Assembly (NCBI RefSeq): GCF_017991995.1
Contig: NZ_JAGOPN010000021.1
Span: forward strand, 1-64,000
DNA: 64,000 bases
Direction: 5' to 3'
Source: Pseudacidovorax sp.
GTDB lineage: Bacteria; Pseudomonadota; Gammaproteobacteria; Burkholderiales; Burkholderiaceae_C
Shown: positions 1 through 64,000 of the stretch, in pieces
Layout: each line of letters opens with the position of its first letter
How positions within the stretch are numbered: the first letter of the stretch is position 1
Notes under the pieces: model-generated
What the model was told of the DNA's origin: nothing
What the model saw: only the letters and a program-made list of their open reading frames with translations
The model's database searches: none
Translations under genes and position numbers: made by a program

Positions 1-548
1 CGCAGCATGCGCTGTCGCTGGGTGGGCTGATCGAGCTGCTGACGCAGACGCGGGCGAACTTCGGGCAGAAGCCGCTGGCCACCAGCAGCATGCGCATGAT
101 CCTGATGCGGCTGATGAAGAAGCTCGATCGTTCGGGCGCGCCGTGTCCGATCCTGTCGGTGCACGGCTGGGGCTACCGGCTGAGGGTGGGCGACGAGCCG
201 GCGGGCGGGCGTGGGCAGATGGTGCAGGGGGGCCGGATGGCTGCTGCTGCCGGCGTTGCTGGCATGCCCATGGCGGCAGCCCTCACGCCGTCCCCGGGCT
301 CCATTGCACTGACGCCGGCCTCGTCCTTTGGCGAGCCGATGACCCCGTCCACCCCATCTTCAATCCCGCCGTCCTTTGCGGACGCCTTTGCTGTCCCTGC
401 CAGCGCCGCGGCGGCTGCAGGTGCTGCCGCTGCCTCGCGTACGCCGGTGCAGCCGATCTCCCCGAAGTCTGTTCTTGCGGCCCGACGCGGCGCCTCGCCT
501 GTGCGTGCGGATGCGGCCGACCGGGCTTCCGGAGCGCTTGGCGGATGA
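1..548 (+). CDS. winged-helix DNA-binding protein, C-terminal part (gene starts before the window)
   Basis: The frame is open from the left edge (first full codon at 3) to TGA at 546-548, so only the C-terminal part is visible. The first ~60 visible residues look like the effector domain of OmpR/PhoB-type regulators: a basic helix (MRMILMRLMKKLD) followed by ILSVHGWGYRL, which matches the terminal beta-hairpin of that fold. The remaining ~115 residues are a low-complexity Ala/Pro/Ser tail with no recognisable domain, which is long for this family. The N-terminal domain lies outside the window, so response regulator versus another winged-helix class cannot be decided. The next gene is a secreted DUF11 protein on the same strand, which it may control. 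Confidence 0.6.
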   Translation, partial: QHALSLGGLIELLTQTRANFGQKPLATSSMRMILMRLMKKLDRSGAPCPILSVHGWGYRLRVGDEPAGGRGQMVQGGRMAAAAGVAGMPMAAALTPSPGSIALTPASSFGEPMTPSTPSSIPPSFADAFAVPASAAAAAGAAAASRTPVQPISPKSVLAARRGASPVRADAADRASGALGG

Positions 549-688
549 CGCGCCGATGCGTGCCTGTGCCTGTGCCTGTGCGCCGCGTGCTGCGGCCGCC
601 CCTGACTTCGAGCGGCGCCCCTGCGAGGGCGCCGGCGTGTTCGACCCTGTCCTGTAGCAGCCCTGAAGACCTGAAAGAGGTGAAGACC

Positions 689-1303
689 ATGAAACACCGC
701 CTGATGAATCCCTTGATGAACGTGCGCCTGATCGCGCCGGCCTTGCTGAGCGTGGTGCTGGCCGTGCCGGCATTTGCGCAGCTTGCGCCGTCCGCGTCCG
801 CCTCTGCCCCCGCGAAGGTCGAGCAGAAGGCCGAGCAGAAGCCCATCACGGTGGAGCTGACGCAGAAGAAGGTGGTCAAGGACGAGCGGGGCCGCGAGAA
901 GCTGGAGGAGGTCGACGGGGTGCGCCCTGGGGACGTGCTCGAGTACCGGGCGGTCTACAGGAACGTCAGCAAGCAGGCCCTCAAGGGCGTGGCGGCGAAC
1001 CTGCCGCTGCCCGAGGGCCTGGAGTACGTGGCGCGCACGGCGCAGCCGGGCAAGGGCGTGCAGTTCGCGCTCAAGGCCGATGGGACCTATGAGGCGGAGC
1101 CGCTGATGCGCAAGGGTGCGGACGGGCGCATGCAGCCGGTGCCCTTGAACGAATACCGGCAGATCCGCTGGCGCCTGGACGAGCTCGCGCCGGGGGCCGA
1201 GGCCGTGGTGAGTGCGCGCGCGAAGGTGGAGATGGCCGCGCCGTCGCAGGAGATCTCGCCCGTGTCTGCGGCGGCTGCCGCGGGCGCTGCGGCCAAGCGC
1301 TGA
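689..1303 (+). CDS. secreted DUF11-type repeat-domain protein
   Basis: 204 aa. The start is the ATG at 689, preceded by GAAAGAGG; it gives a clean signal peptide (hydrophobic LIAPALLSVVLAVPAFA, cleavage after AFA). The frame is open further upstream but codes for Arg/Cys-rich non-protein-like sequence there. The mature part has a charged Lys/Glu linker, then one DUF11-like beta-sandwich (about residues 55-180: VKDERGREKLEEVDGVRPGDVLEYRAVYRNVSKQ is cut here to the GDVLEY and YRNVS signatures). It ends in an Ala-rich tail. DUF11 domains are found in cell-surface proteins and adhesins. It sits directly upstream of a large DUF11-type protein on the same strand, suggesting a shared surface role. 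Function is otherwise unknown. Confidence 0.75.
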   Translation: MKHRLMNPLMNVRLIAPALLSVVLAVPAFAQLAPSASASAPAKVEQKAEQKPITVELTQKKVVKDERGREKLEEVDGVRPGDVLEYRAVYRNVSKQALKGVAANLPLPEGLEYVARTAQPGKGVQFALKADGTYEAEPLMRKGADGRMQPVPLNEYRQIRWRLDELAPGAEAVVSARAKVEMAAPSQEISPVSAAAAAGAAAKR

Positions 1304-1509
1304 ACGAGCGCGCGGCCGTGTTGCGCGCGAGGAGGGCGCGCGCGGCTGCGCACACCCCGTGTGGGTTGTCAGGGGGGCTTCGGCTGGATGCGGCCGAGGA
1401 GTTCTGAGGACCGGCACCGTCCTGCCCGGAGATGCGGCTGAGGGCCGTATCGCGAGGCAGTTTTTATCCCTTTTGTGAACGTCGGCATTCCTTTGAGAGG
1501 AGAAAACAC

Positions 1510-3135
1510 GTGAAAACCCATCACCCACAGACCCGCGGCGGCGCCAAGCCGTATGCGGCGTGGGCTGGCGCAGCTGCATTGGCGGCAGTCTTCCTGAGTG
1601 GAAGTTCTGTTGCGCATGCGGCGACGCCGCCCGCGGGATTGAAGATCGGCAACCAGGCAACGGCCACGTACAAGGGCCCCAACGGCGACGACCAGTTCTC
1701 GCAATCAAACGAGGTATTGACGACCGTGCTGCAGGTCGGTGCGTTCACGCTGGACAGCAAGTCGGTGGCTGCGGGCGGGGTCGTCAACACCAAGACGGGC
1801 TCGACGGCTGCGACGATCTATGCGCCGCACGTGCTGGTCAACACCGGTAACGGGACGGATTCGTTCCTGATCACGGCGGCGCCGACGTCGGCGAACAAGT
1901 TCGAGAAGATCGAGGTCTTCCTGGACAACGACTTCGACGGAAAGGCGGACAACCCGACGCCGCTGTGCACCACTGCTCCGTCATCGCCGCCCACGTCCTG
2001 CAGCGTCCCTGCGCAGGCGGTCAGCGCGGGCGGCAAGCTGGGCTTCGTGGTGGCCTACACCATCCCGGCGTCGGCGGTCACGAGCGCGCCGGTGCTCTTT
2101 GACTCGGGTCTGGTGACGGCGGTGCCGCAAAGCAGCGGCCTGTACACGGCGTCGAACCAGACGGTGACGGTGCAGGATGATGTGACGCTGACCAATGTGG
2201 CGGCGTTCAACGTGCGCACGTCCATCGCGGCGCCGACGGTGGCTGCACCGGGTGGTGGCGCCTGGCCGCTGCCGACCGCCAAGACCGAAGGCCAGCGCTC
2301 CTCGGGTGCGTCCTGTGCCACCGCCTGGCCGGTCAGCAACAGCGCAACCTGCACGTACACCACCTACACCATCACGTACAGCAACACGGGTGGCCAGGTG
2401 GGCACCTTCAACCTGCAGGACGTCATCGGAACCGGCAGGACCGCTGGTTTCACCTACGTGACGGGTTCCGCGGTGTGGAGTAGCAGCAATTCTGGCGTGG
2501 CGCTGGATGAGACGGGCAATGGCGCCAACGGTGCCAATGTCGACTTCAAGTACGACGCCGCCAGCAAGACGCTGACTTTCCTGGACAAGGTTCTGCCGGT
2601 GAGCAACGAGCGCACCCTGAGCTTCGTCGTGCTGGTCAACAGCAGCGCGACGCTGGGTACGGGCACCACCGCCAACGTGGTGACGTACAGCAAGGACGAT
2701 GCGCCCACGGCCGTGATCGGCGCGCCGGCGGGCCTGAATGCCACGTCCAACGAGAGCGCGTTCAATGTCCTGGGCACCTACGGGGTGGCCCTGGGCAGTG
2801 CGGGCGCGACTTCTGCCAACGCGAAGGACGTCACGGCGGGCGCGGGTGGCCCAGCACGCCCGCGAGCATCAGCTGCGTGGACGCCAACGGCGCCAGCACC
2901 GGCAACGGCACGGGCGCTCTGGGCACCGTCTCGGGTGTGCAGGTCACCCTCGGGACTGCGCAGATGGTGGCGGGTGCGGACATCACCTGTACCTTCACCA
3001 ACACCCGCAACGGCATTTCCGGGGCGGTGTTCAACGACGGCGGCGCGCCCAGCGGCAGCACCAATACCGGCACGCCCAACGACGGGCTGCAGAACGGCTC
3101 CGAAGCCGGAGTGGGCGGCATTACGGTCAACCTGA
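1510..3135 (+). CDS. large DUF11-type surface protein, 5' part of a frameshifted gene
   Basis: The start is the GTG at 1510, behind a strong AGAGGAGA Shine-Dalgarno. A signal peptide follows (AWAGAAALAAVFLSGSSVAHA). The mature protein is Thr/Ser/Gly/Val-rich with DUF11-like beta-sandwich signatures (VLVNTGNGTDSF, TYTITYSNTGGQVGTFNLQD). Protein-like sequence in this frame stops at about 2845 (near AKDVTAGAGG). After that the frame reads Arg/Pro/Trp-rich nonsense until the stop at 3133-3135, while sensible sequence continues in the frame used by 2877-4211. The two pieces are therefore read as one gene broken by a frameshift, or by a deletion in repetitive sequence. The intact product would be about 900 aa, probably a secreted or surface adhesin-like protein. 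Confidence 0.7.
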   Translation: MKTHHPQTRGGAKPYAAWAGAAALAAVFLSGSSVAHAATPPAGLKIGNQATATYKGPNGDDQFSQSNEVLTTVLQVGAFTLDSKSVAAGGVVNTKTGSTAATIYAPHVLVNTGNGTDSFLITAAPTSANKFEKIEVFLDNDFDGKADNPTPLCTTAPSSPPTSCSVPAQAVSAGGKLGFVVAYTIPASAVTSAPVLFDSGLVTAVPQSSGLYTASNQTVTVQDDVTLTNVAAFNVRTSIAAPTVAAPGGGAWPLPTAKTEGQRSSGASCATAWPVSNSATCTYTTYTITYSNTGGQVGTFNLQDVIGTGRTAGFTYVTGSAVWSSSNSGVALDETGNGANGANVDFKYDAASKTLTFLDKVLPVSNERTLSFVVLVNSSATLGTGTTANVVTYSKDDAPTAVIGAPAGLNATSNESAFNVLGTYGVALGSAGATSANAKDVTAGAGGPARPRASAAWTPTAPAPATARALWAPSRVCRSPSGLRRWWRVRTSPVPSPTPATAFPGRCSTTAARPAAAPIPARPTTGCRTAPKPEWAALRST

Positions 3136-4211
3136 CCAACTGCAGCGGCACCATCTATGCGAGCACGACGACCGACGGCAACGGCGCCTTCGGCCTGAGC
3201 ATCCCGACGGCGCAGATCGGCCAGACGGTGTGCGTGCAGCCGGTGCTGGCGGCCAACACCCTGGCCACCGGCGCCAACGCCGCAGGCACGGTGCTGCCCG
3301 ACGGCAGCGCCACAAGCGTGGGCGGGGTGGGCTACACCTACACCCGGGCCAGCCAGCAGGCGAGCTTCACCGCCCCTGCCTCGGGCACGGTGACGCTGAA
3401 CTTCGGGCAGGTGCCGGTCAGCACGCTCACTCCCACGGCGGGCCGCCAGCAGAGCCGGCCAGGGCTGCGTGCGCTGCATCCGCACACCTTCACGGCCGGC
3501 ACGGGCGGCGCGCTGAAGGTGCAGCTGGGCACGGCCACGGCGACGCCCAGCACCGTCACGGGCTGGAGCGAGGCGGCCTACCTGGACGCGAACTGCACGG
3601 GCGCGCTGGACCTGTCGGCGCAGCAACTGGGCGCCTCGACGACGCTGACGGTGGTGCAGGGGCAGCAGCTGTGCTTCCTGGTGCACGAGCAGGTGCCGGC
3701 CACCGCACCCGAGGGCAGCAGCAACGCCGTTCCGGTGACCGCCACGCTGACGTTCACCAATGCGGCGCCGGGCCTGAGCGCGAGCTTTGCGGCCACGGAC
3801 ACCACGACGGTAAGCAACTCGGCGCTGCAGCTGACCAAGGAAGTGCGCAACGTGACGCAGGGCGTGACGACCTTCGGCCCGAACAACCAGGCCAAGTCGG
3901 GCGAGGTGCTGGAGTACCGGATCAAGTACGCCAACACCGCGCTGTCGCCGATCAACAGCCTGGTGATCAGCGACACGACGCCGGGGTACACGACCTTTGT
4001 GCAGGCGAAGACGGAGACCACGCCCACGAGCCTGACGGCGTGCACGAAGGTGACGCCGGTCAATGCAGGGACGTCCTCGACGCCGGCGGTGCCGGTGGGC
4101 TGCGACGTGGCGCAGACCGCAGGCGGCATTGGCCCGATCACCTGGACCTTCACCGGCACCCTCAGCAGCGGTGGCGAGGGCGCCGTGCTGTTCCAGGTGA
4201 AGGTGGATTGA
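2877..4211 (+). CDS. large DUF11-type surface protein, 3' part of the same frameshifted gene
   Basis: This is the continuation of the 1510 gene in another frame; protein-like sequence begins at about 2850 (STPASISCVDANG). The GTG at 2877 is the first possible start in this frame but has no Shine-Dalgarno, so independent translation is doubtful. Content: a Cys-containing beta-sandwich ending ITCTFTNTRNG, an SdrD/Cna-B-like segment (GAVFNDGG...GVGGITVNLTNC...TTDGNGAFG), then two DUF11-like modules (HTFTAGTGG; GEVLEYRIKYANTALSPINSLVISD). It ends without an LPxTG, PEP-CTERM or visible anchor segment. Whether the break is real, phase-variable or a sequencing error cannot be told from one sequence. 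Confidence 0.6.
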   Translation: MDANGASTGNGTGALGTVSGVQVTLGTAQMVAGADITCTFTNTRNGISGAVFNDGGAPSGSTNTGTPNDGLQNGSEAGVGGITVNLTNCSGTIYASTTTDGNGAFGLSIPTAQIGQTVCVQPVLAANTLATGANAAGTVLPDGSATSVGGVGYTYTRASQQASFTAPASGTVTLNFGQVPVSTLTPTAGRQQSRPGLRALHPHTFTAGTGGALKVQLGTATATPSTVTGWSEAAYLDANCTGALDLSAQQLGASTTLTVVQGQQLCFLVHEQVPATAPEGSSNAVPVTATLTFTNAAPGLSASFAATDTTTVSNSALQLTKEVRNVTQGVTTFGPNNQAKSGEVLEYRIKYANTALSPINSLVISDTTPGYTTFVQAKTETTPTSLTACTKVTPVNAGTSSTPAVPVGCDVAQTAGGIGPITWTFTGTLSSGGEGAVLFQVKVD

Positions 4212-4356
4212 GGTTGCAGGGGCATCGTCCAGGAGATGAAGCCCGAACGCGCGAAGGGTGGCCGACGCCTACGGCGGCATCGGCCATCCGCCCGACGTGG
4301 TACCTCTCGCGATGTCCTAGGCTTGAGAGTTCCTCACTTTCCCAGGAGTCCTGCCC

Positions 4357-4824
4357 ATGCATCTCGACGGATCGTGCCATTGCGGGCGCGTGCGCTTCAG
4401 CGTGGAGTCGACGGAGCCGGTGCCCTTCATGCGTTGCTACTGCTCGATCTGCCGCAAGACTGCCGGAACGGGCGGCTACGCCATCAACCTGGGCGCGGAT
4501 GCCCGCACCTTCCAACTGCACAGCGGCCAGGACGCGGTGCGGGTCTATCGCGCCCGCATCGACGGCAAGGAGAGCACAGGTCAGCGCCACTTCTGCGGCC
4601 ATTGCGGCACGGCGCTGTGGCTGTACGACAAGACCTGGCCCGAGCTGATCCACCCGCATGCCGGCGCCATCGACACGCCGTTGCCGGTGCCGCCCGAGAA
4701 CGTGCACATGCTGCTCGATTCGAAGGCCCCGTGGGTGCAGGTGGAAGGCCGCCCGGGCGACGCGCACTTCGAGCACTTTCCAAAGGAGTCGCTCGCCGAG
4801 TGGCACCGCCGCCACGGGCTGTGA
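4357..4824 (+). CDS. GFA (glutathione-dependent formaldehyde-activating) family protein
   Basis: 155 aa, the usual length for the Mss4-like GFA family. The start is the ATG at 4357 with CAGGAG just upstream. The zinc ligands are all visible: C7-x-C9 (SCHCG), C27-x-C29-x2-C32 (CYCSIC) and C80-x2-C83 (FCGHCGTAL). Named members spontaneously or enzymatically condense formaldehyde with glutathione, but most family members have no proven substrate. It is alone on the plus strand, converging on the hydrolase at 4855, so context gives no hint of a substrate. Family assignment is firm; function is not. Confidence 0.9.
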   Translation: MHLDGSCHCGRVRFSVESTEPVPFMRCYCSICRKTAGTGGYAINLGADARTFQLHSGQDAVRVYRARIDGKESTGQRHFCGHCGTALWLYDKTWPELIHPHAGAIDTPLPVPPENVHMLLDSKAPWVQVEGRPGDAHFEHFPKESLAEWHRRHGL

Positions 4825-4854
4825 GCGGCCGGCGGCCCGGCGCAGGCCCGCGCT

Positions 4855-5727
4855 TCAACCGGTCTGTGCCACGAGCCTGAGCAGCGCCCCGTACCACGGC
4901 GCCTGCGGATCCCGCAGCGCCAGATGGGTGCCGAAGTGGTCCAGCAGTGGCATCTCGTGTGTGCTCACCCCGCCCGGCTGCAGGGCCAGCAGGGCGGCTG
5001 TGCGGCGGTTGGACCGCTGGACCCGATCGCTATCCTGCGCGCCCCAGCCGAGGTGCATGGGAATTCGGTTGCCCGCCGTCCAGCACAGGGGGCTGAGCGG
5101 GGCGTCGTCGTCGGCATGCAGGAGCACATGGCTGTAGACACGCTCCTCCAGACTGCCGGCGGGCGGCAGCGGATGGTGCAGGTCGAGGATGGCGCTCAGC
5201 GGCAGGCAGGCGCGTATCGCCTGCGACGGCACGCCAGCGCGCTGCGCGTCGGCGGTGCGCAGTGCCGCCAGGGCCGCGAGGTGGCCGCCCGCCGAATGTC
5301 CGGCCAGATAGAGCCGCCGCGGATCGCCGCCGAATCCGGCTGCATGACGGGCGATGTGTGACAAGGCAGCCAGGCTGTCGTCCAGGGCGGCCGGCAAACG
5401 GTGCGCGGGTGCGAGGCGGTAGCCCGGCGTGACCAGCCGCATGCCCAGCGCGGCCACCACGGGCGCCATGAAGGCGCACCATTCCTTGTGGCCATGCGTC
5501 CAGCCGCCGCCATGCCAGAAGACCAGCACGGGTGCGTCGCGCATCCCCGGGGCGCCGTACACGTCGTAGCGCTGTGCCGGGTCGTCGCCGTAGGGCACGT
5601 TCCGGACCTGCACGAGGGCGGCGGGCACCTCACGGGCCCAGCCGAGCACGGTCTCGGCGTACTCCGCCGCTGCCTTGAACGGCAGGGGCGGCTGGGGGGA
5701 AAGGGCGTCGATGTCGAGGAAGGTCAC
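4855..5727 (-). CDS. alpha/beta hydrolase (HSL/carboxylesterase type)
   Basis: 290 aa from a GTG start at 5727, chosen because AAGGACC lies just upstream and longer versions would run into the preceding gene. Catalytic features: oxyanion-hole motif HGGGW at 72-76, nucleophile elbow GHSAGG at 143-148 (Ser145), Asp near 232-234 (QDSD) and His264 or His268 near the end. This is the pattern of arylformamidase-like and hormone-sensitive-lipase-like esterases. No signal peptide is visible, so it is probably cytoplasmic. It lies 25 bases downstream of a Bug binding protein and a porin on the same strand, suggesting hydrolysis of an imported ester or amide. The substrate is unknown. Confidence 0.85.
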   Translation of the reverse strand: MTFLDIDALSPQPPLPFKAAAEYAETVLGWAREVPAALVQVRNVPYGDDPAQRYDVYGAPGMRDAPVLVFWHGGGWTHGHKEWCAFMAPVVAALGMRLVTPGYRLAPAHRLPAALDDSLAALSHIARHAAGFGGDPRRLYLAGHSAGGHLAALAALRTADAQRAGVPSQAIRACLPLSAILDLHHPLPPAGSLEERVYSHVLLHADDDAPLSPLCWTAGNRIPMHLGWGAQDSDRVQRSNRRTAALLALQPGGVSTHEMPLLDHFGTHLALRDPQAPWYGALLRLVAQTG

Positions 5728-5752
5728 AGGGTCCTTGCAGTGGGCACGCGCG

Positions 5753-6769
5753 CTATTCGGCGCGGATGCCGAATTCCTTGACCAGCCTGCCATAGCGCAG
5801 GTAGTCGTCTTCGGCGAGCTTCTTCATTCTGTCCGGCGGGCCGCCTTCGGGCTGGAGCGAGATCGATTTCATGCGCGCCACCACGTCCGGCATGCGGATG
5901 ATCTCGTTGAAGTGCTGGTTCAGCAGCGCGACCAGCGCGGGCGGCAGGCCCTTGGGCCCGAGCAGCGCCTGCCAGGCGCCGATCTCGGCATGGGGTACGC
6001 CGGCCTCGGCCAGCGTGGGCACCTGCGGCAGGAAGGGCGAGCGCTGGGCATCGGCCACGGCCAGCAAGGTGAGCTTGCCGCTGTCGATGTAGGGCGCCAC
6101 CGGTCCGAGCGACGTGTACATCATCGGCACCTGGCCGGCGACCATGTCCGCGATGGCCGGCATGCTGCCGCGGTAGGGCACCTGGGTGATCTTCACGCCG
6201 GCGGACTTGTCCACCAGTTCGGCCAGGATATGCATGGGCGAGCCGTAGCCGGGACTCGCATAGCTGCGGATACGGCCCGCCTTGACGCTGGCGAGCAGCT
6301 CCTTCATGGTCTTGACGCCCGTGTCCGACGCCACCACCACGAAGAGCGACTGGCTCGCGAGCTGGATGATCGGCGTGAGGTCGGTGGCCGGATCCACCTG
6401 GGCGGTCCGTGACGTCTGCAGCACATGCGGGGTGATGGCGAGCGTGTTGGGCGCCACCAGCAGCGTGTAGCCATCGGGCGGCGCCTTCGAGACGTAGTTG
6501 ACGGCAATGGTGCCGGCGGCGCCCGTGCGGTTGTCGACCACCACGGGCTGACCCAGCCGCGCCGACAGCTTCTCGCCCAGGAAGCGGGCGAGCACGTCGG
6601 AGTCGCCGCCAGCGGGATAGCCGACGACCAGCGTGATGGGCCGGGCGGGATAGCCGGCCGTGCCCTGCGCGAAGGCGGGCAGCGGTGCGATGGCCGCGAG
6701 CGGGGCGGCAGCGCAGGCCAGCAGGTGCTGGCAGAGGAAGCGGCGGTTCATGGCGATGTGCGGGTTCAT
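5753..6769 (-). CDS. Bug/TctC-family periplasmic substrate-binding protein
   Basis: 338 aa. An N-terminal signal peptide (ACAAAPLAAIAPLPAFAQ) is followed by the family's opening strand YPARPITLVVGYPAGG, then PVVVDNRTGAAG and a DGYTLL segment, all hallmarks of Bug proteins. These bind small carboxylates and related solutes in the periplasm for tripartite tricarboxylate transporters. No TctA or TctB gene is in the window, so it is an orphan receptor. A second Met at codon 7 (6751) is an alternative start; neither has a clear Shine-Dalgarno. It probably shares a transcript with the porin upstream (39-base gap) and the hydrolase downstream. Confidence 0.9.
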   Translation of the reverse strand: MNPHIAMNRRFLCQHLLACAAAPLAAIAPLPAFAQGTAGYPARPITLVVGYPAGGDSDVLARFLGEKLSARLGQPVVVDNRTGAAGTIAVNYVSKAPPDGYTLLVAPNTLAITPHVLQTSRTAQVDPATDLTPIIQLASQSLFVVVASDTGVKTMKELLASVKAGRIRSYASPGYGSPMHILAELVDKSAGVKITQVPYRGSMPAIADMVAGQVPMMYTSLGPVAPYIDSGKLTLLAVADAQRSPFLPQVPTLAEAGVPHAEIGAWQALLGPKGLPPALVALLNQHFNEIIRMPDVVARMKSISLQPEGGPPDRMKKLAEDDYLRYGRLVKEFGIRAE

Positions 6770-6808
6770 GGGCAGAGGGGATGAGGGCGGAGGCGGACGG
6801 GCAGACGC

Positions 6809-7855
6809 TCAGAAGGCATGGCGCACGCCCACGTTGAAGGCGCGGCTGCCCAGTCCCTGCTCGGTGGCGTTGCCCACGCGGTAGAAGCCGGTGGCGGAGC
6901 CGGCCGGGGCGTTGTTGTGGATGCGTGCGATGGACACGTACAGGGCTGTGCGCCGCGAAAGGTTGTGCACGTAGCCCACGGCCCACTGGTTGGCATCGTT
7001 GTTGGCGAGGGTGCGGTCGTCCTTGCGGATGTACGACGCAAGAAACCGGCCGGCTCCGTAGGGCACGGAGACGCCCAGCAGCACGTCGCGCGAATCGCGG
7101 TTGAGCACCCCGAACACCGACGAGCCCTTGTTGATCGCGTAGTTGAAATGCGCGGTGAGCAGGCCGAAGTCGTACTTGGCCGCCAGCAGGCTCATGCTGC
7201 CCGGCCTGCCGTTGGCGTCGTTGACGTTGTGATGGCCCAGCTTGACGTACACCGGCCCCGAGACGTAGCCGACGGCGGCGCCCCACTCGCGCGCGAGGCT
7301 GGCGTCGTTGGTCTTCTCGCCGAAGCCGTAGGCCAGGTCCACGGTGAAGCCCTGGCGTGTCTCCAGCGCGTAGCGCACGGTGTTGTCCATGCGGTTGCTG
7401 CCGCCGGCGCCGCCGGGGCTGATCAGGTTGGCCGAATCACCCGCCAGCCCGGTGCCGAAGGGGTCGGACTCGGCCTGGAGGAAGGCCACCGGCGTGTACT
7501 GCCGGCCCAGCAGCACGCGGCCCCAGTCGCCCTGCAGGCCGACCCACGACTCCCTGCCGAAGCCGCGGCCGCCCTGGCCCAGGGTGCCGGTGTCGGCATT
7601 CAGGCCCATCTCCAGCCGGTAGACGGCAGAGAGCCCGCCGCCGAGATCCTCGGCGCCCCGAAAGCCGAGCCGGGAACCGGCGGAGACCCCGCTGGTCAGC
7701 TTGCTGGCCTCGGCGCTGCCCGGCCCGCCGCTTTCGCGCACGAAGCCGAGGTCGACCAGCCCATAGACTGTGACGCTGCTCTGCGCCAGGGAGGAGGTCG
7801 CCGCGCTCGCAAGCGCCAGGGCAACAAGACAGGGGAGGGGACGTGCAGAGGTCAT
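6809..7855 (-). CDS. Gram-negative trimeric porin (Omp32/OmpC-like)
   Basis: 348 aa with a signal peptide (CLVALALASAATSSLAQS) and the start of the mature porin SSVTVYGLVDLGF, typical of betaproteobacterial general porins. Alternating hydrophobic strands run throughout and the chain ends in a C-terminal aromatic (NVGVRHAF), the outer-membrane assembly signal. Its role is passive diffusion of solutes, often anionic, across the outer membrane. It is the first gene of a probable porin/Bug/hydrolase transcription unit divergent from the GntR regulator at 8002. Two palindromes lie in the shared promoter, so expression is probably controlled by that regulator. Confidence 0.9.
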   Translation of the reverse strand: MTSARPLPCLVALALASAATSSLAQSSVTVYGLVDLGFVRESGGPGSAEASKLTSGVSAGSRLGFRGAEDLGGGLSAVYRLEMGLNADTGTLGQGGRGFGRESWVGLQGDWGRVLLGRQYTPVAFLQAESDPFGTGLAGDSANLISPGGAGGSNRMDNTVRYALETRQGFTVDLAYGFGEKTNDASLAREWGAAVGYVSGPVYVKLGHHNVNDANGRPGSMSLLAAKYDFGLLTAHFNYAINKGSSVFGVLNRDSRDVLLGVSVPYGAGRFLASYIRKDDRTLANNDANQWAVGYVHNLSRRTALYVSIARIHNNAPAGSATGFYRVGNATEQGLGSRAFNVGVRHAF

Positions 7856-7928
7856 GAGACGGAAGGACAGGGATGCGAAGCGGCAAAAGGGACGGATGAA
7901 CCGATGCGTTTTTCATGTGGCGCCTCGG

Positions 7929-7957
7929 ATTTCATGAAATCTACAAGTTTCATGAAA
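7929..7957. promoter_or_regulatory. tandem palindromes, probable operator of the GntR regulator
   Basis: ATTTCATGAAAT (7929-7940) is a perfect 12-base palindrome and TTTCATGAAA (7948-7957) a perfect 10-base one. Their centres are 18 bases apart. A half-like TTTCATG lies at 7911-7917. They sit between the porin (minus strand) and GntR gene (plus strand), just upstream of a perfect TATAAT. This is the expected place for a GntR-family operator controlling both directions. Binding by the adjacent regulator is inferred. Confidence 0.65.
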
Positions 7958-7969
7958 TATTGCCGTTCG

Positions 7970-7975
7970 TATAAT
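7970..7975 (+). promoter_or_regulatory. -10 element (TATAAT) of the GntR gene promoter
   Basis: This is a perfect TATAAT. The expected transcription start is about 7982. The second palindrome (7948-7957) covers the -35 region (TTTCAT at 7948-7953, 16-base spacer), so binding there should block this promoter and give autorepression. The -35 match is weak. Confidence 0.55.
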
Positions 7976-8001
7976 GGCGTATTTACTTCATGGAGGCATC
8001 C

Positions 8002-8793
8002 GTGTTAAACGAACCTGTGCCCGACGCCTCCGGCTCGCGGACGGAGCGCGCCTACGAGCGGCTGCGCCAGGAGATCCTGCGTGGCGAGCTGGCGCCCAAC
8101 GAGCGGCTTCGCGCCGCCGACCTGGACAAGCGCTTCCAGCTCGGCCTGACGCCGATCCGCGAGGCGCTGGCCCGCCTGGGCAGCGAGGGGCTGGTGGCGA
8201 TCGAGGCGCATCGGGGTGCGCGTGTGGTGGAGTCGTCGCCGGCCGAACTCATCGACCTGACCCGCACGCGCCGCGAGATCGAGCGGCTGTGCCTGGCCGA
8301 TGCCATCGCCCATGGCGATGCGCGGTGGGAGGCCGGCATCGTGGCGGCATTGCACGTGCTGCACCGGACGCCGCTGCCCGACTTCAGCCGCAGCGACGCC
8401 ATGGCCTCGGAGTGGGAAGTGCACCACCGCGCCTTCCATGCCGCGCTGGTGGGTGCGTGCACCTCGCAGTGGCTGCTGCGCTTCTGGAATCAGCTGGCGG
8501 ACCATTCCCAGCGCTATCGCAAGATTCGGCTGGAGAGTGCGCACCTTCAGGCGCGGGACGTGAATGCCGAGCACCAGGCCATCGTCGACGCGGTGCTCGC
8601 GCGCGACGCCGCGACCGCCATCGCGCTGATGGACCGCCACCTGCAGGAGACCGAGAACGCGGTCAGACAGGCGGGCTCGTCCGCGCCAGACGCCGCCGGG
8701 GCGGCACCGGCGCTCAGCGCCCCGCGCGCACGGGCTGCGGCGAAAGCCGCACGCCCCAGCCCTGTTCCACCAGCGCGGGGCTCAGCGCGCTGA
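8002..8793 (+). CDS. GntR-family transcriptional regulator with FCD domain
   Basis: 263 aa from the GTG at 8002. An in-frame ATG at 7990 exists, but GGAGG at 7992-7996 is ideally placed for the GTG, and the probable transcription start at ~7982 would leave the ATG almost no leader. The N-terminal winged helix (AYERLRQEILRGELAPNERLRAADL...LTPIREALARLGSEGLV) is typical GntR. The following all-helical FCD ligand domain has the metal/ligand His positions (EWEVHHRAFHAAL; EHQAIVDAVLARD). The last ~35 residues are Ala/Pro-rich and overlap the opposite-strand gene by 80 bases. It is divergent from the porin/Bug/hydrolase genes, which are the likely targets; the inducer is probably an organic acid. 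Confidence 0.88.
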   Translation: MLNEPVPDASGSRTERAYERLRQEILRGELAPNERLRAADLDKRFQLGLTPIREALARLGSEGLVAIEAHRGARVVESSPAELIDLTRTRREIERLCLADAIAHGDARWEAGIVAALHVLHRTPLPDFSRSDAMASEWEVHHRAFHAALVGACTSQWLLRFWNQLADHSQRYRKIRLESAHLQARDVNAEHQAIVDAVLARDAATAIALMDRHLQETENAVRQAGSSAPDAAGAAPALSAPRARAAAKAARPSPVPPARGSAR

Positions 8794-9547
8794 GTGCCTC
8801 GAACTCGATCTGGCGTGCGGCGGCGATGCCGTCGTAAGGGGCCGAGCCGATGGCCGGGTGGCACATGAGCACATCGCCGTCCCGGCACTGGGCGATCCAC
8901 GCGTCCAGCGACCGCGCATAGGCCTGCACGTCGCGGTCGAAGCCGTAGACGCCCAGCAGGCGATGGCTCAGGGGAATGCCCCGGCGCCGGGCGAGCCGCC
9001 GCGCCCCCGGGCCGCCAAGGCGGTGGATGAGCTGCTGCTTGAAGGCGACGGCGCCCGATGCCGGGCCGGGCCGCGTGCCGCGCAGCCAGGGCAGTGCACG
9101 GCCGTAGCGCTGGTTCAGCAGTTCGGCCAGCGTCTCGCGCACGCCCGGCAGCTGGTGCACATGCCGGTGGCCGTCCACATGGCTGGGTGGCCGGCCCATC
9201 GCGTCCTCGAAACGGTCCAGCTGCTGCCGCAGGATGGGACCCCAGTGTTCGACGCCGCGGGGCATCAGCATGCTGCGTGCCGCCAGGCCGCTCAGGCTGG
9301 CCTCGCGGGCGGTGCCGTCCACGTTGGTCAGGTCCAGGTGCAGGCCCACATCGACGCGGGCGGCCGTGCGGGTGCGCAGCAAGGGCGCGTCGGCGGCCCA
9401 GGCCTGGCGCAGCACCATGCAACTGGTCGCCGTGACCACGCCCTGGTCGATCAGCGCCAGGATCGCGCGGTCGATGCCCTGGCTCAGGCCGAAGTCATCG
9501 GCGCACACGCACAGGCGGCGCAGGAAGACCGGGTGCGGTGGGCTCAT
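8714..9547 (-). CDS. ChbG/HpnK-like (YdjC family) polysaccharide deacetylase
   Basis: 277 aa. The start is the ATG at 9547, overlapping the end of the upstream ArnT-like gene. The YdjC fold is shown by CADDFG (Asp17-Asp18) near the N-terminus, GLHLDLTN at 69-75 and the metal-binding HVDGHRHVH at 123-131. The family removes N-acetyl groups from acetylated sugars (ChbG on chitooligosaccharides, HpnK on hopanoid GlcNAc). As the last gene after a PAP2 phosphatase, a polyprenyl-phosphate GT2 and an ArnT-like transferase, it probably deacetylates a GlcNAc carried on undecaprenyl phosphate or already on lipid A. Its 3' end overlaps the convergent GntR gene. Confidence 0.85.
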   Translation of the reverse strand: MSPPHPVFLRRLCVCADDFGLSQGIDRAILALIDQGVVTATSCMVLRQAWAADAPLLRTRTAARVDVGLHLDLTNVDGTAREASLSGLAARSMLMPRGVEHWGPILRQQLDRFEDAMGRPPSHVDGHRHVHQLPGVRETLAELLNQRYGRALPWLRGTRPGPASGAVAFKQQLIHRLGGPGARRLARRRGIPLSHRLLGVYGFDRDVQAYARSLDAWIAQCRDGDVLMCHPAIGSAPYDGIAAARQIEFEALSALSPALVEQGWGVRLSPQPVRAGR

Positions 9548-11148
9548 GAGGCGCCGGCCCAGGCAGGCAGTGCACCGGGCGTGCCGTGACCCGACAGGCA
9601 GTCCGGCCCCTCGCCCGCGCGGCCGTCGTGGCGCCAGACCGCGATCTCGGTGTTGAAGGTGACCAACTGCATGCCCAGCACCCAGGGCGCGACGAGCTGC
9701 GCGTTGGAGGGCCCGATCACCCAGGTGCGGCCTGGGGCGCAGATCCGCGCCGGTTGGGCGTCGACGCCCTGCAGCCACGTGGCCCGGGTCGCGGGCTCGA
9801 AGGCGCCGGCGTCGGCCAGTTCCTTGCGCCAGTTGTCGCTGGCCTGGGCCACGGCCGGCCGCCAGTCGGACGCCACGGTGACGGGGCCGGGAAGCTGCCA
9901 GTAGAAGGGCAATTCGTAGAAGTAGTGGTCGAGCATCACCACGCGATCCCCGGGCTGCACGGACTCGCCCGCGGGCAGCTGCAGCCGGGCGTCGGGAGGG
10001 GTGCCGTAATGCCCGGCCGCCGCCACGCCCCCCACGCACAGCAGGGCGGCGAGCGCGCCGGTGGCGCCCAGCACCTTGGCGCGCCGCGGCGAGCCTGCCA
10101 GGGCGCGCTCCAGGCCCAGCGCGACGAGGGCAGCCAGGGGCGGCAGGGCTGGCAGCACGTAGCCCACCAGCTTGGAGCGCGGCAGCGAGAAGAACACCAC
10201 CACCACGCCCATCCACACCAGCATCAGCAGCGGCAGGCCCTGGGCGCCGCGCGAGGGCGCCGGCGCGGCCTTGCGCCACCACAGCAGCAGCCATGCCGTC
10301 CAGGGCAGGCACAGGCCCAGCACCACGGGTGCATAGAACCAGAACGGATGCTCGTTGTTGAAGCCGCTGGCCGCGAAGCGGCGGAAGTGCTGCGTGATGA
10401 CGAAGTAGTCGAAGAACTCCGGGTAGCGCAGCTGCATGGCGACGAACCACGGTCCGGCGACGAGCGCCATCAGCAGCCAGCCCGGCCACCACACGGCCAT
10501 GCGCAGCGCCACGCGGGTGCGGCGTGTGAGCAGGGCCCACAGCACGATCACGCCGCCCGGCAGCACCACGCCGATCAGCCCCTTGGCCAGCAGGCCCAGC
10601 CCCGCCGAGGCGAAGGCCAGCGCCAGGGCGGCGCGCCAGGGGCGCTCCTCGTCCAGGCACAGCAGTGCATCCGCGGCGCAGGCGATGGTGGCGGTGATGC
10701 AGCCGGCCACCAGCATGTCGAGGTTGGCGAACTGGGCGCCGACGAAGAAGAAGGGGCTGGTGCACAGCGCCAGCGTGGCCCCGCGCGCCAGGCGCAGGTC
10801 GGCATGCCGCCGCAGGAAGGTGTAGAGCGATGCGGCCGCCAGCCAGGCGCCCAGTACCGAAGGCAGGCGCGCGGCCCACTCGTGCACGCCGAAGAGCTGC
10901 ATGGCCCCGGCGCCGAGCCAGTAGAACAGCGGCGGCTTGTGGAAGAAGGGCAGGCCGTTGAGCCGTGGCACCAGCCAGTCTCCGGACGCCAGCATGGCGC
11001 GCGCCACGCCGGCATAGCGGCCCTCGTCGGGGGCGGTCAGCGGTCGCAGGCCGGCTGTCCAGGCCAGCCACACGCCGACCATCAGCAGGAAGGCGGCATG
11101 CCCCTTCCACCACGACGACGTGCCGCGCGCTTGCGCGGCGGCGCTCAC
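9544..11148 (-). CDS. ArnT-like lipid-linked sugar transferase (GT39/GT83 family, membrane)
   Basis: 534 aa from the GTG at 11148, whose bases overlap the stop of the upstream GT2. The PMT/ArnT membrane fold is evident: a first TM helix (FLLMVGVWLAWTAGL), then the catalytic loop with Asp-Glu (LTAPDEGRYAGVARAML), FFHKPPLFYWLGA, and about a dozen hydrophobic segments. A periplasmic C-terminal domain starts at about residue 400. ArnT moves an aminosugar from undecaprenyl phosphate to lipid A phosphate in the inner membrane. The neighbours make and deacetylate a polyprenyl-linked sugar, so lipid A modification is the best guess. The exact sugar is not shown by the sequence. Confidence 0.88.
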   Translation of the reverse strand: MSAAAQARGTSSWWKGHAAFLLMVGVWLAWTAGLRPLTAPDEGRYAGVARAMLASGDWLVPRLNGLPFFHKPPLFYWLGAGAMQLFGVHEWAARLPSVLGAWLAAASLYTFLRRHADLRLARGATLALCTSPFFFVGAQFANLDMLVAGCITATIACAADALLCLDEERPWRAALALAFASAGLGLLAKGLIGVVLPGGVIVLWALLTRRTRVALRMAVWWPGWLLMALVAGPWFVAMQLRYPEFFDYFVITQHFRRFAASGFNNEHPFWFYAPVVLGLCLPWTAWLLLWWRKAAPAPSRGAQGLPLLMLVWMGVVVVFFSLPRSKLVGYVLPALPPLAALVALGLERALAGSPRRAKVLGATGALAALLCVGGVAAAGHYGTPPDARLQLPAGESVQPGDRVVMLDHYFYELPFYWQLPGPVTVASDWRPAVAQASDNWRKELADAGAFEPATRATWLQGVDAQPARICAPGRTWVIGPSNAQLVAPWVLGMQLVTFNTEIAVWRHDGRAGEGPDCLSGHGTPGALPAWAGAS

Positions 11149-12176
11149 GGCGTGCGCTCCGCGAGGCCGTGGCCGTGTTCCTCGCGCACGAGGAACAGCG
11201 GCCGGGCCTTGACCTCCTCGAAGATGCGGCCCACGTACTCGCCCACGATGCCCACCGACACCAGCTGGATGCCCATGAAGAACATGAGGCTCACGACGAT
11301 GGTGGACCAGCCTGGCACATCGCTGCCCGAGATGAAGTGGCTCAACACCAGGAAGACGCCATAGCCCAGCGCCGGCACGGCCAGCAGCAGCCCGATCACG
11401 CTGATCAGCCGCAGCGGCCAGGTGGTGAAGGAGGTGATGCCGTCCAGCGCCAGGTTCAGCAGCCGCAGCGCGCCGAAGCGGCTCTGCCCTTCGGCCCGCG
11501 GGGCCGGCGTGTAGGGCAACGCCACCGTCTTGAAGCCCACCCAGGCGTACAGGCCCTTCATGAAACGGTTGCGCTCGGGCAGTGCCAGCAGGGCGTCCAC
11601 CACCTTGCGGTCCATCAGCCGGAAGTCGCCCGCGTCCTCGGGAAGCGGCGTGCGGCTGGAGATGTTCACCGCCCGGTAGAAGAGCCGCGTGCCCACGCGC
11701 TTGAGGGCGCCTTCGTCGGCCCGGTTCTCGCGCACCGCGTAGACCACTTCGGCGCCGCTGCGCCACTGCTCGACCATCTTGCCGATGAGCTGCGGCGAAT
11801 GCTGCAGGTCGCCATCGAGCAGCACCACGGCATCGCCGCGCGCGGCCTTGAGTCCGGCGCTCAGCGCGGCCTCCTTGCCGAAGTTGCGCGACAGCCGCAC
11901 CAGCCGGAAGCCCGCCAGCTGGCACCAGGTGCGTGCCACGTCGGAGGTGTCGTCGCTGCTGCCGTCGTCCACCACGATGACTTCCCAGCGCAGGCCGATG
12001 CCCTGCAGCAGCTGCTCCAGCAGCGGCAGCAGCAGGCGCAGGTTGGCCGCCTCGTTGAAGCAGGGGATGACGCACGACAGGGCCGCCGCGGCGAGTTGCA
12101 CGGGGGGCTGGGCGACGACCTCGTCGGTCTCGACGACCTTCAGGCGTGCGGTGGGGGCGTGCACGGCGGCATTCAT
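11145..12176 (-). CDS. GT2 polyprenyl-phosphate glycosyltransferase (ArnC/DPM type)
   Basis: 343 aa. A GT-A domain comes first: CVIPCFNEAANL at 35-46, VVDDGSSDDT at 68-77, and the metal-binding DGD at 121-123. RNFGKEAAL follows the usual DPM-like pattern. Two C-terminal TM segments (SVIGLLLAVPALGYGVFLVL; IVVSLMFFMGIQLVSVGIVG) place it in the inner membrane, as in ArnC, GtrB and dolichol-phosphate mannose synthases. It should load a sugar onto undecaprenyl phosphate on the cytoplasmic face. Its start overlaps the PAP2 stop (ATGA at 12173-12176) and its stop overlaps the next start, so the genes are translationally coupled. Confidence 0.9.
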   Translation of the reverse strand: MNAAVHAPTARLKVVETDEVVAQPPVQLAAAALSCVIPCFNEAANLRLLLPLLEQLLQGIGLRWEVIVVDDGSSDDTSDVARTWCQLAGFRLVRLSRNFGKEAALSAGLKAARGDAVVLLDGDLQHSPQLIGKMVEQWRSGAEVVYAVRENRADEGALKRVGTRLFYRAVNISSRTPLPEDAGDFRLMDRKVVDALLALPERNRFMKGLYAWVGFKTVALPYTPAPRAEGQSRFGALRLLNLALDGITSFTTWPLRLISVIGLLLAVPALGYGVFLVLSHFISGSDVPGWSTIVVSLMFFMGIQLVSVGIVGEYVGRIFEEVKARPLFLVREEHGHGLAERTP

Positions 12177-12778
12177 GGCAGCGGTTTCTCTCGATGCGAA
12201 GGGGCGATGACCGGTGGCGTGAGCGGCGGCGCGACCGGTTGGGCGGGGCGGGCGCCCAGGCGGATCCGAAGTTGCCACTGCAGAGCCAGGAAGCTGGTCA
12301 GCAGCGCGGCGGCAAGCCCCATTCCCGCCACAACGTCCAGCGGGAAGTGCACGCCGACATGGATGCGGGCCCAGCCCGTGGCAAGCGCCAGGACCATGGC
12401 CGCCAGGCCATACCGGCGCAGCGGCCGGCGCACCAGCAGGCCGAAGGCGACCAGGCCCATCACGGTGGCATGGGTGCTCGGCAGTCCGTCGCTGCCGCCA
12501 TGGGCCAGGTGGCTGGGTGTCAGGCCCAGCATGAAGGGGCGGGGATAGCCCAGCGCGCTGGCCAGCGTATGGGCCACCAGGGAGCCGATCGCCGCCATGC
12601 ACAGCAGCGCGAGCAGGTAGCCGCGTTCGTCGCGGTGGCGCAGGCCGGCGCCGAGCATGACGGCCGCGCTGAGCCAGGGACCGAAGCGCGCGAGTGCGCT
12701 GGCAATGGACAGCAGCCAGGGCGTGGGCGAGCTGCCGGCCGTCATCGCGAGGAAGAGGGCCATGTCGGGGCGGGTCAT
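12173..12778 (-). CDS. PAP2-family membrane phosphatase (undecaprenyl-PP phosphatase-like)
   Basis: 201 aa from the ATG at 12778, preceded by GGGGTGG; a Met 7 codons earlier is possible. Multiple TM helices carry the three PAP2 motifs: GYPRPFM, PSTHATVMG (the PSGH motif with Thr in place of Gly) and ARIHVGVHFPLDVVAG with the catalytic His/Asp pair. Such enzymes dephosphorylate undecaprenyl diphosphate or lipid A phosphates on the periplasmic side. It leads the four-gene overlapping set with the GT2, ArnT-like and deacetylase genes, so it may regenerate the carrier lipid or act on lipid A. The substrate is inferred from context only. Confidence 0.85.
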   Translation of the reverse strand: MTRPDMALFLAMTAGSSPTPWLLSIASALARFGPWLSAAVMLGAGLRHRDERGYLLALLCMAAIGSLVAHTLASALGYPRPFMLGLTPSHLAHGGSDGLPSTHATVMGLVAFGLLVRRPLRRYGLAAMVLALATGWARIHVGVHFPLDVVAGMGLAAALLTSFLALQWQLRIRLGARPAQPVAPPLTPPVIAPSHREKPLP

Positions 12779-12967
12779 CGCGCCACCCCGCATCCGCATG
12801 CGCCGACGCGCCGCCCGTCACGGCGCATGCGCGTGAACGCGGGATGAACGGGCGCCGGGGAAGGGTCGGTCAGCATGGCGGCGGATGCTAGGAGTCCGCC
12901 GTGAATCCTTCCTGACCGTGCGTTTCAGACGCCGTTCAGGCTGGCCGGCGCGGGCCGGCCGCCGCGC

Positions 12968-13936
12968 TCACTCTTCCTTCATGCCGGTGGCCTTGACCAC
13001 CGCACCCAGGCGGGCCCGCTCCTCGTCGACGAACTTGACGAAGCTGGTGCGCGTGCCGCCGATGGGCTCAATGCCCATGCCCTTGAGGCGTTGCACGGTG
13101 GCCGGGTCCTTCATGGCCTTGTCCACGGCCTCGGCCATCTTGTCGAGGATGGCCGGCGGCGTGCCGGCCGGCGCATGGACGCCGGCCCAGTGGGCGATGC
13201 GGATGTCCTTGAAGCCCAGCTCCACGGCGGTGGGCAGCTCGGGATAGGCCGAGATGCGCTGCGTCCAGGTGGTGGCCAGGGCCTTGAGCTTGCCGGCCTT
13301 GACGTAAGGCAGCACCACGATGCTGGCCTCCGACGTCGCGTCGACCTGGCCGCTGAGCACGGCGGTGATCGACTCGGAGCCGCTCTTGTAGGGAACCACG
13401 TCGAGTTTGGCGCCGTAGTTCTTTTCCAGCAGGCCTTCGACGAAGTGCGGCGTGCTGCCCGTGCCGGCGGTGGCGAAGTGCAGGCCCTGGCCCTGCTTGG
13501 ACTTGTTCACGAAGTCGGTCAGGTCCTTGTAGGGCGAGTTGGCGGGCGCCACGATCACCGAGGGTGCCAGGCCGATCATGGCCACCGGCACCAGGTCGCT
13601 GTCCTTGTAGGGCACCTTGCGGATCATGCTGTTGGAGACCACGCCCGCAGCGCTGATGAGGAAGGTGTAGCCGTCGGGCGCGCTCTTGGCGACCACATCG
13701 GTGCCCAGCACGGCCCCGGCGCCGGGCTTGTTGTCCACCACCACCGGCTGGCCCAGCGCCTTGGAGACGCCGTCGGCCGCCGCGCGGCCCATCAGGTCGT
13801 TGGCGCCGCCAGCGGAGAAGGGCACGACGAAGTGGATCGGCTTGGTGGGCCATTGCTGCGCCGAGGCGCCGGCGGCCAGCAGGCCGGTGGAGAGGGCGAC
13901 GAGCAGCGCACGGCGGCGCGAAGGGGCGAGAGTCAT
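12968..13936 (-). CDS. Bug/TctC-family periplasmic substrate-binding protein
   Basis: 322 aa. A signal peptide (ALLVALSTGLLAAGASAQ) is followed by WPTKPIHFVVPFSAGGANDLMGR, cut here to its WPTKPIHFVVPFSAGG core, and by PVVVDNKPGAGAVLG and DGYTFLIS, the Bug signatures. AGGAC precedes the start. It lies 139 bases downstream of the nitroreductase on the same strand, so it may be the last gene of the catabolic operon that begins with the Rieske oxygenase, or have its own promoter. No FadR-type palindrome is seen upstream. It is an orphan receptor without TctAB here. Confidence 0.9.
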   Translation of the reverse strand: MTLAPSRRRALLVALSTGLLAAGASAQQWPTKPIHFVVPFSAGGANDLMGRAAADGVSKALGQPVVVDNKPGAGAVLGTDVVAKSAPDGYTFLISAAGVVSNSMIRKVPYKDSDLVPVAMIGLAPSVIVAPANSPYKDLTDFVNKSKQGQGLHFATAGTGSTPHFVEGLLEKNYGAKLDVVPYKSGSESITAVLSGQVDATSEASIVVLPYVKAGKLKALATTWTQRISAYPELPTAVELGFKDIRIAHWAGVHAPAGTPPAILDKMAEAVDKAMKDPATVQRLKGMGIEPIGGTRTSFVKFVDEERARLGAVVKATGMKEE

Positions 13937-14075
13937 GGCGAGGGTCCTGTCTGTCTAGGTGTTGGAATGCTTCAGGAACCGGCCGGAGGCCGGGCCGGGA
14001 TCATGCCACCCGGCCCACGCCCTGCCATGAGGGGAGACCGCAGCACAAGGCGCCCTGGCCTGTGCCCGCAGGCGC

Positions 14076-14795
14076 TCAGCTTTCTACCCAGGTCAGCACT
14101 TCGTCCAGGCCCGCGCGCGTGGTGCGGAAGCCGTTGGCCGGATGCGCTTCGTCCGCAAAGCCGAAGGAGATGCCGCAGACCACGCGCCGATCGGCCGCCA
14201 GGCCCAGCTGCGCGCGCAGCACGTCCGCGCGCGAGGCCAGCGCCGCCTGCGGTACGGTGGCCACGCCCAGGCTGGTGGCGGCCAGCATGAAATTGGAGAC
14301 GAAGGCGCCGCAGTCCACCGCGCCGTACACGCCCAGCGCCTCGTCGCTGGTCACGATGGCCACATGCGGTGCGCCGAAGAAGCGGAAGTTCTCCAGCGCC
14401 TGCCGGGCCGAGGCCTCGCGGTCGCCCTTGGCGACACCGACGGCGTCGTACAGCGCCAGGCCGCACTCGCGGCGCCGTGCCTGGTAGACGCCGTGGTACT
14501 CGCGCGGCCAGGGAAAGTCGGGCTGGGGCGGTTGGGTCTGCGCCGCGAGCAGCGCCTCGCGCAGGCGCCCGGTGGCCGCACCGCGGGTGACGACCACCTG
14601 CCAGGGCTGGGCGTTGCACCACGAGGCGGTGCGCTGGGCCAGCTGCAGGATGCGTTCGATGGTGGCTTGGGGCACCTCCTGCGGCAGGAAGCCGCGGCAG
14701 CTGTAGCGTTGGTCGAGCAGGGCCTGGAGGGCCAGGGCGGGCTCGGCGGCGGCGGGCGCAGGCTCGCCACGAGTGGAGGCTGGGTCGATGGGCAT
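14076..14795 (-). CDS. nitroreductase-family FMN oxidoreductase
   Basis: 239 aa, the normal size. The N-terminal RYSCRGFLPQEV matches the family's R-x-S-x-R FMN-phosphate site, TASWCNAQPWQVVV the conserved SxxNxQPW motif, and GVATVPQAAL...CGISFGFADE the C-terminal flavin segment. Members reduce nitro groups, quinones or enones with NAD(P)H, and some act as ene-reductases or dehydrogenases in ring catabolism. It follows the DUF35 gene by 36 bases on the same strand, so it probably belongs to the Rieske/GntR/Bug/thiolase/DUF35 operon. A role in reducing an unsaturated or oxidised intermediate is possible but not shown. Confidence 0.88.
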   Translation of the reverse strand: MPIDPASTRGEPAPAAAEPALALQALLDQRYSCRGFLPQEVPQATIERILQLAQRTASWCNAQPWQVVVTRGAATGRLREALLAAQTQPPQPDFPWPREYHGVYQARRRECGLALYDAVGVAKGDREASARQALENFRFFGAPHVAIVTSDEALGVYGAVDCGAFVSNFMLAATSLGVATVPQAALASRADVLRAQLGLAADRRVVCGISFGFADEAHPANGFRTTRAGLDEVLTWVES

Positions 14796-14831
14796 GGAGA
14801 GATGTTGCAGTGAAGGGGCAGGGTTCGGTGG

Positions 14832-15287
14832 CTACCGCTCGCACAGCCGCCAGTGCAGCAGCGAGAACGCAGGTTGCGCGTCGCGATGGTGCGCGAAAAC
14901 GCCCTGCACCGCAGCACCGATGGCGACATCCTGCATCGGGTCACCCAGCAGGTTGCCCACCATGCGCACGCCGCCAGCGTGCGGCAGCGCGACCAGCACC
15001 ACGCGATAGGGGCCGTGCCCGCGCAGGGCCGCGTGCGCCGGATGCCACACCCGCGTCCAGCTGTGGATGACGCCTTGCGGCGGCACCTCGGTCCACGCCG
15101 GGTCGAAGGCATGGCAGTGGTGGCAGATCCATTCGGGGCCGAACTGCCACGTGCCGCAGTGCGTGCAGCGCTGCACGCGCAGCCGCTCTTCGCACAGACC
15201 CTGCCAGTACGGGGCCGAGAGGCCGTCCGGCTCCGACACGGGAATCGGTAGGCCGGCGGGCAGCGGCGGGATCGAGGTCTCGCTCAC
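14832..15287 (-). CDS. DUF35 OB-fold / zinc-ribbon protein, partner of the adjacent thiolase-fold protein
   Basis: 151 aa from a GTG at 15287 that overlaps the stop of the thiolase-fold gene (GTGA), giving tight coupling. A helix (LSAPYWQGLCEERLRVQRC) leads into a zinc ribbon with CTHC and CHHC pairs (about residues 42-60), then an OB-fold ending near IGAAVQGVF. DUF35 proteins such as ChsH2 bind Ltp2-type thiolase-fold proteins and form an acyl-CoA retro-aldolase in steroid side-chain degradation. The pairing here, plus two similar pairs elsewhere in the island (24081, 39558), supports that role. The substrate is unknown. Confidence 0.85.
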   Translation of the reverse strand: MSETSIPPLPAGLPIPVSEPDGLSAPYWQGLCEERLRVQRCTHCGTWQFGPEWICHHCHAFDPAWTEVPPQGVIHSWTRVWHPAHAALRGHGPYRVVLVALPHAGGVRMVGNLLGDPMQDVAIGAAVQGVFAHHRDAQPAFSLLHWRLCER

Positions 15288-16522
15288 AGCGTGGCCTCCG
15301 ATCCCAACAGAAGGTTGCTCACCGGCGAGACCATGGGCGCCCCGATCACCAGCGCGGCATCGCGCCGCGGTGCCTGGCTGGTGGAGGTGCCGCGCACCTG
15401 CCGCACGGCCTCCAGCACCAGTTCGAGGCCGTGCATGTAGCACTCGGCCAGGTTGCCGCCGCTGGTGTTCAGGGGCAGCCGGCCGTGGGGGCTCACGAGG
15501 TTGTCGAGCGTAAGGAAGTCGTTGGCCTCCTCGGGCCGGAAGAAGCCGTGCTCCGCCAGCGCCATGACCACGCCGCCGGTGAAGTTCTCATAGCTTTGCA
15601 CCGAGCCCACGTCCGAGGGCCCAAGGCCGGCCATGCGCCACAGCTCTTCGGCGACGGCGGCGTAGCCGGCGCTGCCGTAATCGGGGGCGTTGTGGGCCGT
15701 GGCGGCGGCGCGCTGCGGTGCGCCGGCCGCAGCGCCGAGCAGGTAGACCGGCTCGGCCGCGAAGTCGCGTGCGCGCTCTGCCGCGACCAGCACCAGCGCC
15801 GCGGCGCCGTCGTTCTCCATGCAGCAGTCGAAGAGATGGAAGGGTTCGGTGATCCAGCGCGAGGCGTCGTACCGGGCGGCATCCAGCGGCCGCCCGTGCA
15901 TCAGCGCGCGCGGATTGGCCTGCGCGTGGTGGTAGCAGGCCAGGGCGATGGCGCGCAGCGCCGCCTGCTGCACGCCGTGCTCGTGCATGAAGCGCTGCAC
16001 CCGCATGGCGAAGCGCTGCGGCGGGGCCAGCACGCCGTAGGGCATCAGGTAGGCCTTCTCGCCCGAGATGGTCGACACGCCCGACACCTGGCCGAAGCGC
16101 CCGTGCTCGCCCTGGGCCAGGGCCCGGAAGACGACCACGCAGTCGGCCATGCCGGCCGTGATGGCGGCGGCGGCATTGGCCACCGCGGCGCAGCAGCCGC
16201 CACCGCCGCCGCCCCACTGCATCGTGGCCGAGCGCAGGCGGTGGATGCCCAGGGCCGTCGCAAGCCGCGAGGCGTCGTTGCGGTCGTCGCCATACGAGGC
16301 GAAGCCGTCGATGTCCCGCGGGTCCAGACCGGCGTCCTGGCAGGCGGCCAGGATGGCCTTGAGGGCCAGCTTGAATTCGGGGTCGGGCGACTGGCCATGG
16401 CGCCAGTAGCCGCCTTCGCCGATGCCGATGACCGCCACCTGCCCGCGCAGCGTGCGGGTGGCGCGCGCCGCAACGGTGGCGCCGGCCCGGCGCGTGTGCG
16501 CTTGCATGGGGGTGCCGCTCAC
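15284..16522 (-). CDS. thiolase-fold lipid-transfer protein (Ltp2-like, no Cys nucleophile)
   Basis: 412 aa from the GTG at 16522, overlapping the Bug stop as GTGA; an ATG at 16507 is an alternative. The thiolase fold is clear (VAVIGIGEGGYWRHG; FHLFDCCMENDGAAALVLV; VQSYENFTGG). The usual nucleophile loop (CASGG) is replaced by MQWGGGGGG, so ordinary thiolysis is unlikely. The C-terminal motif is NTSGGNLAECYMHG, with Tyr where thiolases have GHP; Ltp2-type aldolases use tyrosines in this region. With the overlapping DUF35 gene it most likely forms a retro-aldolase that splits a beta-hydroxyacyl-CoA. Its place in the operon is after GntR and Bug. Confidence 0.85.
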   Translation of the reverse strand: MSGTPMQAHTRRAGATVAARATRTLRGQVAVIGIGEGGYWRHGQSPDPEFKLALKAILAACQDAGLDPRDIDGFASYGDDRNDASRLATALGIHRLRSATMQWGGGGGGCCAAVANAAAAITAGMADCVVVFRALAQGEHGRFGQVSGVSTISGEKAYLMPYGVLAPPQRFAMRVQRFMHEHGVQQAALRAIALACYHHAQANPRALMHGRPLDAARYDASRWITEPFHLFDCCMENDGAAALVLVAAERARDFAAEPVYLLGAAAGAPQRAAATAHNAPDYGSAGYAAVAEELWRMAGLGPSDVGSVQSYENFTGGVVMALAEHGFFRPEEANDFLTLDNLVSPHGRLPLNTSGGNLAECYMHGLELVLEAVRQVRGTSTSQAPRRDAALVIGAPMVSPVSNLLLGSEATL

Positions 16523-17496
16523 ATCTGGATGTTGGCCTTGCGCACCACCGGGCCCCACTGCGCCGCCTCCTTGCGGATCAGTTGCTCCAGCTGCTCGGGC
16601 GTGCTGCTGCGCGCCTCCACCTTGCGCTCGGCGAACAGGCGCCGCACCTCGGGTCGTTCCACCGCCGCCCGCACGGCCGCGTTCAGCCGCGCCGCCACGT
16701 CGTCGGGGATGTTCCGTGGGGCCAGTACCCCGAACCAGGCCACGCTCTCGAAGCCGGGAACGACCTCGGCGATGGGCGGCAGCTCGGGCACCGCCTCGCT
16801 GCGCTGCGTGGTGCCCACGGCCAGGTAGCGCACGCGGCCCGAGGCCAGCAGCGTCGCGCCATCCAGGCCCGTGACGAAGGCTGCCTGGATCTGCCCACCG
16901 ACGAAGGCGGTGGTCATGGGCGCGCCGCCGTTGTAGGGAACGTGCTGCATCTGCGTGCCTGCCAGCTCGTTGAAGTAGGCGCCGGTGAGGTGCGACAGCG
17001 ATCCGTTGCCCACCGAGCCGAAGTTGAGCGCCGGGCCCTCCTTGTGCGCGTAGGCGATGAAGTCCTTCAGCGTGCGTGCCGGGCTGTCGGTGGGCACGGC
17101 CAGGATCATGGGCGTGATCGCCACGGTGGAGATCGGCCGCAGGTCCTTGAGCTCGTCATAGGGCACCTTGCGCATGAGCGAGACGATGGCATTGGGTCCG
17201 CTGTTGCCGAACACCAGCGTGTAGCCGTCCGGCGCTGCCTTGGCGACGCTGTCCACGCCGATGGTGCCGCCGGCGCCGGGCTTGTTGTCGACGATCACCG
17301 GCTGGCCCAGGAACTCGCTCATCGGCTGCTGGATGGCCCGCGCCAGCTGGTCGGTGCTGCCCCCGGCGGCATAGGGCACGACGATGCGGATCGGCTTGCT
17401 GGGATAGGACTGCGCGAAGGCCGCCCCGACGACGAGCAGGCTGATGGCGGCCAGGGCTGCGCGGCGGCTGAATCGGCTGGAAGGGGCGAGGGTCAT
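16519..17496 (-). CDS. Bug/TctC-family periplasmic substrate-binding protein
   Basis: 325 aa. A signal peptide (AALAAISLLVVGAAFAQS) precedes YPSKPIRIVVPYAAGG, PVIVDNKPGAGG and DGYTLVFG, a textbook Bug N-lobe. GGAGA lies upstream of the ATG. The start overlaps the GntR stop (ATGA) and the stop overlaps the thiolase-fold start, so it is embedded in the catabolic operon. It is probably a receptor for the compound degraded by these enzymes or for a related signal. No transporter membrane subunits are present in the window. Confidence 0.92.
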   Translation of the reverse strand: MTLAPSSRFSRRAALAAISLLVVGAAFAQSYPSKPIRIVVPYAAGGSTDQLARAIQQPMSEFLGQPVIVDNKPGAGGTIGVDSVAKAAPDGYTLVFGNSGPNAIVSLMRKVPYDELKDLRPISTVAITPMILAVPTDSPARTLKDFIAYAHKEGPALNFGSVGNGSLSHLTGAYFNELAGTQMQHVPYNGGAPMTTAFVGGQIQAAFVTGLDGATLLASGRVRYLAVGTTQRSEAVPELPPIAEVVPGFESVAWFGVLAPRNIPDDVAARLNAAVRAAVERPEVRRLFAERKVEARSSTPEQLEQLIRKEAAQWGPVVRKANIQM

Positions 17497-18299
17497 GGGG
17501 CGTCTCCGGAATGTTCTTGGGATGAAGGGGCCGGCGCGGCATCGGCCAGCCGGTCGGTCCAGTAGCGTCGGGCACGCTGCATGTGGCGCAGGATCAGGGC
17601 CTGGGCCTCGGGTGCGCTGCGCGCGCGCAGGTGGCTCAGCATCTGGCGGTGGTCCTGCTCCGAGGCCTGGCCCTGCGCCAGGTCATGGAACAGGGCCTCG
17701 CGCCGCAATGCGGTGAAACGGTAGAAGGCATTGAGCACGCGCACGAGCACCGAGTTGTGCGTGGCTTCCACCAGGGCGAGGTGGAACTCGCTGTCGGCCT
17801 CGGCGATGTTGCCGCCACCCGCCAGGATCCCGCGGGTGCGGGCCAGGATGCCTTCCATGCGCTGCAGGTCGTCCTCGGTGCGGCGCTCGCAGGCCAGGCC
17901 GGCGGCCAGCAGTTCGAGATGGGCGCGCACCTCCATCGTCTCGGCCACCTCGGTGGGCGTGGGCGTGGCGCCCATGTCGGCCAGCATCACCAGCGCCTCG
18001 AAGCTGCTGTCGCGGCCCATGTGGCGCAGGTAGACGCCCGAGTTGGGGCGGCAGTCCACCACCCGCAGCGTGCCGAGGATGGCCAGGGCCTCGCGCACCG
18101 CATTGCGCCCCACGGCCAGGTTCTCCGCCAGGTCGCGTTCCGAGGGCAGGCGGTCGCCCGGCTGCAGCCTGCGCTCGCGCAGATAGGCCAGCACGCCGGA
18201 GATTACCGTGCCGATCTGACCGCTGCTCTCGCGCGGGCGAGCTGGCGGCTGGACGAAACCCGCGCGCATGTCGACGGCGGCGGTGCTGAGATGCGGCAC
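17493..18299 (-). CDS. FadR-subfamily GntR transcriptional regulator (FCD domain)
   Basis: 268 aa. The winged helix at about residues 28-95 reads ISGVLAYLRERRLQPGDRLPSERDLAENL and then VGRNAVREALAIL, the GntR recognition helix region. The FCD domain has the FadR-type ligand positions (ADSEFHLALVEATHN; EQDHRQMLSHLRA). It lies 9 bases after the Rieske gene and overlaps the Bug gene, so it is co-transcribed with its probable targets. FadR-subfamily proteins bind TGGTnnnACCA palindromes, and two such sites precede this operon (19661-19685). It is one of three such regulators in the island; which one binds which site is unknown. Confidence 0.9.
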   Translation of the reverse strand: MPHLSTAAVDMRAGFVQPPARPRESSGQIGTVISGVLAYLRERRLQPGDRLPSERDLAENLAVGRNAVREALAILGTLRVVDCRPNSGVYLRHMGRDSSFEALVMLADMGATPTPTEVAETMEVRAHLELLAAGLACERRTEDDLQRMEGILARTRGILAGGGNIAEADSEFHLALVEATHNSVLVRVLNAFYRFTALRREALFHDLAQGQASEQDHRQMLSHLRARSAPEAQALILRHMQRARRYWTDRLADAAPAPSSQEHSGDAP

Positions 18300-18308
18300 G
18301 AGGACGCC

Positions 18309-19625
18309 TCAGGGTGCGTAGCCGAAGTCCTTGCCCAGCTCGGCGCGCATGTGCTCGCCTCCCAGTTCCATCCAGTCGCCGCCGCTCGGGATGGTGATGG
18401 ACACGGCCCGCTTCATGAAGAGCCCGGGTTCTGAAGCCGACACCGGCGGCGTGCCGGCCTTCAGCTGGCGCACGGCCTCCAGCAGCACGCGCCGCGTGCG
18501 CGCGATGCCGCTGTCGCTGGTGCCCAGGTGCTCCTGGGTGCGGTCGTAGATGGGCTGGACCCCGGACTGGCAGGCTGCGTCCTGGATCCACAGGCCGGGC
18601 ATGCCCGAGTTGTACTTGCTGACCTGCTGCGCGTAGTCGAAGTGGTAGGCGTTGCCGCGGTTGAAGCGGCTCCAATAGGTGTGGTATGGCTCCGTCACCG
18701 CACGCTTCTCGTAGGCGCCGTCGGAGTGGTGGCCGGTCTCGCGGCCCGCATGGCCGTTCTTGAAGACCTGACGCGTCTTCTCGTAGAAGGGCTGGGCCGG
18801 GGTGTACGAGAACATCACGCACAGCGTGTGCTCGTCGTCGATCGGCACCCAGGCATGGCCGCTCAGGTCCGGGAACTGCGCCTGCGGCGGCACCAGCGTC
18901 CAGAAGGGCAGCATGAACTGGTTGACGCGCACGTAGTTCTGGCCGTCCGGCGTCTTGCGGCGGGAGGCGATGCTCACGCCGGCATCGTGCTGCACGCATT
19001 CGAAGGTGGGCGTGAGGTCGGCGCCCTGCTTCCACTGGTTGATGGTGCCGCCAACATCGACGCGGCCATGCAGGATGGCGGCATGGGCGGAGTCGATCTC
19101 GCCTTCGAGGGCCTGCAGCCAGTTGCACTCCTGCACACGCATGGAGATGGCCACCTGCGTTTCGGGCACCATGTTCCATTCCACGGCGGGCAGCTCCGGC
19201 GGGTTCTCCTGGTCGGGGCCCATGTAGGCCCACAGCATGCCGTTGCGCTCGCGCACCGCATAGGCGGTCACGCGCATGCGCTTGCACATCGGACTGCCGG
19301 CCGGCTCGACGGGAATGTCGAGGCAGCGGCCGTCCACGCCGAACTTCCAGCCGTGGTAGACGCAGCGCAGCCCGTCGGCCTCGTTGCGGCCGAAGACCAG
19401 CGGTGCGCCGCGGTGCGGGCAGGCCTGCGCCACGAGGCCTACACGGCCGCTGCTGTCGCGGAAGGCGACGAGGTCCTCGCCCAGCAGCCGCACCCGGTAC
19501 GGCTGGCCGTCCGGCGCGACGTCCGAGGACTTGAGGAAAGGAATCCAGTACAGCCGCATGAACTGCCCCATGGGTGCCTGGGGGCCGACACGGACGAGGG
19601 TTTCGTTGTCTTCTCGGGAAAGCAT
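18309..19625 (-). CDS. Rieske non-heme iron oxygenase, large subunit (phthalate 4,5-dioxygenase-like)
   Basis: 438 aa. The Rieske [2Fe-2S] ligands are C69-x-H71 (CPHRG) and C88-x2-H91 (CVYHGWKF), 16 residues apart as in the family. The catalytic domain follows from about residue 140; HAAILHG has His positions fitting the mononuclear iron site. It should hydroxylate or demethylate an aromatic or alicyclic substrate with O2 and electrons from a reductase. No reductase or ferredoxin gene is in the window. It is the first gene of a probable operon with GntR, Bug, thiolase-fold, DUF35 and nitroreductase genes. Two FadR-type palindromes lie 36-60 bases upstream. Confidence 0.92.
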   Translation of the reverse strand: MLSREDNETLVRVGPQAPMGQFMRLYWIPFLKSSDVAPDGQPYRVRLLGEDLVAFRDSSGRVGLVAQACPHRGAPLVFGRNEADGLRCVYHGWKFGVDGRCLDIPVEPAGSPMCKRMRVTAYAVRERNGMLWAYMGPDQENPPELPAVEWNMVPETQVAISMRVQECNWLQALEGEIDSAHAAILHGRVDVGGTINQWKQGADLTPTFECVQHDAGVSIASRRKTPDGQNYVRVNQFMLPFWTLVPPQAQFPDLSGHAWVPIDDEHTLCVMFSYTPAQPFYEKTRQVFKNGHAGRETGHHSDGAYEKRAVTEPYHTYWSRFNRGNAYHFDYAQQVSKYNSGMPGLWIQDAACQSGVQPIYDRTQEHLGTSDSGIARTRRVLLEAVRQLKAGTPPVSASEPGLFMKRAVSITIPSGGDWMELGGEHMRAELGKDFGYAP

Positions 19626-19660
19626 GGGATTCGTGGGCCGGCAGTATGCGGCAAGTTGAT

Positions 19661-19671
19661 TGGTTGGGCCA
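19661..19671. promoter_or_regulatory. FadR-type palindrome (TGGTTGGGCCA), site nearer the Rieske gene
   Basis: TGGTTGGGCCA fits TGGTnnnACCA with one mismatch (G for A). The same 11-mer recurs exactly at 36245. It lies in the -35 region of the Rieske promoter, with a CATACT -10 candidate on the minus strand at 19643-19648. Binding is inferred. Confidence 0.6.
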
Positions 19672-19674
19672 AAG

Positions 19675-19685
19675 TGGTAGAACCA
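19675..19685. promoter_or_regulatory. FadR-type palindrome (TGGTAGAACCA), distal site before the Rieske gene
   Basis: TGGTAGAACCA is a perfect match to TGGTnnnACCA. Its centre is 14 bases from that of the adjacent site, so two dimers could bind side by side. The identical 11-mer recurs at 21516. Confidence 0.7.
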
Positions 19686-19783
19686 ATTCTATGAAGCTCG
19701 CACATCACGTCAAGCACCCCGGCATGGGTTGCGCGCGGAAAGACGAGTGCGATGCGCCGCCGTGGCCTGGCGCGGATCCCGGA

Positions 19784-21481
19784 TCAGGGGATGTCGCCGC
19801 GGGCCATTGCGCTTGCATGCAGCGCGATGCGGTAGGCCTGCGCCATGCCGGGGCCGAGCGTCGTGCCGGGTCCGGGATAGTGGCCCCGCATCAATGAGGC
19901 CGCATCGTTGCCGCAGGCATAGAGCCCCTCAATGGGGCGGCCATGCGCGTCGAGCACGCGACCCTGGGCGTCGGTGGCCAGTCCGGCACTCGATGCTGCG
20001 TCCCCGGGCCAGACCGCTATGGCGGCGTAGGGGCCCGGGCCGACAGGCCCGACGCAGGGGTTCGGCGCATGGCCGGGGTCGCCGTTGAAACGGTCGAACA
20101 CCGATTCGCCCTTGTGGAAATCCGGATCCCTGCCGAGGCGGGCCCAATGGTCGTAGCGCTGCACGGTGTCGGCCAGCGCGGCGGCCGGCAGTTCCAGCGA
20201 TCGCGCGAGGTCGTCGAGTGTCGGAGCCACCACCAGCGTGCGGCGCTCCACCCAGGGCCGCAGGTCGCGCGTGCCCGGCGCGATGGCGCCCAACCCATGG
20301 CGCCGGATAAAGGCGGTACTGCACACCAGCCAGGCCGGCACGGCGCCAGCGCGCACCATGCCCTCGACGAAATGGTGGTACGAGGCCGCCTCGTCCACGA
20401 AGCGACGGCCCTGCCGGTCCACGGCGATCAGGCCGGGCTTGGCGCGATCCAGGAACAGGTGGGGAAAGAGCCCGGTCGATCCGTCCTTGCGATGCACCAC
20501 CGATGACGGCTGCCAGAGGAAGGGCCGCTCCAGGCCCGCCAGCGCAGCGCCTGCCGCGCGGGCAGCGCCCAGGCCATCGCCACGCACCGCCTCGGCGGCC
20601 AGCGCGAGCATGGTCGGCCCGTGCGGGGCGAGGAAATGCCGCAGCGCCGCGTCGTGGCCCACGCCGCCCGTGGCCAGCACCACGCCCAGACGTGCGCGAA
20701 GCACCTGGGTCCGACCCAGCGCTTCCACGCTCGCACCCATCACGCGCCCATCTTCGACCTCGAGGCCGCGCAGCCGCGCGCCGAAGCGCAACTCGACGCC
20801 GGCCAGACGCAGGCTGTGGAGCAGGCGCCCCACGAGCGCGTTGCCCATCACCCATCGGGCTCCGCGCGGATGGCGGACGCGCTCGCGGGCGTGGCGCAGC
20901 ACCAGCCGTGCGCTGTGGACGAATGCCTGCCACGAGCGATAGCGGCCGACCAGCGCCGCGATGTCGGCCTTGCCGACCATCATGCCGCCCAACACCATGA
21001 ACTCGGCCAGGGGTGGGCGCACGCGGCCGAAGTCGGCGCCCAGCAGCCGCCCATCGAAGGGCAGGGGAGAGACTGCCCGGCCCCGCACCGCGGCGCCGGG
21101 CAGGTGTGGGAGGTAGTCCGGATGCATGCCGGCACTGGCGAACCTGACCGCCGTGCGCGCCTCGAGGTACGCCAGCATCGCAGGCCCGCTCGAGAGAAAG
21201 GCCTCGCGCCGGCCATCGTGGTCGGGCTCGCCGATCAGTGCGTCGAGGTAGGTGCGTGCGGCGTCGACCGTGTCGCCATGGCCCGCGGCGACGCCATGCT
21301 GATTGCCCGGGATCCACAGCGTGCCGGCCGAGGTGCCGGTGGTGCCGCCCACCTGCTGGGTGGCCTCGCACAGCACCACGCGCAAACCCTCCAGCGCGGC
21401 GACGAGCGCGGCCGTCATGCCTGCGGCGCCGGCGCCGATCACCAGCAGGTCCGCTTCCGTCTCAGGGATGTCCAGGGTCAT
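19784..21481 (-). CDS. FAD-dependent dehydrogenase (KstD / fumarate-reductase flavoprotein type)
   Basis: 565 aa. The ADP-binding fold is at the N-terminus (DLLVIGAGAAGMTAALVAAL), followed by GGTTGTSAGTLWIP and, near the C-terminus, GLYACGNDAASLMRGHYPGPG, cut here to its ACGNDAASLM and HYPGPG parts. This arrangement, with the Tyr of YPGPG, is that of 3-ketosteroid delta-1-dehydrogenases and related FAD_binding_2 enzymes, which introduce a C=C next to a carbonyl. GAGG precedes the ATG. It is transcribed away from the CoA-transferase operon at 21549, with a perfect FadR-type palindrome in the 67-base gap. A second paralogue is at 33444. The substrate is unknown. Confidence 0.87.
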   Translation of the reverse strand: MTLDIPETEADLLVIGAGAAGMTAALVAALEGLRVVLCEATQQVGGTTGTSAGTLWIPGNQHGVAAGHGDTVDAARTYLDALIGEPDHDGRREAFLSSGPAMLAYLEARTAVRFASAGMHPDYLPHLPGAAVRGRAVSPLPFDGRLLGADFGRVRPPLAEFMVLGGMMVGKADIAALVGRYRSWQAFVHSARLVLRHARERVRHPRGARWVMGNALVGRLLHSLRLAGVELRFGARLRGLEVEDGRVMGASVEALGRTQVLRARLGVVLATGGVGHDAALRHFLAPHGPTMLALAAEAVRGDGLGAARAAGAALAGLERPFLWQPSSVVHRKDGSTGLFPHLFLDRAKPGLIAVDRQGRRFVDEAASYHHFVEGMVRAGAVPAWLVCSTAFIRRHGLGAIAPGTRDLRPWVERRTLVVAPTLDDLARSLELPAAALADTVQRYDHWARLGRDPDFHKGESVFDRFNGDPGHAPNPCVGPVGPGPYAAIAVWPGDAASSAGLATDAQGRVLDAHGRPIEGLYACGNDAASLMRGHYPGPGTTLGPGMAQAYRIALHASAMARGDIP

Positions 21482-21515
21482 TTGCCGCTTACCTCGCGTT
21501 GACGTTGTGCAAGAA

Positions 21516-21526
21516 TGGTAGAACCA
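21516..21526. promoter_or_regulatory. FadR-type palindrome in the divergent promoter of the KstD-like and CoA-transferase genes
   Basis: TGGTAGAACCA is a perfect TGGTnnnACCA site, 23 bases before the CoA-transferase start and 35 before the flavoprotein start. TTGACG at 21499-21504 could be the plus-strand -35, placing the palindrome over the -10 region. Confidence 0.7.
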
Positions 21527-21548
21527 TAGACATTTTCGAGGACGGACA

Positions 21549-22832
21549 GTGTTCGATCAAGCAAGAATCAACGCCTTGCCCGAGCAGCCGGTGCCCGCAT
21601 CGCGCACGCCGCAGGCGCTCGAGGGCATCCGGGTGGTGGACTTCACGCACTTCGTGGCCGGGCCGCTGGCCACCATGACGCTGGCCGACTTCGGTGCCGA
21701 CGTCATCAAGATCGAGGCGCCGGTCAAGGGCGAGGACTTCCGCTACTACCCGCCCATGGATCCGGAGTTGCCCGCCCAGGGCGCGCCCTACATCTGGACC
21801 AACCGCAACAAGCGCAGCATCGGCGTGGACCTCAAGTCGGAGGCCGGCCGCGAGGTCGTACGCGCGCTCATCGAGACCGCGGATGTGCTGGTGGAGAACT
21901 TCTCCACTGGCGTGATGGAGCGCTTCGGCTTCGACTATGAGCGCTGCGCGCAGATGAACCCGAAGCTCATCTACTGCTCGGTGTCGGCCTATGGCCGCTC
22001 CGGCCCCCATGCGGACCGGCTGGGCTTCGACCCCATCGCGCAGGCCGAGAGCGGCTTCATCTCGATGAACGGCTATGCCGACCGCCAGGGCGTGCGCAGT
22101 GGCGCCGCGGTGATGGACGTGGCCACCGCCATGTCCGCGACCAACGCGATCCTGCTGGCGCTGATGGCCCGCACCCGCGACGGCAAGGGCCAGTTCGTGG
22201 AGGTGGCCCTGTTCGACACGGCCGTGCTGATGACCGGCTTCGGCGCCATGCAGCACCTGACCACCGGCTATGAGCCGCAGCGCAACGGCAACACCAGTCC
22301 GGACACCTGCCCGTCGGGCGTCTTCCAGTGCCAGGACATGCCCTTCTACATCAACTGTGGCAACGACGGCATCTTCGTGCGGCTGTTCGAGCAGGTGCTG
22401 GAGCGGCCCGACATCGCCCACGACCCCGTACTGTCCAAGCGCGCCAATCGGCTGCAGCAGCGCGAGTACCTGTTCGACATCATTCAGGCCGAGTTCGGCA
22501 AGCATCCCTGGCGCCACTGGCAGCCGCGGCTGCGCGCGGCGGGCGTGCCCTCGGGCGAAGTGCGCACGCTGGCGCAGGCCCTGGCCTCGGAGGAGGCGCG
22601 CGACCGCCAGCTGGTCACGCGCATCCCGCATCCAGTCAAGGGATGGGTGCCCAACGTGGCAACGCCGCTGCGGCTGTCGCGCACGCCAGCCGTGGTGGAG
22701 CGGGCGGCACCAGCCGTGGGTGCGGACACCGAGGCTGTGCTGGCGGACGCGCTGGGCCTGGACGAGGAACGCATCGAGGCGCTGCGCGCGGCCGGCGCCT
22801 TCGGCGCACCCGAATTGGTGGCCCAGCCATGA
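21549..22832 (+). CDS. class III CoA-transferase (CaiB/BaiF family)
   Basis: 427 aa from a GTG at 21549 with GAGGA upstream. Family signatures: DFTHFVAGPLATMTLADFGADVIKIE near the N-terminus (cut here to its GADVIKIE end), NRNKRSIGVDLKS, and the region SGAAVMDVATAMSATNAIL that should hold the catalytic Asp. These enzymes move CoA between carboxylic acids, activating a substrate without ATP. It starts an overlapping operon with a thiolase-fold protein, its DUF35 partner and an acyl-CoA dehydrogenase. That suggests it activates the acid that this branch degrades. A FadR-type site lies 23 bases before the start. Confidence 0.9.
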   Translation: MFDQARINALPEQPVPASRTPQALEGIRVVDFTHFVAGPLATMTLADFGADVIKIEAPVKGEDFRYYPPMDPELPAQGAPYIWTNRNKRSIGVDLKSEAGREVVRALIETADVLVENFSTGVMERFGFDYERCAQMNPKLIYCSVSAYGRSGPHADRLGFDPIAQAESGFISMNGYADRQGVRSGAAVMDVATAMSATNAILLALMARTRDGKGQFVEVALFDTAVLMTGFGAMQHLTTGYEPQRNGNTSPDTCPSGVFQCQDMPFYINCGNDGIFVRLFEQVLERPDIAHDPVLSKRANRLQQREYLFDIIQAEFGKHPWRHWQPRLRAAGVPSGEVRTLAQALASEEARDRQLVTRIPHPVKGWVPNVATPLRLSRTPAVVERAAPAVGADTEAVLADALGLDEERIEALRAAGAFGAPELVAQP

Positions 22833-22894
22833 ACGCACCGGTCCAGGCACGAGTGCGAATCCCCGGGCGCCCCGCGCGGAGGGCCGCCCAGTGA
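22829..22894 (+). CDS. possible 21-aa coupling ORF between CoA-transferase and thiolase-fold genes
   Basis: The ATG overlaps the CoA-transferase stop (ATGA at 22829-22832) and the TGA overlaps the GTG of the next gene (GTGA at 22891-22894). The predicted peptide (MNAPVQARVRIPGRPARRAA plus Gln) is basic and matches no family I know. Its only visible role would be to carry ribosomes across the 58-base gap. It could equally be a chance product of high-GC sequence. Confidence 0.3.
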   Translation: MNAPVQARVRIPGRPARRAAQ

Positions 22895-24084
22895 GCCGCG
22901 CCGTCGCCATCGTCGGCGCGAGCGCCATTCCGGTCGGTCGTCACCAGACTGCCGACGACGCGGTGCTGCAGACGCTGGAGCACGAGATCATGACCCGGCT
23001 GGTGGTCGAGGCCGTGCGCGACGCTGGCGTCGACAAGCAGGACATCCAGAGCCTGGTCTTCACGCTGCCGCGGCCCTACACGCGGCAGAAGTACTTCCAT
23101 ACCTTCCTGATGGGCCAGCTGCGGCTGGCCTGCCGCGGGAACGTGATGGAGGTGATGGGCAACGGCATGACGGCCGCCCTGGCCTTCGACCAGGCGTGCA
23201 ACGACATCCTGCTGGGCCGGGCCAATGTGGCGCTGGCCCTGGGCATCAACATGGAAAGCGCGGTGTCCGCCACCGAGCACATGATGAGCAGCATGCGCAC
23301 CACCGGCGACGTGGACTTCCACACCTCCGCCGGCTTCACGCCCATTGCCTGGTACGCCATGGACGCCATGCGCTACATGCACGAGCATGGCGCGACGCGC
23401 GAGCAGATCGCGGCGGTGGCGGTCAAGAACCGGCACCATGCCTCGCTCAACCCGCTGGCCCAGTTCCGCAAGCCGATCACGCTGGACGAGGTGGTCGCGC
23501 AGCGGCCCATCGTCGAGCCGCTGGGGCTGTACGAGGTGCCGCCGCGCGGTGACGGGGCCGCCTGTCTGGTGCTGGCCAGCGAAGACGTGGCCAAGTCGCT
23601 GGGCCGGCCCTACGTGCTCGTGCGCGGCCGCGGCTTCTGCCACGACGGCTCGCACCAGATCAGCGACGTGCCCAATGACATGATCGGCTTCACGGCGGCG
23701 CGCCAGGCCGCGCGGGACGCGTATCGGCAGGCGGGCATCGGTCCGGAGCAGCTCGATCTGGCCGAACTCTATGCCCCCTGCACCATCGTGGAGGTGCTGG
23801 TGAGCGAGGCCATCGGCCTGCTGCCACGCGGCCAGGGTGCGCGGGCGGCGGCCGAAGGCCAGACGCGGCTCGGCGGGCGCATTCCCATCTCGACTTCAGG
23901 TGGCCTCACCTCCCGCGGGCATCCGGCCTATGTGACCTCGCTCTACAACTATGTCGAACTGGCCGAACAGCTGCGCGGCCGGGCCGGCGAGCGGCAGGTG
24001 AAGAACGCGCGCTTCGGCCTGGCCACGGGCGAACTGGGTAACTACAACGCCGCACTCATCCATGTCATGGAGGCCGTGCAATGA
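22891..24084 (+). CDS. thiolase-fold protein (SCP2/Ltp type, no Cys nucleophile)
   Basis: 397 aa from the GTG at 22891; the frame is open upstream but reads as non-protein. The thiolase fold: AIVGASAIPVGRH, VAVKNRHHASLNPLAQF, LAELYAPCTIVEVL, and C-terminal STSGGLTSRGHPAYVTS. At the nucleophile position, where thiolases have CASGG, it has VMGNGMTA, so Cys is missing. GHP is kept, unlike the 15284 paralogue. The downstream gene (ATGA overlap) is a DUF35 protein, so the pair probably forms an Ltp2-ChsH2-like aldolase or a related acyl-CoA lyase. Confidence 0.85.
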   Translation: MSRAVAIVGASAIPVGRHQTADDAVLQTLEHEIMTRLVVEAVRDAGVDKQDIQSLVFTLPRPYTRQKYFHTFLMGQLRLACRGNVMEVMGNGMTAALAFDQACNDILLGRANVALALGINMESAVSATEHMMSSMRTTGDVDFHTSAGFTPIAWYAMDAMRYMHEHGATREQIAAVAVKNRHHASLNPLAQFRKPITLDEVVAQRPIVEPLGLYEVPPRGDGAACLVLASEDVAKSLGRPYVLVRGRGFCHDGSHQISDVPNDMIGFTAARQAARDAYRQAGIGPEQLDLAELYAPCTIVEVLVSEAIGLLPRGQGARAAAEGQTRLGGRIPISTSGGLTSRGHPAYVTSLYNYVELAEQLRGRAGERQVKNARFGLATGELGNYNAALIHVMEAVQ

Positions 24085-24512
24085 CGCAGCCGCTGCCCCA
24101 ACTCCCCGTCGCCGAGGACCGGGCCTATCCGCCGCGGGCATCGGCGTTCACGAGCACCTTCTGGCAGGCGCTGCGCGAAGGCCGCTGGACGAGCACACGC
24201 TGCAAGTCCTGCGCACGCCAGACCTTTCCGCCCAAGCCGGTGTGCCCGCACTGCTGGTCCACGGACGTCGAGTGGAGCCCGCTGGGGCGCACCGGCACGC
24301 TCTATTCGTGGACGCGCATCCATGCGGCGCCTGCGGTGTTCGCGCCCGAAGCGCCTTATGCCTGCGGCATCGTCGATCTCGACGACGGCCTGCGCCTGGC
24401 CTGCCGCCTGGTCGAGGACCCCCAGCGACCGCTGGCCATCGGCCAGACCGTGGAGATGGTGGTGCTGCAGTACTGGGACGGTCCGCTGTTCGCCGCGCGG
24501 CCGCTGGGCTGA
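24081..24512 (+). CDS. DUF35 OB-fold / zinc-ribbon protein
   Basis: 143 aa. The start overlaps the thiolase-fold stop (ATGA). FTSTFWQALREGRWTSTRC leads into the zinc ribbon (CKSC...CPHC, about residues 44-61), then an OB-fold (GTLYSWTRIHAAP; GQTVEMVVLQYW). It is the expected partner of the 22891 protein, where the zinc ribbon and OB-fold typically contribute to the acyl-CoA channel. It is the second of three such pairs in the island. Confidence 0.87.
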   Translation: MTQPLPQLPVAEDRAYPPRASAFTSTFWQALREGRWTSTRCKSCARQTFPPKPVCPHCWSTDVEWSPLGRTGTLYSWTRIHAAPAVFAPEAPYACGIVDLDDGLRLACRLVEDPQRPLAIGQTVEMVVLQYWDGPLFAARPLG

Positions 24513-24561
24513 GCACGGCCTTCACCTTCAACCCGATTCGATACACAGGAGAAAGAAAGCC

Positions 24562-25722
24562 ATGAGCTTGTTCAACACCACCGGCCTCACCGACGACCAG
24601 CGCATGATGCGCGAGGGCGTGCTCGACCTGCTGGGCCGCCATCTGCCCTGGGAGAAGATCCGCAAGATGGACGAGGCGCGCGAGTTCCCGCTCGAGGCCT
24701 ACGAGGCGCTGGCCGATGCCGGCTACATCGGCCTCTTCTATCCGGAAGAGCTGGGCGGCACCGGCGGCTCCTACCGCGACATCGCCATCTTCCTGGAGGC
24801 CATGGGCTACCACTACACCGGCATCGCCCAGGCCATCACCACCTCGGCCGTGTATGCGGGCATGCACATCGCCAAGTTCGGCAGTCCCGAGATGAAGAAG
24901 GACCTGGTGCCCCGCATCATCGCGGGCAAGGCCAAGCTGGCGCTGTGCATGTCGGAGCCCGGCACCGGCTCCGACGTGGCCGGCGTCAAGACCTTCGCGC
25001 AGCGCGAGGGCGACGACTACATCCTCAACGGCAACAAGGTGTGGATCACCTGCGGCCATGTGGCGGATTACTTCGTCGTCATCACCCGCACCGACCGCGA
25101 TGGCGCCAACCGGCACCAGGGCATCAGTACCTTGCTGGTCGATGCCAAGACGCCCGGCGTGACGGTGCGGCCACTTCAGATGCTGGGCCGCCGCACTTCG
25201 CACGCCAACGAGGTGTTCTTCGAGAACGTGCGCGTGCCGGCGCAGAACCTGTTCGGCGGCGAAGGCCGGGCCTGGAAGAACATCATGAGCTGCCTGGGCC
25301 TGGAGCGGCTGGGCCTGGCCGCCATCTCGGCCGGTCATTGCTTCAAGATCACCGAATACGCCCGCGACTATGCCAAGGACCGCGTGCAGTTCGGCCAGCC
25401 CATCTCGCAATTCCAGGTGATCCAGCACAAGCTGGCCGACATGCTGATCCTGTCGGAGACGGCGCGCCAGATGGTGTACCGCGCGGCCGATGTGCTCGAC
25501 TCCGGAACACCCGCGGTGACCGAAGCCTCCATCGCCAAGATCGTCGCCACCGACAACAACTTCAAGTGCGCCGACATCGGCATGCAGATCATGGGCGGCG
25601 CGGGCTACTCCATGGAATACGACATGCAGATGTTCTTCCGCGACTCGCGCGTGGGCCCCATCGGCGGCGGCACCAACGAAATCCAGCGCAACATCCTGGC
25701 CAAGCAGATGGATTTGGGCTGA
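24562..25722 (+). CDS. acyl-CoA dehydrogenase
   Basis: 386 aa from the ATG at 24562, preceded by AGGAGAAAG. FAD/substrate motifs: LCMSEPGTGSDVAGVKT (about 128-144), WITCGHVADYFVV (161-173) and the C-terminal IGGGTNEIQRNILAKQM. The usual Glu of the C-terminal YEGT motif is replaced by Gly. Glu248 in GLERL matches the alternative catalytic base of isovaleryl- and long-chain acyl-CoA dehydrogenases, so the enzyme should be active. It forms the alpha,beta-double bond of an acyl-CoA, passing electrons to ETF. It is the last gene of the 21549 operon; a terminator follows at 25744. Confidence 0.92.
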   Translation: MSLFNTTGLTDDQRMMREGVLDLLGRHLPWEKIRKMDEAREFPLEAYEALADAGYIGLFYPEELGGTGGSYRDIAIFLEAMGYHYTGIAQAITTSAVYAGMHIAKFGSPEMKKDLVPRIIAGKAKLALCMSEPGTGSDVAGVKTFAQREGDDYILNGNKVWITCGHVADYFVVITRTDRDGANRHQGISTLLVDAKTPGVTVRPLQMLGRRTSHANEVFFENVRVPAQNLFGGEGRAWKNIMSCLGLERLGLAAISAGHCFKITEYARDYAKDRVQFGQPISQFQVIQHKLADMLILSETARQMVYRAADVLDSGTPAVTEASIAKIVATDNNFKCADIGMQIMGGAGYSMEYDMQMFFRDSRVGPIGGGTNEIQRNILAKQMDLG

Positions 25723-25743
25723 TCCGGCCTCAGTCATGCAGCA

Positions 25744-25764
25744 GGGGGCGCAAGCCCCTTTTTT
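25744..25764 (+). terminator. intrinsic terminator after the acyl-CoA dehydrogenase
   Basis: Stem GGGGC (25745-25749) / GCCCC (25754-25758) with a GCAA tetraloop, followed by six T (25759-25764). It is a compact, textbook rho-independent terminator 22 bases after the stop, closing the 21549-25722 operon. Confidence 0.8.
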
Positions 25765-25812
25765 CATGAATGGCCAGACCGTCGAAGTCTGGCCATCGTT
25801 GCTCATTGATAT

Positions 25813-25823
25813 TGGTTCAACCA
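25813..25823. promoter_or_regulatory. FadR-type palindrome before the acyl-CoA dehydrogenase pair operon
   Basis: TGGTTCAACCA is a perfect TGGTnnnACCA site inside ATTGGTTCAACCAT. It is followed directly by the AT-rich CATAATAAT, a -10 candidate, and lies 51 bases before the start at 25874. The identical 11-mer recurs at 31493, 41183 and 41279. Confidence 0.75.
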
Positions 25824-25873
25824 TAATAATAGCGCCGCCCGGTTTTCGAGGCTGGAGACACCAAGAGGACGAG

Positions 25874-27037
25874 ATGGACCTGGAATTCACACCGGCGCAG
25901 CGCGCCTTCCGTGCCGAGGTACGGGCCTTCATTGAAGAGCGTCTGCCGGCGGACATCCGCGCGCGTCTGCGCGCCGGGCATCCGCCGCGCAAGCAGGACA
26001 CCGTGGCGTGGCAGCGCATCCTCAATGAGCGCGGCTGGGCGGCGCCGCATTGGCCGGCGCGCTATGGCGGCGCCGAGCTGGGGCAGATGGAGCGCCTGAT
26101 CCTCATGGACGAGCTCTACCGCGCGCCAGCACCGCTACCGCAGGTGTTCAACCTCACCATGCTCGGCCCGGTGCTGATGAAGTTCGGCACGCCGGCGCAG
26201 TGCGACCACTTTCTGCCGCGGCTCGCCAACCTCGACCTGTGGTTCTGCCAGGGCTTCTCGGAGCCGGGCGCCGGCTCGGACCTGGCCTCGCTGCGCACCC
26301 GCGCCGAGCGCCGGGGCGAGCACTATGTGGTCAACGGGCAGAAGATCTGGACCACCACTGCCCACCTCGCGGACTGGGTGTTCGCGCTGGTACGCACCGA
26401 CCCCGAGGCCCGCAAGCAGGCCGGCATCTCCTTCCTGCTGATCGACCTGAAGTCACCGGGCATCACCATCCGCCCCATCCAATCCATCGACGGCGGCCAC
26501 CATCTCAACGAGGTGTTCTTCGACGACGTGCAGGTGCCCGTGGCCAACCTGGTGGGCGAGGAGAACAAGGGCTGGGACTGCGCCAAGTTCCTGCTCGGCA
26601 ACGAACGCACCGGCATCGCCAACGTCGGGCTGTGCCGCGAGCGGCTGGACCTTGCACGCCACATGGCAGCCCAGGCGCTGCCGCAAGGTGGGCGGCTGAT
26701 CGACGATGCCGGGCTGCGCGCCGAGATGGCGGCACTCGATGCGGAGATCCGTGCACTCGAGCTGACCAACTACCGCTTCCTGCTCACCCCCGCCGAGCAG
26801 CAGGCGCTGCCGGCCTTCGCGTCGGTGCTCAAGCTCAAGGGCGTGGCTTTGCAGCAGGCGGTGAATGCGCTGCTGGCGCGGCTCGCCGGCCCGGCCGGCC
26901 TGGAGCAGCGCGAGGGCGACGAGGAACTCGTGCACGGCCCGCTGGTGCCGCGCTACTTCTACTCGCGCGCCGCCAGCATCTACGGCGGCACCAGCGAAGT
27001 GCAGAAGGACATTCTGGCCAAGGCCATCCTGGGATGA
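25874..27037 (+). CDS. acyl-CoA dehydrogenase, probably one subunit of a heteromeric pair
   Basis: 387 aa from the ATG at 25874 with AGAGGAC upstream. Motifs: CQGFSEPGAGSDLASLRT (about 122-139), KIWTTTAHLADWVFALV, EVFFDDVQVP, GNERTGIANVG and C-terminal ASIYGGTSEVQKDILAKAI. The gene 13 bases downstream is another, more divergent dehydrogenase. Adjacent unequal pairs of this kind encode alpha2beta2 enzymes such as FadE28-FadE29 in steroid side-chain catabolism. It is the first gene of an operon with a ligase, a kinase and a DUF6285 protein. Confidence 0.92.
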   Translation: MDLEFTPAQRAFRAEVRAFIEERLPADIRARLRAGHPPRKQDTVAWQRILNERGWAAPHWPARYGGAELGQMERLILMDELYRAPAPLPQVFNLTMLGPVLMKFGTPAQCDHFLPRLANLDLWFCQGFSEPGAGSDLASLRTRAERRGEHYVVNGQKIWTTTAHLADWVFALVRTDPEARKQAGISFLLIDLKSPGITIRPIQSIDGGHHLNEVFFDDVQVPVANLVGEENKGWDCAKFLLGNERTGIANVGLCRERLDLARHMAAQALPQGGRLIDDAGLRAEMAALDAEIRALELTNYRFLLTPAEQQALPAFASVLKLKGVALQQAVNALLARLAGPAGLEQREGDEELVHGPLVPRYFYSRAASIYGGTSEVQKDILAKAILG

Positions 27038-27050
27038 GGCAGGGAACCCG

Positions 27051-28187
27051 ATGAATTTCGAACTCGACGATGAACAACGCGCGCTGCAGGACAGCCTGAC
27101 GCGCCTGATGGCCGAGCGCTACGGCTTCGAGCAGCGCCGTACCCATGCCGCCAGCGAGGACGGGCAGGACCCGCAAACCTGGCAGCATCTGGCCGAGCTG
27201 GGTGTCACTGCGTTGGCGGTGCCGTCGGCCCACGGCGGCTTCGACGGTGGCGCCCGCGCCCTGCTGCCGGTGATGCAGGCCCTGGGTGGGGCCCTGTGCC
27301 TGGAGCCGCTGCTGCCCCAGGTGCTGGCTGCGACGGCGCTGCGACTGGGCGCCGATGAGGCGCTGTGCGCGGAGCTGCTGCCCGCCCTTGCCGACGGCAG
27401 CGCCTGCATCGCGTGGGCCCATGACGAAATCGCCGGCCGCCACGCGCCCTGCTGGATCGAGACCCGCGCCACGCGCCGCGTTGGAGCGTGGGTGCTCGAT
27501 GGCGCCAAGGCCCATGTGCTCGGCGCGGCCTCGGCCGGCCACGTCATCATCAGTGCCCGCACCGACGGCAGCGCGGACAGCCCGGCCGGGCGCGCCCTCT
27601 TCCTCGTCGATGCCGGTGCCCCCGGGCTGCAATGGCGCACCTACCGCATGGTGGACGACACGCCGGCCGCCGAACTGCGGCTGGCGGCCGTGCCGGCCCG
27701 TCCCCTGACCGATCCCTCCGATGGCGATGCGGGCGGCCGTGCCATCGACGGTGCGGTCGCCATGGGCATCGCGCTGGCCTGCGCCGACATGCTGGGCGCG
27801 GCGGAGACCGCCAACCGGCTCGCGGTCGACTACCTTCACACCCGCAAGCAGTTCGGCCGGGCCATCGGCGAGAACCAGGCGCTGCGTCATCGGGTGGCCG
27901 AGATGCGCGTGGATCTCGAGATGGCCCGCAGCATGGCCATGGCCGCCGCCGTCGCGGTCGACCTTCCCGAAGGCGACGAGGCGGCCCTCGACCTGCACCG
28001 TGCCAAGCTGTGCGTCGGCCGCCATGCGCGCGAGGTGGCGCATGGCGCCATCCAGCTGCACGGCGGCATCGGCATGACCGAGGAATACGCCGTCGGCCAC
28101 TGCCTGCGTCGCATCCACGTGATGGACCAGCTGTTCGGCGACAGCGGTGCCCATGCGTCGCGCCTCGCGACCGCGCTGGCGGCGTGA
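27051..28187 (+). CDS. acyl-CoA dehydrogenase-like protein, probable partner subunit
   Basis: 378 aa from the ATG at 27051, 13 bases after the previous stop. The fold is recognisable (MNFELDDEQRALQDSLTRLM; LAVDYLHTRKQFGRAIGENQ; IQLHGGIGMTEEYAVGHCLR). The middle domain lacks the clear SEPGxGSD FAD motif of its neighbour, having instead a degenerate WVLDGAKAHVLGAASAG stretch, and no C-terminal GGTxExQ motif. This asymmetry fits a non-catalytic or half-site subunit in a heterotetramer with the 25874 product. It could also act alone with an unusual specificity. Confidence 0.88.
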   Translation: MNFELDDEQRALQDSLTRLMAERYGFEQRRTHAASEDGQDPQTWQHLAELGVTALAVPSAHGGFDGGARALLPVMQALGGALCLEPLLPQVLAATALRLGADEALCAELLPALADGSACIAWAHDEIAGRHAPCWIETRATRRVGAWVLDGAKAHVLGAASAGHVIISARTDGSADSPAGRALFLVDAGAPGLQWRTYRMVDDTPAAELRLAAVPARPLTDPSDGDAGGRAIDGAVAMGIALACADMLGAAETANRLAVDYLHTRKQFGRAIGENQALRHRVAEMRVDLEMARSMAMAAAVAVDLPEGDEAALDLHRAKLCVGRHAREVAHGAIQLHGGIGMTEEYAVGHCLRRIHVMDQLFGDSGAHASRLATALAA

Positions 28188-28247
28188 CGGGCGCCGATGA
28201 CCGGTCCCGAAAGAAACATCAGAGACAACGAGCAGAGCAAGACGGCC

Positions 28248-29777
28248 ATGAACGAAGCCATGATCTATCTGGATGACCAGGGCGTGCCCCGGTCGCAGGT
28301 GCAATTGCAGGCCCGGCGCGCAGCCACCGGCATGGCCGAGCTGGGCGTTGCCGAGGGCGACTGCGTGGCGCTGCTGCTGCGCAACGACTTCGCCTTCTTC
28401 GAGGTGCAGCAGGCGGCGGCCGCCATCGGTGCCTACGCGGTTCCGCTGAACTGGCACGGCAAGACTGAGGAGCTGCTCTACGTGCTGGAGGACGCCCGCC
28501 CCAAGGTGCTGGTGGCCCATGCGGACCTGCTGGCGCCGCTGCGCGGCCGGCTGCCGGCAGGGCTCGTCGTGCGCGTGGTGCCCACGCCGCCGCAGGTGCT
28601 GGCGCGCTACGGCATCGACGACGCGCAGGCCCAACCCGCGCCGGACGACGTGCTCTGGCCGCAATGGTGCGAGCGCTTCGCGCCCTGGGATGCGCCGCCG
28701 CGGCCGAGCCGGGCCACCATGATCTACACCTCGGGCACCACCGGGCATCCCAAGGGCGTGCGGCGCCATCCCTCCACGCCTGAGCAGGCGCAGGCCTACC
28801 GGGAGATCATCGAGCGCGTGTACGGCCTCGTGCCCGGCGTGCGGGCGCTGATCACCGGCCCGCTGTACCACGCCTCGCCCAATGCCTACGGCCGCCAGGC
28901 CTTCGGTGCGGCCGAGCTGCTGGTGGTGCAGTCCAAGTTCGACGCCGAGGAAACCCTGGCGCTGATCGCCCGGCACCGGATCACCCATGCGGTGATGGTG
29001 CCCACCATGTTCGTGCGCCTGCTCAAGCTGCCGGCCGAGGTGCGCGCGCGCTACGACGTGGGCTCGCTGCAGTGGGTCACGCACACCGGCGCGCCGTGCC
29101 CGCGTGAAGTCAAGCAGGCGCTGATGGACTGGTGGGGGCCGGTGGTCTACGAGACCTACGGCGGCACCGAGGTGGGCACGGCCACGCTGTCCACGCCGCA
29201 GGACTGGCTGGCGCACCCCGGCTCGGTCGGCACCCCCACGCCGGGTACCCGCGTCGCCTTCTATGGCGAGGACGGCCGGCCGGTGCCTGAGGGCGAGATC
29301 GGCGAGATCTACATGCGCGTGTCCGCCTATCCCGACTTCACCTACCTCAACAACGACGCCAAGCGCAGCAGCGTGGAGCGTGACGGCCTGATCAGCGTGG
29401 GCGACGTCGGCTATCTCAAGGACGGCCGGCTGTACCTGTGCGACCGCCGCTCGGACATGGTGATCTTCGGCGGCACCAACGTGTATCCCGCGGAGATCGA
29501 GATGGTGCTGGCCCAGTGCCCGGGGGTGCGCGACTGCGCCGTCTTCGGCATTCCGGACGAGGACTTCGGCGAGTCGCTGGCTGCGGCCGTGGAGCGCGAG
29601 CCCGGCGCGCAGCTCGCGGAGGCGGACATCCGCCACTACCTGGAGGCCCGCCTGGCCCGCTACAAGGTGCCGCGCCGCATCGACTTCCATGCCGCCCTGC
29701 CGCGCGAGGACAGCGGCAAGATCTTCAAGCGCCGGCTGCGCGATCCCTTCTGGCAGAACACCGGCCGGCAGATCTGA
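28248..29777 (+). CDS. AMP-forming acyl-CoA synthetase (ANL superfamily)
   Basis: 509 aa from the ATG at 28248. An upstream ATG at 28197 is in frame but the 17 codons between read unlike the rest of the gene. ANL motifs: MIYTSGTTGHPKG at 158-170 (A3 phosphate loop), YETYGGTEVG (A5), a GDVGYLKDGRLYLCDRRSDM region (A7/A8 hinge, cut here), and GKIFKRRLR with the A10 Lys. It makes acyl-CoA from a free acid, ATP and CoA. The kinase start overlaps its stop. It probably provides the CoA ester for the dehydrogenase pair and kinase in this operon. Confidence 0.92.
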   Translation: MNEAMIYLDDQGVPRSQVQLQARRAATGMAELGVAEGDCVALLLRNDFAFFEVQQAAAAIGAYAVPLNWHGKTEELLYVLEDARPKVLVAHADLLAPLRGRLPAGLVVRVVPTPPQVLARYGIDDAQAQPAPDDVLWPQWCERFAPWDAPPRPSRATMIYTSGTTGHPKGVRRHPSTPEQAQAYREIIERVYGLVPGVRALITGPLYHASPNAYGRQAFGAAELLVVQSKFDAEETLALIARHRITHAVMVPTMFVRLLKLPAEVRARYDVGSLQWVTHTGAPCPREVKQALMDWWGPVVYETYGGTEVGTATLSTPQDWLAHPGSVGTPTPGTRVAFYGEDGRPVPEGEIGEIYMRVSAYPDFTYLNNDAKRSSVERDGLISVGDVGYLKDGRLYLCDRRSDMVIFGGTNVYPAEIEMVLAQCPGVRDCAVFGIPDEDFGESLAAAVEREPGAQLAEADIRHYLEARLARYKVPRRIDFHAALPREDSGKIFKRRLRDPFWQNTGRQI

Positions 29778-30802
29778 TGGCCGCGTTGCCGAGCGACGAA
29801 GTCGCGGCCGCGCTGGGCCGCGTGCTGGCACGCCGCTCCGGTTCGACCGGCGAGGTGCGCGGCCTGCAGCGGCTGACGGCCGGCGGGACCAAGGCCACCT
29901 GGTCCTTCGACTGGGCCGTGCCGGGCGCGCCGCCGCAGCCGCAGCCGCTGATCCTGCAGCAGACGCCCCCACTCGGTGCCGCCGCCGGCCAGGTGCCCAA
30001 GCTGAGCGGCCCGCAGGAGGCGGCGCTGATGCAGGCCGCGCGTGCCGCTGGTACGCCCGCGCCCGTGGTGGAGGCGGTGCTCGCGCCGGAGGACGGCCTG
30101 GGCGAGGGCTACGTCACCCGCCGCGTGGCCGGCGAGACGCTGGGCCGCCGCATCCTGCGCGGCGAGGCCTTCGCCGCTGCCCGCACCCGCATGGCGGGCC
30201 AGTGCGGCGAGATCCTCGCCACGATCCATCGCACGCCCCTCGGCGGGCTGACCTTCCTGCAGGCCTTCACCCCGGCGCAGGAGCTGGCGGCCTACCGCGC
30301 CCTGCTCGATGGCTGCGGCGTGCGCCATGCCGCGCTCGACCATGCCATGGCCTGGATCGGCCGCCATCTGCCGCCGCCGGTGGCGCCGGCGCTGGTGCAT
30401 GCCGACTTCCGCACCGGCAACCTCGTCGTCGGGCCGGACGGTGTGCGCTGTGTGCTGGACTGGGAGATCGCCCGCATCGGCGATCCCATGCAGGACCTGG
30501 GCGTGCTGTGCATGCGCACCTGGCGCTTTGGCGGCCTGGGCGAAGTGGGCGGCTTCGGCGCGCGCGAGGCGCTCTATGCCGCCTATGAGTCGGCTTCCGG
30601 GCAGCCCGTCGATCCGCAGCGGGTGCGCTTCTGGGAGGCGTTCGCCAACCTCAAGTGGGCCATCGCCTGTGCCCGTCGCGGCAGCCAGAAGCGGCCCGAC
30701 GGCCGCCCCGCCAGCCTGGAACTGGCCGCCATCGGCCGCCGCATGGAGGAGCCGCTGTGGGACTTTCTGAACCTGGTCGCGCCGCTGGAGATGGCGCCGT
30801 GA
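29777..30802 (+). CDS. APH-type phosphotransferase (LvaA / ACAD10-11 kinase-like)
   Basis: 341 aa. The start overlaps the ligase stop (TGATG). The kinase fold shows LTAGGTKATWSFDW near residues 33-46 (glycine-rich region), the catalytic loop VHADFRTGN (His208-x-Asp210...Asn215) and LDWE (Asp228) for metal. Relatives encoded beside acyl-CoA dehydrogenases phosphorylate 4-hydroxyacyl-CoA: LvaA in bacterial levulinate use and the kinase domain of human ACAD10/11. The phosphate is then eliminated. The context here (ligase, dehydrogenases, DUF6285) fits that chemistry. An antibiotic-kinase role is unlikely. Confidence 0.85.
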   Translation: MAALPSDEVAAALGRVLARRSGSTGEVRGLQRLTAGGTKATWSFDWAVPGAPPQPQPLILQQTPPLGAAAGQVPKLSGPQEAALMQAARAAGTPAPVVEAVLAPEDGLGEGYVTRRVAGETLGRRILRGEAFAAARTRMAGQCGEILATIHRTPLGGLTFLQAFTPAQELAAYRALLDGCGVRHAALDHAMAWIGRHLPPPVAPALVHADFRTGNLVVGPDGVRCVLDWEIARIGDPMQDLGVLCMRTWRFGGLGEVGGFGAREALYAAYESASGQPVDPQRVRFWEAFANLKWAIACARRGSQKRPDGRPASLELAAIGRRMEEPLWDFLNLVAPLEMAP

Positions 30803-31230
30803 GTGCTCCCTCCGCAGGCAAGGCCGAAGACCGCCCCGTGTCCACACGGGTGCCGCCCGCCGAAGTGCTGCTCGACGCGGCAGCCGACTACCTCGACCTG
30901 GAACTGCGGCCCTTGCTGGAGGGCTATCACGCCTTCCAGCTGCGGGTGTGCGTCAACGTGCTGCGGCTGGTGGCGCGCGAACTGCGCCTGGGTCCCGCGG
31001 CCGACGCGCGGGCGCGTGCCGGGCTGGCCGCGCTGCTCGGTGAGAGCGCGGCCGCAGAGGCGCGGGCGGACGCCCCGGCCCCGGACGACGCCCTGCGCGC
31101 CGAGATCGCCTCCGGCCGACTGCCGCTTGATTCGCCAGCGCTGCTGGCGCATCTGCGCGAAGGGCTGCGGGATGGGCTTGCCATCAACAACCCCCGCTGG
31201 GTGCAGCCGGGCGGCGACACCGGCGGCTAG
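30799..31230 (+). CDS. DUF6285-type protein, probable kinase partner (LvaB-like)
   Basis: 143 aa from a GTG at 30799 overlapping the kinase stop (GTGA). The chain is helical: ADYLDLELRPLLEGYHAFQL, then RVCVNVLRLVARELRLG, an acidic/Ala middle and a conserved-looking end (LREGLRDGLAINNPRWV). Small proteins of this type are found next to LvaA-like kinases, and LvaB is needed for LvaA stability in the levulinate pathway. Assignment to DUF6285 rests on sequence look and context. The stop codon lies in the left arm of the large palindrome at 31229-31392. Confidence 0.7.
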   Translation: MSAPSAGKAEDRPVSTRVPPAEVLLDAAADYLDLELRPLLEGYHAFQLRVCVNVLRLVARELRLGPAADARARAGLAALLGESAAAEARADAPAPDDALRAEIASGRLPLDSPALLAHLREGLRDGLAINNPRWVQPGGDTGG

Positions 31231-31392
31231 GGATGCTCTTCACGAATCGAGCGGCAATTGGGCGCTGCGGATCGGGATGAGCGGCGAGGCGCAAAGCGCA
31301 GCAATAGCCCGGCTACTGCGAGCAGTTGCAACGACGCGGATCGCCCGACTCCGCAGATGCCCACGGCGCGCGCGTTCGTGAAGAGCATCCCT
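31229..31392. repeat. 164-bp long palindromic element (MITE-like or large hairpin)
   Basis: Perfect 18-base inverted arms AGGGATGCTCTTCACGAA (31229-31246) and its complement (31375-31392) surround an imperfect inner palindrome. An intermediate pair GGGCGCTGCGGATCGGG / CCCGACTCCGCAGATGCCC and an inner pair GCAG..TAGCC / GGCTA..CTGC share the same centre, about 31310. No coding sequence is visible inside. It separates the DUF6285 stop from the next promoter. It could be a non-autonomous mobile element, a REP-like repeat or an RNA hairpin acting as attenuator. Copy number in the genome is not visible here. Confidence 0.7.
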
Positions 31393-31492
31393 GGGGCCTG
31401 TCAACGCCCTGCATCCGGTGTCGGCGAAGGCGCACGGGCGCCACCTTCGCGTTATTCCCGAGCGCAACACCTCACCATCCTGATAACGTAGA

Positions 31493-31503
31493 TGGTTCAA
31501 CCA
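31493..31503. promoter_or_regulatory. FadR-type palindrome before the Bug gene
   Basis: TGGTTCAACCA is a perfect TGGTnnnACCA site inside ATGGTTCAACCAAT, 18 bases before the ATG at 31522. An ATG at 31492 is formed by the operator itself and is not a plausible start. Confidence 0.7.
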
Positions 31504-31521
31504 ATCAAAGAGACGCACACC

Positions 31522-32487
31522 ATGGAATTCTCCCGGCGACAGGTGCTGGCGGCCGGCCTGGCCACCCTGGGCGGCGCCGCCACCACGGCGGCCCAGGCGC
31601 AGGGCTATCCCAACAACGTCATCCGCTTCGTCATTCCGACGCCCCCGGGGGGCGGCCACGACATCATGATGCGGCTGGTGGGCCAGAAGCTCACCGAGCG
31701 GCTGGGGCAGCCGGTGATCGTGGAGTCCAAGCCCGGCGCCACCGGTGCCATCGCGGCACAGACCGTGGCCCGGGCCGCCCCCGACGGCTACACGCTGCTG
31801 CTGGCCTACAGCGCCTTTCTCAGCAACTTGTTGCTGATGTCCAAGCCGGGTTACCGGCAGGAGGACTTCAGCACCGTGGGCATGCTCGCGCTCACGCCCA
31901 TCGCCCTGGGCATCAGCGAGAACCTCGCGGCCTCCACGCTGCGGCAGTATGTGGCGCTGGCCAAGACCCGGCCGGGGCAGCTCGCCTATGCCTCCTACGG
32001 GCAGGGCTCGGGCGGGCACTTCGTCGGCGAGCTGTTCAACGTGGCGGCCGGCATCGAGACCATCCATGTGCCCTACAAGGGCGAGGCGCCTGCGCTTCAG
32101 GACGTGATCGGCGGCCAGGTGCAGGCCGTGTGCGCCTCCATCGGCGGCACCAAGCGCTACCCGGGGCGCATCCGCACGCTGGCCGTGGCCTCGGCCGAGC
32201 GCTCGCCCAGCTATCCCGACGTGCCCACCTTTGCCGAACTCGGCTATCCCGGCGTGGACATGCCGGGCTGGGCGGCGCTGATGGCACCCGCCGGCACGCC
32301 CAAGGCCGTGGTGGACCTGCTCACGAAAGAGGTCAACGAGATCGTGCTGCTGCCCGACGTCAAGGCCAAGATTGCCGAGCTGGGCTTCGACTCGGTCGGC
32401 TGGGCGCCGGATCGCACGCACGCCTTCTTCAAGGCGCAGCTGGCGAGTTCGGAGAAGCTGGTGCGCTCGGGGCGCGTGAAGCTCTGA
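31522..32487 (+). CDS. Bug/TctC-family periplasmic substrate-binding protein
   Basis: 321 aa from the ATG at 31522, with AAAGAGACG upstream. The signal sequence begins MEFSRRQVLAAGLATLGG and runs to AQAQ, with a twin-arginine-like SRRQ that may direct Tat export. Then come YPNNVIRFVIPTPPGGG, PVIVESKPGATG and DGYTLLLA. It has its own FadR-type operator 18 bases upstream, unlike the Bug genes embedded in operons. It therefore looks like a single-gene member of the regulon. A strong hairpin follows at 32502, between it and the convergent crotonase gene. Confidence 0.9.
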   Translation: MEFSRRQVLAAGLATLGGAATTAAQAQGYPNNVIRFVIPTPPGGGHDIMMRLVGQKLTERLGQPVIVESKPGATGAIAAQTVARAAPDGYTLLLAYSAFLSNLLLMSKPGYRQEDFSTVGMLALTPIALGISENLAASTLRQYVALAKTRPGQLAYASYGQGSGGHFVGELFNVAAGIETIHVPYKGEAPALQDVIGGQVQAVCASIGGTKRYPGRIRTLAVASAERSPSYPDVPTFAELGYPGVDMPGWAALMAPAGTPKAVVDLLTKEVNEIVLLPDVKAKIAELGFDSVGWAPDRTHAFFKAQLASSEKLVRSGRVKL

Positions 32488-32501
32488 GACGAGGGGATGC
32501 G

Positions 32502-32534
32502 CAGGGCCCGAGGCCTTCGGGGCCTGGGGCCCTG
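32502..32534. terminator. strong hairpin between convergent genes, possible bidirectional terminator
   Basis: Left arm CAGGGCCCGAGGCC (32502-32515), TTCG loop, and right arm ending GGGGCCCTG at 32534; 13 of 14 pairs match. It lies between the Bug stop (32487) and crotonase stop (32557). There is no T-tract, so factor-assisted termination or transcript-end protection is as likely as intrinsic termination. Confidence 0.5.
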
Positions 32535-32556
32535 GCGCCTGCGGGCACCGCAGACC

Positions 32557-33444
32557 TCACCAGCTGGGCCGCACCGTGCCGTCGCCGAAGGGTTCGTCCC
32601 GCCGGCGCGCGGCGGCCTTGAAGCCCATCGCCACAACGTCGGCATCGAAGTCTCGCTTGGCCCGGCTCAGGTGGGCGCGGCTGTCCATCTCCGCGGCCAG
32701 GCGGGCGATGGTGCCGGCGCCCGCGAGTTCCAGCGCGATGTTGACGATGCGCTTGTTGGTGGCGAGCAGCTCCGCATCGATGGTGGCGAGGCGGCGCGCA
32801 AGCGTCATCACCTCTTCTTCCAGCGCCTCGGCGGGCGCGCTGGCCACCGCCAGGCCGATGCGCGCCGCATCGGCGCCGCTGACCACATCGCCGCTCAGCA
32901 GCAGCCGCTTGGCCCATTGCGGTCCCACGTTGTAGAACCACATGTGGTTGGGCGGCGAGCCCATGGCGCGCGTGGCCGGGAAGCCGATGCGGGCGTCGTC
33001 CGCCGCGATCACCATGTCGCAGTACAGCGCCAGGTCGGTGCCACCGGCCACGCAATGGCCATGCACCTTGGCGATCACGGGCTTGTGCAGCGTGAAGGGC
33101 GTGCGCAGCAGTTCCTGGAAGCGCTCGAGCTTCCAGGCATCGTCGTCGAAGGAGCCGCTGCCGCTGCGGTAGAGGTCCGCGCCGGCCTCGCCGGCGGATT
33201 CGCTGGCATAGCGCGCGTAGGCCGACTGCATGTCGTAGCCGGCGCAGAAGTCGGGCCCCGCGCCTTCGAGCACGATGACGCGGACGGCCCGGAGGTCGTC
33301 GGCCTCCAGCAGCGCGGCACGCAGCTCGACCAGCATGTCCCACGACAGGGCGTTGCGGCGTGCCGGATGGTCGAGGGTGAGGCGCGCGACCCCGGCGTCG
33401 ACCGCCATGCCGACGAAGCGTGCCTCGGTTCGCCACTTGCCCAT
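32557..33444 (-). CDS. enoyl-CoA hydratase/isomerase (crotonase) family protein
   Basis: 295 aa from the ATG at 33444, overlapping the flavoprotein stop (TGATG). Crotonase signatures: VARLTLDHPARRNALSWDML, GAGPDFCAGYDM (first oxyanion-hole strand), then KVHGHCVAGGTDLALYCDMV (second strand, GG). A ~30-residue insert (YASESAGEAGADLYRSGSGS region) follows the first motif and is not usual in short hydratases. The C-terminal arm ends near VVAMGFKAAARRRDEPFG. It could hydrate an enoyl-CoA, open a ring or isomerise. It is the last gene of the Bug/flavoprotein/crotonase operon. Confidence 0.9.
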   Translation of the reverse strand: MGKWRTEARFVGMAVDAGVARLTLDHPARRNALSWDMLVELRAALLEADDLRAVRVIVLEGAGPDFCAGYDMQSAYARYASESAGEAGADLYRSGSGSFDDDAWKLERFQELLRTPFTLHKPVIAKVHGHCVAGGTDLALYCDMVIAADDARIGFPATRAMGSPPNHMWFYNVGPQWAKRLLLSGDVVSGADAARIGLAVASAPAEALEEEVMTLARRLATIDAELLATNKRIVNIALELAGAGTIARLAAEMDSRAHLSRAKRDFDADVVAMGFKAAARRRDEPFGDGTVRPSW

Positions 33445-35234
33445 CAGGCCACCTGCGCCGGTCGGACCACCGGAATGTCCGGCACCGGCTGCCCGCCTTG
33501 AATCGTCGCCGCGGCCTGCGTGGGCTTCAGGGCTTGGTCCGCAATGTGGTTGGCCGTGAGAAAGGCGAAGGCCATGTTGGGCCCGTGCGTGATGCCGGCC
33601 GCCGGGTAGTTGCCGCCCATCACGCTGGCGCGGTCGTTGCCGGCGGCATAGAGGCCGGGAATCGCACTGCCGTCGGGCCGCAGCACTTCGCCGGTGACGG
33701 CGGTGCTCAGGCCGTCGAAGGTGCCGAGGTCGCCCATCAGCAGCTTGATGGCATAGAAGGGCCCCTGGACGAGCGGCGCCACGCAGGGATTGGGCCCATG
33801 GTCGGGGTCGGCCAGGTAGCGGTTGAAGCTGGTGCCGCCACGATGGAAAGCCGGGTCCTCGCCGCGGGCGGCGTGCTGGTTGTAGTCGGCCACGGTGCGG
33901 ACCAGACCCTCGACATCGATGCCGGCATGCCGGGCCAGTTGCTCCAGGGTACGGCCACGCAGCAGATAGCCATTGCGCAGCAGCGCGCCATGCGGGATCG
34001 GCGCCGGTTTGACATAGCCCAGGCCGTACTTGGTCAGCGCGATCTGGTCGCAGACCAGCCACATCGCCGTCTCGGGCATGCCCTCGCACGCTCGGTGCAG
34101 CGCGGCGCCGACGTCGTGGTACGAGTTGGATTCGTTGGTGAAGCGCCGGCCATTGGCCAGCACGCCGATCACGCCGGGCTTGTAGCGGTCCAGCAGGTGC
34201 GGAAACACGCCGGTCTGGCCGCCACCGAAGTCCACATGGGTGACCGGCATCCAGGCAGCGGGCTCCTTGAAGCGGATCTGCACCACCCCGCCGGCGTCTT
34301 CGGCCATCGCGCAGCCGTCGCCCGTGTTGCTTGCCGGCGTGGGCGAGAGGTGCTGGTGCCCGCGCCGCAGGTGCGGATAGGCCTGTGCGATGCGGCGGGC
34401 GTCGTGCGGAAAGCCGCCGCAGGCGAGGATCACGCCATGCCGTGCGCGCAGCGTGCGCTCGTCCCCTTCCGGTCCGGCCACCACGCCGGTGACGCGGCCG
34501 CCTTCCACCAGCAGCCGTCGCGCCGGCGTGTCGGTCAGGATGGGAATGCCCAGGTCCAGCGCCGACTGGGCCAGCCGTGCCGCCAGCGCATTGCCGCTGG
34601 TGACCTGCACGGCGCGGCGGTAGAGCAGCAGCTCCTTGAGGTGGTTGGCCAGCCGCCGCGCCACGTAGAAGAAGGAAGTGAGCGACCTGGTGGCACGGAA
34701 GAAGTGCTTCAGGTCGGCGTTGGACGAGTTGAACATCATCCCCATGAAGGTGATGCTGCGCAGCGGCGGCTTGAGCCGCGGCATGTCCTTGCCCAGGCCG
34801 CGAATGTCGTAGGGCGTGGCCAGGATCGAGCGGCCCACGTCGGCACCACCGGGCGCGGTGGGGTGGTAGTCGGGATAGAGGGTGGGCACGAACTGCATGG
34901 CCGTCTCGCGCTCCAGGAAGTCCACCATGCGCGGGCCGTTCTCGATGAAGGCGTCCACGGCGGCTGCGTTGTAGAACTGCCCGGTCTCGGCCTGCATGAA
35001 GGTACGCACCTGCTCGGCGGTGTCGGACGGGTTCTGCCGGAGGCCGTGGTGGGTCAGGGGAATCCACAGCACGCCGCCCGACAGTGCCGTGGTGCCGCCG
35101 AAGACGGGCTCCTTCTCGAGCACCACCACATCCAGCCCGCGCTTGCGGGCGGTGATGGCGGCGGTGAGGCCGGCCGCGCCGGAGCCGACGACCACCAGGT
35201 CGTGCTCGGCGGCCTCTGTGGCAAGGGTGTTCAT
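33444..35234 (-). CDS. FAD-dependent dehydrogenase (3-ketosteroid delta-1-dehydrogenase-like)
   Basis: 596 aa. ADP-binding fold HDLVVVGSGAAGLTAAITA, then VLEKEPVFGGTTALSGGVLW and the C-terminal GLYAAGNDRASVMGGNYPAAG, cut here to AAGNDRASVM and NYPAAG. These match the KstD/FAD_binding_2 group, with the Tyr before Pro retained. Such enzymes desaturate a ring next to a carbonyl. Its ends overlap the Bug gene (ATGA at 35231) and the crotonase (TGATG at 33442-33446), so the three genes are tightly coupled. It is a clear paralogue of the 19784 protein, which suggests two desaturation steps or two substrates. Confidence 0.88.
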   Translation of the reverse strand: MNTLATEAAEHDLVVVGSGAAGLTAAITARKRGLDVVVLEKEPVFGGTTALSGGVLWIPLTHHGLRQNPSDTAEQVRTFMQAETGQFYNAAAVDAFIENGPRMVDFLERETAMQFVPTLYPDYHPTAPGGADVGRSILATPYDIRGLGKDMPRLKPPLRSITFMGMMFNSSNADLKHFFRATRSLTSFFYVARRLANHLKELLLYRRAVQVTSGNALAARLAQSALDLGIPILTDTPARRLLVEGGRVTGVVAGPEGDERTLRARHGVILACGGFPHDARRIAQAYPHLRRGHQHLSPTPASNTGDGCAMAEDAGGVVQIRFKEPAAWMPVTHVDFGGGQTGVFPHLLDRYKPGVIGVLANGRRFTNESNSYHDVGAALHRACEGMPETAMWLVCDQIALTKYGLGYVKPAPIPHGALLRNGYLLRGRTLEQLARHAGIDVEGLVRTVADYNQHAARGEDPAFHRGGTSFNRYLADPDHGPNPCVAPLVQGPFYAIKLLMGDLGTFDGLSTAVTGEVLRPDGSAIPGLYAAGNDRASVMGGNYPAAGITHGPNMAFAFLTANHIADQALKPTQAAATIQGGQPVPDIPVVRPAQVA

Positions 35235-36205
35235 TCCGCCTTGATGTTGAACTGGGTGACGATGTCGCGCAGCTGATCGGACTCGGTCTTCATCATCTGG
35301 GCGAAGTCGGCCGGACTGGTGGTGCGGGCCACGGCGCCGGTCGCCAGCAGCCGGGTCTTGAGCCCGTCGTCGGCCATGACCTTGCGGAAGGCGGCATTGA
35401 GCCGTTCGACCACCGCGTCGGGCGTTCCTGCCGGCGCCATGACGCCGAACCAGGCCTGGGCCTCGTAGCCGGGCACGGCGCGGTTCAGGGGTGGCGTGCC
35501 CGGTACCACGCTGGAGGGTTCCCGGGTGCCGACGCCCAGCAGCTTCAGGTTGCCCTGCTGCACCTGGCCCAGCATGGCGGAGGAGGGCGTGGTCACCAGC
35601 ATCTGCACCTCGCCCGTGCGCGCCGCCATGGTGGAGGCCGCCTCGCCCTTGTAGGGAATGTGTTCGGCCTTGATGCCCGACAGCTGGATGAGGCGGGCCG
35701 TGGACAGGTGGCCGTAGGAGGCCGTGCCGGCCGAGGCGTACATGACACCCTTGGGCTGCTTGCGCGCCCAGTCGAAGAAGGACTTGGCATCGTCCGCCGG
35801 CACCGCCTTGTTGACCACCAGCACCATGGGCACCACCGAGGTCAGCGTCACGGGCCGCAAGTCCTTGAAGGCGTCGTAGCCGGCCTTGTCGTTCAGCAGC
35901 GGCGTGGTCAGCACGCCGTTGTTGGGGTAGAGCAGGGTGTAGCCGTCGGGCCGGGCGCGCGCCACCAGCTGGGCGGCGATGGCGCCCGAGGCGCCGGGGC
36001 GGTTGTCCACCACGATGGGCTGGCCCAGTTCCTTGCCCAGCGCGTCCTGGAACATGCGCACCTGGCCATCGCTGGTGCCGCCGGCCGCATAGGGCACGAC
36101 GATGGTGATGGGCCGGCTCGGATAGGCCTCCTGGGCGGCGGCAAGGGCCGGCGCCGTGGCGGCGAGGGCGAGGCAGAGGATTCGGGCGGCGGTGGGGCGG
36201 TGCAT
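35231..36205 (-). CDS. Bug/TctC-family periplasmic substrate-binding protein
   Basis: 324 aa from the ATG at 36205, with AAGGAAG upstream; the open frame extends 28 codons further but without protein-like sequence. A signal peptide (ILCLALAATAPALAAAQ) precedes YPSRPITIVVPYAAGGTSDG, PIVVDNRPGASG and DGYTLLYP. It is the first gene of an overlapping operon with the KstD-like flavoprotein and crotonase. A FadR-type site lies 40 bases upstream. It is probably the receptor for the compound handled by that operon. Confidence 0.92.
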   Translation of the reverse strand: MHRPTAARILCLALAATAPALAAAQEAYPSRPITIVVPYAAGGTSDGQVRMFQDALGKELGQPIVVDNRPGASGAIAAQLVARARPDGYTLLYPNNGVLTTPLLNDKAGYDAFKDLRPVTLTSVVPMVLVVNKAVPADDAKSFFDWARKQPKGVMYASAGTASYGHLSTARLIQLSGIKAEHIPYKGEAASTMAARTGEVQMLVTTPSSAMLGQVQQGNLKLLGVGTREPSSVVPGTPPLNRAVPGYEAQAWFGVMAPAGTPDAVVERLNAAFRKVMADDGLKTRLLATGAVARTTSPADFAQMMKTESDQLRDIVTQFNIKAE

Positions 36206-36244
36206 GGAAGGTCTTCCTTGTGTCGGCGCTTCGGCGAGATTCAA

Positions 36245-36255
36245 TGGTTGGGCCA
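36245..36255. promoter_or_regulatory. FadR-type palindrome before the Bug/flavoprotein/crotonase operon
   Basis: TGGTTGGGCCA is identical to the site at 19661 and has one mismatch to TGGTnnnACCA. It is 40 bases upstream of the minus-strand start at 36205. Confidence 0.6.
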
Positions 36256-36346
36256 ATGGGATTGTGGCCCGTCGCCGCCGGAAGTCCAAGTTAGGGGTTG
36301 ACCGGAGGACGCTCCTGACCGCAGCCCGTGCCCGGACGCGCGTTGG

Positions 36347-36826
36347 TCAGGCGGCCGCAGGCCGGCAGCGGTACATGTTGCCGATCACCATGGAGTGCAC
36401 CGTCTCGCCGCGCTGGTTCTTGACGATGCGTTCGCAGGTCACGATGCCCTTCGTGCCGCTGCTGGTGAGCTTCTTCTCCACCGGCGTGATCAGCGCATGG
36501 ATGGTGTCGCCAGCCTTCACCGGCAGGTGCATGCGCCACTGGTCCAGGCCCGTCATGGCGATGATGGTGCCGTCGTTGATGCCGGTGAGGCACTGCAGGC
36601 CGCCCACGATGGCCAGCACCAGCGGCCCGTGCGCGATGGGCTCGCCATAGGACTGGGTCTTGCAGAACTCGTGGTCGATGTGCGGCGCGTTGTGGTCGCC
36701 GGACAGGCAGGCGAAGTTGACGATGTCGGTCAGCGTGACCGTGCGCCGCGAGGTCACGATGGTCTGGCCGATCTCGAAATCCTCGAAATACATCCCGCGC
36801 GGGGTGCGCTCGTAGGTGTAGGACAT
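36347..36826 (-). CDS. MaoC-like hydratase (hot-dog fold)
   Basis: 159 aa from the ATG at 36826; a Met 9 codons earlier (36853) is possible and neither has a good Shine-Dalgarno. The hydratase-2 motif is present as CLSGDHNAPHID (about residues 49-60), with Asp and His of the catalytic pair. It is followed by YGEPIAHGPLVLAIVGG. Single hot-dog MaoC proteins act as dimers that hydrate trans-2-enoyl-CoA. It appears to be a single-gene unit with its own FadR-type palindrome upstream. It may supply the hydration step after one of the acyl-CoA dehydrogenases. Confidence 0.88.
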   Translation of the reverse strand: MSYTYERTPRGMYFEDFEIGQTIVTSRRTVTLTDIVNFACLSGDHNAPHIDHEFCKTQSYGEPIAHGPLVLAIVGGLQCLTGINDGTIIAMTGLDQWRMHLPVKAGDTIHALITPVEKKLTSSGTKGIVTCERIVKNQRGETVHSMVIGNMYRCRPAAA

Positions 36827-36864
36827 GGTGGTGGCCGCACGGCTGCAGGCCATGCATTTTTCAA

Positions 36865-36875
36865 TGGTAGAGCCA
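36865..36875. promoter_or_regulatory. FadR-type palindrome before the MaoC gene
   Basis: TGGTAGAGCCA has one mismatch to TGGTnnnACCA and is 39 bases upstream of the minus-strand start at 36826. Confidence 0.6.
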
Positions 36876-37000
36876 TTCTATGTCCCGAGGACGCACGCAC
36901 GCAACGCGGCCGCGCCGGGCAGGCGGCCGCGAGCGTCCGCCTTCGCCAACGGCGAGGCAGGAAAGACAGGAGAAAGGAAGCGGGCGCGACCCCGCGCCGC

Positions 37001-37822
37001 TCAGCGCTTCTTCGCCGGCGCGCGGCTGCGGGGCGCAGGCGCGGCGTCATCGGTCGCCAGGTGCGAGAGGTAGCCCTTCTGCAGGCGCTTGAGGCTGGCC
37101 TCCATCTCGGCCACGGCGGCGTCGACGTCGCGCGCCTCCATGTGCTTGAGGAAGCGCTTGCGCGAGGGCAGCACAAAGGCGTTCTCGTACTCGCCCAGGG
37201 TCTGGATGAAGCGGCTGAGCACGGCCATCAGGCTGTCCATCATCAGCACCATGAGCGGGTTGCCCGTCATGCGCGCCAGGATGCGGTGGAAGTCCAGGTG
37301 CATCTCGGCGCGGCGCTGGAAGTCGCCGTCCTTCGTGGCCTGGGCGGCGGCCTCGACGTTGTTGCGCAGCGCCTCCAGGTCCGCGGGCGTGGCGCGGCTG
37401 CAGGCCTCGCGCACGATCACCGATTCGAGCCAGATGCGCGCCTCGGTCAGGTGGGCGGGCGTGATGGTGCCGATGTGGTACAGGTCCATCAGGCTGGTGG
37501 TGATGGCCAGGCCCGAGCCTCCGCTGATGAAGGCACCGCCGCTGGCGCCCTTCTGCAGCCGCACCAGGCCGCCGTGTTCCAGCGAGCGCAGTGCCTCGCG
37601 CAGCGTGTTGCGCGACACGCCGAACTGCACCGCCAGGGCCCGTTCGGCCGGCAGCCGGCTGCCCACCTTCAGCCGGCCCTCGGCCAATTCGGTGCGGATC
37701 TGGTCGGCGATCTCCTCGAAGGCGCGGGCCGAGCGCACGGCCTGGAAGCGCACGGCAGGCGCCGCGGGGTCGGGCTGCGGCGCGGCGGAGAGGGCGGAGG
37801 GAGACGATGTCTTGGTTGCCAT
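37001..37822 (-). CDS. FadR-subfamily GntR transcriptional regulator (FCD domain)
   Basis: 273 aa from the ATG at 37822; the frame also reads through a TTG at 37846 overlapping the previous stop. Winged helix: EEIADQIRTELAEGRLKVGSRLPAERALA, cut here to LKVGSRLPAERALA, then FGVSRNTLREALRSL. The FCD domain carries MHLDFHRILARMTGN and the later MEARDVDAA segment. The tail is Lys/Arg/Ala-rich. It follows another FadR-type regulator on the same strand (20-base gap). The pair resembles a duplication: both open with RTRRTFE/RSARAFE-type segments before the helix. Confidence 0.9.
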   Translation of the reverse strand: MATKTSSPSALSAAPQPDPAAPAVRFQAVRSARAFEEIADQIRTELAEGRLKVGSRLPAERALAVQFGVSRNTLREALRSLEHGGLVRLQKGASGGAFISGGSGLAITTSLMDLYHIGTITPAHLTEARIWLESVIVREACSRATPADLEALRNNVEAAAQATKDGDFQRRAEMHLDFHRILARMTGNPLMVLMMDSLMAVLSRFIQTLGEYENAFVLPSRKRFLKHMEARDVDAAVAEMEASLKRLQKGYLSHLATDDAAPAPRSRAPAKKR

Positions 37823-37842
37823 GGGTCTGGAGAGCTGGGGCG

Positions 37843-38670
37843 TCAAGCGGCCCGCCGGGCCGCGACGCGTTTGGTCGCTGCCTTCTTGCTTTCGCTTTCG
37901 AGGTAGTCGCTGATGAGCTTGAGGTGGGCCGTCATGGCCGCCGCCGCGGCCGAGGCATCGCGGGCGCGCAGGTGCGTGAGCACCTTGCGGCGCACCTGCA
38001 TGAAGTCCTTGCGCGGACGCGGGTCCACCTGGGCCAGCAGGCCGCGGATGATTTCCGACAGCGCATCGACCATCGCCGTGAACACCTCGTTGTGAGTGGC
38101 CTCGGCGATGAGTTGGTAGAAGCGGATCACCGAATGGGTGTTGCGCGAGCCGTGGCCTTGCCGGAACAGGTCGGTGTGGTAGTCGATGTCGGCCTCGATG
38201 GCGTCGATCTCCTCTTCGGTCGCCCGTTCGCAGGCCAGGCGGATGGCCACGGCCATCAGCTCGATGCGGGCCTCGGTGACGTGAGCGATCGACGCCTGCT
38301 GCAGCGAGACCATGTCGCGCACGGACTGGGTGAGGCTGGTGGGTTTGCCGTTGCGGATGAAGAAGCCGCCGTTCAGGCCGGTGAGGGCCTCCACCACACC
38401 CGCCGACTCCAGGCTGCGCAACGCCTCGCGCACGGCGCTTCGGCTGACGTCGAACTGCTCGGCCAGGTCCTTTTCGGCGGGCAGCCGGTCGCCGGGGCGC
38501 AACTCGCCCCGGGCCAGCTGTTCGCGGATCTGACTGGCGACCGCCTCGAAGGTGCGACGCGTGCGCACCGGCTGGAACAGGGGCGTGACCGCCGGTTCTG
38601 CGAGGGCGGCTGTGGCGCCGGGGCCGGCCTTGGCGCGCGGGATGGACGGGGAGATGCGCTTCGTCGGCAT
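37843..38670 (-). CDS. FadR-subfamily GntR transcriptional regulator (FCD domain)
   Basis: 275 aa from the ATG at 38670, preceded by AAAGAGG; the longer open frame upstream is not protein-like. Winged helix: VASQIREQLARGELRPGDRL and FDVSRSAVREALRSLESAG. FCD positions: HSVIRFYQLIAEATHNEVF and LTHLRARDASAA. It is the upstream member of a tandem of similar regulators and lies 79 bases after the crotonase gene on the same strand. It may be co-transcribed with the thiolase-fold/DUF35/crotonase genes. It is a candidate for binding the TGGTnnnACCA sites of the island. Confidence 0.9.
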   Translation of the reverse strand: MPTKRISPSIPRAKAGPGATAALAEPAVTPLFQPVRTRRTFEAVASQIREQLARGELRPGDRLPAEKDLAEQFDVSRSAVREALRSLESAGVVEALTGLNGGFFIRNGKPTSLTQSVRDMVSLQQASIAHVTEARIELMAVAIRLACERATEEEIDAIEADIDYHTDLFRQGHGSRNTHSVIRFYQLIAEATHNEVFTAMVDALSEIIRGLLAQVDPRPRKDFMQVRRKVLTHLRARDASAAAAAMTAHLKLISDYLESESKKAATKRVAARRAA

Positions 38671-38749
38671 TGGATGAACCTCTTTGGGCAATCGTAATAC
38701 AGCGACGAGGCGTCTCCGGGCCCCAGGCCCGACGCTCGGGCGATCGCGC

Positions 38750-39544
38750 TCAGGCGGCTGGCGGAAAGCCGCGGTACGGCGGTGGCCGCCGGGCCAGCAT
38801 GGCCTCGATGGCCTCGCGCGGCTCCGGCGCGGCGAAGGCGGCGGCCTGGCTGCCCGCCTCCATGCTGAACAGGGTCTGCTGGTCCGCATCGAGCGAGGCA
38901 TTGAGCGCGGCCTTGGTCAGGGCCAGGGCCGTGGGCGCGGCCTGGGTGAGGCTGCGGGCGATGGCGGCGGCACGGGCCTCCAGCGCCTCGCTGGCATGCA
39001 CCTCCATCGCGATGCCCAGTCGCTGCGCCTCGTGCGCATCGATGTCCCGGGTGGAGAAGATCAGCTCCTTGGCCCGCTGCACGCCCACCGCGCGCGGCAG
39101 CAGGTACATCGCCCCCAGGTCGGGCACCAGCCCCAGCCGCAGGTAGGCCATGCAGAAGCGCGCGCGCTCGGAGGCCAGCACGATGTCGGCGGTGAGCGCC
39201 AGCGCGAAGCCCGCGCCCATGGCCGGGCCGTCCACGGCCGCGATGACCGGTCGCCCCAGATGGAGCATGTCCTGGATGAAGCGCAGCCCCCCGCGGATGC
39301 GTTGCTGCCAGTAAGCCGGCCCGGAATCCAGGTGCTCCTTCAGCACATGCAGGTTGCCGCCGGCACAGAAGGTGCCGGGCGTGGCGGTGAGCACCAGCAC
39401 GCGGATGCCGGGGTCGTCGCGCACCTGTTCCAGCACGGCCATCAGGTCGGCGCGCAGCTGGGCGTCGAAGGGGTTGTGGATGGCAGGGCGGGACAGGCGG
39501 ACCCAGCCGACCTGCTCGCGCACCTCGAACTGCAGGGTGTCCAT
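38750..39544 (-). CDS. enoyl-CoA hydratase/isomerase (crotonase) family protein
   Basis: 264 aa from the ATG at 39544. Signatures: VGWVRLSRPAIHNPFDAQL, GTFCAGGNLHVL (first oxyanion strand), AAVDGPAMGAGFALALTADI (second) and [18 protein letters not shown]. The last motif holds the acidic residue position used in catalysis. It closely resembles the 43171 crotonase in this motif ([17 protein letters not shown]), so the two are paralogues. It follows the DUF35 gene by 13 bases and probably acts in the same branch as the 39961 thiolase-fold protein. Confidence 0.9.
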   Translation of the reverse strand: MDTLQFEVREQVGWVRLSRPAIHNPFDAQLRADLMAVLEQVRDDPGIRVLVLTATPGTFCAGGNLHVLKEHLDSGPAYWQQRIRGGLRFIQDMLHLGRPVIAAVDGPAMGAGFALALTADIVLASERARFCMAYLRLGLVPDLGAMYLLPRAVGVQRAKELIFSTRDIDAHEAQRLGIAMEVHASEALEARAAAIARSLTQAAPTALALTKAALNASLDADQQTLFSMEAGSQAAAFAAPEPREAIEAMLARRPPPYRGFPPAA

Positions 39545-39557
39545 GGGCGGTCGTCCT

Positions 39558-39956
39558 TCAGGCCGGTGTGAACATGGGCACCAGCGTGCCGTCCTCGGCA
39601 GGCTTGAAGCACACCTGAACGCGCTGGCCGATGTGCAGCGCGTCGAGGTCGCAGTCCACGATGTTGGTGAGCATGGTGATGCCCTCGTCCAGCGCCACGT
39701 AGGCGATGGCATAGGGAATGGGGCCTGCGCGGCGCGTGACGCTGACGCTGTAGATCGTGCCCCGGCCCGACAGGCTGCGCCACTCCGTGTCGCCCTGGCA
39801 GAAGGGGCAGACCGGCCGCGGATACCAGTGCGGCTTGTGGCAGCTCGTGCACTGGCGCGTCAGCAGCAGGTGGTCGGCGGTGGCGGCCCAGAAGCGCTCG
39901 GTGGCGGCATCGTGCGGCAGCGTGGTGAGGGGGCGTTCGGTGTAGGGCGTCGCCAT
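39558..39956 (-). CDS. DUF35 OB-fold / zinc-ribbon protein
   Basis: 132 aa. ATERFWAATADHLLLTRQC leads into the zinc ribbon CTSC...CPFC (about residues 36-53), then an OB-fold (GTIYSVSVTRRAG; IGQRVQVCF). It lies 4 bases after the thiolase-fold gene, completing the third thiolase/DUF35 pair of the island. It should bind the 39961 protein and help it handle an acyl-CoA. Confidence 0.88.
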   Translation of the reverse strand: MATPYTERPLTTLPHDAATERFWAATADHLLLTRQCTSCHKPHWYPRPVCPFCQGDTEWRSLSGRGTIYSVSVTRRAGPIPYAIAYVALDEGITMLTNIVDCDLDALHIGQRVQVCFKPAEDGTLVPMFTPA

Positions 39957-39960
39957 GATG

Positions 39961-41136
39961 TCATTCCCTTTCCATGATGAGCGTTGCGCTGCCGTGGCGC
40001 GAGCCGAGCAGGCCGCCCGTGCCCTGCGCCAGCGCCAGCCGGCAGTCGGGCACCTGCACCTTGGGATGGGCCTCGCCGCGCAGCTGGCGCACCGCCTCGA
40101 TCACCTTGGTGATGCCGCCCCGGTTGGCCGGGTGGTTGTTGCACAGGCCGCCACCGTCGGTGTTGAAGGGCAGCCTGCCCACGCCGGAGATCAGATTGCC
40201 GTCGGCCACGAAGCGGCCGCCCTGGCCCTTGGGGCAGAAGCCGAGGTCTTCCAGCTGCATCAGCACCGTGATGGTGAAGCTGTCGTAGATCGAGGCGTAC
40301 TGGATGTCGGCCGGCTTCACGCCGGCCTCCGCAAAGGCGGCCGGGCCGGACACGGCGGCGCCCGACCAAGTCAGGTCCACCGCGCCGCCGAGCTGGCCCT
40401 TGATGGTTTCGCCGGCACCCAGCACCCGCACCACGGGCCGCTTGAGCCGGCGTGCGATCTCGGGCCGCACCACCACCAGGGCGCCGCCGCCGTCGCTCAC
40501 CACGCAGCAGTCGAGCTTGTGCAGCGGGTCGGAGATCAACGGCGAGGCCAGCACCTCCTCGACCGTCACGGTCTCCCGCAGCATCGCATGCGGGTTGTGC
40601 TGGGCATGCTGCGAGGCGGCCACCTTGATCCAGGCGAGCTGTTCGGAGGTGGTGCCGTACTCGTGCATGTGGCGCGCGGCGGCCAGGGCGTACATGTTGA
40701 CCGTGACCGGCGAATACGGCATCTCCCACGCCGCGTCGGGCGTGGCGGCCGTCACCAGGCGGGCGCCGACGCCGACACCGCTGCCGCCTTCGGTACGCGG
40801 CCGCCCGGCCAGGGTGATCAGCGCCACGTCGCACTTGCCCGCGGCGATGGCCTGGGCGGCATGCGACACGTGGATGAGGTAGGCCGAGCCGCCGGTGTCC
40901 GTGGTGTCGACTTGGCGCAGGCGGGTCAGGCCCAGGTAGTCGGCCATGCTGTTGGCGCCGAGGCCGGGCGCGTCGCCGGCACAGAAGTAGCCGTCCACGT
41001 CCTGCAGCGTGAGGCCGGCATCGGCCAGGGCGCCGCGCGCGCATTCGGCATGCAGCTGGGCCACGGTCTTGTCCGGCGCCTTGCGCGTCGGATGCTCGAA
41101 GGCCCCTGCGATGCAGGCCTTGCCCTTGATGGTCAT
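39961..41136 (-). CDS. thiolase-fold protein (SCP2/Ltp type, no Cys nucleophile)
   Basis: 391 aa from the ATG at 41136, behind CAGGAGAAAC. Thiolase-fold signatures: KACIAGAFEHPTRKAP, VAASQHAQHNPHAM, IYDSFTITVLMQLEDLGF and NTDGGGLCNNHPANRGG. The nucleophile loop reads DTTDTGGSAY, so Thr replaces Cys. Together with its DUF35 neighbour it probably forms an acyl-CoA lyase rather than a thiolase. It is the first minus-strand gene of a divergent promoter region with two perfect FadR-type sites (41183, 41279). Confidence 0.87.
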   Translation of the reverse strand: MTIKGKACIAGAFEHPTRKAPDKTVAQLHAECARGALADAGLTLQDVDGYFCAGDAPGLGANSMADYLGLTRLRQVDTTDTGGSAYLIHVSHAAQAIAAGKCDVALITLAGRPRTEGGSGVGVGARLVTAATPDAAWEMPYSPVTVNMYALAAARHMHEYGTTSEQLAWIKVAASQHAQHNPHAMLRETVTVEEVLASPLISDPLHKLDCCVVSDGGGALVVVRPEIARRLKRPVVRVLGAGETIKGQLGGAVDLTWSGAAVSGPAAFAEAGVKPADIQYASIYDSFTITVLMQLEDLGFCPKGQGGRFVADGNLISGVGRLPFNTDGGGLCNNHPANRGGITKVIEAVRQLRGEAHPKVQVPDCRLALAQGTGGLLGSRHGSATLIMERE

Positions 41137-41182
41137 CGGCGTTTCTCCTGTGAACCTTGAAAGATGGTCGCCACCATAATAA

Positions 41183-41193
41183 TGGTTCAACCA
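41183..41193. promoter_or_regulatory. FadR-type palindrome, thiolase-fold side of the divergent promoter
   Basis: TGGTTCAACCA is a perfect TGGTnnnACCA site, 47 bases before the minus-strand start at 41136. On that strand it is followed by TATTAT (41181-41176), a good -10 candidate, so the site lies in the promoter spacer. Confidence 0.75.
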
Positions 41194-41272
41194 TAAGTGA
41201 TCGAGACACGGACGCGACAGATGCGCGGGCAGGCCACCGGGTCGACCGTTGACGTCCGAATCGGCCAGCATC

Positions 41273-41289
41273 TAATATTGGTTCAACCA
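41273..41289. promoter_or_regulatory. -10 element and FadR-type palindrome of the SDR operon
   Basis: TAATAT (41273-41278) is a plus-strand -10 candidate. It directly abuts TGGTTCAACCA (41279-41289), a perfect TGGTnnnACCA site within TTGGTTCAACCAA. The expected transcription start falls inside the palindrome, which fits repression. The start codon is at 41311. Confidence 0.75.
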
Positions 41290-41310
41290 AACAAAATGGA
41301 GCAACGACCC

Positions 41311-42084
41311 ATGAATCCTCTTGTCACTCTGCAGGACCGCACGGTCGTCGTCACCGGCGCCGGCCAGGGCATCGGCAAGGCGCTGACCGAGCTGATCGTT
41401 CAGCTCGATGGCCGCGTGGTGGCGGTGGACATGAACGGCGACGGCCTGCGCTCCGCCCTGGCCGAGCTGCCCGCCGACCGGGTGATGACGGTGGTCGGCA
41501 GCGTGACCGACGCCGCGCTGGCCACCCGCGCCGTGGACGAGGCGGTGGAGCGCTTCGGTGCGCTGCACGGCCTGGTCAACAACGCCGGCATCACCCGCCC
41601 GGCCATGATCGAGAAGATGACCGACCAGCAATGGAAGGACGTGATCGACGTGCACCTCACCGGCAGCTTCTACTGGCTGCAGGCCGTGGGCCGGCACATG
41701 GTGGCGCGGTCGCGGGGCGGCGACAGCCGCGGCGGCTCGATCATCAACATCTCTTCGGACGCGGGGCGCAAGGGCTCCATCGGCCAGATCAACTACGCGG
41801 CCGCCAAGGCCGGCCTGCTGGGCATGACGATGACCGCCGCCCGCGAATGGGGCCGCTACAACATCCGCACCAACTCCATCTGCTTCGGCGTGGTGGAAAC
41901 GCCCATGACCGAAGTGGTGCGCGGCGAGAAGTTCAAGGACGGCATGCTGGCGCAGATTCCCCTGGGCCGCTGGTCCACCGCCGAGGAGGCGGTGCGCATG
42001 CTGGCCTTCCTGCTGTCGGATGCAGGCAGCTACATGACCGGCCAGCACATCGGCGTCAACGGCGGCTTCCACATCAGCCTCTGA
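41311..42084 (+). CDS. short-chain dehydrogenase/reductase (SDR)
   Basis: 257 aa from the ATG at 41311. GGAG at 41298-41301 is correctly spaced for it, whereas an ATG at 41296 has no ribosome site and nearly touches the operator. NAD(P)-binding GAGQGIG at 16-22, NNAG at 90-93, Ser148/149, and Tyr162-x3-Lys166 (YAAAK) are all present. Acidic D40 after the second strand suggests NAD(H). It probably oxidises a hydroxyacyl-CoA or a ring alcohol. It starts an operon running to 45860 with an AttH-like protein, crotonase, MaoC protein and NMO-type flavoprotein. Confidence 0.92.
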   Translation: MNPLVTLQDRTVVVTGAGQGIGKALTELIVQLDGRVVAVDMNGDGLRSALAELPADRVMTVVGSVTDAALATRAVDEAVERFGALHGLVNNAGITRPAMIEKMTDQQWKDVIDVHLTGSFYWLQAVGRHMVARSRGGDSRGGSIINISSDAGRKGSIGQINYAAAKAGLLGMTMTAAREWGRYNIRTNSICFGVVETPMTEVVRGEKFKDGMLAQIPLGRWSTAEEAVRMLAFLLSDAGSYMTGQHIGVNGGFHISL

Positions 42085-42109
42085 GCGCCGCGACCCGCCA
42101 GGAGCCCCC

Positions 42110-45860
<3,751 letters not shown>

Positions 45861-45869
45861 GGGGGCGCG

Positions 45870-45896
45870 AGCAAGGCCGTCATGCCCGTCCTTGCT
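45870..45896. terminator. hairpin between convergent genes, candidate terminator
   Basis: Perfect 7-base arms AGCAAGG (45870-45876) and CCTTGCT (45890-45896), followed by GTTTG. It lies between the NMO stop (45860) and the minus-strand CoA-transferase stop (45930). The T-tract is short, so strength is uncertain. Confidence 0.5.
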
Positions 45897-45929
45897 GTTT
45901 GATCCAGCCGAGGCAAGCGGCGCGCCCGT

Positions 45930-47078
45930 TCAGCCCACGCCCGCGCCGCGCAGGGCGATGATGTCTGCGTCGCCGTAGCCGAGTTCGCGCAGGATCGCCT
46001 CGGTGTCCGTGCCAGCAGCCACCGGAGCGCGGGGCCGTTCGGGCGCGGAACGGCTGAAGCGTGGCGCCGGCGCCGGTTGCGTCAGGCCGTCCTGCGTGTA
46101 GAAGGCGTTGCGCGCCTTCTGGTGCGGATGGTCGGGCACCTCGTCCAGAGCCAGCACCGGCGCGAAGCACACGTCCGTGCCTTCGAGCAGGGCACACCAT
46201 TCGTCGCGTGTCTTCTGGGCGAAGCGGTGGGCCAGCTCGGCCTTCAGCGCCGGCCAGCGGCTGGCATCGTGCTGCGGCCAGGCCGCAGGGTCTTCGATGC
46301 CCAGCTTGTCCAGCAGCAGGGCGTAGAACTGCGGCTCGATGCTGCCCAGCGAGATCCAGCCGCCATCGGCGCAGCGGTAGCTGCCGTAGTAGTGGCTGCC
46401 GCCGTCCAGCACGCCGGTTCCGCGTGGCTTCGTGCGGCCGGCGGCCTGCACGCTGTGGAACAGCGTCATCAGCAGCGACACGCCGTCCACCATGGCCGCA
46501 TCGACCACCTGGCCCTTGCCGCTTCCCCGTGCCTCGAACAGCGCGCAGGCGATACCGAAGGCCAGCAGCATGGTGCCGCCGCCGTAGTCGCCCACCAGGT
46601 TGAGCGGCGCCACCGGCGCCTCGGGCGTTCCGATCATGCCCAGAGCGCCGGCCAGGGCGATGTAGTTGATGTCGTGCCCTGCGGCCGTGGCCAGGGGGCC
46701 TTCCTGGCCCCAGCCGGTCATGCGGCCATAGACCAGGCGCGGGTTACGCGCCAGGCAGGCGTCGGGCCCCAGCCCCAGCCGTTCCATGACGCCCGGGCGA
46801 AAGCCTTCCACCATCACGTCGGCGCCCTCGATCAGGCGCAGCAGCACCTCTCGGGCGGCGTCCTGCTTGACGTCGAGGGCGATGGAGCGCCGGCCGCGGC
46901 GCGAGATGTCCTTGTGCGGCGGCACCATGCCGCCGCCGCCGCCGCCGCCGGCGGCTGGGCCGGGGCGGTCGACGCGGATCACCTCGGCGCCCATGTCGGC
47001 CAGCAGCATGGCGGCTAGCGGGCCGGGGCCGATCGAGGCGATCTCGATCACGCGTACGCCGTGGAGCGGGCCGGCCAT
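45930..47078 (-). CDS. class III CoA-transferase / alpha-methylacyl-CoA racemase-like
   Basis: 382 aa from the ATG at 47078; the frame stays open to 47168 but GPLHGVRVIEIASIGPGPLA is the usual family start. Signatures: AAMLLADMGAEVIRVDRPG, RSIALDVKQ, LARNPRLVYGRMTGWGQEGP with the family GWGQxGP, and HDINYIALAG. The catalytic Asp position is in LVGDYGGGTM. GWGQxGP and DINY are more typical of alpha-methylacyl-CoA racemases than of formyl-CoA transferases, so it may epimerise a methyl-branched acyl-CoA. A run of seven Gly (residues ~48-54, GCC/GGC codons) near the active site is unusual. Confidence 0.87.
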   Translation of the reverse strand: MAGPLHGVRVIEIASIGPGPLAAMLLADMGAEVIRVDRPGPAAGGGGGGGMVPPHKDISRRGRRSIALDVKQDAAREVLLRLIEGADVMVEGFRPGVMERLGLGPDACLARNPRLVYGRMTGWGQEGPLATAAGHDINYIALAGALGMIGTPEAPVAPLNLVGDYGGGTMLLAFGIACALFEARGSGKGQVVDAAMVDGVSLLMTLFHSVQAAGRTKPRGTGVLDGGSHYYGSYRCADGGWISLGSIEPQFYALLLDKLGIEDPAAWPQHDASRWPALKAELAHRFAQKTRDEWCALLEGTDVCFAPVLALDEVPDHPHQKARNAFYTQDGLTQPAPAPRFSRSAPERPRAPVAAGTDTEAILRELGYGDADIIALRGAGVG

Positions 47079-47156
47079 CAGCGTGGCGCTCCGAGGGCGC
47101 GGATGGGTGTGTGGACAAGCATGGCGTTCTTCCAGGGCAGCGAATATGATTGTGAA

Positions 47157-47167
47157 TGGCTGTACCA
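47157..47167. promoter_or_regulatory. FadR-type palindrome (weaker) before the racemase-like gene
   Basis: TGGCTGTACCA has one mismatch to TGGTnnnACCA. It is 79 bases upstream of the minus-strand start at 47078 and is the right-most such site seen. Confidence 0.5.
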
Positions 47168-47329
47168 ATAGAATCTAGCACGCCGGGCGTCGACTTGTCG
47201 ACGCGGCGCGTGCCACAGCCGCAGTGGCTGCCATTGCCGTGCCGGATCCGGCTACCGCGGTCGCGGCCGACCCCGACGCAGCATGGTGACGGGCACGGCC
47301 GGACTGGCCGTGTACCGACGATTGGACGC

Positions 47330-47782
47330 ATGAACCCGATTCAGCGAACTGCCAGCACCGCCACTTTCGCCCTTTCCGGCCTCGCCGCCCTTGGCGCCGC
47401 CGTGGCGGCCGACGTCAATCCGCTCGATGCCGAGCGCTGGAAGACCCGGCCGCTGGTGGTCGTCGCACCGCGCGCCGACGACCCGCTGCTGCGCGAGGTC
47501 GAGGCCACCCTTGCCCGGACGGCCGCGCGCGAGGCCTTCATCGAACGCGAGATGGTGCTCTACCGGGTGGTGGCCGGCGTCGGCAGCCGCGACGGCCGGG
47601 CCCTGACGCCCGGACAGACCCGGGCGCTGCTTGCCGCGCTCGAACTCCGCGCCGATGCCCCCGCGCAGCTGGTGCTGGTGGGCAAGGACGGCGGCGCCAA
47701 GCTGCGCCAGAACGGCGGCGCCGACCTGGCCGAGATCTTCCGCACCATCGACCGCATGCCGATGCGCCAGTCGGGCCGCTGA
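47330..47782 (+). CDS. DUF4174 domain protein, secreted
   Basis: 150 aa from the ATG at 47330, giving a signal peptide (TFALSGLAALGAAVAA). The mature chain matches DUF4174: RPLVVVAPRADDPLLREVEATL, EREMVLYRVVAGVG and QLVLVGKDGGAKLR, a thioredoxin-like layout without a CxxC. Its function is unknown; it is probably periplasmic. It marks the end of the catabolic island, as the following genes are unrelated. Confidence 0.75.
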   Translation: MNPIQRTASTATFALSGLAALGAAVAADVNPLDAERWKTRPLVVVAPRADDPLLREVEATLARTAAREAFIEREMVLYRVVAGVGSRDGRALTPGQTRALLAALELRADAPAQLVLVGKDGGAKLRQNGGADLAEIFRTIDRMPMRQSGR

Positions 47783-47926
47783 GCCGCCCCGCGCGGCATG
47801 GCCGCCTGCGCAGCGCGTAGGCGGCGGACTTCAGCGGCATCAGCCGCCGTCCGCGAGGCCGCGAGGGCCCGCCTCCCGGATCATCTGCCGCACTCGATCA
47901 CCACCACGAACGTGCGGGAGCCGGTC

Positions 47927-48127
47927 ATGCATTCGATGGAAAAGTACCTTGCCGAAGAGCCCTTCGCCCTGCGCCGCAGCGAGCGCTCCGACATCAACGT
48001 CAACGACCGCACCGAGATCCGCCACTATGCCCAGGAACTGGGCGTCGACGAGCAGCACCTGATCGGCGCAGTCGACCGAGCAGGCCTGAACGGCCGTGCG
48101 GTGCAGGCGCACCTGGGCTGCTGCTGA
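47927..48127 (+). CDS. DUF3606 small protein
   Basis: 66 aa from the ATG at 47927, with GGGAG upstream; an internal ATG at 47936 is possible. The core is DINVNDRTEIRHYAQELGVDE then HLIGAVDRAGLNGRAVQAHL, which is the DUF3606 pattern (RINVNE...RYW...LGVSEEQL...AVxxVG...VRxHL). The family is small, helical and of unknown function, often in several copies in proteobacteria. The product ends in Cys-Cys. Confidence 0.75.
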   Translation: MHSMEKYLAEEPFALRRSERSDINVNDRTEIRHYAQELGVDEQHLIGAVDRAGLNGRAVQAHLGCC

Positions 48128-48219
48128 GCGCACCCGTCCCTGGCCGAGTCTGAAGCCTCCCATGCCCGCGCCGCCTTCGTGTGAGCGCCGCAATTCCTCT
48201 CCCTGACTTCAGACGCCTG

Positions 48220-50025
48220 ATGTCCGCCATCGCGCCGCCCGAACCCGTCGACCTTTCGCCCAAGCCCCGCGACCGCAGCAACAAGCAGCGCCGACACCGC
48301 GCCCCCACGCTCTCGATGGCGGCGTGGCGCCAGTTCATGGAAGTGGCCCGCCCGTACTGGGTGGGCGACCAGCGGGTCAAGGCCTGGAGCCTGCTGGGTG
48401 TGCTGCTGGTGGTGATGCTGTGCGAGACGCAGCTGGCCGTCATGCTGATCTCGCGCACCGGGGAGATGACCTCGGCTTTGGCCGCCCGGGATGCCGATCG
48501 CTTCTGGAGCGCCGTGCGCTGGAGCCTGGTGGTACTGGCCTTCGCGGCCCCCATGTATGCCGGCTACTACTACCTGCGGGACTACCTCGGCAACCACTGG
48601 CGCCGCTGGCTCACGCACCGCTTCCTCGACGGCTACCTGCAGCAGCGGCGCTACTACGAGCTGGGCAGCCGGCAGGACCTGGACAACCCCGACCAGCGCA
48701 TCAGCGAGGACATCAACACCTTCACCGGCCGCTCCATCAACTACGCGCTGATCTTCCTCGGCTCGCTGATGCAGCTGGTGGCCTTCAGCGCCGTGCTGTG
48801 GTCCATCTCGAAGATGCTGGTGCTCTTCCTGGCCATCTATGCCACGGTGGGCACGGTGGTGGCGCTGTATGTCTTCGGGGCACCGCTGATCCGGCTCAAC
48901 TTCTGGCAGCTGCGGCGCGAGGCGGACTTCCGCTTCGGCCTGATGCGCTTCCGCGAGAACGCCGAGTCCATCGCCTTCTACCGCGGTGAGGCGCAGGAGC
49001 GCATGGAACTGGACAACCGTTTCCAGGCGGCTTTTGCCAACTACGGCCGGCTCATCAAGAAGCAGCGCTCGCTCAACCTCTTCCAGCGCGCCTTCAGCCA
49101 GCTGACGCTGGTGGTGCCCAGCATCATCCTGGCGGGCGAGGTGCTCGCCGGGAACCTTGAAGTGGGCCGCGCCGTTCAGGCGGGCGGCGCCTTCGCCGCG
49201 GTGCTGGGTGCCGTGGGCCTGATCGTGGACAACTTCGAAGGCCTGAGCCGCTTCGTGGCCGGCATCGACCGGCTTCATACGCTGGCGGGCGTGGTCATGC
49301 CCGGCAGCACGCGCGCGCCCTCGGCCGTGGCCGTCGCAACGCCACCCGATACGCAGATCCAGAGCGAGTGCGGCGACGACGAACTCTGCGTGGAGAACGT
49401 CACGCTCTACACGCCGCAGTTCAACCGGCTGCTGATCCGCGACCTGTCGCTGCGCCTGGGGCCGGGCGAGGGGCTGATGATCGCGGGCCCGAGCGGCTGC
49501 GGAAAGAGCTCGCTGCTGCGGGCCCTGGCCGGGCTGTGGCGCAATGGCAGCGGCACGGTACGCACCCTGCCGCCCGAGCAGGTGTTCTTCCTGCCGCAGC
49601 GGCCCTACATGCAACTGGGCACGCTGCGCAGCCAGATCCTCTACCCGGCCGATGCGTCGAAGCACAGCGATGCGCAGTTGCTCGACATCCTGGATGCCGT
49701 GCACCTGGGCGGCCTGGCCGAGCGCGTGGGCGGCCTGGATGCGGTGCACGACTGGGAGAAGCTGCTCTCCATGGGCGAGCAGCAGCGCATGGCCTTCGCG
49801 CGCGTGCTGGCCCGCCGGCCGCGCGTGGTCATCCTGGACGAGGCCACCAGTGCGCTGGACGCGGCCACGGAGGCGGCGCTGTACCAGCGCCTGCGCGACA
49901 CCGGCTCGACCATGGTCAGCATTGCGCACCGGCATGCCGTGCTGCGCTACCACACGCATGTGCTGGAACTGTTGGGCGGTGGCGAATGGCGCATACAGCC
50001 GGCCCAGGACTTCTCGGCAGAGTAG
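48220..50025 (+). CDS. SbmA/BacA/YddA-type ABC transporter, fused membrane and ATPase domains
   Basis: 601 aa from the ATG at 48220; a GTG at 48181 is an alternative and neither has a clear ribosome site. The N-terminal half is the ABC_membrane_2 domain with six hydrophobic segments (LLGVLLVVMLCETQLAVMLI; YALIFLGSLMQLVAFSAVLW) and the family stretch NPDQRISEDINTFT. The C-terminal ATPase has Walker A GPSGCGKSS, signature LSMGEQQRMAFARVL and Walker B VVILDEATSALD. YddA-like transporters are half-size and work as homodimers in the inner membrane. The cargo is unknown (peptides or fatty-acyl compounds in relatives). Confidence 0.9.
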   Translation: MSAIAPPEPVDLSPKPRDRSNKQRRHRAPTLSMAAWRQFMEVARPYWVGDQRVKAWSLLGVLLVVMLCETQLAVMLISRTGEMTSALAARDADRFWSAVRWSLVVLAFAAPMYAGYYYLRDYLGNHWRRWLTHRFLDGYLQQRRYYELGSRQDLDNPDQRISEDINTFTGRSINYALIFLGSLMQLVAFSAVLWSISKMLVLFLAIYATVGTVVALYVFGAPLIRLNFWQLRREADFRFGLMRFRENAESIAFYRGEAQERMELDNRFQAAFANYGRLIKKQRSLNLFQRAFSQLTLVVPSIILAGEVLAGNLEVGRAVQAGGAFAAVLGAVGLIVDNFEGLSRFVAGIDRLHTLAGVVMPGSTRAPSAVAVATPPDTQIQSECGDDELCVENVTLYTPQFNRLLIRDLSLRLGPGEGLMIAGPSGCGKSSLLRALAGLWRNGSGTVRTLPPEQVFFLPQRPYMQLGTLRSQILYPADASKHSDAQLLDILDAVHLGGLAERVGGLDAVHDWEKLLSMGEQQRMAFARVLARRPRVVILDEATSALDAATEAALYQRLRDTGSTMVSIAHRHAVLRYHTHVLELLGGGEWRIQPAQDFSAE

Positions 50026-50108
50026 CTTCTGCCTGGCTGCGTCACCTGGGTCCTTTGGTCGGGAGCAATGGCTTTGTCACGCGCCAACCCATGGTCCACT
50101 CCTGACCC

Positions 50109-50633
50109 ATGCAGCCGACCGCTCTGATCGTCACGTTGCGCATGGACGATGCGTCCGCCGCGGCGCTGACTGCGCTTCGCAGCGCTCACTTTCCGCCATC
50201 GCGCAACTGGCTCGATGCGCACGTCACCCTGTTCCATGCCTTGCCCATCGCGGAATTGTCGAGGGTGCGGGAGGACATGGCGGACATCGCCAATCGCACC
50301 ACGCCCTTCAAGCTGGATGTGGACCGCGTGCAGTTCCTTGGGGCGGGCGTCGCTTATGCCATGAGCGCGCCGGAAGCGCTGCGGTTGCGCGCGACGCTCG
50401 CAACGGCCTGGTCGGGCTTGCTCGGCGCGCAGGACCGGCAGTGGCGCGGCCCGCTGCACGTGACGGTGCAGAACAAGGTGCGTCCCGATCAGGCCCGGAT
50501 GCTGCATGCCGAACTTGCTCGCGACTTCGTGCCCTGGAAGGTCGGAGCGACCGCCCTGGAGCTCTGGTATTACATGGGCGGGCCTTGGGAGCCGGTGGCG
50601 GCGTTTGCGTTCACCGGGCCCGCGTCAGGCTGA
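50109..50633 (+). CDS. 2'-5' RNA ligase / 2H phosphoesterase family protein
   Basis: 174 aa. The two H-x-T motifs of the 2H fold are present: HVTLFHAL at about 38-45 and HVTVQNK at about 118-124, each preceded by a hydrophobic strand. Length and spacing match bacterial LigT-like proteins and relatives that hydrolyse or form cyclic phosphates on RNA or nucleotides. It is alone on its strand between an ABC transporter and the convergent NitT-type operon, so context gives no function. Confidence 0.85.
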   Translation: MQPTALIVTLRMDDASAAALTALRSAHFPPSRNWLDAHVTLFHALPIAELSRVREDMADIANRTTPFKLDVDRVQFLGAGVAYAMSAPEALRLRATLATAWSGLLGAQDRQWRGPLHVTVQNKVRPDQARMLHAELARDFVPWKVGATALELWYYMGGPWEPVAAFAFTGPASG

Positions 50634-50750
50634 AGGCGGTGCCCGCATCGTTCGCGTCCTGGCGTTGCTGCGGGCGCTGATTCGCCACCCTGCCCCTCCT
50701 GCGCGTTGGACTGCAGCAGTCAACGGGCCATCCCGGAACTGGGAGCGCGC

Positions 50751-51848
50751 TCAGACCCGGAAACTGCGTGCTTGCGCGGCGATCTTGTCGGCGTCGAAGG
50801 CGTTGATCTCGTCGATCAGGTCGTTGGTGAAGTAGTCCTGGGGCCGCTGCACCTTCGTCCAGCCGAAGATGTCGATCAACGCAGCCAGCGACTGAGGCCG
50901 GAAGTAGCCCCACTTGTGCATGCCATCGTTGTCCTGGAAGGACAGCGACTCGATCTGTGCCTTCATCACGCGCATCGCGTCCTGCAGCGCCTTGTCGGGG
51001 TTGCCGCCCTGGGGCATCTGCTCGGGGAAGGCCTTCCAGTGCAGGCGGATGGCGGCCTCGGGGTTGTTGATGAGGAAGATCGTGCTCTTGGCGATGGCGC
51101 GGCCCACGCCCACCACCGTGCGCCGGTTGCGGGCGATGTAATCACGCCGCACGAAGTTGCTGGCGCCGAAGAGATCCTTGAAGCGCGGCGGCGAAGGCAG
51201 TGCGCGCAGGGTGATGCCAAGGCTTTCGAGCTGCCGCGTCTGCGAGCGGGGTGCGACATAGGCGGCCACCTGTCCCGAGCGCAGCGCCTGGCCCGCCTGT
51301 GCGCCAGCTCCCACCGCGATCACGCGCAGGTCCGTGCCGGGCACCAGGCCCGCCTCGCGCGCCGCGAATTCCACCATCGCCACGCCTTCGTTGGCGAGCG
51401 TGGGCACGCCGATGAGCTTGCCGCGCAGGTCGGCGAGGGTGCGGGCCGGGTGGTCGGTGGGGACCGCCACCTCCACAGGGTAGCTGCGGATCTGCTGGTA
51501 GAAGAAGGTGAGGCCCAGGTCCTGGCCCGCGGCGGCGCGCGACATCACCGGAATGAAGGAGCCCGAGCCCATGTCCTGGTTGCCCGAGGCCACCAGCTGT
51601 ACTGCACCCGTGATGCCGGCGGCACCCGCGAGCACCGGCTCCACGCGCACGCTTTCCTCGTCGTAGTAGCCGAGCGCGGTGGGGATGGAGGTCTGGTTGG
51701 AGATCACCACCGACAGCGTGGGGATCGCCAGCACGTAGCGCACGCGCGAGGGCGCGGCCGCCAGTGCGCGCAAGGGCCCGGCCGACACTGTGGCGGCGGC
51801 TGCGGCACGCAAGAGTGTGCGGCGCTGGATCGGGAATGCAGGGGTCAT
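50751..51848 (-). CDS. NitT/TauT-type ABC transporter, substrate-binding protein
   Basis: 365 aa from the ATG at 51848. The N-terminus QRRTLLRAAAAATVSAGPLR with an RR pair looks like a Tat-type signal. The NMT1/SsuA-like fold follows: GYYDEESVRVEPVLAGAAG, VQLVASGNQDMGSGSF, DHPARTLADLRGKLIGVPTL. It should deliver a small organic solute (sulfonates, nitrogen heterocycles or similar in relatives) to the permease encoded just upstream. It is the third gene of the ATPase/permease/binding-protein operon reading left from 53465. Confidence 0.9.
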   Translation of the reverse strand: MTPAFPIQRRTLLRAAAAATVSAGPLRALAAAPSRVRYVLAIPTLSVVISNQTSIPTALGYYDEESVRVEPVLAGAAGITGAVQLVASGNQDMGSGSFIPVMSRAAAGQDLGLTFFYQQIRSYPVEVAVPTDHPARTLADLRGKLIGVPTLANEGVAMVEFAAREAGLVPGTDLRVIAVGAGAQAGQALRSGQVAAYVAPRSQTRQLESLGITLRALPSPPRFKDLFGASNFVRRDYIARNRRTVVGVGRAIAKSTIFLINNPEAAIRLHWKAFPEQMPQGGNPDKALQDAMRVMKAQIESLSFQDNDGMHKWGYFRPQSLAALIDIFGWTKVQRPQDYFTNDLIDEINAFDADKIAAQARSFRV

Positions 51849-51906
51849 GGACGACGGCTCCGGTTCAAGAGTGGGATCGGGTGCATGCAGCGCGGGCAAG
51901 GCGGGG

Positions 51907-52692
51907 TCAGACGCTGGGCGGCGTCCGGCGTGCCTTCTCGGAGGGGTCCCAGAACAGCACGCGCCGGCGCAGCATCTTGATCAGGCGGTTGAGCACCAGG
52001 CCGATCACCGACAGCAGCAGCAGCACCGAGAACTGGCCCGCCACGTCCATGTTGAAGCTCATGGTCTGGATCAGCGTGCCCAGCCCCGCTTCGGCGCCCA
52101 CGAACTCCGCCACGATCACGCCGATGAGCGACAGCACCACGGCCAGCTCCAGTCCGGCGATGACGAAGGGCAGGGCGCCGGGCAAGCGCAGGTGCCGGAA
52201 GACCTGCCAGGGCGAGGCGCCCAGCGACAGCATGAGGCTGACCCGGTCCTCGTCGGCCGAGCGCAGGCCGGCGATGGTGTTCACCATGAGCGGGAAGAAG
52301 CAGATGATGGCGGCGCTGAACACCTTGGACTGCATGCCCAGGCCCAGCCAGAGCGCGAAGATGGGCGCGAGCGCCACCTTGGGCATGGACTGGAACATGA
52401 TGATGTAGGGATACATCAGCATGTCCACGGAGCGGTAGGTGGCGATCAGCGTGCCCAGCAGCAGGCCCAGGCCGGTGCCGATGACGAAGCCCAGCAGCGT
52501 CTCCAGCAGCGTGACGGCGCCATGGCGCAGGTACATGCCCGATGCCAGGCCGCGCACCAGCGCGGCGAACACCTCGCTGGGCGAGGGCAGCACGTAGTTG
52601 GGCACCGCGCCCAGGCGGCACACCGCCTCCCACAGCAGGAGCGTGCACAGGAACAGCGCGATCACCATGGCCAGTTGTCGTCGGGTCATCAT
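51907..52692 (-). CDS. NitT/TauT-type ABC transporter, permease
   Basis: 261 aa from the ATG at 52692, overlapping the ATPase stop (TGATG). A first TM helix (LAMVIALFLCTLLLWEAVC), the YVLPSPSEVFAAL segment, and the EAA-loop region SLGASPWQVFRHLRLPGALP identify an SsuC/TauC-like permease with about six TM helices. It forms the homodimeric channel with the ATPase. Expression should follow the LacI-type operator at 53524. Confidence 0.92.
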   Translation of the reverse strand: MMTRRQLAMVIALFLCTLLLWEAVCRLGAVPNYVLPSPSEVFAALVRGLASGMYLRHGAVTLLETLLGFVIGTGLGLLLGTLIATYRSVDMLMYPYIIMFQSMPKVALAPIFALWLGLGMQSKVFSAAIICFFPLMVNTIAGLRSADEDRVSLMLSLGASPWQVFRHLRLPGALPFVIAGLELAVVLSLIGVIVAEFVGAEAGLGTLIQTMSFNMDVAGQFSVLLLLSVIGLVLNRLIKMLRRRVLFWDPSEKARRTPPSV

Positions 52693-53465
52693 CAGTCCAC
52701 GCCTCCGCGCAGGTTGAACAGCGCACGGATGTGCGCCACATGGGCCCCGAATTCCGGCGAGGCCATCACCTCCAGGCCCCGCGGCCGGGGCAGGTCGATG
52801 CGGATGTCGTCGATGAGCCGGCCCGGGCGCGGCGACATCACCAGCACGCGGTCGGCCAGGTACACCGCCTCGGCGATCGAGTGGGTGATGAGCAGCACCG
52901 TCTTGCGCCGCTCCAGCCAGATGCGCTGCAGCTCGACATTCATGTGCTCGCGCGTCATGGCGTCCAGGGCGCCGAAGGGCTCGTCCATGAGCAGCAGGGT
53001 GGGGTCGTTGACCAGCGCACGGGCCAGGGCCGCGCGCTGTTGCATGCCGCCCGACAGCTCCCACGGATAGCGGGACTCGAAATCGGCCAGGCCGACCAGC
53101 GCCAGCAACTCGCGCGCCACGGCGGCATGCCGGGCGGGATCGAGTCGCAGGATCTGTGCCGGCAGCAGCACGTTCTGCAGCACCGTGCGCCAGGGAAAGA
53201 GCACCGGCGACTGGAAGACGATGCCGATGTCCTTGCGCGGCCCGCGCACGGGCTCGCCGCGGATGGCCACGCTGCCCTCGGAGTAGGGCTGCAGGCCGCC
53301 CACGGTCTTGAGCAGGGTGGACTTGCCGCAGCCCGAGGGCCCCACCACCGCGACGAAGGCGCCTTCCTCGACCCTCACGTCGAAGGATTGCAGGGCGACC
53401 AGCGCCTCGCCCCCGTTGGTGTAGCGCTTGGTGAGCGCCCGGATCTCGATGGCGGGGCGGTTCAT
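52692..53465 (-). CDS. NitT/TauT-type ABC transporter, ATPase
   Basis: 257 aa from the ATG at 53465. Walker A GPSGCGKST at about 42-50, Q-loop FQSPVLFPWRTV, signature LSGGMQQRAALARAL, Walker B LLLMDEPFGALD, and H-loop LLITHSIAEAV are complete. It is the first gene of the importer operon. A perfect TGCAACCGGTTGCA palindrome lies 59 bases upstream, inside the 213-base region shared with the divergent creatinase-like gene. Confidence 0.93.
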   Translation of the reverse strand: MNRPAIEIRALTKRYTNGGEALVALQSFDVRVEEGAFVAVVGPSGCGKSTLLKTVGGLQPYSEGSVAIRGEPVRGPRKDIGIVFQSPVLFPWRTVLQNVLLPAQILRLDPARHAAVARELLALVGLADFESRYPWELSGGMQQRAALARALVNDPTLLLMDEPFGALDAMTREHMNVELQRIWLERRKTVLLITHSIAEAVYLADRVLVMSPRPGRLIDDIRIDLPRPRGLEVMASPEFGAHVAHIRALFNLRGGVD

Positions 53466-53523
53466 GGCAGGCCCGCCCTGCGGCTGATGCGCGTCGAAAG
53501 GATCACGTTCATTCCTTGGTGGC

Positions 53524-53537
53524 TGCAACCGGTTGCA
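53524..53537. promoter_or_regulatory. LacI-type operator, importer side
   Basis: TGCAACCGGTTGCA is a perfect 14-base palindrome with the CG centre typical of LacI/PurR-family operators. The same 14-mer recurs at 53635, 111 bases away centre to centre, so looping between the two is possible. A LacI-family gene is at 57719. Confidence 0.75.
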
Positions 53538-53603
53538 TTTGCAGGGAATCGTGCCGCACCTCGTCTACCCTGTCAAACGATTTGTGTCCGATGCGCATTC
53601 GCT

Positions 53604-53649
53604 TGCGCCTTGCCGCGAGCTTTGCATATGATCATGCAACCGGTTGCAT
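53604..53649 (+). promoter_or_regulatory. promoter and LacI-type operator of the creatinase-like operon
   Basis: TTGCGC (53604-53609), 17-base spacer, TATGAT (53627-53632), then ATGCAACCGGTTGCAT (53634-53649), a perfect 16-base palindrome. The expected transcription start falls within the operator, the classic repressor position. The start codon at 53679 has TGGAGG at 53669-53674. Confidence 0.75.
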
Positions 53650-53678
53650 TTACGCCGGGCATTTCTCTGGAGGTTTCC

Positions 53679-54836
53679 ATGAGCATCGAAGGACTGCCGC
53701 GCTTCAGCGACGGCGAAATGGCGCGGCGCCTGGCGGCCGTGCGTGGGCTGGCGCAAGAGCGTGGCGTGCGCGCCCTGCTGCTGTTCGGCCACAGCGGTTC
53801 ACGCCGCCACTACCAGGCGGACATCCACTACGTGACCGAAGTGGCGCCCTTTCACGAGGCCTACTGCCTGGTGCCGGTGGAGGGCGAGCCGGTGCTCTGG
53901 GTCACGCACCACAACCACTTCGCCACCGCGCGGGACCTGTCGCGCATCGCCGACGTGCGCCGAGGCACCCGCGACGCGCCGGCCGTGATCGCAGCGGAGC
54001 TGCGCAGCCGTGGCCTGGCGGATGCCGCCCTCGGGCTGGTCGGACCCATGTTCCATCAGGAGCACACGCGCCTGCTGGGGCTGGTACCCGATGCGCAATG
54101 GACCGACCTGAGCATGCCTTTCAAGCGCCTGCGCATCCGCAAGAGCGAGGAGGAGCTGGCCTGGCAACGTGTGGCCGCGGCCGGCTGCGACCGGGTGATG
54201 GCGGCCCTGCATGCCGCCATCCGCCCCGGTGTGGAGGAGCGCGAACTGCTGGTGCTGAGTGAACAGGTGGCCTGGCAGTTCGGCTGCCAGCCCAACTTCC
54301 TCTACCTCAACAGCACGCCCATGGCGGCCTCGGAAAGCTGCGTGCCCAACCAGATCCTGTCGCGGCGCAAGCTGCAGATGGGCGACGTGATCAACACCGA
54401 GCTCACGGTGAGCTACGGCATGTATTCGGCCCAGCTGCTGCGGCCCTTCTTCCTGGGCGAGCCCACCTCGCAGTACGCGCACCTGTACGGCGTGCTCAAG
54501 ACCGCGCACGACGCGTTGGCCGAGGCCATGAAGCCGGGCGTCACCCTGGACGAGCTGCGCGAGGTGTCGCTGAGCATCCGCGACGCGGGCTACACCACCG
54601 TGGACGGGCTGCTGCACGGTTTCGGCGTCGACATACTGCCGCCGGCGCTCGGCCCCAACTTTGCGCCGCCGCATGTGCCCTACACCCTGGAGCCGGGCGT
54701 AACCATCGTGCTGCAGCCCAACCCGACCACTGCCGACGAGAAGGTGGGCATGCAGCTGGGGCAGATGGGCCTGATCACACCCGAGGGCTATGTCTCCATG
54801 CATGCGTCGCCGTCCGAAGTGACCGTGTGCGGCTGA
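53679..54836 (+). CDS. M24-family creatinase-like protein lacking metal ligands
   Basis: 385 aa from the ATG at 53679, with TGGAGG upstream. The creatinase N-terminal domain (1-150) is followed by the pita-bread domain from about 160. In metal-dependent M24 peptidases the ligands are Asp, Asp, His, Glu, Glu. Here the first is Glu241 (INTEL), the second Gln252 (YSAQLL), His313 is kept (LLHGFG), the fourth is Gln346 (IVLQPN) and the last lies in GMQLGQM with no Glu. Creatinase itself is metal-free, so this could be a metal-independent C-N hydrolase. It heads an operon with two amidohydrolases and is controlled by a LacI-type site. Confidence 0.85.
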   Translation: MSIEGLPRFSDGEMARRLAAVRGLAQERGVRALLLFGHSGSRRHYQADIHYVTEVAPFHEAYCLVPVEGEPVLWVTHHNHFATARDLSRIADVRRGTRDAPAVIAAELRSRGLADAALGLVGPMFHQEHTRLLGLVPDAQWTDLSMPFKRLRIRKSEEELAWQRVAAAGCDRVMAALHAAIRPGVEERELLVLSEQVAWQFGCQPNFLYLNSTPMAASESCVPNQILSRRKLQMGDVINTELTVSYGMYSAQLLRPFFLGEPTSQYAHLYGVLKTAHDALAEAMKPGVTLDELREVSLSIRDAGYTTVDGLLHGFGVDILPPALGPNFAPPHVPYTLEPGVTIVLQPNPTTADEKVGMQLGQMGLITPEGYVSMHASPSEVTVCG

Positions 54837-54844
54837 GGCAACGC

Positions 54845-56161
54845 ATGGCGACCCTCATCCATGGCGGCCATGTCGTCACGATGAATGCGGCGCGGGAGGT
54901 GTTTCCCGGCGGCTTCGTGCTCATCGGCGACGACGGCCGCATCGCATCGACCGGGCCGCAGGCCGGCATCCCGCAGGGCTTCCACGGCGTGCAACTTGAC
55001 GCCACCGGCATGATCGTGCTGCCCGGCCTCGTGGACGCCGGTCACCGGCCGTGGGAGCATCTGCTGATGGGCTGGTCCGGGGCCGCCGATCCGGCCCGCT
55101 GTGCTGCAGCCGCTTCGGCGCTGCAGGACGAGGAGGTACGCGTCGCCGCCCACCTGGCCGCGGCCGAGCTGGCCGCCGGCGGCGTGACCACCGTGCTGCA
55201 CCATGTTCCCGGCGCCGCGACGGCAGCGCGGCTGGCCGCGGCCATCGAGGCCTTCGACACGCACGGCTTGCGGCAGGTGGCTTGCGTCGATGTCGCTGCC
55301 ACTGGCGTCGATCGGGTCGAGGGCGCCTGTGCGCAGGCATCCGGCCCCTTGCTTCGCATCGCCCTGTCGGTACTGAGCGATCCTGTGTCCATCTGCACCG
55401 GCGCGGCGGACGAGGCCCGACTGGTCCGCGCCGCCACCCTGGCCGCCCGCCACGGCCTGCGGCTGTTCACGCAGCCCGGAGGCAGTGCCGACGATGCGCA
55501 ATGGCAGGCGGCCCACCGCCGTCTGGGCCGAAGCGCCATCACGCACCTGATGGAGCTGGGCCTGCTGGATTCGCGCTGGTTGATCGGGGACGTGGACCGC
55601 CTCGGCCCGGCCGACCTGATGCTGATGCTGGAGTCCGGCTGCATGGGCGTGGCGCAGCCGCTGTCGGACGCCGTGCGGGGCCGCGCCCACACGCGCTGGA
55701 CGACGCTGCTGCGCCTCGGGGGGCACTTCGCCATCGGCACCGGCGGCCCTGCTGCAAGCTGCACGGTGGACATGGTCGAGGAGATGAAGGCGCTGGTCAT
55801 GCTCCAGAACACACTGAACCTCGATCCGACCTCGATGTCCGCCGAGGCGGCCCTGGAGGCGGCCACACTGGATGGTGCGCGCGCTCTCGGCCTGGCGGAC
55901 GAGATCGGCTCGCTGGAGCCCGGCAAGCAGGGCGATGTGGTCGTCTTCGACATGCGTGCGCCGCATTTCCAGGTCTCGCACAAGCCGATCTCCACCTTCG
56001 TCTGCTGCGGCCGTGCGCGCGACGCCCACGCCGTGTTCGTGGCAGGCCGCTGCATCCACGCCGACGGCGCGCCGTCGCGGCACGACGATCGGGCGCTGGC
56101 CGAGGCCGGCCTGGCGTGCCGCACGGCCCTGCATGCCCGGCTTCGCGCGGTGGCGGCATGA
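54845..56161 (+). CDS. amidohydrolase-like protein with lost metal site (probable pseudoenzyme)
   Basis: 438 aa from the ATG at 54845 with GAGG upstream. The fold matches the deaminase-type amidohydrolases: N- and C-terminal beta-sandwich (LIGDDGRIASTGPQAG; SLEPGKQGDVVVFDM) around a TIM barrel. The metal site is gone: HxH after the first strand is G66-x-R68 (VDAGHRPW), the later His strand reads LFTQPGG, the next reads LIGDVDRL, and GTDG is GTGG. The gene after it is a close paralogue with all these residues. Shared VDMVEEMKALVML/VDMVEQIKACCFL stretches show common ancestry. It may be a structural or regulatory partner. Confidence 0.82.
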   Translation: MATLIHGGHVVTMNAAREVFPGGFVLIGDDGRIASTGPQAGIPQGFHGVQLDATGMIVLPGLVDAGHRPWEHLLMGWSGAADPARCAAAASALQDEEVRVAAHLAAAELAAGGVTTVLHHVPGAATAARLAAAIEAFDTHGLRQVACVDVAATGVDRVEGACAQASGPLLRIALSVLSDPVSICTGAADEARLVRAATLAARHGLRLFTQPGGSADDAQWQAAHRRLGRSAITHLMELGLLDSRWLIGDVDRLGPADLMLMLESGCMGVAQPLSDAVRGRAHTRWTTLLRLGGHFAIGTGGPAASCTVDMVEEMKALVMLQNTLNLDPTSMSAEAALEAATLDGARALGLADEIGSLEPGKQGDVVVFDMRAPHFQVSHKPISTFVCCGRARDAHAVFVAGRCIHADGAPSRHDDRALAEAGLACRTALHARLRAVAA

Positions 56162-56205
56162 CGCCCTCCGCGAGCCCGAACCCCGCACCGATCCAAGGAG
56201 CCGCG

Positions 56206-57621
56206 ATGCGCACCCTTTTCGCCAATGCCTGCGTGATCACCGGCGCCGAGGCCGGTGACATCCACCCGCAGGGTTTCGTCCTGGTGGAGGGCAGCCGCAT
56301 CGCGGCCGTCGGTCCCATGGCAGCGCTGCCCGCCATGCCGGGAGGCACGCGCATCGTGGACGCCTGCGGCAGATTCCTGACGCCAGGGCTGATCAACATG
56401 CATCAGCACCTGCACATGAACCTGCTCAAGGGTCTGGCGGACGGGATGCTGCTCGAACCCTGGGCCCGCGACTTCAGTGCCCACAGCCGACGCGCCATGC
56501 GCCGCCCGGCGGTGCGCAACTCGGCACGGCTGGCCGCGCTGGAGATGCTGCGCACCGGCACCACCTGCGTGCTCAACCACCAGTCGCCCTTTCCATGGCC
56601 CGAGCTCACGCATGACGCGGCCGAGGCCATGACCCAGGCCGGACTGCGTCAGGTGCTGGCCATCCCTTTCCAGTGCCGCACGCCCAAGCTGCCCGAGCAT
56701 CCCTGGGACGAAGCGGAGGCCACCCGGCAGATCGGCCGCCTCGTGGAGTTGCTCGACGGCGGCGCGCACGGCATGACCCGCACGGCCCTGACCGTCGAAT
56801 GCAATGCCCACCATACCGAGATGGGCCGCAGCTCCGACAGCCTGGTGCGCGCGGGCCATGCGCTGGCCCAGGCGCTCGACCTGCGCGTGGCGGTTCACAT
56901 GTCCGGCGGCACGCTGTCGATGCGCATGGGCTTCACCAAGTACCGGCGTCAGACCGGCCGCAGCGACGTCGAATACCTGGAGCAGTTGGGGGTGCTCGAC
57001 CATCGCTGGATCCTCAAGCACGGCATCCACTTCAGCGACGAGGACCTGCACAAGGTGGCCCGGCGCGGCGCCTCGGTCGTGTACACGCCGACCTCCGAGT
57101 CCATCCGCGGCGGTGGCCTGGGGCCGTGGCGCGCCATGCACGAGGCCGGCATCTGCTGCGCGCTCGGCACCGACGGCCCGGCCGTCGACTACAGCGTCGA
57201 CATGGTCGAGCAGATCAAGGCCTGCTGCTTCCTGCAGGCCGTGCGCTACGGCGACCGCGATGCCGTCACGCCGCGCCAGGCGCTCGCCATGGCGACGCTG
57301 GGTGCGGCACGGGCGCTGGGGTTGGCGCACAAGATCGGCTCGCTGGAGCCCGGCAAGCGCGCGGACCTCGTGCTCTTCGATCGCAGCCGCGCCCACCTGC
57401 AGATGATCGAGGACCCGCTCACCGCCTTCGTGCGCGGCTGCCGGGGCGCCGACGCCACGCTGGTGATGGTCGACGGCCGCATCGCGATGCAGGACGGTCA
57501 CTTTCCGCAGGTGCCCGATGCCGACGCCGTGATGGCCGCGGCACGGGCCGATGCCGCGCAACTGCTGGACGAGGCGGGCTTCGAACGCCTCGCGCAGCCC
57601 CGCTGGCCCGTGCGCGGCTGA
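56206..57621 (+). CDS. amidohydrolase / deaminase (SsnA, TrzN, MTA-deaminase group)
   Basis: 471 aa from the ATG at 56206, behind AAGGAG; an ATG at 56158 overlaps the previous stop but has no ribosome site. Metal ligands are complete: H66-x-H68 (NMHQHLH), VAVHMSGG, ILKHGIHFS and GTDGPAV. The usual HxxE acid after the third His is not obvious (VHMSGG). Such enzymes deaminate or dechlorinate nitrogen heterocycles (guanine, S-adenosylhomocysteine, triazines). With the creatinase-like protein and a NitT-type importer, use of a nitrogen-containing compound is likely. The exact substrate is unknown. Confidence 0.88.
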   Translation: MRTLFANACVITGAEAGDIHPQGFVLVEGSRIAAVGPMAALPAMPGGTRIVDACGRFLTPGLINMHQHLHMNLLKGLADGMLLEPWARDFSAHSRRAMRRPAVRNSARLAALEMLRTGTTCVLNHQSPFPWPELTHDAAEAMTQAGLRQVLAIPFQCRTPKLPEHPWDEAEATRQIGRLVELLDGGAHGMTRTALTVECNAHHTEMGRSSDSLVRAGHALAQALDLRVAVHMSGGTLSMRMGFTKYRRQTGRSDVEYLEQLGVLDHRWILKHGIHFSDEDLHKVARRGASVVYTPTSESIRGGGLGPWRAMHEAGICCALGTDGPAVDYSVDMVEQIKACCFLQAVRYGDRDAVTPRQALAMATLGAARALGLAHKIGSLEPGKRADLVLFDRSRAHLQMIEDPLTAFVRGCRGADATLVMVDGRIAMQDGHFPQVPDADAVMAAARADAAQLLDEAGFERLAQPRWPVRG

Positions 57622-57641
57622 TCGGTGCCGCACCAGGAGAA

Positions 57642-57722
57642 ATGCATGTCCAGGACGCACTCGCCTTCGCTGTCGCCAACCCCCTTCCAGAGGGGCCGGA
57701 CCCCGCCATGCCCCTTGTATGA
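57642..57722 (+). CDS. 26-aa ORF with strong ribosome site, coupled to the LacI gene
   Basis: AGGAGA lies 2-3 bases before an ATG at 57642 (57634-57639), and the TGA at 57720-57722 overlaps the LacI ATG at 57719 (ATGA). The peptide starts MHVQDALAFAVANPLPEGPD and ends PAMPLV. It reads like a normal protein N-terminus, so it may be the remnant of a truncated gene. Alternatively it is a leader that couples LacI translation to the operon. No family is recognised. Confidence 0.45.
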   Translation: MHVQDALAFAVANPLPEGPDPAMPLV

Positions 57723-58783
57723 TCCGCCGCTCCATGACAGTGCCGCCCCCCGCGCCCGCCACATTGCGGCAAGTCGCCAAGCATGCGGGCGTCCATCTCT
57801 CCACGGTGTCGCGGGCCCTCGATCCCGAGCGGCGCCACCTCATCAGCCGCGACATCGTGGCCAAGGTGGAGGCTGCGGCCAAGGAGCTGGGTTGGCGCCC
57901 CAACCGCGCAGCCGCCTCGCTGCGCAAGGGCCGGTCGATGGTCATCGGCGTGCTCGTGCCCGACATGACCAACCTCGTCACCGCCCAGATCATGCAGGGC
58001 GTGGAAGCCGCCATCGTCCCGCGCGGCTTCTTCCCCCTGGTGGTCAGCATGAATGCCGTGCCTTCGGGCAAGGCGATGGTCGAGCGGCTGCTGTGGCAGC
58101 GGGTGGACGGCGTGGTGGTGGCGACGCTGGACGACGAGTTGCTCGCTGCCCTGGCCAAGGCTGGCCTGCCCGCCGTGCTTACCTCGCGGGCCGATCCCGA
58201 TGGACGCTTCAGCGCCGTGCATGGCGACCGCGAACGGGCCGCCAGCCTGGCCATCGACCATCTGCATGCGCTGGGGCATCGGCGCATCGCGCTGCTGGCC
58301 ACGCCGCAGAACACGCCGCTGGGCGTCGAACGGCTGCGCTTTGCGACGGCGGCCCTGGCTCGTCATGGGCTCGAACCCCAAGCCGTGGCCGTGGCCGATG
58401 GCACGGGCCGCGATGCCGGCCTGAAGGCGATGCAGCAGCGGCTGGCCGGGCACGGCCCGCAGGCGCGCCCGCCCTTCACGGCTGTGTGCGCGGCCAACGA
58501 CCTGCTGGCGCTGGGTGCCTACGAGGCCGCGCGCCAGGCGGGCCTGCTGGTGCCGCAGCACCTGTCGGTGGTGGGCCAGAACGACATGCTGATGGCCGAC
58601 CTGGTGAGTCCGCCGCTGACCACCGTGCGCATGCAGCATCTGGAGATGGGGCGGCAGGCCGGCACCCTGATGATCGAGGAGATCGAGGCGCGCGCCGCAG
58701 CCGAGGCACCGCGGCCCCCGCGCGTGATCGTGTTCCAGCCGGAGCTGGTGGTGCGCCAGTCCACCGGCGCTGCCGACGCCTGA
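57719..58783 (+). CDS. LacI-family transcriptional regulator
   Basis: 354 aa from the ATG at 57719, overlapping the 26-aa ORF; Met at 57734 is an alternative. HTH at about residues 15-35 (TLRQVAKHAGVHLSTVSRAL), hinge helix ending SLRKGRS, and a periplasmic-binding-protein-like core (MVIGVLVPDMTNLVTAQIM; HLHALGHRRIALLATPQ; CAANDLLALGAYEAARQ). It should repress the divergent importer and creatinase-like operons through TGCAACCGGTTGCA at 53524 and 53635. Being in the repressed operon would give feedback. The effector is probably a product or substrate of the amidohydrolases. Confidence 0.92.
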   Translation: MIRRSMTVPPPAPATLRQVAKHAGVHLSTVSRALDPERRHLISRDIVAKVEAAAKELGWRPNRAAASLRKGRSMVIGVLVPDMTNLVTAQIMQGVEAAIVPRGFFPLVVSMNAVPSGKAMVERLLWQRVDGVVVATLDDELLAALAKAGLPAVLTSRADPDGRFSAVHGDRERAASLAIDHLHALGHRRIALLATPQNTPLGVERLRFATAALARHGLEPQAVAVADGTGRDAGLKAMQQRLAGHGPQARPPFTAVCAANDLLALGAYEAARQAGLLVPQHLSVVGQNDMLMADLVSPPLTTVRMQHLEMGRQAGTLMIEEIEARAAAEAPRPPRVIVFQPELVVRQSTGAADA

Positions 58784-58817
58784 GGCGCGCTGCCGCGCTT
58801 TGTGCAACGAGGTGCGC

Positions 58818-59729
58818 ATGACCGCGTACCCACTGCGCCTCCTGGCCTTCGACGGCGCCTTCAACCTGCCGATCTGGATCGGCCAGTCGCGTGGACTTTT
58901 CGCCGGCCGCGGGCTCGTCGTCTCGCTGGCCTACACGCCGAACTCCCGCTTCCTGGTGCAGGCGCTGATGAACGGTGAGGCCGACATCGGCCTGTGCGGC
59001 TTCGACAACATCGCCGCCTACCAGCTCGGCCAGGGCGAGGCCGAGCTGCCCGAGCGGCCGGACCTGCGGGCCTTCATGGGCGGCGATGGCGGCTTCCTGT
59101 CGCTGGTGGCGCGGCCCGGAATCACGTCGCTGCAGGCCCTGGCCGGCTGCACGCTGTCGGTGGACGCGCTCACCACGGGCTTCGCCTTCGTGCTGCGCGA
59201 CATGCTGGCGCAGGCGGGCCTGTCCGAGCAAGGGGTGCGCATCGTGAGCGCCGGCGGCACGGCCACGCGCTACCAGCAGCTGCTGGCCGGGTCGCACGAC
59301 GCCACGCTGCTGCGCGCGCCCTACGAGCGGCTGGCGGCCGCGCAGGGCTTGCGCATCCTGGCCCATGCGGGGCCGCTCATCGGCCCGTACATGGGCACCG
59401 TGGGGGCCGCCCGCCAGCGCTGGCTGGACGCCCATGCCGCACAGGCCCGGGCCTTCATGCAGGCCTACCGCGAGGCCGTGGACTGGCTGCATGTGCCCGC
59501 GCATCGGCCCAAGGCCTGCGGCGAGCTCATGGCGCGCCACGAAGGGCTGGACGCGGCGACCGCGGCCTGCGTGCTCGACGATCTTCTTGCCAGCGACGGC
59601 GGGCTCCAGCGTGATCTGGCACTGGAACCGCATCGTCTGCGGGGCGTTCTCGCCATCCGGGCCCGGCATACCGGCCTGGCGGACATCCCGGAGCCGACGA
59701 ACTTCGTGGCATCGGTCATGCCGCGATAG
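58818..59729 (+). CDS. NMT1/THI5-like substrate-binding-fold protein without signal peptide
   Basis: 303 aa from the ATG at 58818, with ACGAGG upstream. No earlier ATG or GTG start adds an export signal; the frame opens only at a TTG (58800). The fold is the SsuA/THI5 type: LRLLAFDGAFNLPIWIGQSR, LVQALMNGEADIGLCGFDN, TSLQALAGCTLSVDALTTG. The related 50751 protein has a clear signal. This one may be a cytoplasmic ligand binder, an enzyme-like THI5 relative, or a binding protein that is exported in another way. It follows the LacI gene by 34 bases. Confidence 0.8.
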   Translation: MTAYPLRLLAFDGAFNLPIWIGQSRGLFAGRGLVVSLAYTPNSRFLVQALMNGEADIGLCGFDNIAAYQLGQGEAELPERPDLRAFMGGDGGFLSLVARPGITSLQALAGCTLSVDALTTGFAFVLRDMLAQAGLSEQGVRIVSAGGTATRYQQLLAGSHDATLLRAPYERLAAAQGLRILAHAGPLIGPYMGTVGAARQRWLDAHAAQARAFMQAYREAVDWLHVPAHRPKACGELMARHEGLDAATAACVLDDLLASDGGLQRDLALEPHRLRGVLAIRARHTGLADIPEPTNFVASVMPR

Positions 59730-59864
59730 GGTGGCCTCGCCCGGGCGCGGGCGGCAAGCAGGCGGTGCGGCGACTGTCCGGGACAGCGTGGCGCCGCAAG
59801 GGTCAGCGCCTGCGAGCGATCGCTTCTTGGAGGACCTTCCTAGAATCGCCCGCCGTCCCGCCCC

Positions 59865-60647
59865 ATGCCCTCTGCCCCGCCCATCAACGTCGTCGTCCGT
59901 GCCCTGGCGTTGCTGCAGGCGCTCAACCGCCAGCCTGTCTCCACGCTGGACGTGCTGCACCGGCAGACCGGCATTCCCAAGCCCAGCATCGTGCGGCTGC
60001 TGCAGACCCTGCAGGCCGCGGGCTTCGTGCGCCATGCGCCGCAATACGGCGCCTACTACCTCACCGCCGAGGTGGCCTCGCTCGCGAGCGGCTATCACAG
60101 TGAGCCGCGCATCGTCGAGGCGTCCTCGGCCATCGCCGACGGGCTGACGGCCGAGCTGAAATGGCCGGTCTCGGTGGCGGTGCATGACGGCGATGCAATG
60201 GTGGTGCGCTACAGCACCATTCCGCAGTCGCCGCTGTCCTTCTTCCATTCCACGATCAACATGCGCCTGAGCCTGCTCACGCAGGCGCTGGGCCGGGCCT
60301 ACCTGGCCTTCGCCGATGCGCAGGAGCAGCAGGCCCTGATCGAGCTGCTCGCTCGCACGCCGCATCCCGAAGAACGCGAGGGGGGCGACGCCGAGGCCAT
60401 CCGCGCCATGCTCGACGAGACCCGCGCACGCGGCTACGCGCTGCGCGATCCGCGGGTGCGGCCGGAGTCCTCCACCGTGGCGGTGCCGATCTTCGAGGGC
60501 CCGCGCGTTGTGGCCACCATCGGGCTGACGTGGTTCTCCTCCGCGCTCACGTCCGCGCAGGCCGTGGAGCGCTTCGTGCCGCCACTGCAGCAGGCCGCGA
60601 CGGCCATCGCCCAGGCGCTGGAAGCGCTGGCACCCTCGCGGCGCTGA
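59865..60647 (+). CDS. IclR-family transcriptional regulator
   Basis: 260 aa. The N-terminal winged helix (VVVRALALLQALNRQPVST; TGIPKPSIVRLLQTLQAAGF) is followed by the GAF-like IclR ligand domain (LKWPVSVAVHDGDAMVVRYS; STVAVPIFEGPRVVATIGLT). PKPSIVRLLQ is close to the recognition helix of MhpR/aromatic-acid regulators. It precedes a Bug/amidohydrolase/flavin-reductase/aldolase operon on the same strand, with a perfect GGAAA-type palindrome in between. It is therefore the likely activator or repressor of that operon. Confidence 0.91.
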   Translation: MPSAPPINVVVRALALLQALNRQPVSTLDVLHRQTGIPKPSIVRLLQTLQAAGFVRHAPQYGAYYLTAEVASLASGYHSEPRIVEASSAIADGLTAELKWPVSVAVHDGDAMVVRYSTIPQSPLSFFHSTINMRLSLLTQALGRAYLAFADAQEQQALIELLARTPHPEEREGGDAEAIRAMLDETRARGYALRDPRVRPESSTVAVPIFEGPRVVATIGLTWFSSALTSAQAVERFVPPLQQAATAIAQALEALAPSRR

Positions 60648-60667
60648 CTTTCCGCGTCACGGAAAGT
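60647..60667. promoter_or_regulatory. palindrome between IclR gene and Bug operon, probable IclR operator
   Basis: ACTTTCCG-cgtca-CGGAAAGT has perfect 8-base arms (60647-60654, 60660-60667). TTTCC/GGAAA arms resemble known IclR-family boxes. It begins at the last base of the IclR stop codon and lies 67 bases before the Bug start. A weak terminator role is the alternative, though no T-tract follows. Confidence 0.6.
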
Positions 60668-60733
60668 CCGCAATGGCCGCTTGGTCGGCGGGGCAGGGCT
60701 GCGCATGATCGCGGCATTCCAACGGAGACACGC

Positions 60734-61696
60734 ATGATGAAACGACGCCTTGCCATGGCGCTGCTGGCCTGCGCCACCGCGCTGCCGGCCCTGGCTGCGG
60801 ACTGGCCTGCCAAGCCGATCACCCTGATCGTTCCCTTCCCGGCCGGCGGCAGCACCGACGCGCTGGCCCGGCTCATCGGCCAGCGCCTGTCGGAGAAGCT
60901 GGGCCAGCCGGTGGTGGTCGACAACCGCGCCGGTGCCGGCGGCAACCTGGGCACCGACATGGTGGCCAAGGCCGCGCCCGATGGCTACACGCTCGCGCTC
61001 TCGACCTCGGGCCCGTTGGCCAACAACAAGTACCTCTACAAGAACCTGCGCTTCGACCCGCAGAAGGACCTGACGCCGGTGATCGCCATTGGCGAGATCC
61101 CGATGGGCATTGCGGCGAGCCCCGCACTCAAGGTCGATTCGCTGGCCGCGCTGCTGGAGCGGGCCCGCAACCAGCCCGGCAAGGTGAGCATCGCCAACCC
61201 GGGCAACGGCACCATCGGCCACCTCACGGCGGAGCTGCTCAAGAGCCAGGCGAAGGTCGAGGCGCTGGGCGTGCCCTACAAGGGCGACACGCCGGCCATC
61301 ACCGACACCGTGGGCGGCAACGTCGATGCGGTGTCCATGCCCATCACCTCGCTGGTGCCGCAGATCCAGGCCGGCAAGCTCAAGGGCCTGGCTGTCACCT
61401 CGCGCCAGCGCTTCGCGGGCCTGCCGCAGGTGCCCACGGCCATCGAGCAGGGCATTCCCGTCGAGGCGACCGTCTGGATGGCCATCGTGGGACCCAAGGG
61501 GCTGCCCGAGGCCGTGGTGGCGCGCCTGAACGCCGAGATCAATGCCGTGATCGCCACGCCCGAGGCGCGCGCCCGGCTGGAGCAGTACGGCGCCGCGCCC
61601 ATCGGCGGCAGCCCGCAGCAGCTGGTGCAGCTGATGGCCAGCGACAGCGCCAAGTGGAAGAAGGTCATCGAAGCCACCAACATCACCCTGGACTGA
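60734..61696 (+). CDS. Bug/TctC-family periplasmic substrate-binding protein
   Basis: 320 aa from the ATG at 60734 with GGAGA upstream. A signal peptide (LAMALLACATALPALAAD) precedes WPAKPITLIVPFPAGGSTDA, PVVVDNRAGAGG and DGYTLALS. It is the first gene of a tight operon with an amidohydrolase-2 (3-base gap), flavin reductase and aldolase. It is probably the receptor for their substrate. No TctAB genes are seen before the window ends. Confidence 0.92.
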   Translation: MMKRRLAMALLACATALPALAADWPAKPITLIVPFPAGGSTDALARLIGQRLSEKLGQPVVVDNRAGAGGNLGTDMVAKAAPDGYTLALSTSGPLANNKYLYKNLRFDPQKDLTPVIAIGEIPMGIAASPALKVDSLAALLERARNQPGKVSIANPGNGTIGHLTAELLKSQAKVEALGVPYKGDTPAITDTVGGNVDAVSMPITSLVPQIQAGKLKGLAVTSRQRFAGLPQVPTAIEQGIPVEATVWMAIVGPKGLPEAVVARLNAEINAVIATPEARARLEQYGAAPIGGSPQQLVQLMASDSAKWKKVIEATNITLD

Positions 61697-61699
61697 CCC

Positions 61700-62641
61700 A
61701 TGAGCGACACCCGCCCCCTGCTGTTCGATGCGCATGCCCACCTGGTGGCCGACGACCAGCAGCGCTATCCGCGCAACCCCATGCAACGCGCCGCCGATGC
61801 GCCCTACCGACCGCCGGGCGTGATCGGCCGCCCCGGCGGCCACCACGGCCCGAACCCCATCAACGAGGTGCCCGACGTCTCGCGCATGCGTGTGTGGATG
61901 AAGGAGGAGAACGTGGACGGCGCCGTCGCGGTGCAGAAGCGCATGGTCTACCGCTACGACAACAGCTACATCCTGGACTCGTCGGACGCGCATCCCGAGA
62001 TCTTCTCCGCCGTGGTGATCCTCGATGCCGAGGACCCGGGCACGCCGGACCTGGTGCGCCGCTATGTTCGCGAGCACGACCTGGTGGGCCTGCGCCTCTT
62101 CGGTGGCCGCAAGCCGGACGGCAGCATGCCCTGGCTCGATTCACCCAACGCGCTCAAGAGCTGGGAGGCCGTGGACGAGGCCGGCATCGTCATGGACCTG
62201 GAAGTGCTGGCCCAGGGCGGCGGCGGCCCGGCCGTGCCCGCGCTGCTGGCGCTGGCCGAGCGCTACCGCAACGTACGCATCGTGCTGGACCACCTGCTGG
62301 AGCCCGAGCTGCACGACGGCCCGCATTTCGGCATGGACGCGCGCTGGGAGCAGCTGGCCGCCTGCGAGCGCATCTCCTTCAAGTTCACCTCCATCAACCT
62401 CGATCACTGCCGCGAGGAAGGCTTTCCCGCCAACCGGGTGCTGCGGCGCGCGGTGGACCTGTTCGGCGCCGAGCGGGTGATGTGGGGCTCGGACATCGGC
62501 ACCTCGTCGGGCACCTACCAGGACATGGTCCAGCGCATGATCGACGCGTCGGACCTGCTCACGCCGGCCGAGCAGCGGGCCGTGTGGCACGACACCGGCC
62601 GCCGCGTGTTCGCCAAGGGCGGCGTCAGGGCGCACGCGTGA
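61700..62641 (+). CDS. amidohydrolase-2 family protein (PDC-hydrolase / decarboxylase type)
   Basis: 313 aa. A TIM-barrel metal hydrolase with HxH near the start (FDAHAHLV, His11 and His13), a mid-chain His in IVLDHLLEP and the late Asp in WGSDIGTSSG. DLVGLRLFGG and RISFKFTSIN match the group that includes 2-pyrone-4,6-dicarboxylate lactonase and ACMS-decarboxylase-like enzymes, which open lactones or decarboxylate aromatic-derived acids. The next start overlaps its stop (GTGA). With the aldolase downstream, the late steps of an aromatic or lactone pathway are likely. Confidence 0.88.
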   Translation: MSDTRPLLFDAHAHLVADDQQRYPRNPMQRAADAPYRPPGVIGRPGGHHGPNPINEVPDVSRMRVWMKEENVDGAVAVQKRMVYRYDNSYILDSSDAHPEIFSAVVILDAEDPGTPDLVRRYVREHDLVGLRLFGGRKPDGSMPWLDSPNALKSWEAVDEAGIVMDLEVLAQGGGGPAVPALLALAERYRNVRIVLDHLLEPELHDGPHFGMDARWEQLAACERISFKFTSINLDHCREEGFPANRVLRRAVDLFGAERVMWGSDIGTSSGTYQDMVQRMIDASDLLTPAEQRAVWHDTGRRVFAKGGVRAHA

Positions 62642-63279
62642 ACGACCACGAGGAAGTCGCTGCCGGCGGCCTGGACACGGCCACCGCCTACCGCCTGATC
62701 TGCGGCATCGTGGTGCCGCGGCCGGTGGCCTGGATCACCACGGTGGACCGCGACGGGCGCGTCAATGCCGCGCCCTTCAGCTCCTACAACTACGTGGCCC
62801 ACAGCCCGCCGATGGTCGCCGTCAACATCGGCACGCGCCAAGGCACGCTGAAGGACACGGCCCGCAACATCCGCGACAGCGGCTTCTTCTGCGTCAACGT
62901 GGCCACCGAGGAGGTGATGGAGACACTGCACCAGTGCGGCGCCGACTATCCGCCCGAGGTCGGCGAGCCCGAGGCCCTGGGCATCGCGCTGCTGCCCGGC
63001 GTGCACACGCCGGTGCCGCGCATCGCCGCCTCGCCCATCCACATGGAATGCCGGCTGGACCAGTTCGTCACGTTGGGCCGCGGGCTCAACACGCTCTACA
63101 TCGGCGAGGTGCTGAGTTTCCACCTGTCGCGCACGGTCTACGACGGGCGCAATGTCGACAGCCAGCGCCTGCGCCCCATCGCGCGGCTCGGCGGCCCGTA
63201 CTACGCGGCGCTGGGCCAGACCTTCCACCGCCCGGCGCTGCAGCGGCCGCCGGGCGAACCTGCCGGAGACACCCCATGA
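62638..63279 (+). CDS. flavin reductase-like FMN-binding protein
   Basis: 213 aa from the GTG at 62638, overlapping the previous stop. The flavin_reduct fold is clear: GIVVPRPVAWITTVDRDGRV, NAAPFSSYNYVAHSPPMVAV (FMN phosphate loop), TARNIRDSGFFCVNVA. Many members of this group (often with IVxPRPVAWI) act as flavin reductases or as oxidoreductases of unknown substrate in degradation clusters. No monooxygenase partner is seen in the window. Its stop overlaps the aldolase start (ATGA). Confidence 0.9.
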   Translation: MNDHEEVAAGGLDTATAYRLICGIVVPRPVAWITTVDRDGRVNAAPFSSYNYVAHSPPMVAVNIGTRQGTLKDTARNIRDSGFFCVNVATEEVMETLHQCGADYPPEVGEPEALGIALLPGVHTPVPRIAASPIHMECRLDQFVTLGRGLNTLYIGEVLSFHLSRTVYDGRNVDSQRLRPIARLGGPYYAALGQTFHRPALQRPPGEPAGDTP

Positions 63280-64000
63280 CGCGCCCACTGCTTCCCACCG
63301 GTGATGACTGGCATGTCGGCACCTTCGTCAAGACCACCTCGCCGCAGTGCGTGGAGATTCTGGGCGGCACCGGCCTGGACTTCGCGGTGCTCGATGCCGA
63401 GCATGCGCCCTTCGACCGCGCGGCGCTGGACCTCGCGCTCATGGCGGGCCGAAGCTGCGGGCTGCCGCTGTTCGTGCGCGTGCTGGAGCGCACGGCCGCC
63501 GGCCTGCTCTCGGTGCTGGACATGGGCGCGGCCGGCGTGCTGGTGCCGCATGTGGACACGGCCGCCGACGCGCGCGAGGTGGTCGCCCATTGCCGCTACG
63601 TGGGCGGCGACCGCGGCTATTCCAGCTCGCCGCGCGCTGCCGGCTATGGCGCCCTGGGCATGAAGGAGGCCATCTGGCAGGGCGACCGCAGCGTGGTGCT
63701 GGCCCAGATCGAGAGCGTGGAGGCGGTGCGCAATGCCGCGGCCATCGCCGCCGTCGACGGCGTGGCCGGGCTCTTCATCGGGCGCGCCGACCTGGCGCTG
63801 TCGATGGGCCTGGACAGCGCCCAGGCGCCGGAGGTGGCCGAGGCCACCGAGCAGGTCATCCGCGACGGTCTGGCCGCCGGCAAGCTGGTCGGCATGTTCG
63901 TCGGCAGCCAGGCCGAGCGCGAGCGCTACCGCGCCCTCGGCGTGCGCTGGTTCATCCATGGCTCCGACCAGGGGCTGCTGCGCCAGGCGGCGCAGGCCAT
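63276..64000 (+). CDS. HpcH/HpaI-type aldolase, cut by the window end
   Basis: The frame starts at the ATG at 63276 (ATGA overlap with the flavin reductase stop) and is open to the right edge: 241 full codons. Class II aldolase signatures: VGTFVKTTSPQCVEILGG, FAVLDAEHAPFD (metal/substrate region), GAAGVLVPHVDTA and LAQIESVEAVRNAAAIAAVD followed by GLFIGRADLALSMG, with the metal-binding Glu and Asp. Such enzymes split 4-hydroxy-2-oxoacids into pyruvate and an aldehyde, usually the last step of an aromatic meta-cleavage route. Only the last ~15-20 residues should be missing. Confidence 0.9.
   Translation, partial: MTRPLLPTGDDWHVGTFVKTTSPQCVEILGGTGLDFAVLDAEHAPFDRAALDLALMAGRSCGLPLFVRVLERTAAGLLSVLDMGAAGVLVPHVDTAADAREVVAHCRYVGGDRGYSSSPRAAGYGALGMKEAIWQGDRSVVLAQIESVEAVRNAAAIAAVDGVAGLFIGRADLALSMGLDSAQAPEVAEATEQVIRDGLAAGKLVGMFVGSQAERERYRALGVRWFIHGSDQGLLRQAAQA

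Follow-up and report, generated by a model that had tools for sequence, protein, structure and literature searches.

FadR of Escherichia coli belongs to the same helix-turn-helix family as the regulators considered here and has an operator of the TGGT...ACCA type. The part of a survey of the FadR subfamily drawn on here (PMC4494728) names LldR, PdhR, GlcC, DgoR and FadR, counts 151 betaproteobacterial members and, in its section 10, ties three helix-turn-helix residues to the motif: Arg28 to the G, Asn39 to the A/T beside the centre and Gly59 to the G/C. For a stretch of 64,000 nucleotides from Pseudacidovorax sp. (the window), an earlier note had proposed that ten such palindromes place about 28 kb of operons, as one pathway, under one shared FadR-subfamily repressor. 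This proposal is supported by the confinement of the sites to the island, their conservation in the sister species G177, their recurrence in another genus (G122) and the lack of a cluster in a same-genus genome, G071: a real, shared FCD-type regulon, whatever its regulator, has a probability of about 0.93. Which of three encoded regulators is responsible had been left open; the evidence favours the gene at 37001, and GntR_A is, judged from sequence, likely to be the regulator of the ten sites, or one of them.

The island comprises 33 called genes in ten transcription units, predicted from gene spacing and strand, and extends over about 34 kb (12968-47078; Table 1). All ten 11-mers were found at the coordinates given for them, with the reported division into six perfect and four one-mismatch cores and with the repeated occurrence of TGGTTCAACCA (four times), TGGTAGAACCA (twice) and TGGTTGGGCCA (twice). 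The sites thus conform to an A/T-rich TKGT-N3-ACMA operator, six as perfect TGGT-N3-ACCA and four with one mismatch, and their weight-matrix consensus is TAATGGTTCAACCATTA. All ten are intergenic in a gene call based on codon usage and lie 18-78 nt from the chosen start codons, in line with the 18-79 claimed, although these distances depend on the choice of start: alternatives are 7, 11 or 38 for MaoC and 21 or 6 for the SDR, and the gene caller's own Rieske start would lengthen the distance of that site by 54 nt. That sites precede nearly every operon was correct but understated, as each of the ten predicted units has one; of the three regulators placed inside the span, those at 37001 and 37843 do lie there, but the gene at 17493 is just outside it. 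The window encodes a fourth FCD regulator, at about 7990-8793, beyond the three named earlier.

Table 1. Predicted transcription units, regulator genes and proposed operators of the island (window positions).
Feature	Position	Strand	Content or context
Unit 1	12968..19625	-	Rieske oxygenase, GntR_C, TctC, thiolase, ChsH2-like OB-fold protein, nitroreductase, TctC; two most distal genes may be separate
Unit 2	19784..21481	-	FAD oxidoreductase, 3-ketosteroid-dehydrogenase-like
Unit 3	21549..25722	+	CoA-transferase III, thiolase, ChsH2-like OB-fold protein, acyl-CoA dehydrogenase
Unit 4	25874..31230	+	two acyl-CoA dehydrogenases (PimC/PimD-like), acyl-CoA synthetase, APH-family protein, DUF6285 protein
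Unit 5	31522..32487	+	TctC binding protein
Unit 6	32557..36205	-	TctC, FAD oxidoreductase, enoyl-CoA hydratase-like protein
Unit 7	36347..36853	-	MaoC-type hydratase
Unit 8	37001..41136	-	thiolase, ChsH2-like OB-fold protein, enoyl-CoA hydratase, GntR_B, GntR_A
Unit 9	41311..45860	+	SDR, DUF7064/7065 protein, enoyl-CoA hydratase, MFE2-type hydratase, nitronate-monooxygenase-like protein
Unit 10	45930..47078	-	CoA-transferase III
GntR_A	37001..37846	-	Pfam GntR (PF00392) 2.3e-19, FCD (PF07729) 1.6e-22; proposed repressor
GntR_B	37843..38670	-	GntR 8.8e-20, FCD 8.8e-16; paralogue directly upstream of GntR_A; start by codon usage
GntR_C	17493..18299	-	GntR 2.3e-13, FCD 6.5e-22; inside Rieske operon
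Operator TGGTTGGGCCA	19661..19671		one mismatch; gene-proximal of tandem pair, upstream of Rieske operon; identical in G177
Operator TGGTAGAACCA	19675..19685		perfect; directly after -10-like TAGAAT (TTGACG-16-TAGAAT); identical in G177
Operator TGGTAGAACCA	21516..21526		perfect; common to divergent FAD oxidoreductase (-) and CoA-transferase (+) units; identical in G177
Operator TGGTTCAACCA	25813..25823		perfect; upstream of acyl-CoA dehydrogenase/ligase operon
Operator TGGTTCAACCA	31493..31503		perfect; upstream of TctC binding-protein gene
Operator TGGTTGGGCCA	36245..36255		one mismatch; upstream of TctC / FAD oxidoreductase unit
Operator TGGTAGAGCCA	36865..36875		one mismatch; upstream of MaoC gene; one-base overlap with -10-like TAGAAT
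Operator TGGTTCAACCA	41183..41193		perfect; upstream of thiolase...GntR_B-GntR_A operon
Operator TGGTTCAACCA	41279..41289		perfect; directly after -10-like TAATAT, SDR operon (TTGACG-18-TAATAT)
Operator TGGCTGTACCA	47157..47167		one mismatch; upstream of CoA-transferase 45930-47078; G177 equivalent L163:4486 differs at 2/11 bases

The enzymes are compatible with one shared pathway, which we infer all ten units to serve. An NCBIfam scan of 17 of the 30 non-regulator genes (best 25 families each) brought two general "subfamily" models to cut-off, acyl-CoA synthetase PRK12406 and thiolase-domain PRK08142, whilst the resemblances of these 17 proteins to PimC/PimD, cyclohexanecarboxylate and ketosteroid-dehydrogenase families all stayed below it. 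The island holds three thiolase/ChsH2-like pairs and two ketosteroid-dehydrogenase-like flavoproteins, and its Rieske oxygenase has a close solved relative. Among the papers reached by a literature search for this gene set or its regulator, no description was found, though one may exist in print; a Rieske oxygenase of C. metallidurans CH34 is mentioned without its substrate in the part of PMC12445078 considered here.

Within the window alone, enrichment of the core with up to one mismatch is no more than mild (22 matches against a shuffle mean of 13.6, with 3 of 100 shuffles reaching 22), and 11 of the 12 other matches fall within called genes. This class was rejected as evidence by itself because it is common genome-wide, TGGTNNNRCCA giving 176 forward and 144 reverse matches, perfect cores included. 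The perfect core TGGTNNNACCA is found at 29 places in the 6.24-Mb genome (reversed control pattern: 167), six of them in the 27.5-kb span, where 0.10 would be expected from the other 23 (P about 1.4e-9; 3e-7 once the choice of window is corrected for). In none of those 23, of which 18 are coding and 5 intergenic, are all four flanking bases (two per side) A or T, as they are in four of the six in the island. When the A/T-flanked pattern WWTGGTWSWACCAWW was searched with up to one mismatch, all eight places in 6.24 Mb lay in the island (reversed control: 2); this pattern does not match the two TGGTTGGGCCA sites and was tuned on the island sites, so that the non-circular support comes from the perfect-core count and from other genomes. 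Scores of the weight matrix in its own genome are likewise circular, since the matrix derives from the island, and its cut-offs of 10 to 15, given at each count, were picked by eye. Among the matches listed, the one-mismatch core TGGTAGAGCCA also occurs at C6:471498, where it lacks A/T flanks and is overlain by a long ORF of coding-like composition. The comparison of sites inside and outside the island that had been suggested as a check therefore came out in favour of the regulon, with 23 outside perfect cores in 6.2 Mb lacking A/T flanks; many equally good sites scattered in coding regions, named in advance as the contrary outcome, were looked for genome-wide and not found.

In G177, a site is present at all ten orthologous places, with nine of the ten cores identical (108 of 110 core bases), whilst the neighbouring DNA has diverged. 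Across five promoter regions with six sites, compared between G000, G177 and, for four regions, Comamonadaceae bacterium ALPHA2B, identity holds at 65 of 66 core columns vs 324 of 590 other columns, counts that treat alignment columns as independent. G122 has its operons reordered, and all eight flanked-pattern matches in its genome lie within a 51-kb part of one contig, where its copy of the island is found; G071, which is without GntR_A, has one isolated match against three for the reversed control. Confinement of the flanked pattern is looser elsewhere: in G177 the island contig has 10 of 13 matches, in G053 three contigs together have 13 of 14, and for G097 the figure is 2 of 3. The single matches of G158 and G115 lie at the regulator locus and away from it, respectively. 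G115, with a 46% GntR_A homologue, has only weaker sites (best 17.2), and G044, with a 35% homologue, has no site of at least 12.5 in 39.5 kb. Among 29 other orthologous gene starts, picked by hand, 21 have a nearby site of at least 12 and 8 do not. For the Rieske orthologues, the 200 nt upstream contain no site of at least 10 in CH34 and in one Noviherbaspirillum locus, that of G053 has only weak upstream sites (13.6 and 12.8), and stretch L160 has no site of at least 14.

The tandem genes GntR_A and GntR_B encode proteins that are 37% identical in local alignment. With numbering fitted from the LPxER motif, residues 28/39/59 are Arg/Asn/Gly in GntR_A, which has all three motif-linked residues, Lys/Ser/Gly in GntR_B, which is without two of them, and Arg/Asn/Asn in GntR_C, which is without one. 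GntR_A was rejected as an orthologue of the fatty-acid regulator FadR (50.2 bits vs a cut-off of 249.2 for TIGR02812, fadR_gamma; 51.7 vs 189 for NF003444), and no NCBIfam regulator model among the best 25 families per protein reached its cut-off. A site scoring at least 15 is carried by all 20 named loci with a GntR_A homologue of at least 50% identity (44 sites; reversed control: 2) and by 23 of 55 with a homologue below 40%. Matches to GntR_B and GntR_C are both absent from the stretch examined in 14 of those 20 loci, and the G097 stretch also has GntR_A without either. At 12 of 24 loci checked, the start of the GntR_A match is overlapped by a site of at least 14 or has one no more than 300 nt upstream. 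Half of the ten genomes with a match at E<=1e-40 have the strictest pattern, as do 8 of 190 non-carriers; in its own genome the GntR_A query gives 68 first-look candidates, and the motif is generic for the subfamily. The peptide patterns used to gather the named loci included VSRNTLRE, which favours Asn39/Thr40, but these residues are also found in six separately found homologues and in the four examined of 11 plasmid records; the G055 homologue (44%) has Val at position 40. Noviherbaspirillum L069 has a site before its Rieske gene despite having no clear GntR_A orthologue, and holds a GntR_C and a GntR_B-like homologue. L054 and the G053 stretch, and L076 and the G158 stretch, are the same DNA and were counted once in mixed counts.

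Of ten operator-gene pairs (without 19661 and with 21516 counted twice), nine have promoter-like hexamer pairs scoring at least 8.5, vs 1.9% of 3000 random positions and 14 of 78 other upstream positions; the score simply counts matches, benefits from the A/T-rich flanks of the operators and covers a search from about 30 nt upstream to 20 nt downstream of the operator start. An operator just after or over a -10 element is in a place typical for repression, and the location of the operators at promoter-like elements suggests repression by occlusion. A GntR_A dimer most likely binds TGGT-W-S-W-ACCA with A/T flanks and, at these elements, would bar RNA polymerase from the ten units. Release would come when the FCD domain binds a metabolite of the pathway, which is probably a carboxylate or the CoA derivative of one. 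Unit 8 has its own operator and ends with GntR_A, which should therefore also limit its own expression.

The recurrence of identical 11-mers, the shortness of the core and the abundance of the one-mismatch class genome-wide might point to palindromes arisen by chance or to a promoter segment that was duplicated and copied, but the genome statistics, the conservation and the flanks, which by eye are dissimilar among the ten sites beyond about 3 nt, leave this explanation with almost no likelihood. It is improbable that the sites serve activation, with an FCD protein and inducer switching the units on: some FCD regulators do activate, such as CitO with citrate in the part of PMC4746285 considered here, but at the strongest promoters the operators directly follow or overlap -10-like elements. 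GntR_C lies within a unit that has two operators, belongs to the FCD family and possesses Arg28 and Asn39, yet it is very improbable as the regulator: position 59, at which Gly accompanies G/C in the TKGT box, is Asn or His in the six homologues compared, and no homologue was found in 40 kb of G122 around its regulators or in the G097 and G158 stretches. Residue 59 and these missing homologues led us to reject it as the main regulator.

A possible, though still unlikely, alternative is that GntR_B, alone or with GntR_A, reads the same operators, which would integrate two signals or provide redundancy. GntR_B is encoded directly upstream of GntR_A here and in G177, ALPHA2B, G122, CH34 and L052; in G122, CH34 and a Delftia plasmid it and the acyl-CoA dehydrogenase operon are transcribed divergently, and an operator lies between them or at the gene start, and on contig C66 of G053 a GntR_B homologue lies near operators whilst the GntR_A homologue is on another contig. 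Functional redundancy of GntR1 and GntR2 in C. glutamicum, as given in the part of PMC2230225 considered here, also speaks for this. However, the contact residues of GntR_B differ from homologue to homologue (position 28: Lys or Arg; position 39: Ser, Ala, Thr, Gly, Asn or Pro), and sites persist with GntR_A but without GntR_B in the stretch examined in 14 of 20 named loci and in G097. We would more speculatively suggest that both paralogues read the same operators and combine two metabolite signals in an operator-tagged mosaic, its units shuffled between species, megaplasmids and a conjugative plasmid, many keeping the GntR_A operator, so that the regulon survives rearrangement.

Related gene sets with the same operators are present in C. 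metallidurans CH34, Variovorax, Piscinibacter sakaiensis and on a Delftia plasmid, which offer workable hosts for finding the substrate and the inducer. The ten units within 34 kb are predicted to switch together and are hence to be studied as one system, and the operator can be used as bait to place unannotated catabolic genes.

Compared to known systems, the pair GntR_A/GntR_B resembles GntR1/GntR2 of C. glutamicum, for which the part of PMC2230225 considered here describes two paralogous GntR regulators, in possibly having common targets; here the paralogues differ in being tandem and 37% identical, and any shared binding is hypothetical. GntR_A shows distant similarity to E. coli FadR (1hw1/1e2x, E about 1e-7) but differs from it in its FCD domain and in its targets, which are an island of CoA-type degradation enzymes rather than fad genes. 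With the FadR-subfamily regulons in the surveyed part of PMC4494728, the system shares the GntR winged helix, the A/T-rich TKGT-N3-ACMA operator and sites in divergent promoters and before operons; unlike them, it has ten sites before the ten units of one island, and their flanked form occurs nowhere else in the genome.

All ten TGGTnnnACCA-like palindromes that the earlier note had listed between 19661 and 47167 are present where it had placed them, six as perfect matches and four with one mismatch. The palindromes were also said to precede the operons of a catabolic island, and this holds: judged from strand and gene spacing, the 33 called genes of 12968-47078 (hereafter the island) form ten predicted transcription units, each with at least one site. 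According to a codon-usage gene call all ten sites are intergenic, and 11 of the 12 other matches with up to one mismatch in the window lie within genes. With our choice of start codons, those of the MaoC and SDR genes being ambiguous, the sites lie 18-78 nt from the start; the Rieske start as set by the gene caller adds 54 nt to its distance.

The whole-genome count that had been proposed as a check found 29 perfect cores in 6,240,837 bases, six of them inside the island, where the density of the other 23 predicts 0.10 (P about 1.4e-9; 3e-7 after correction for the choice of window). By the same type of gene call, 18 of these 23 are coding and five intergenic; the one-mismatch core class by itself is common genome-wide. 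Within the island, the sites are surrounded by A/T-rich flanks. The pattern WWTGGYNNNRCCAWW occurs at 14 places in the genome, eight of them in the island; only one of the other six contains the TGGT half, and that one is coding. With up to one mismatch, WWTGGTWSWACCAWW has all eight of its genome places in the island (reversed control: two), although it does not catch the two TGGTTGGGCCA sites. As these flanked patterns were modelled on the island's own sites, their counts are a gauge of confinement and not an independent discovery. The core TGGTAGAGCCA recurs, for instance, at C6:471498, there without A/T flanks and under a long ORF of coding-like composition.

Comparison with other genomes reveals that the sites are conserved together with the island. 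G177, a genome of the same genus, has the island with some insertions, and each of the ten sites, the two of the tandem pair among them, has a counterpart at the orthologous place; nine of the ten cores are identical (108 of 110 bases overall), with the CoA-transferase site (47157) differing at two of 11 positions. When five promoter regions with six sites between them were aligned (four regions with three sequences each, the acyl-CoA dehydrogenase promoter with two), identity was seen in 65 of the 66 core columns versus 324 of the 590 others; the Fisher P of 5e-15 is indicative only, since columns are not independent. Comamonadaceae bacterium ALPHA2B carries five sites at equivalent promoters in a 20.8-kb locus. 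Genome-wide matches to the flanked pattern were distributed as follows: ten of 13 in G177 lie on the island contig; all eight in G122, a genome of another genus that has most island genes in changed order, fall within 51 kb of one contig; and 13 of 14 in Piscinibacter sakaiensis (G053) lie on contigs C43, C64 (which coincides with named locus L054) and C66, all with island homologues. Two of three matches in G097 and the only match in G158 adjoin island genes, and the single match in G115 lies away from them. G071, of the same genus and lacking GntR_A at E<=1e-40, has one match versus three in the reversed control. In a set of 200 genomes of the family, five of ten carriers of GntR_A (E<=1e-40) have the strictest pattern, versus eight of 190 others.

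Individual orthologues were scored with a weight matrix built from the island sites. For the Rieske gene (12 entries, of which 11 are distinct, L041 and L076 being one and the same DNA), a site of at least 15 lies within 150 nt upstream in nine of 11 cases, and none was found in this range for the orthologues of CH34 and of Noviherbaspirillum locus L067; the latter locus holds GntR_C and a GntR_B-like homologue, with no clear GntR_A orthologue. The G177 Rieske gene has the tandem pair, that of G053 weak sites only (13.6 and 12.8). In a hand-picked list of other orthologous gene starts, some possibly operon-internal, 21 of 29 have a nearby site of at least 12 and eight do not. On the Delftia acidovorans plasmid NZ_CP065697.1 (L133:14992-30678), typed as conjugative, an IS1071 transposase adjoins a Rieske module with GntR_A and operators; on the far side of the IS are a GntR_B-like gene, which is short, and a gene for an acyl-CoA dehydrogenase that has an operator of its own, which looks like insertion of the element into, or next to, an island of this type.

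Candidate regulators of the island and their positions in the window
Regulator	Position	Description
GntR_A	37001-37846	FCD-type GntR, in or beside the site span
GntR_B	37843-38670	FCD-type GntR, in or beside the site span
GntR_C	17493-18299	FCD-type GntR, in or beside the site span

Co-occurrence points to GntR_A as the probable repressor. Among the best 80 of 483 named loci with GntR_A homologues, a site of at least 15 is present in 7/7 loci at 60% identity or above, 13/13 at 50-59%, 4/5 at 40-49% and 23/55 below 40%; the sites number 24, 20, 12 and 37, and reversed sequences give 2, 0, 1 and 20. Because of the group below 40%, the motif must be regarded as partly generic. Fourteen of the 20 best-80 loci with at least 50% identity show no GntR_B or GntR_C match in the stretch examined; as this covers no more than 10 kb on either side, both genes could be located outside it. 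G097 has GntR_A and neither of the others within 39 kb. A site of at least 14 lies within 300 nt upstream of the GntR_A-match start, or overlaps it, in 12 of 24 loci.

The DNA-binding residues were compared as well. The survey PMC4494728 ties HTH residues Arg28 and Gly59 to G/C in the TKGT box, and Asn39 to A/T next to the operator centre. GntR_A has Arg, Asn, Thr and Gly at positions 28, 39, 40 and 59, as do 28 of 30 homologue entries (two loci being counted twice); one entry is not covered and G055 (44% identity) has Val at 40. Since peptide patterns, one of them containing Asn39/Thr40, had served to find the named loci, only homologues found otherwise are independent: six aligned homologues and four plasmid records agree at all four positions, G055 not fully. 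GntR_B has Lys, Ser, Ala and Gly, varying among its relatives, and GntR_C has Asn at position 59.

Several further regulator loci were noted. At the Nocardia miyunensis locus L070, a 40-43% homologue is accompanied by eight sites of at least 13.5 within 20.7 kb, of which several are TGGTTTAACCA-like; this may be a related regulon of actinobacteria. In the alphaproteobacterium Bradyrhizobium betae (L073), four sites accompany a GntR_A homologue of 67% identity, which suggests horizontal transfer. A split GntR_B-like match in G177 (L033:10405-10882; two pieces), possibly a remnant, is divergent from an acyl-CoA dehydrogenase gene, the same layout as G122 and CH34 show for their longer GntR_B homologues. 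A fourth FCD-type regulator lies outside the island at 7990-8793 (+).

At the Rieske (TTGACG-16-TAGAAT) and SDR (TTGACG-18-TAATAT) promoters, the predicted operator directly follows the -10-like hexamer. A hexamer pair of at least 8.5 lies near the operator in 9/10 operator-gene pairs versus 1.9% of 3000 random and 14/78 other upstream positions (at 9.8, 3/10 versus 5/78; at 10.3, 2/10 versus 0/78), scores that are favoured by the A/T-rich flanks of the operators. The pair at the TctC gene (31522) is poor (7.5). As judged from sequence, this layout fits repression by promoter occlusion, in which the bound repressor would block access to the promoter. Since GntR_A lies in unit 8, behind the operator at 41183, it is likely to be autoregulated, and by analogy with its family its ligand would be an FCD-type carboxylate.

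Three thiolase genes each adjoin a ChsH2-like OB-fold gene (14832-16507, 22891-24512 and 39558-41136), an arrangement known from steroid side-chain cleavage enzymes, and two flavoproteins resemble 3-ketosteroid dehydrogenases. Class III CoA-transferases, acyl-CoA dehydrogenases, an acyl-CoA synthetase, hydratases, a nitronate-monooxygenase-like protein and TctC-type binding proteins are also encoded. The Rieske oxygenase has 7fhr as best PDB match (E 2e-248), which we would equate with the C. metallidurans CH34 Rieske oxygenase mentioned in PMC12445078. The enzyme set fits breakdown of some cyclic carboxylic acid via CoA thioesters. Between units 4 and 5, a perfect 18-nt inverted repeat with 128 nt between its arms (31229-31392) suggests a small repeat element; a 17-nt arm recurs at three other genome places, twice as an inverted pair.

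The earlier note had read the island as the regulon of one FadR-type repressor: its observation stands and its interpretation largely does too. A pathway shared by all the units is our inference. The predicted regulon is new but of a known kind, and is notable for the number of its operators and their confinement to one island.
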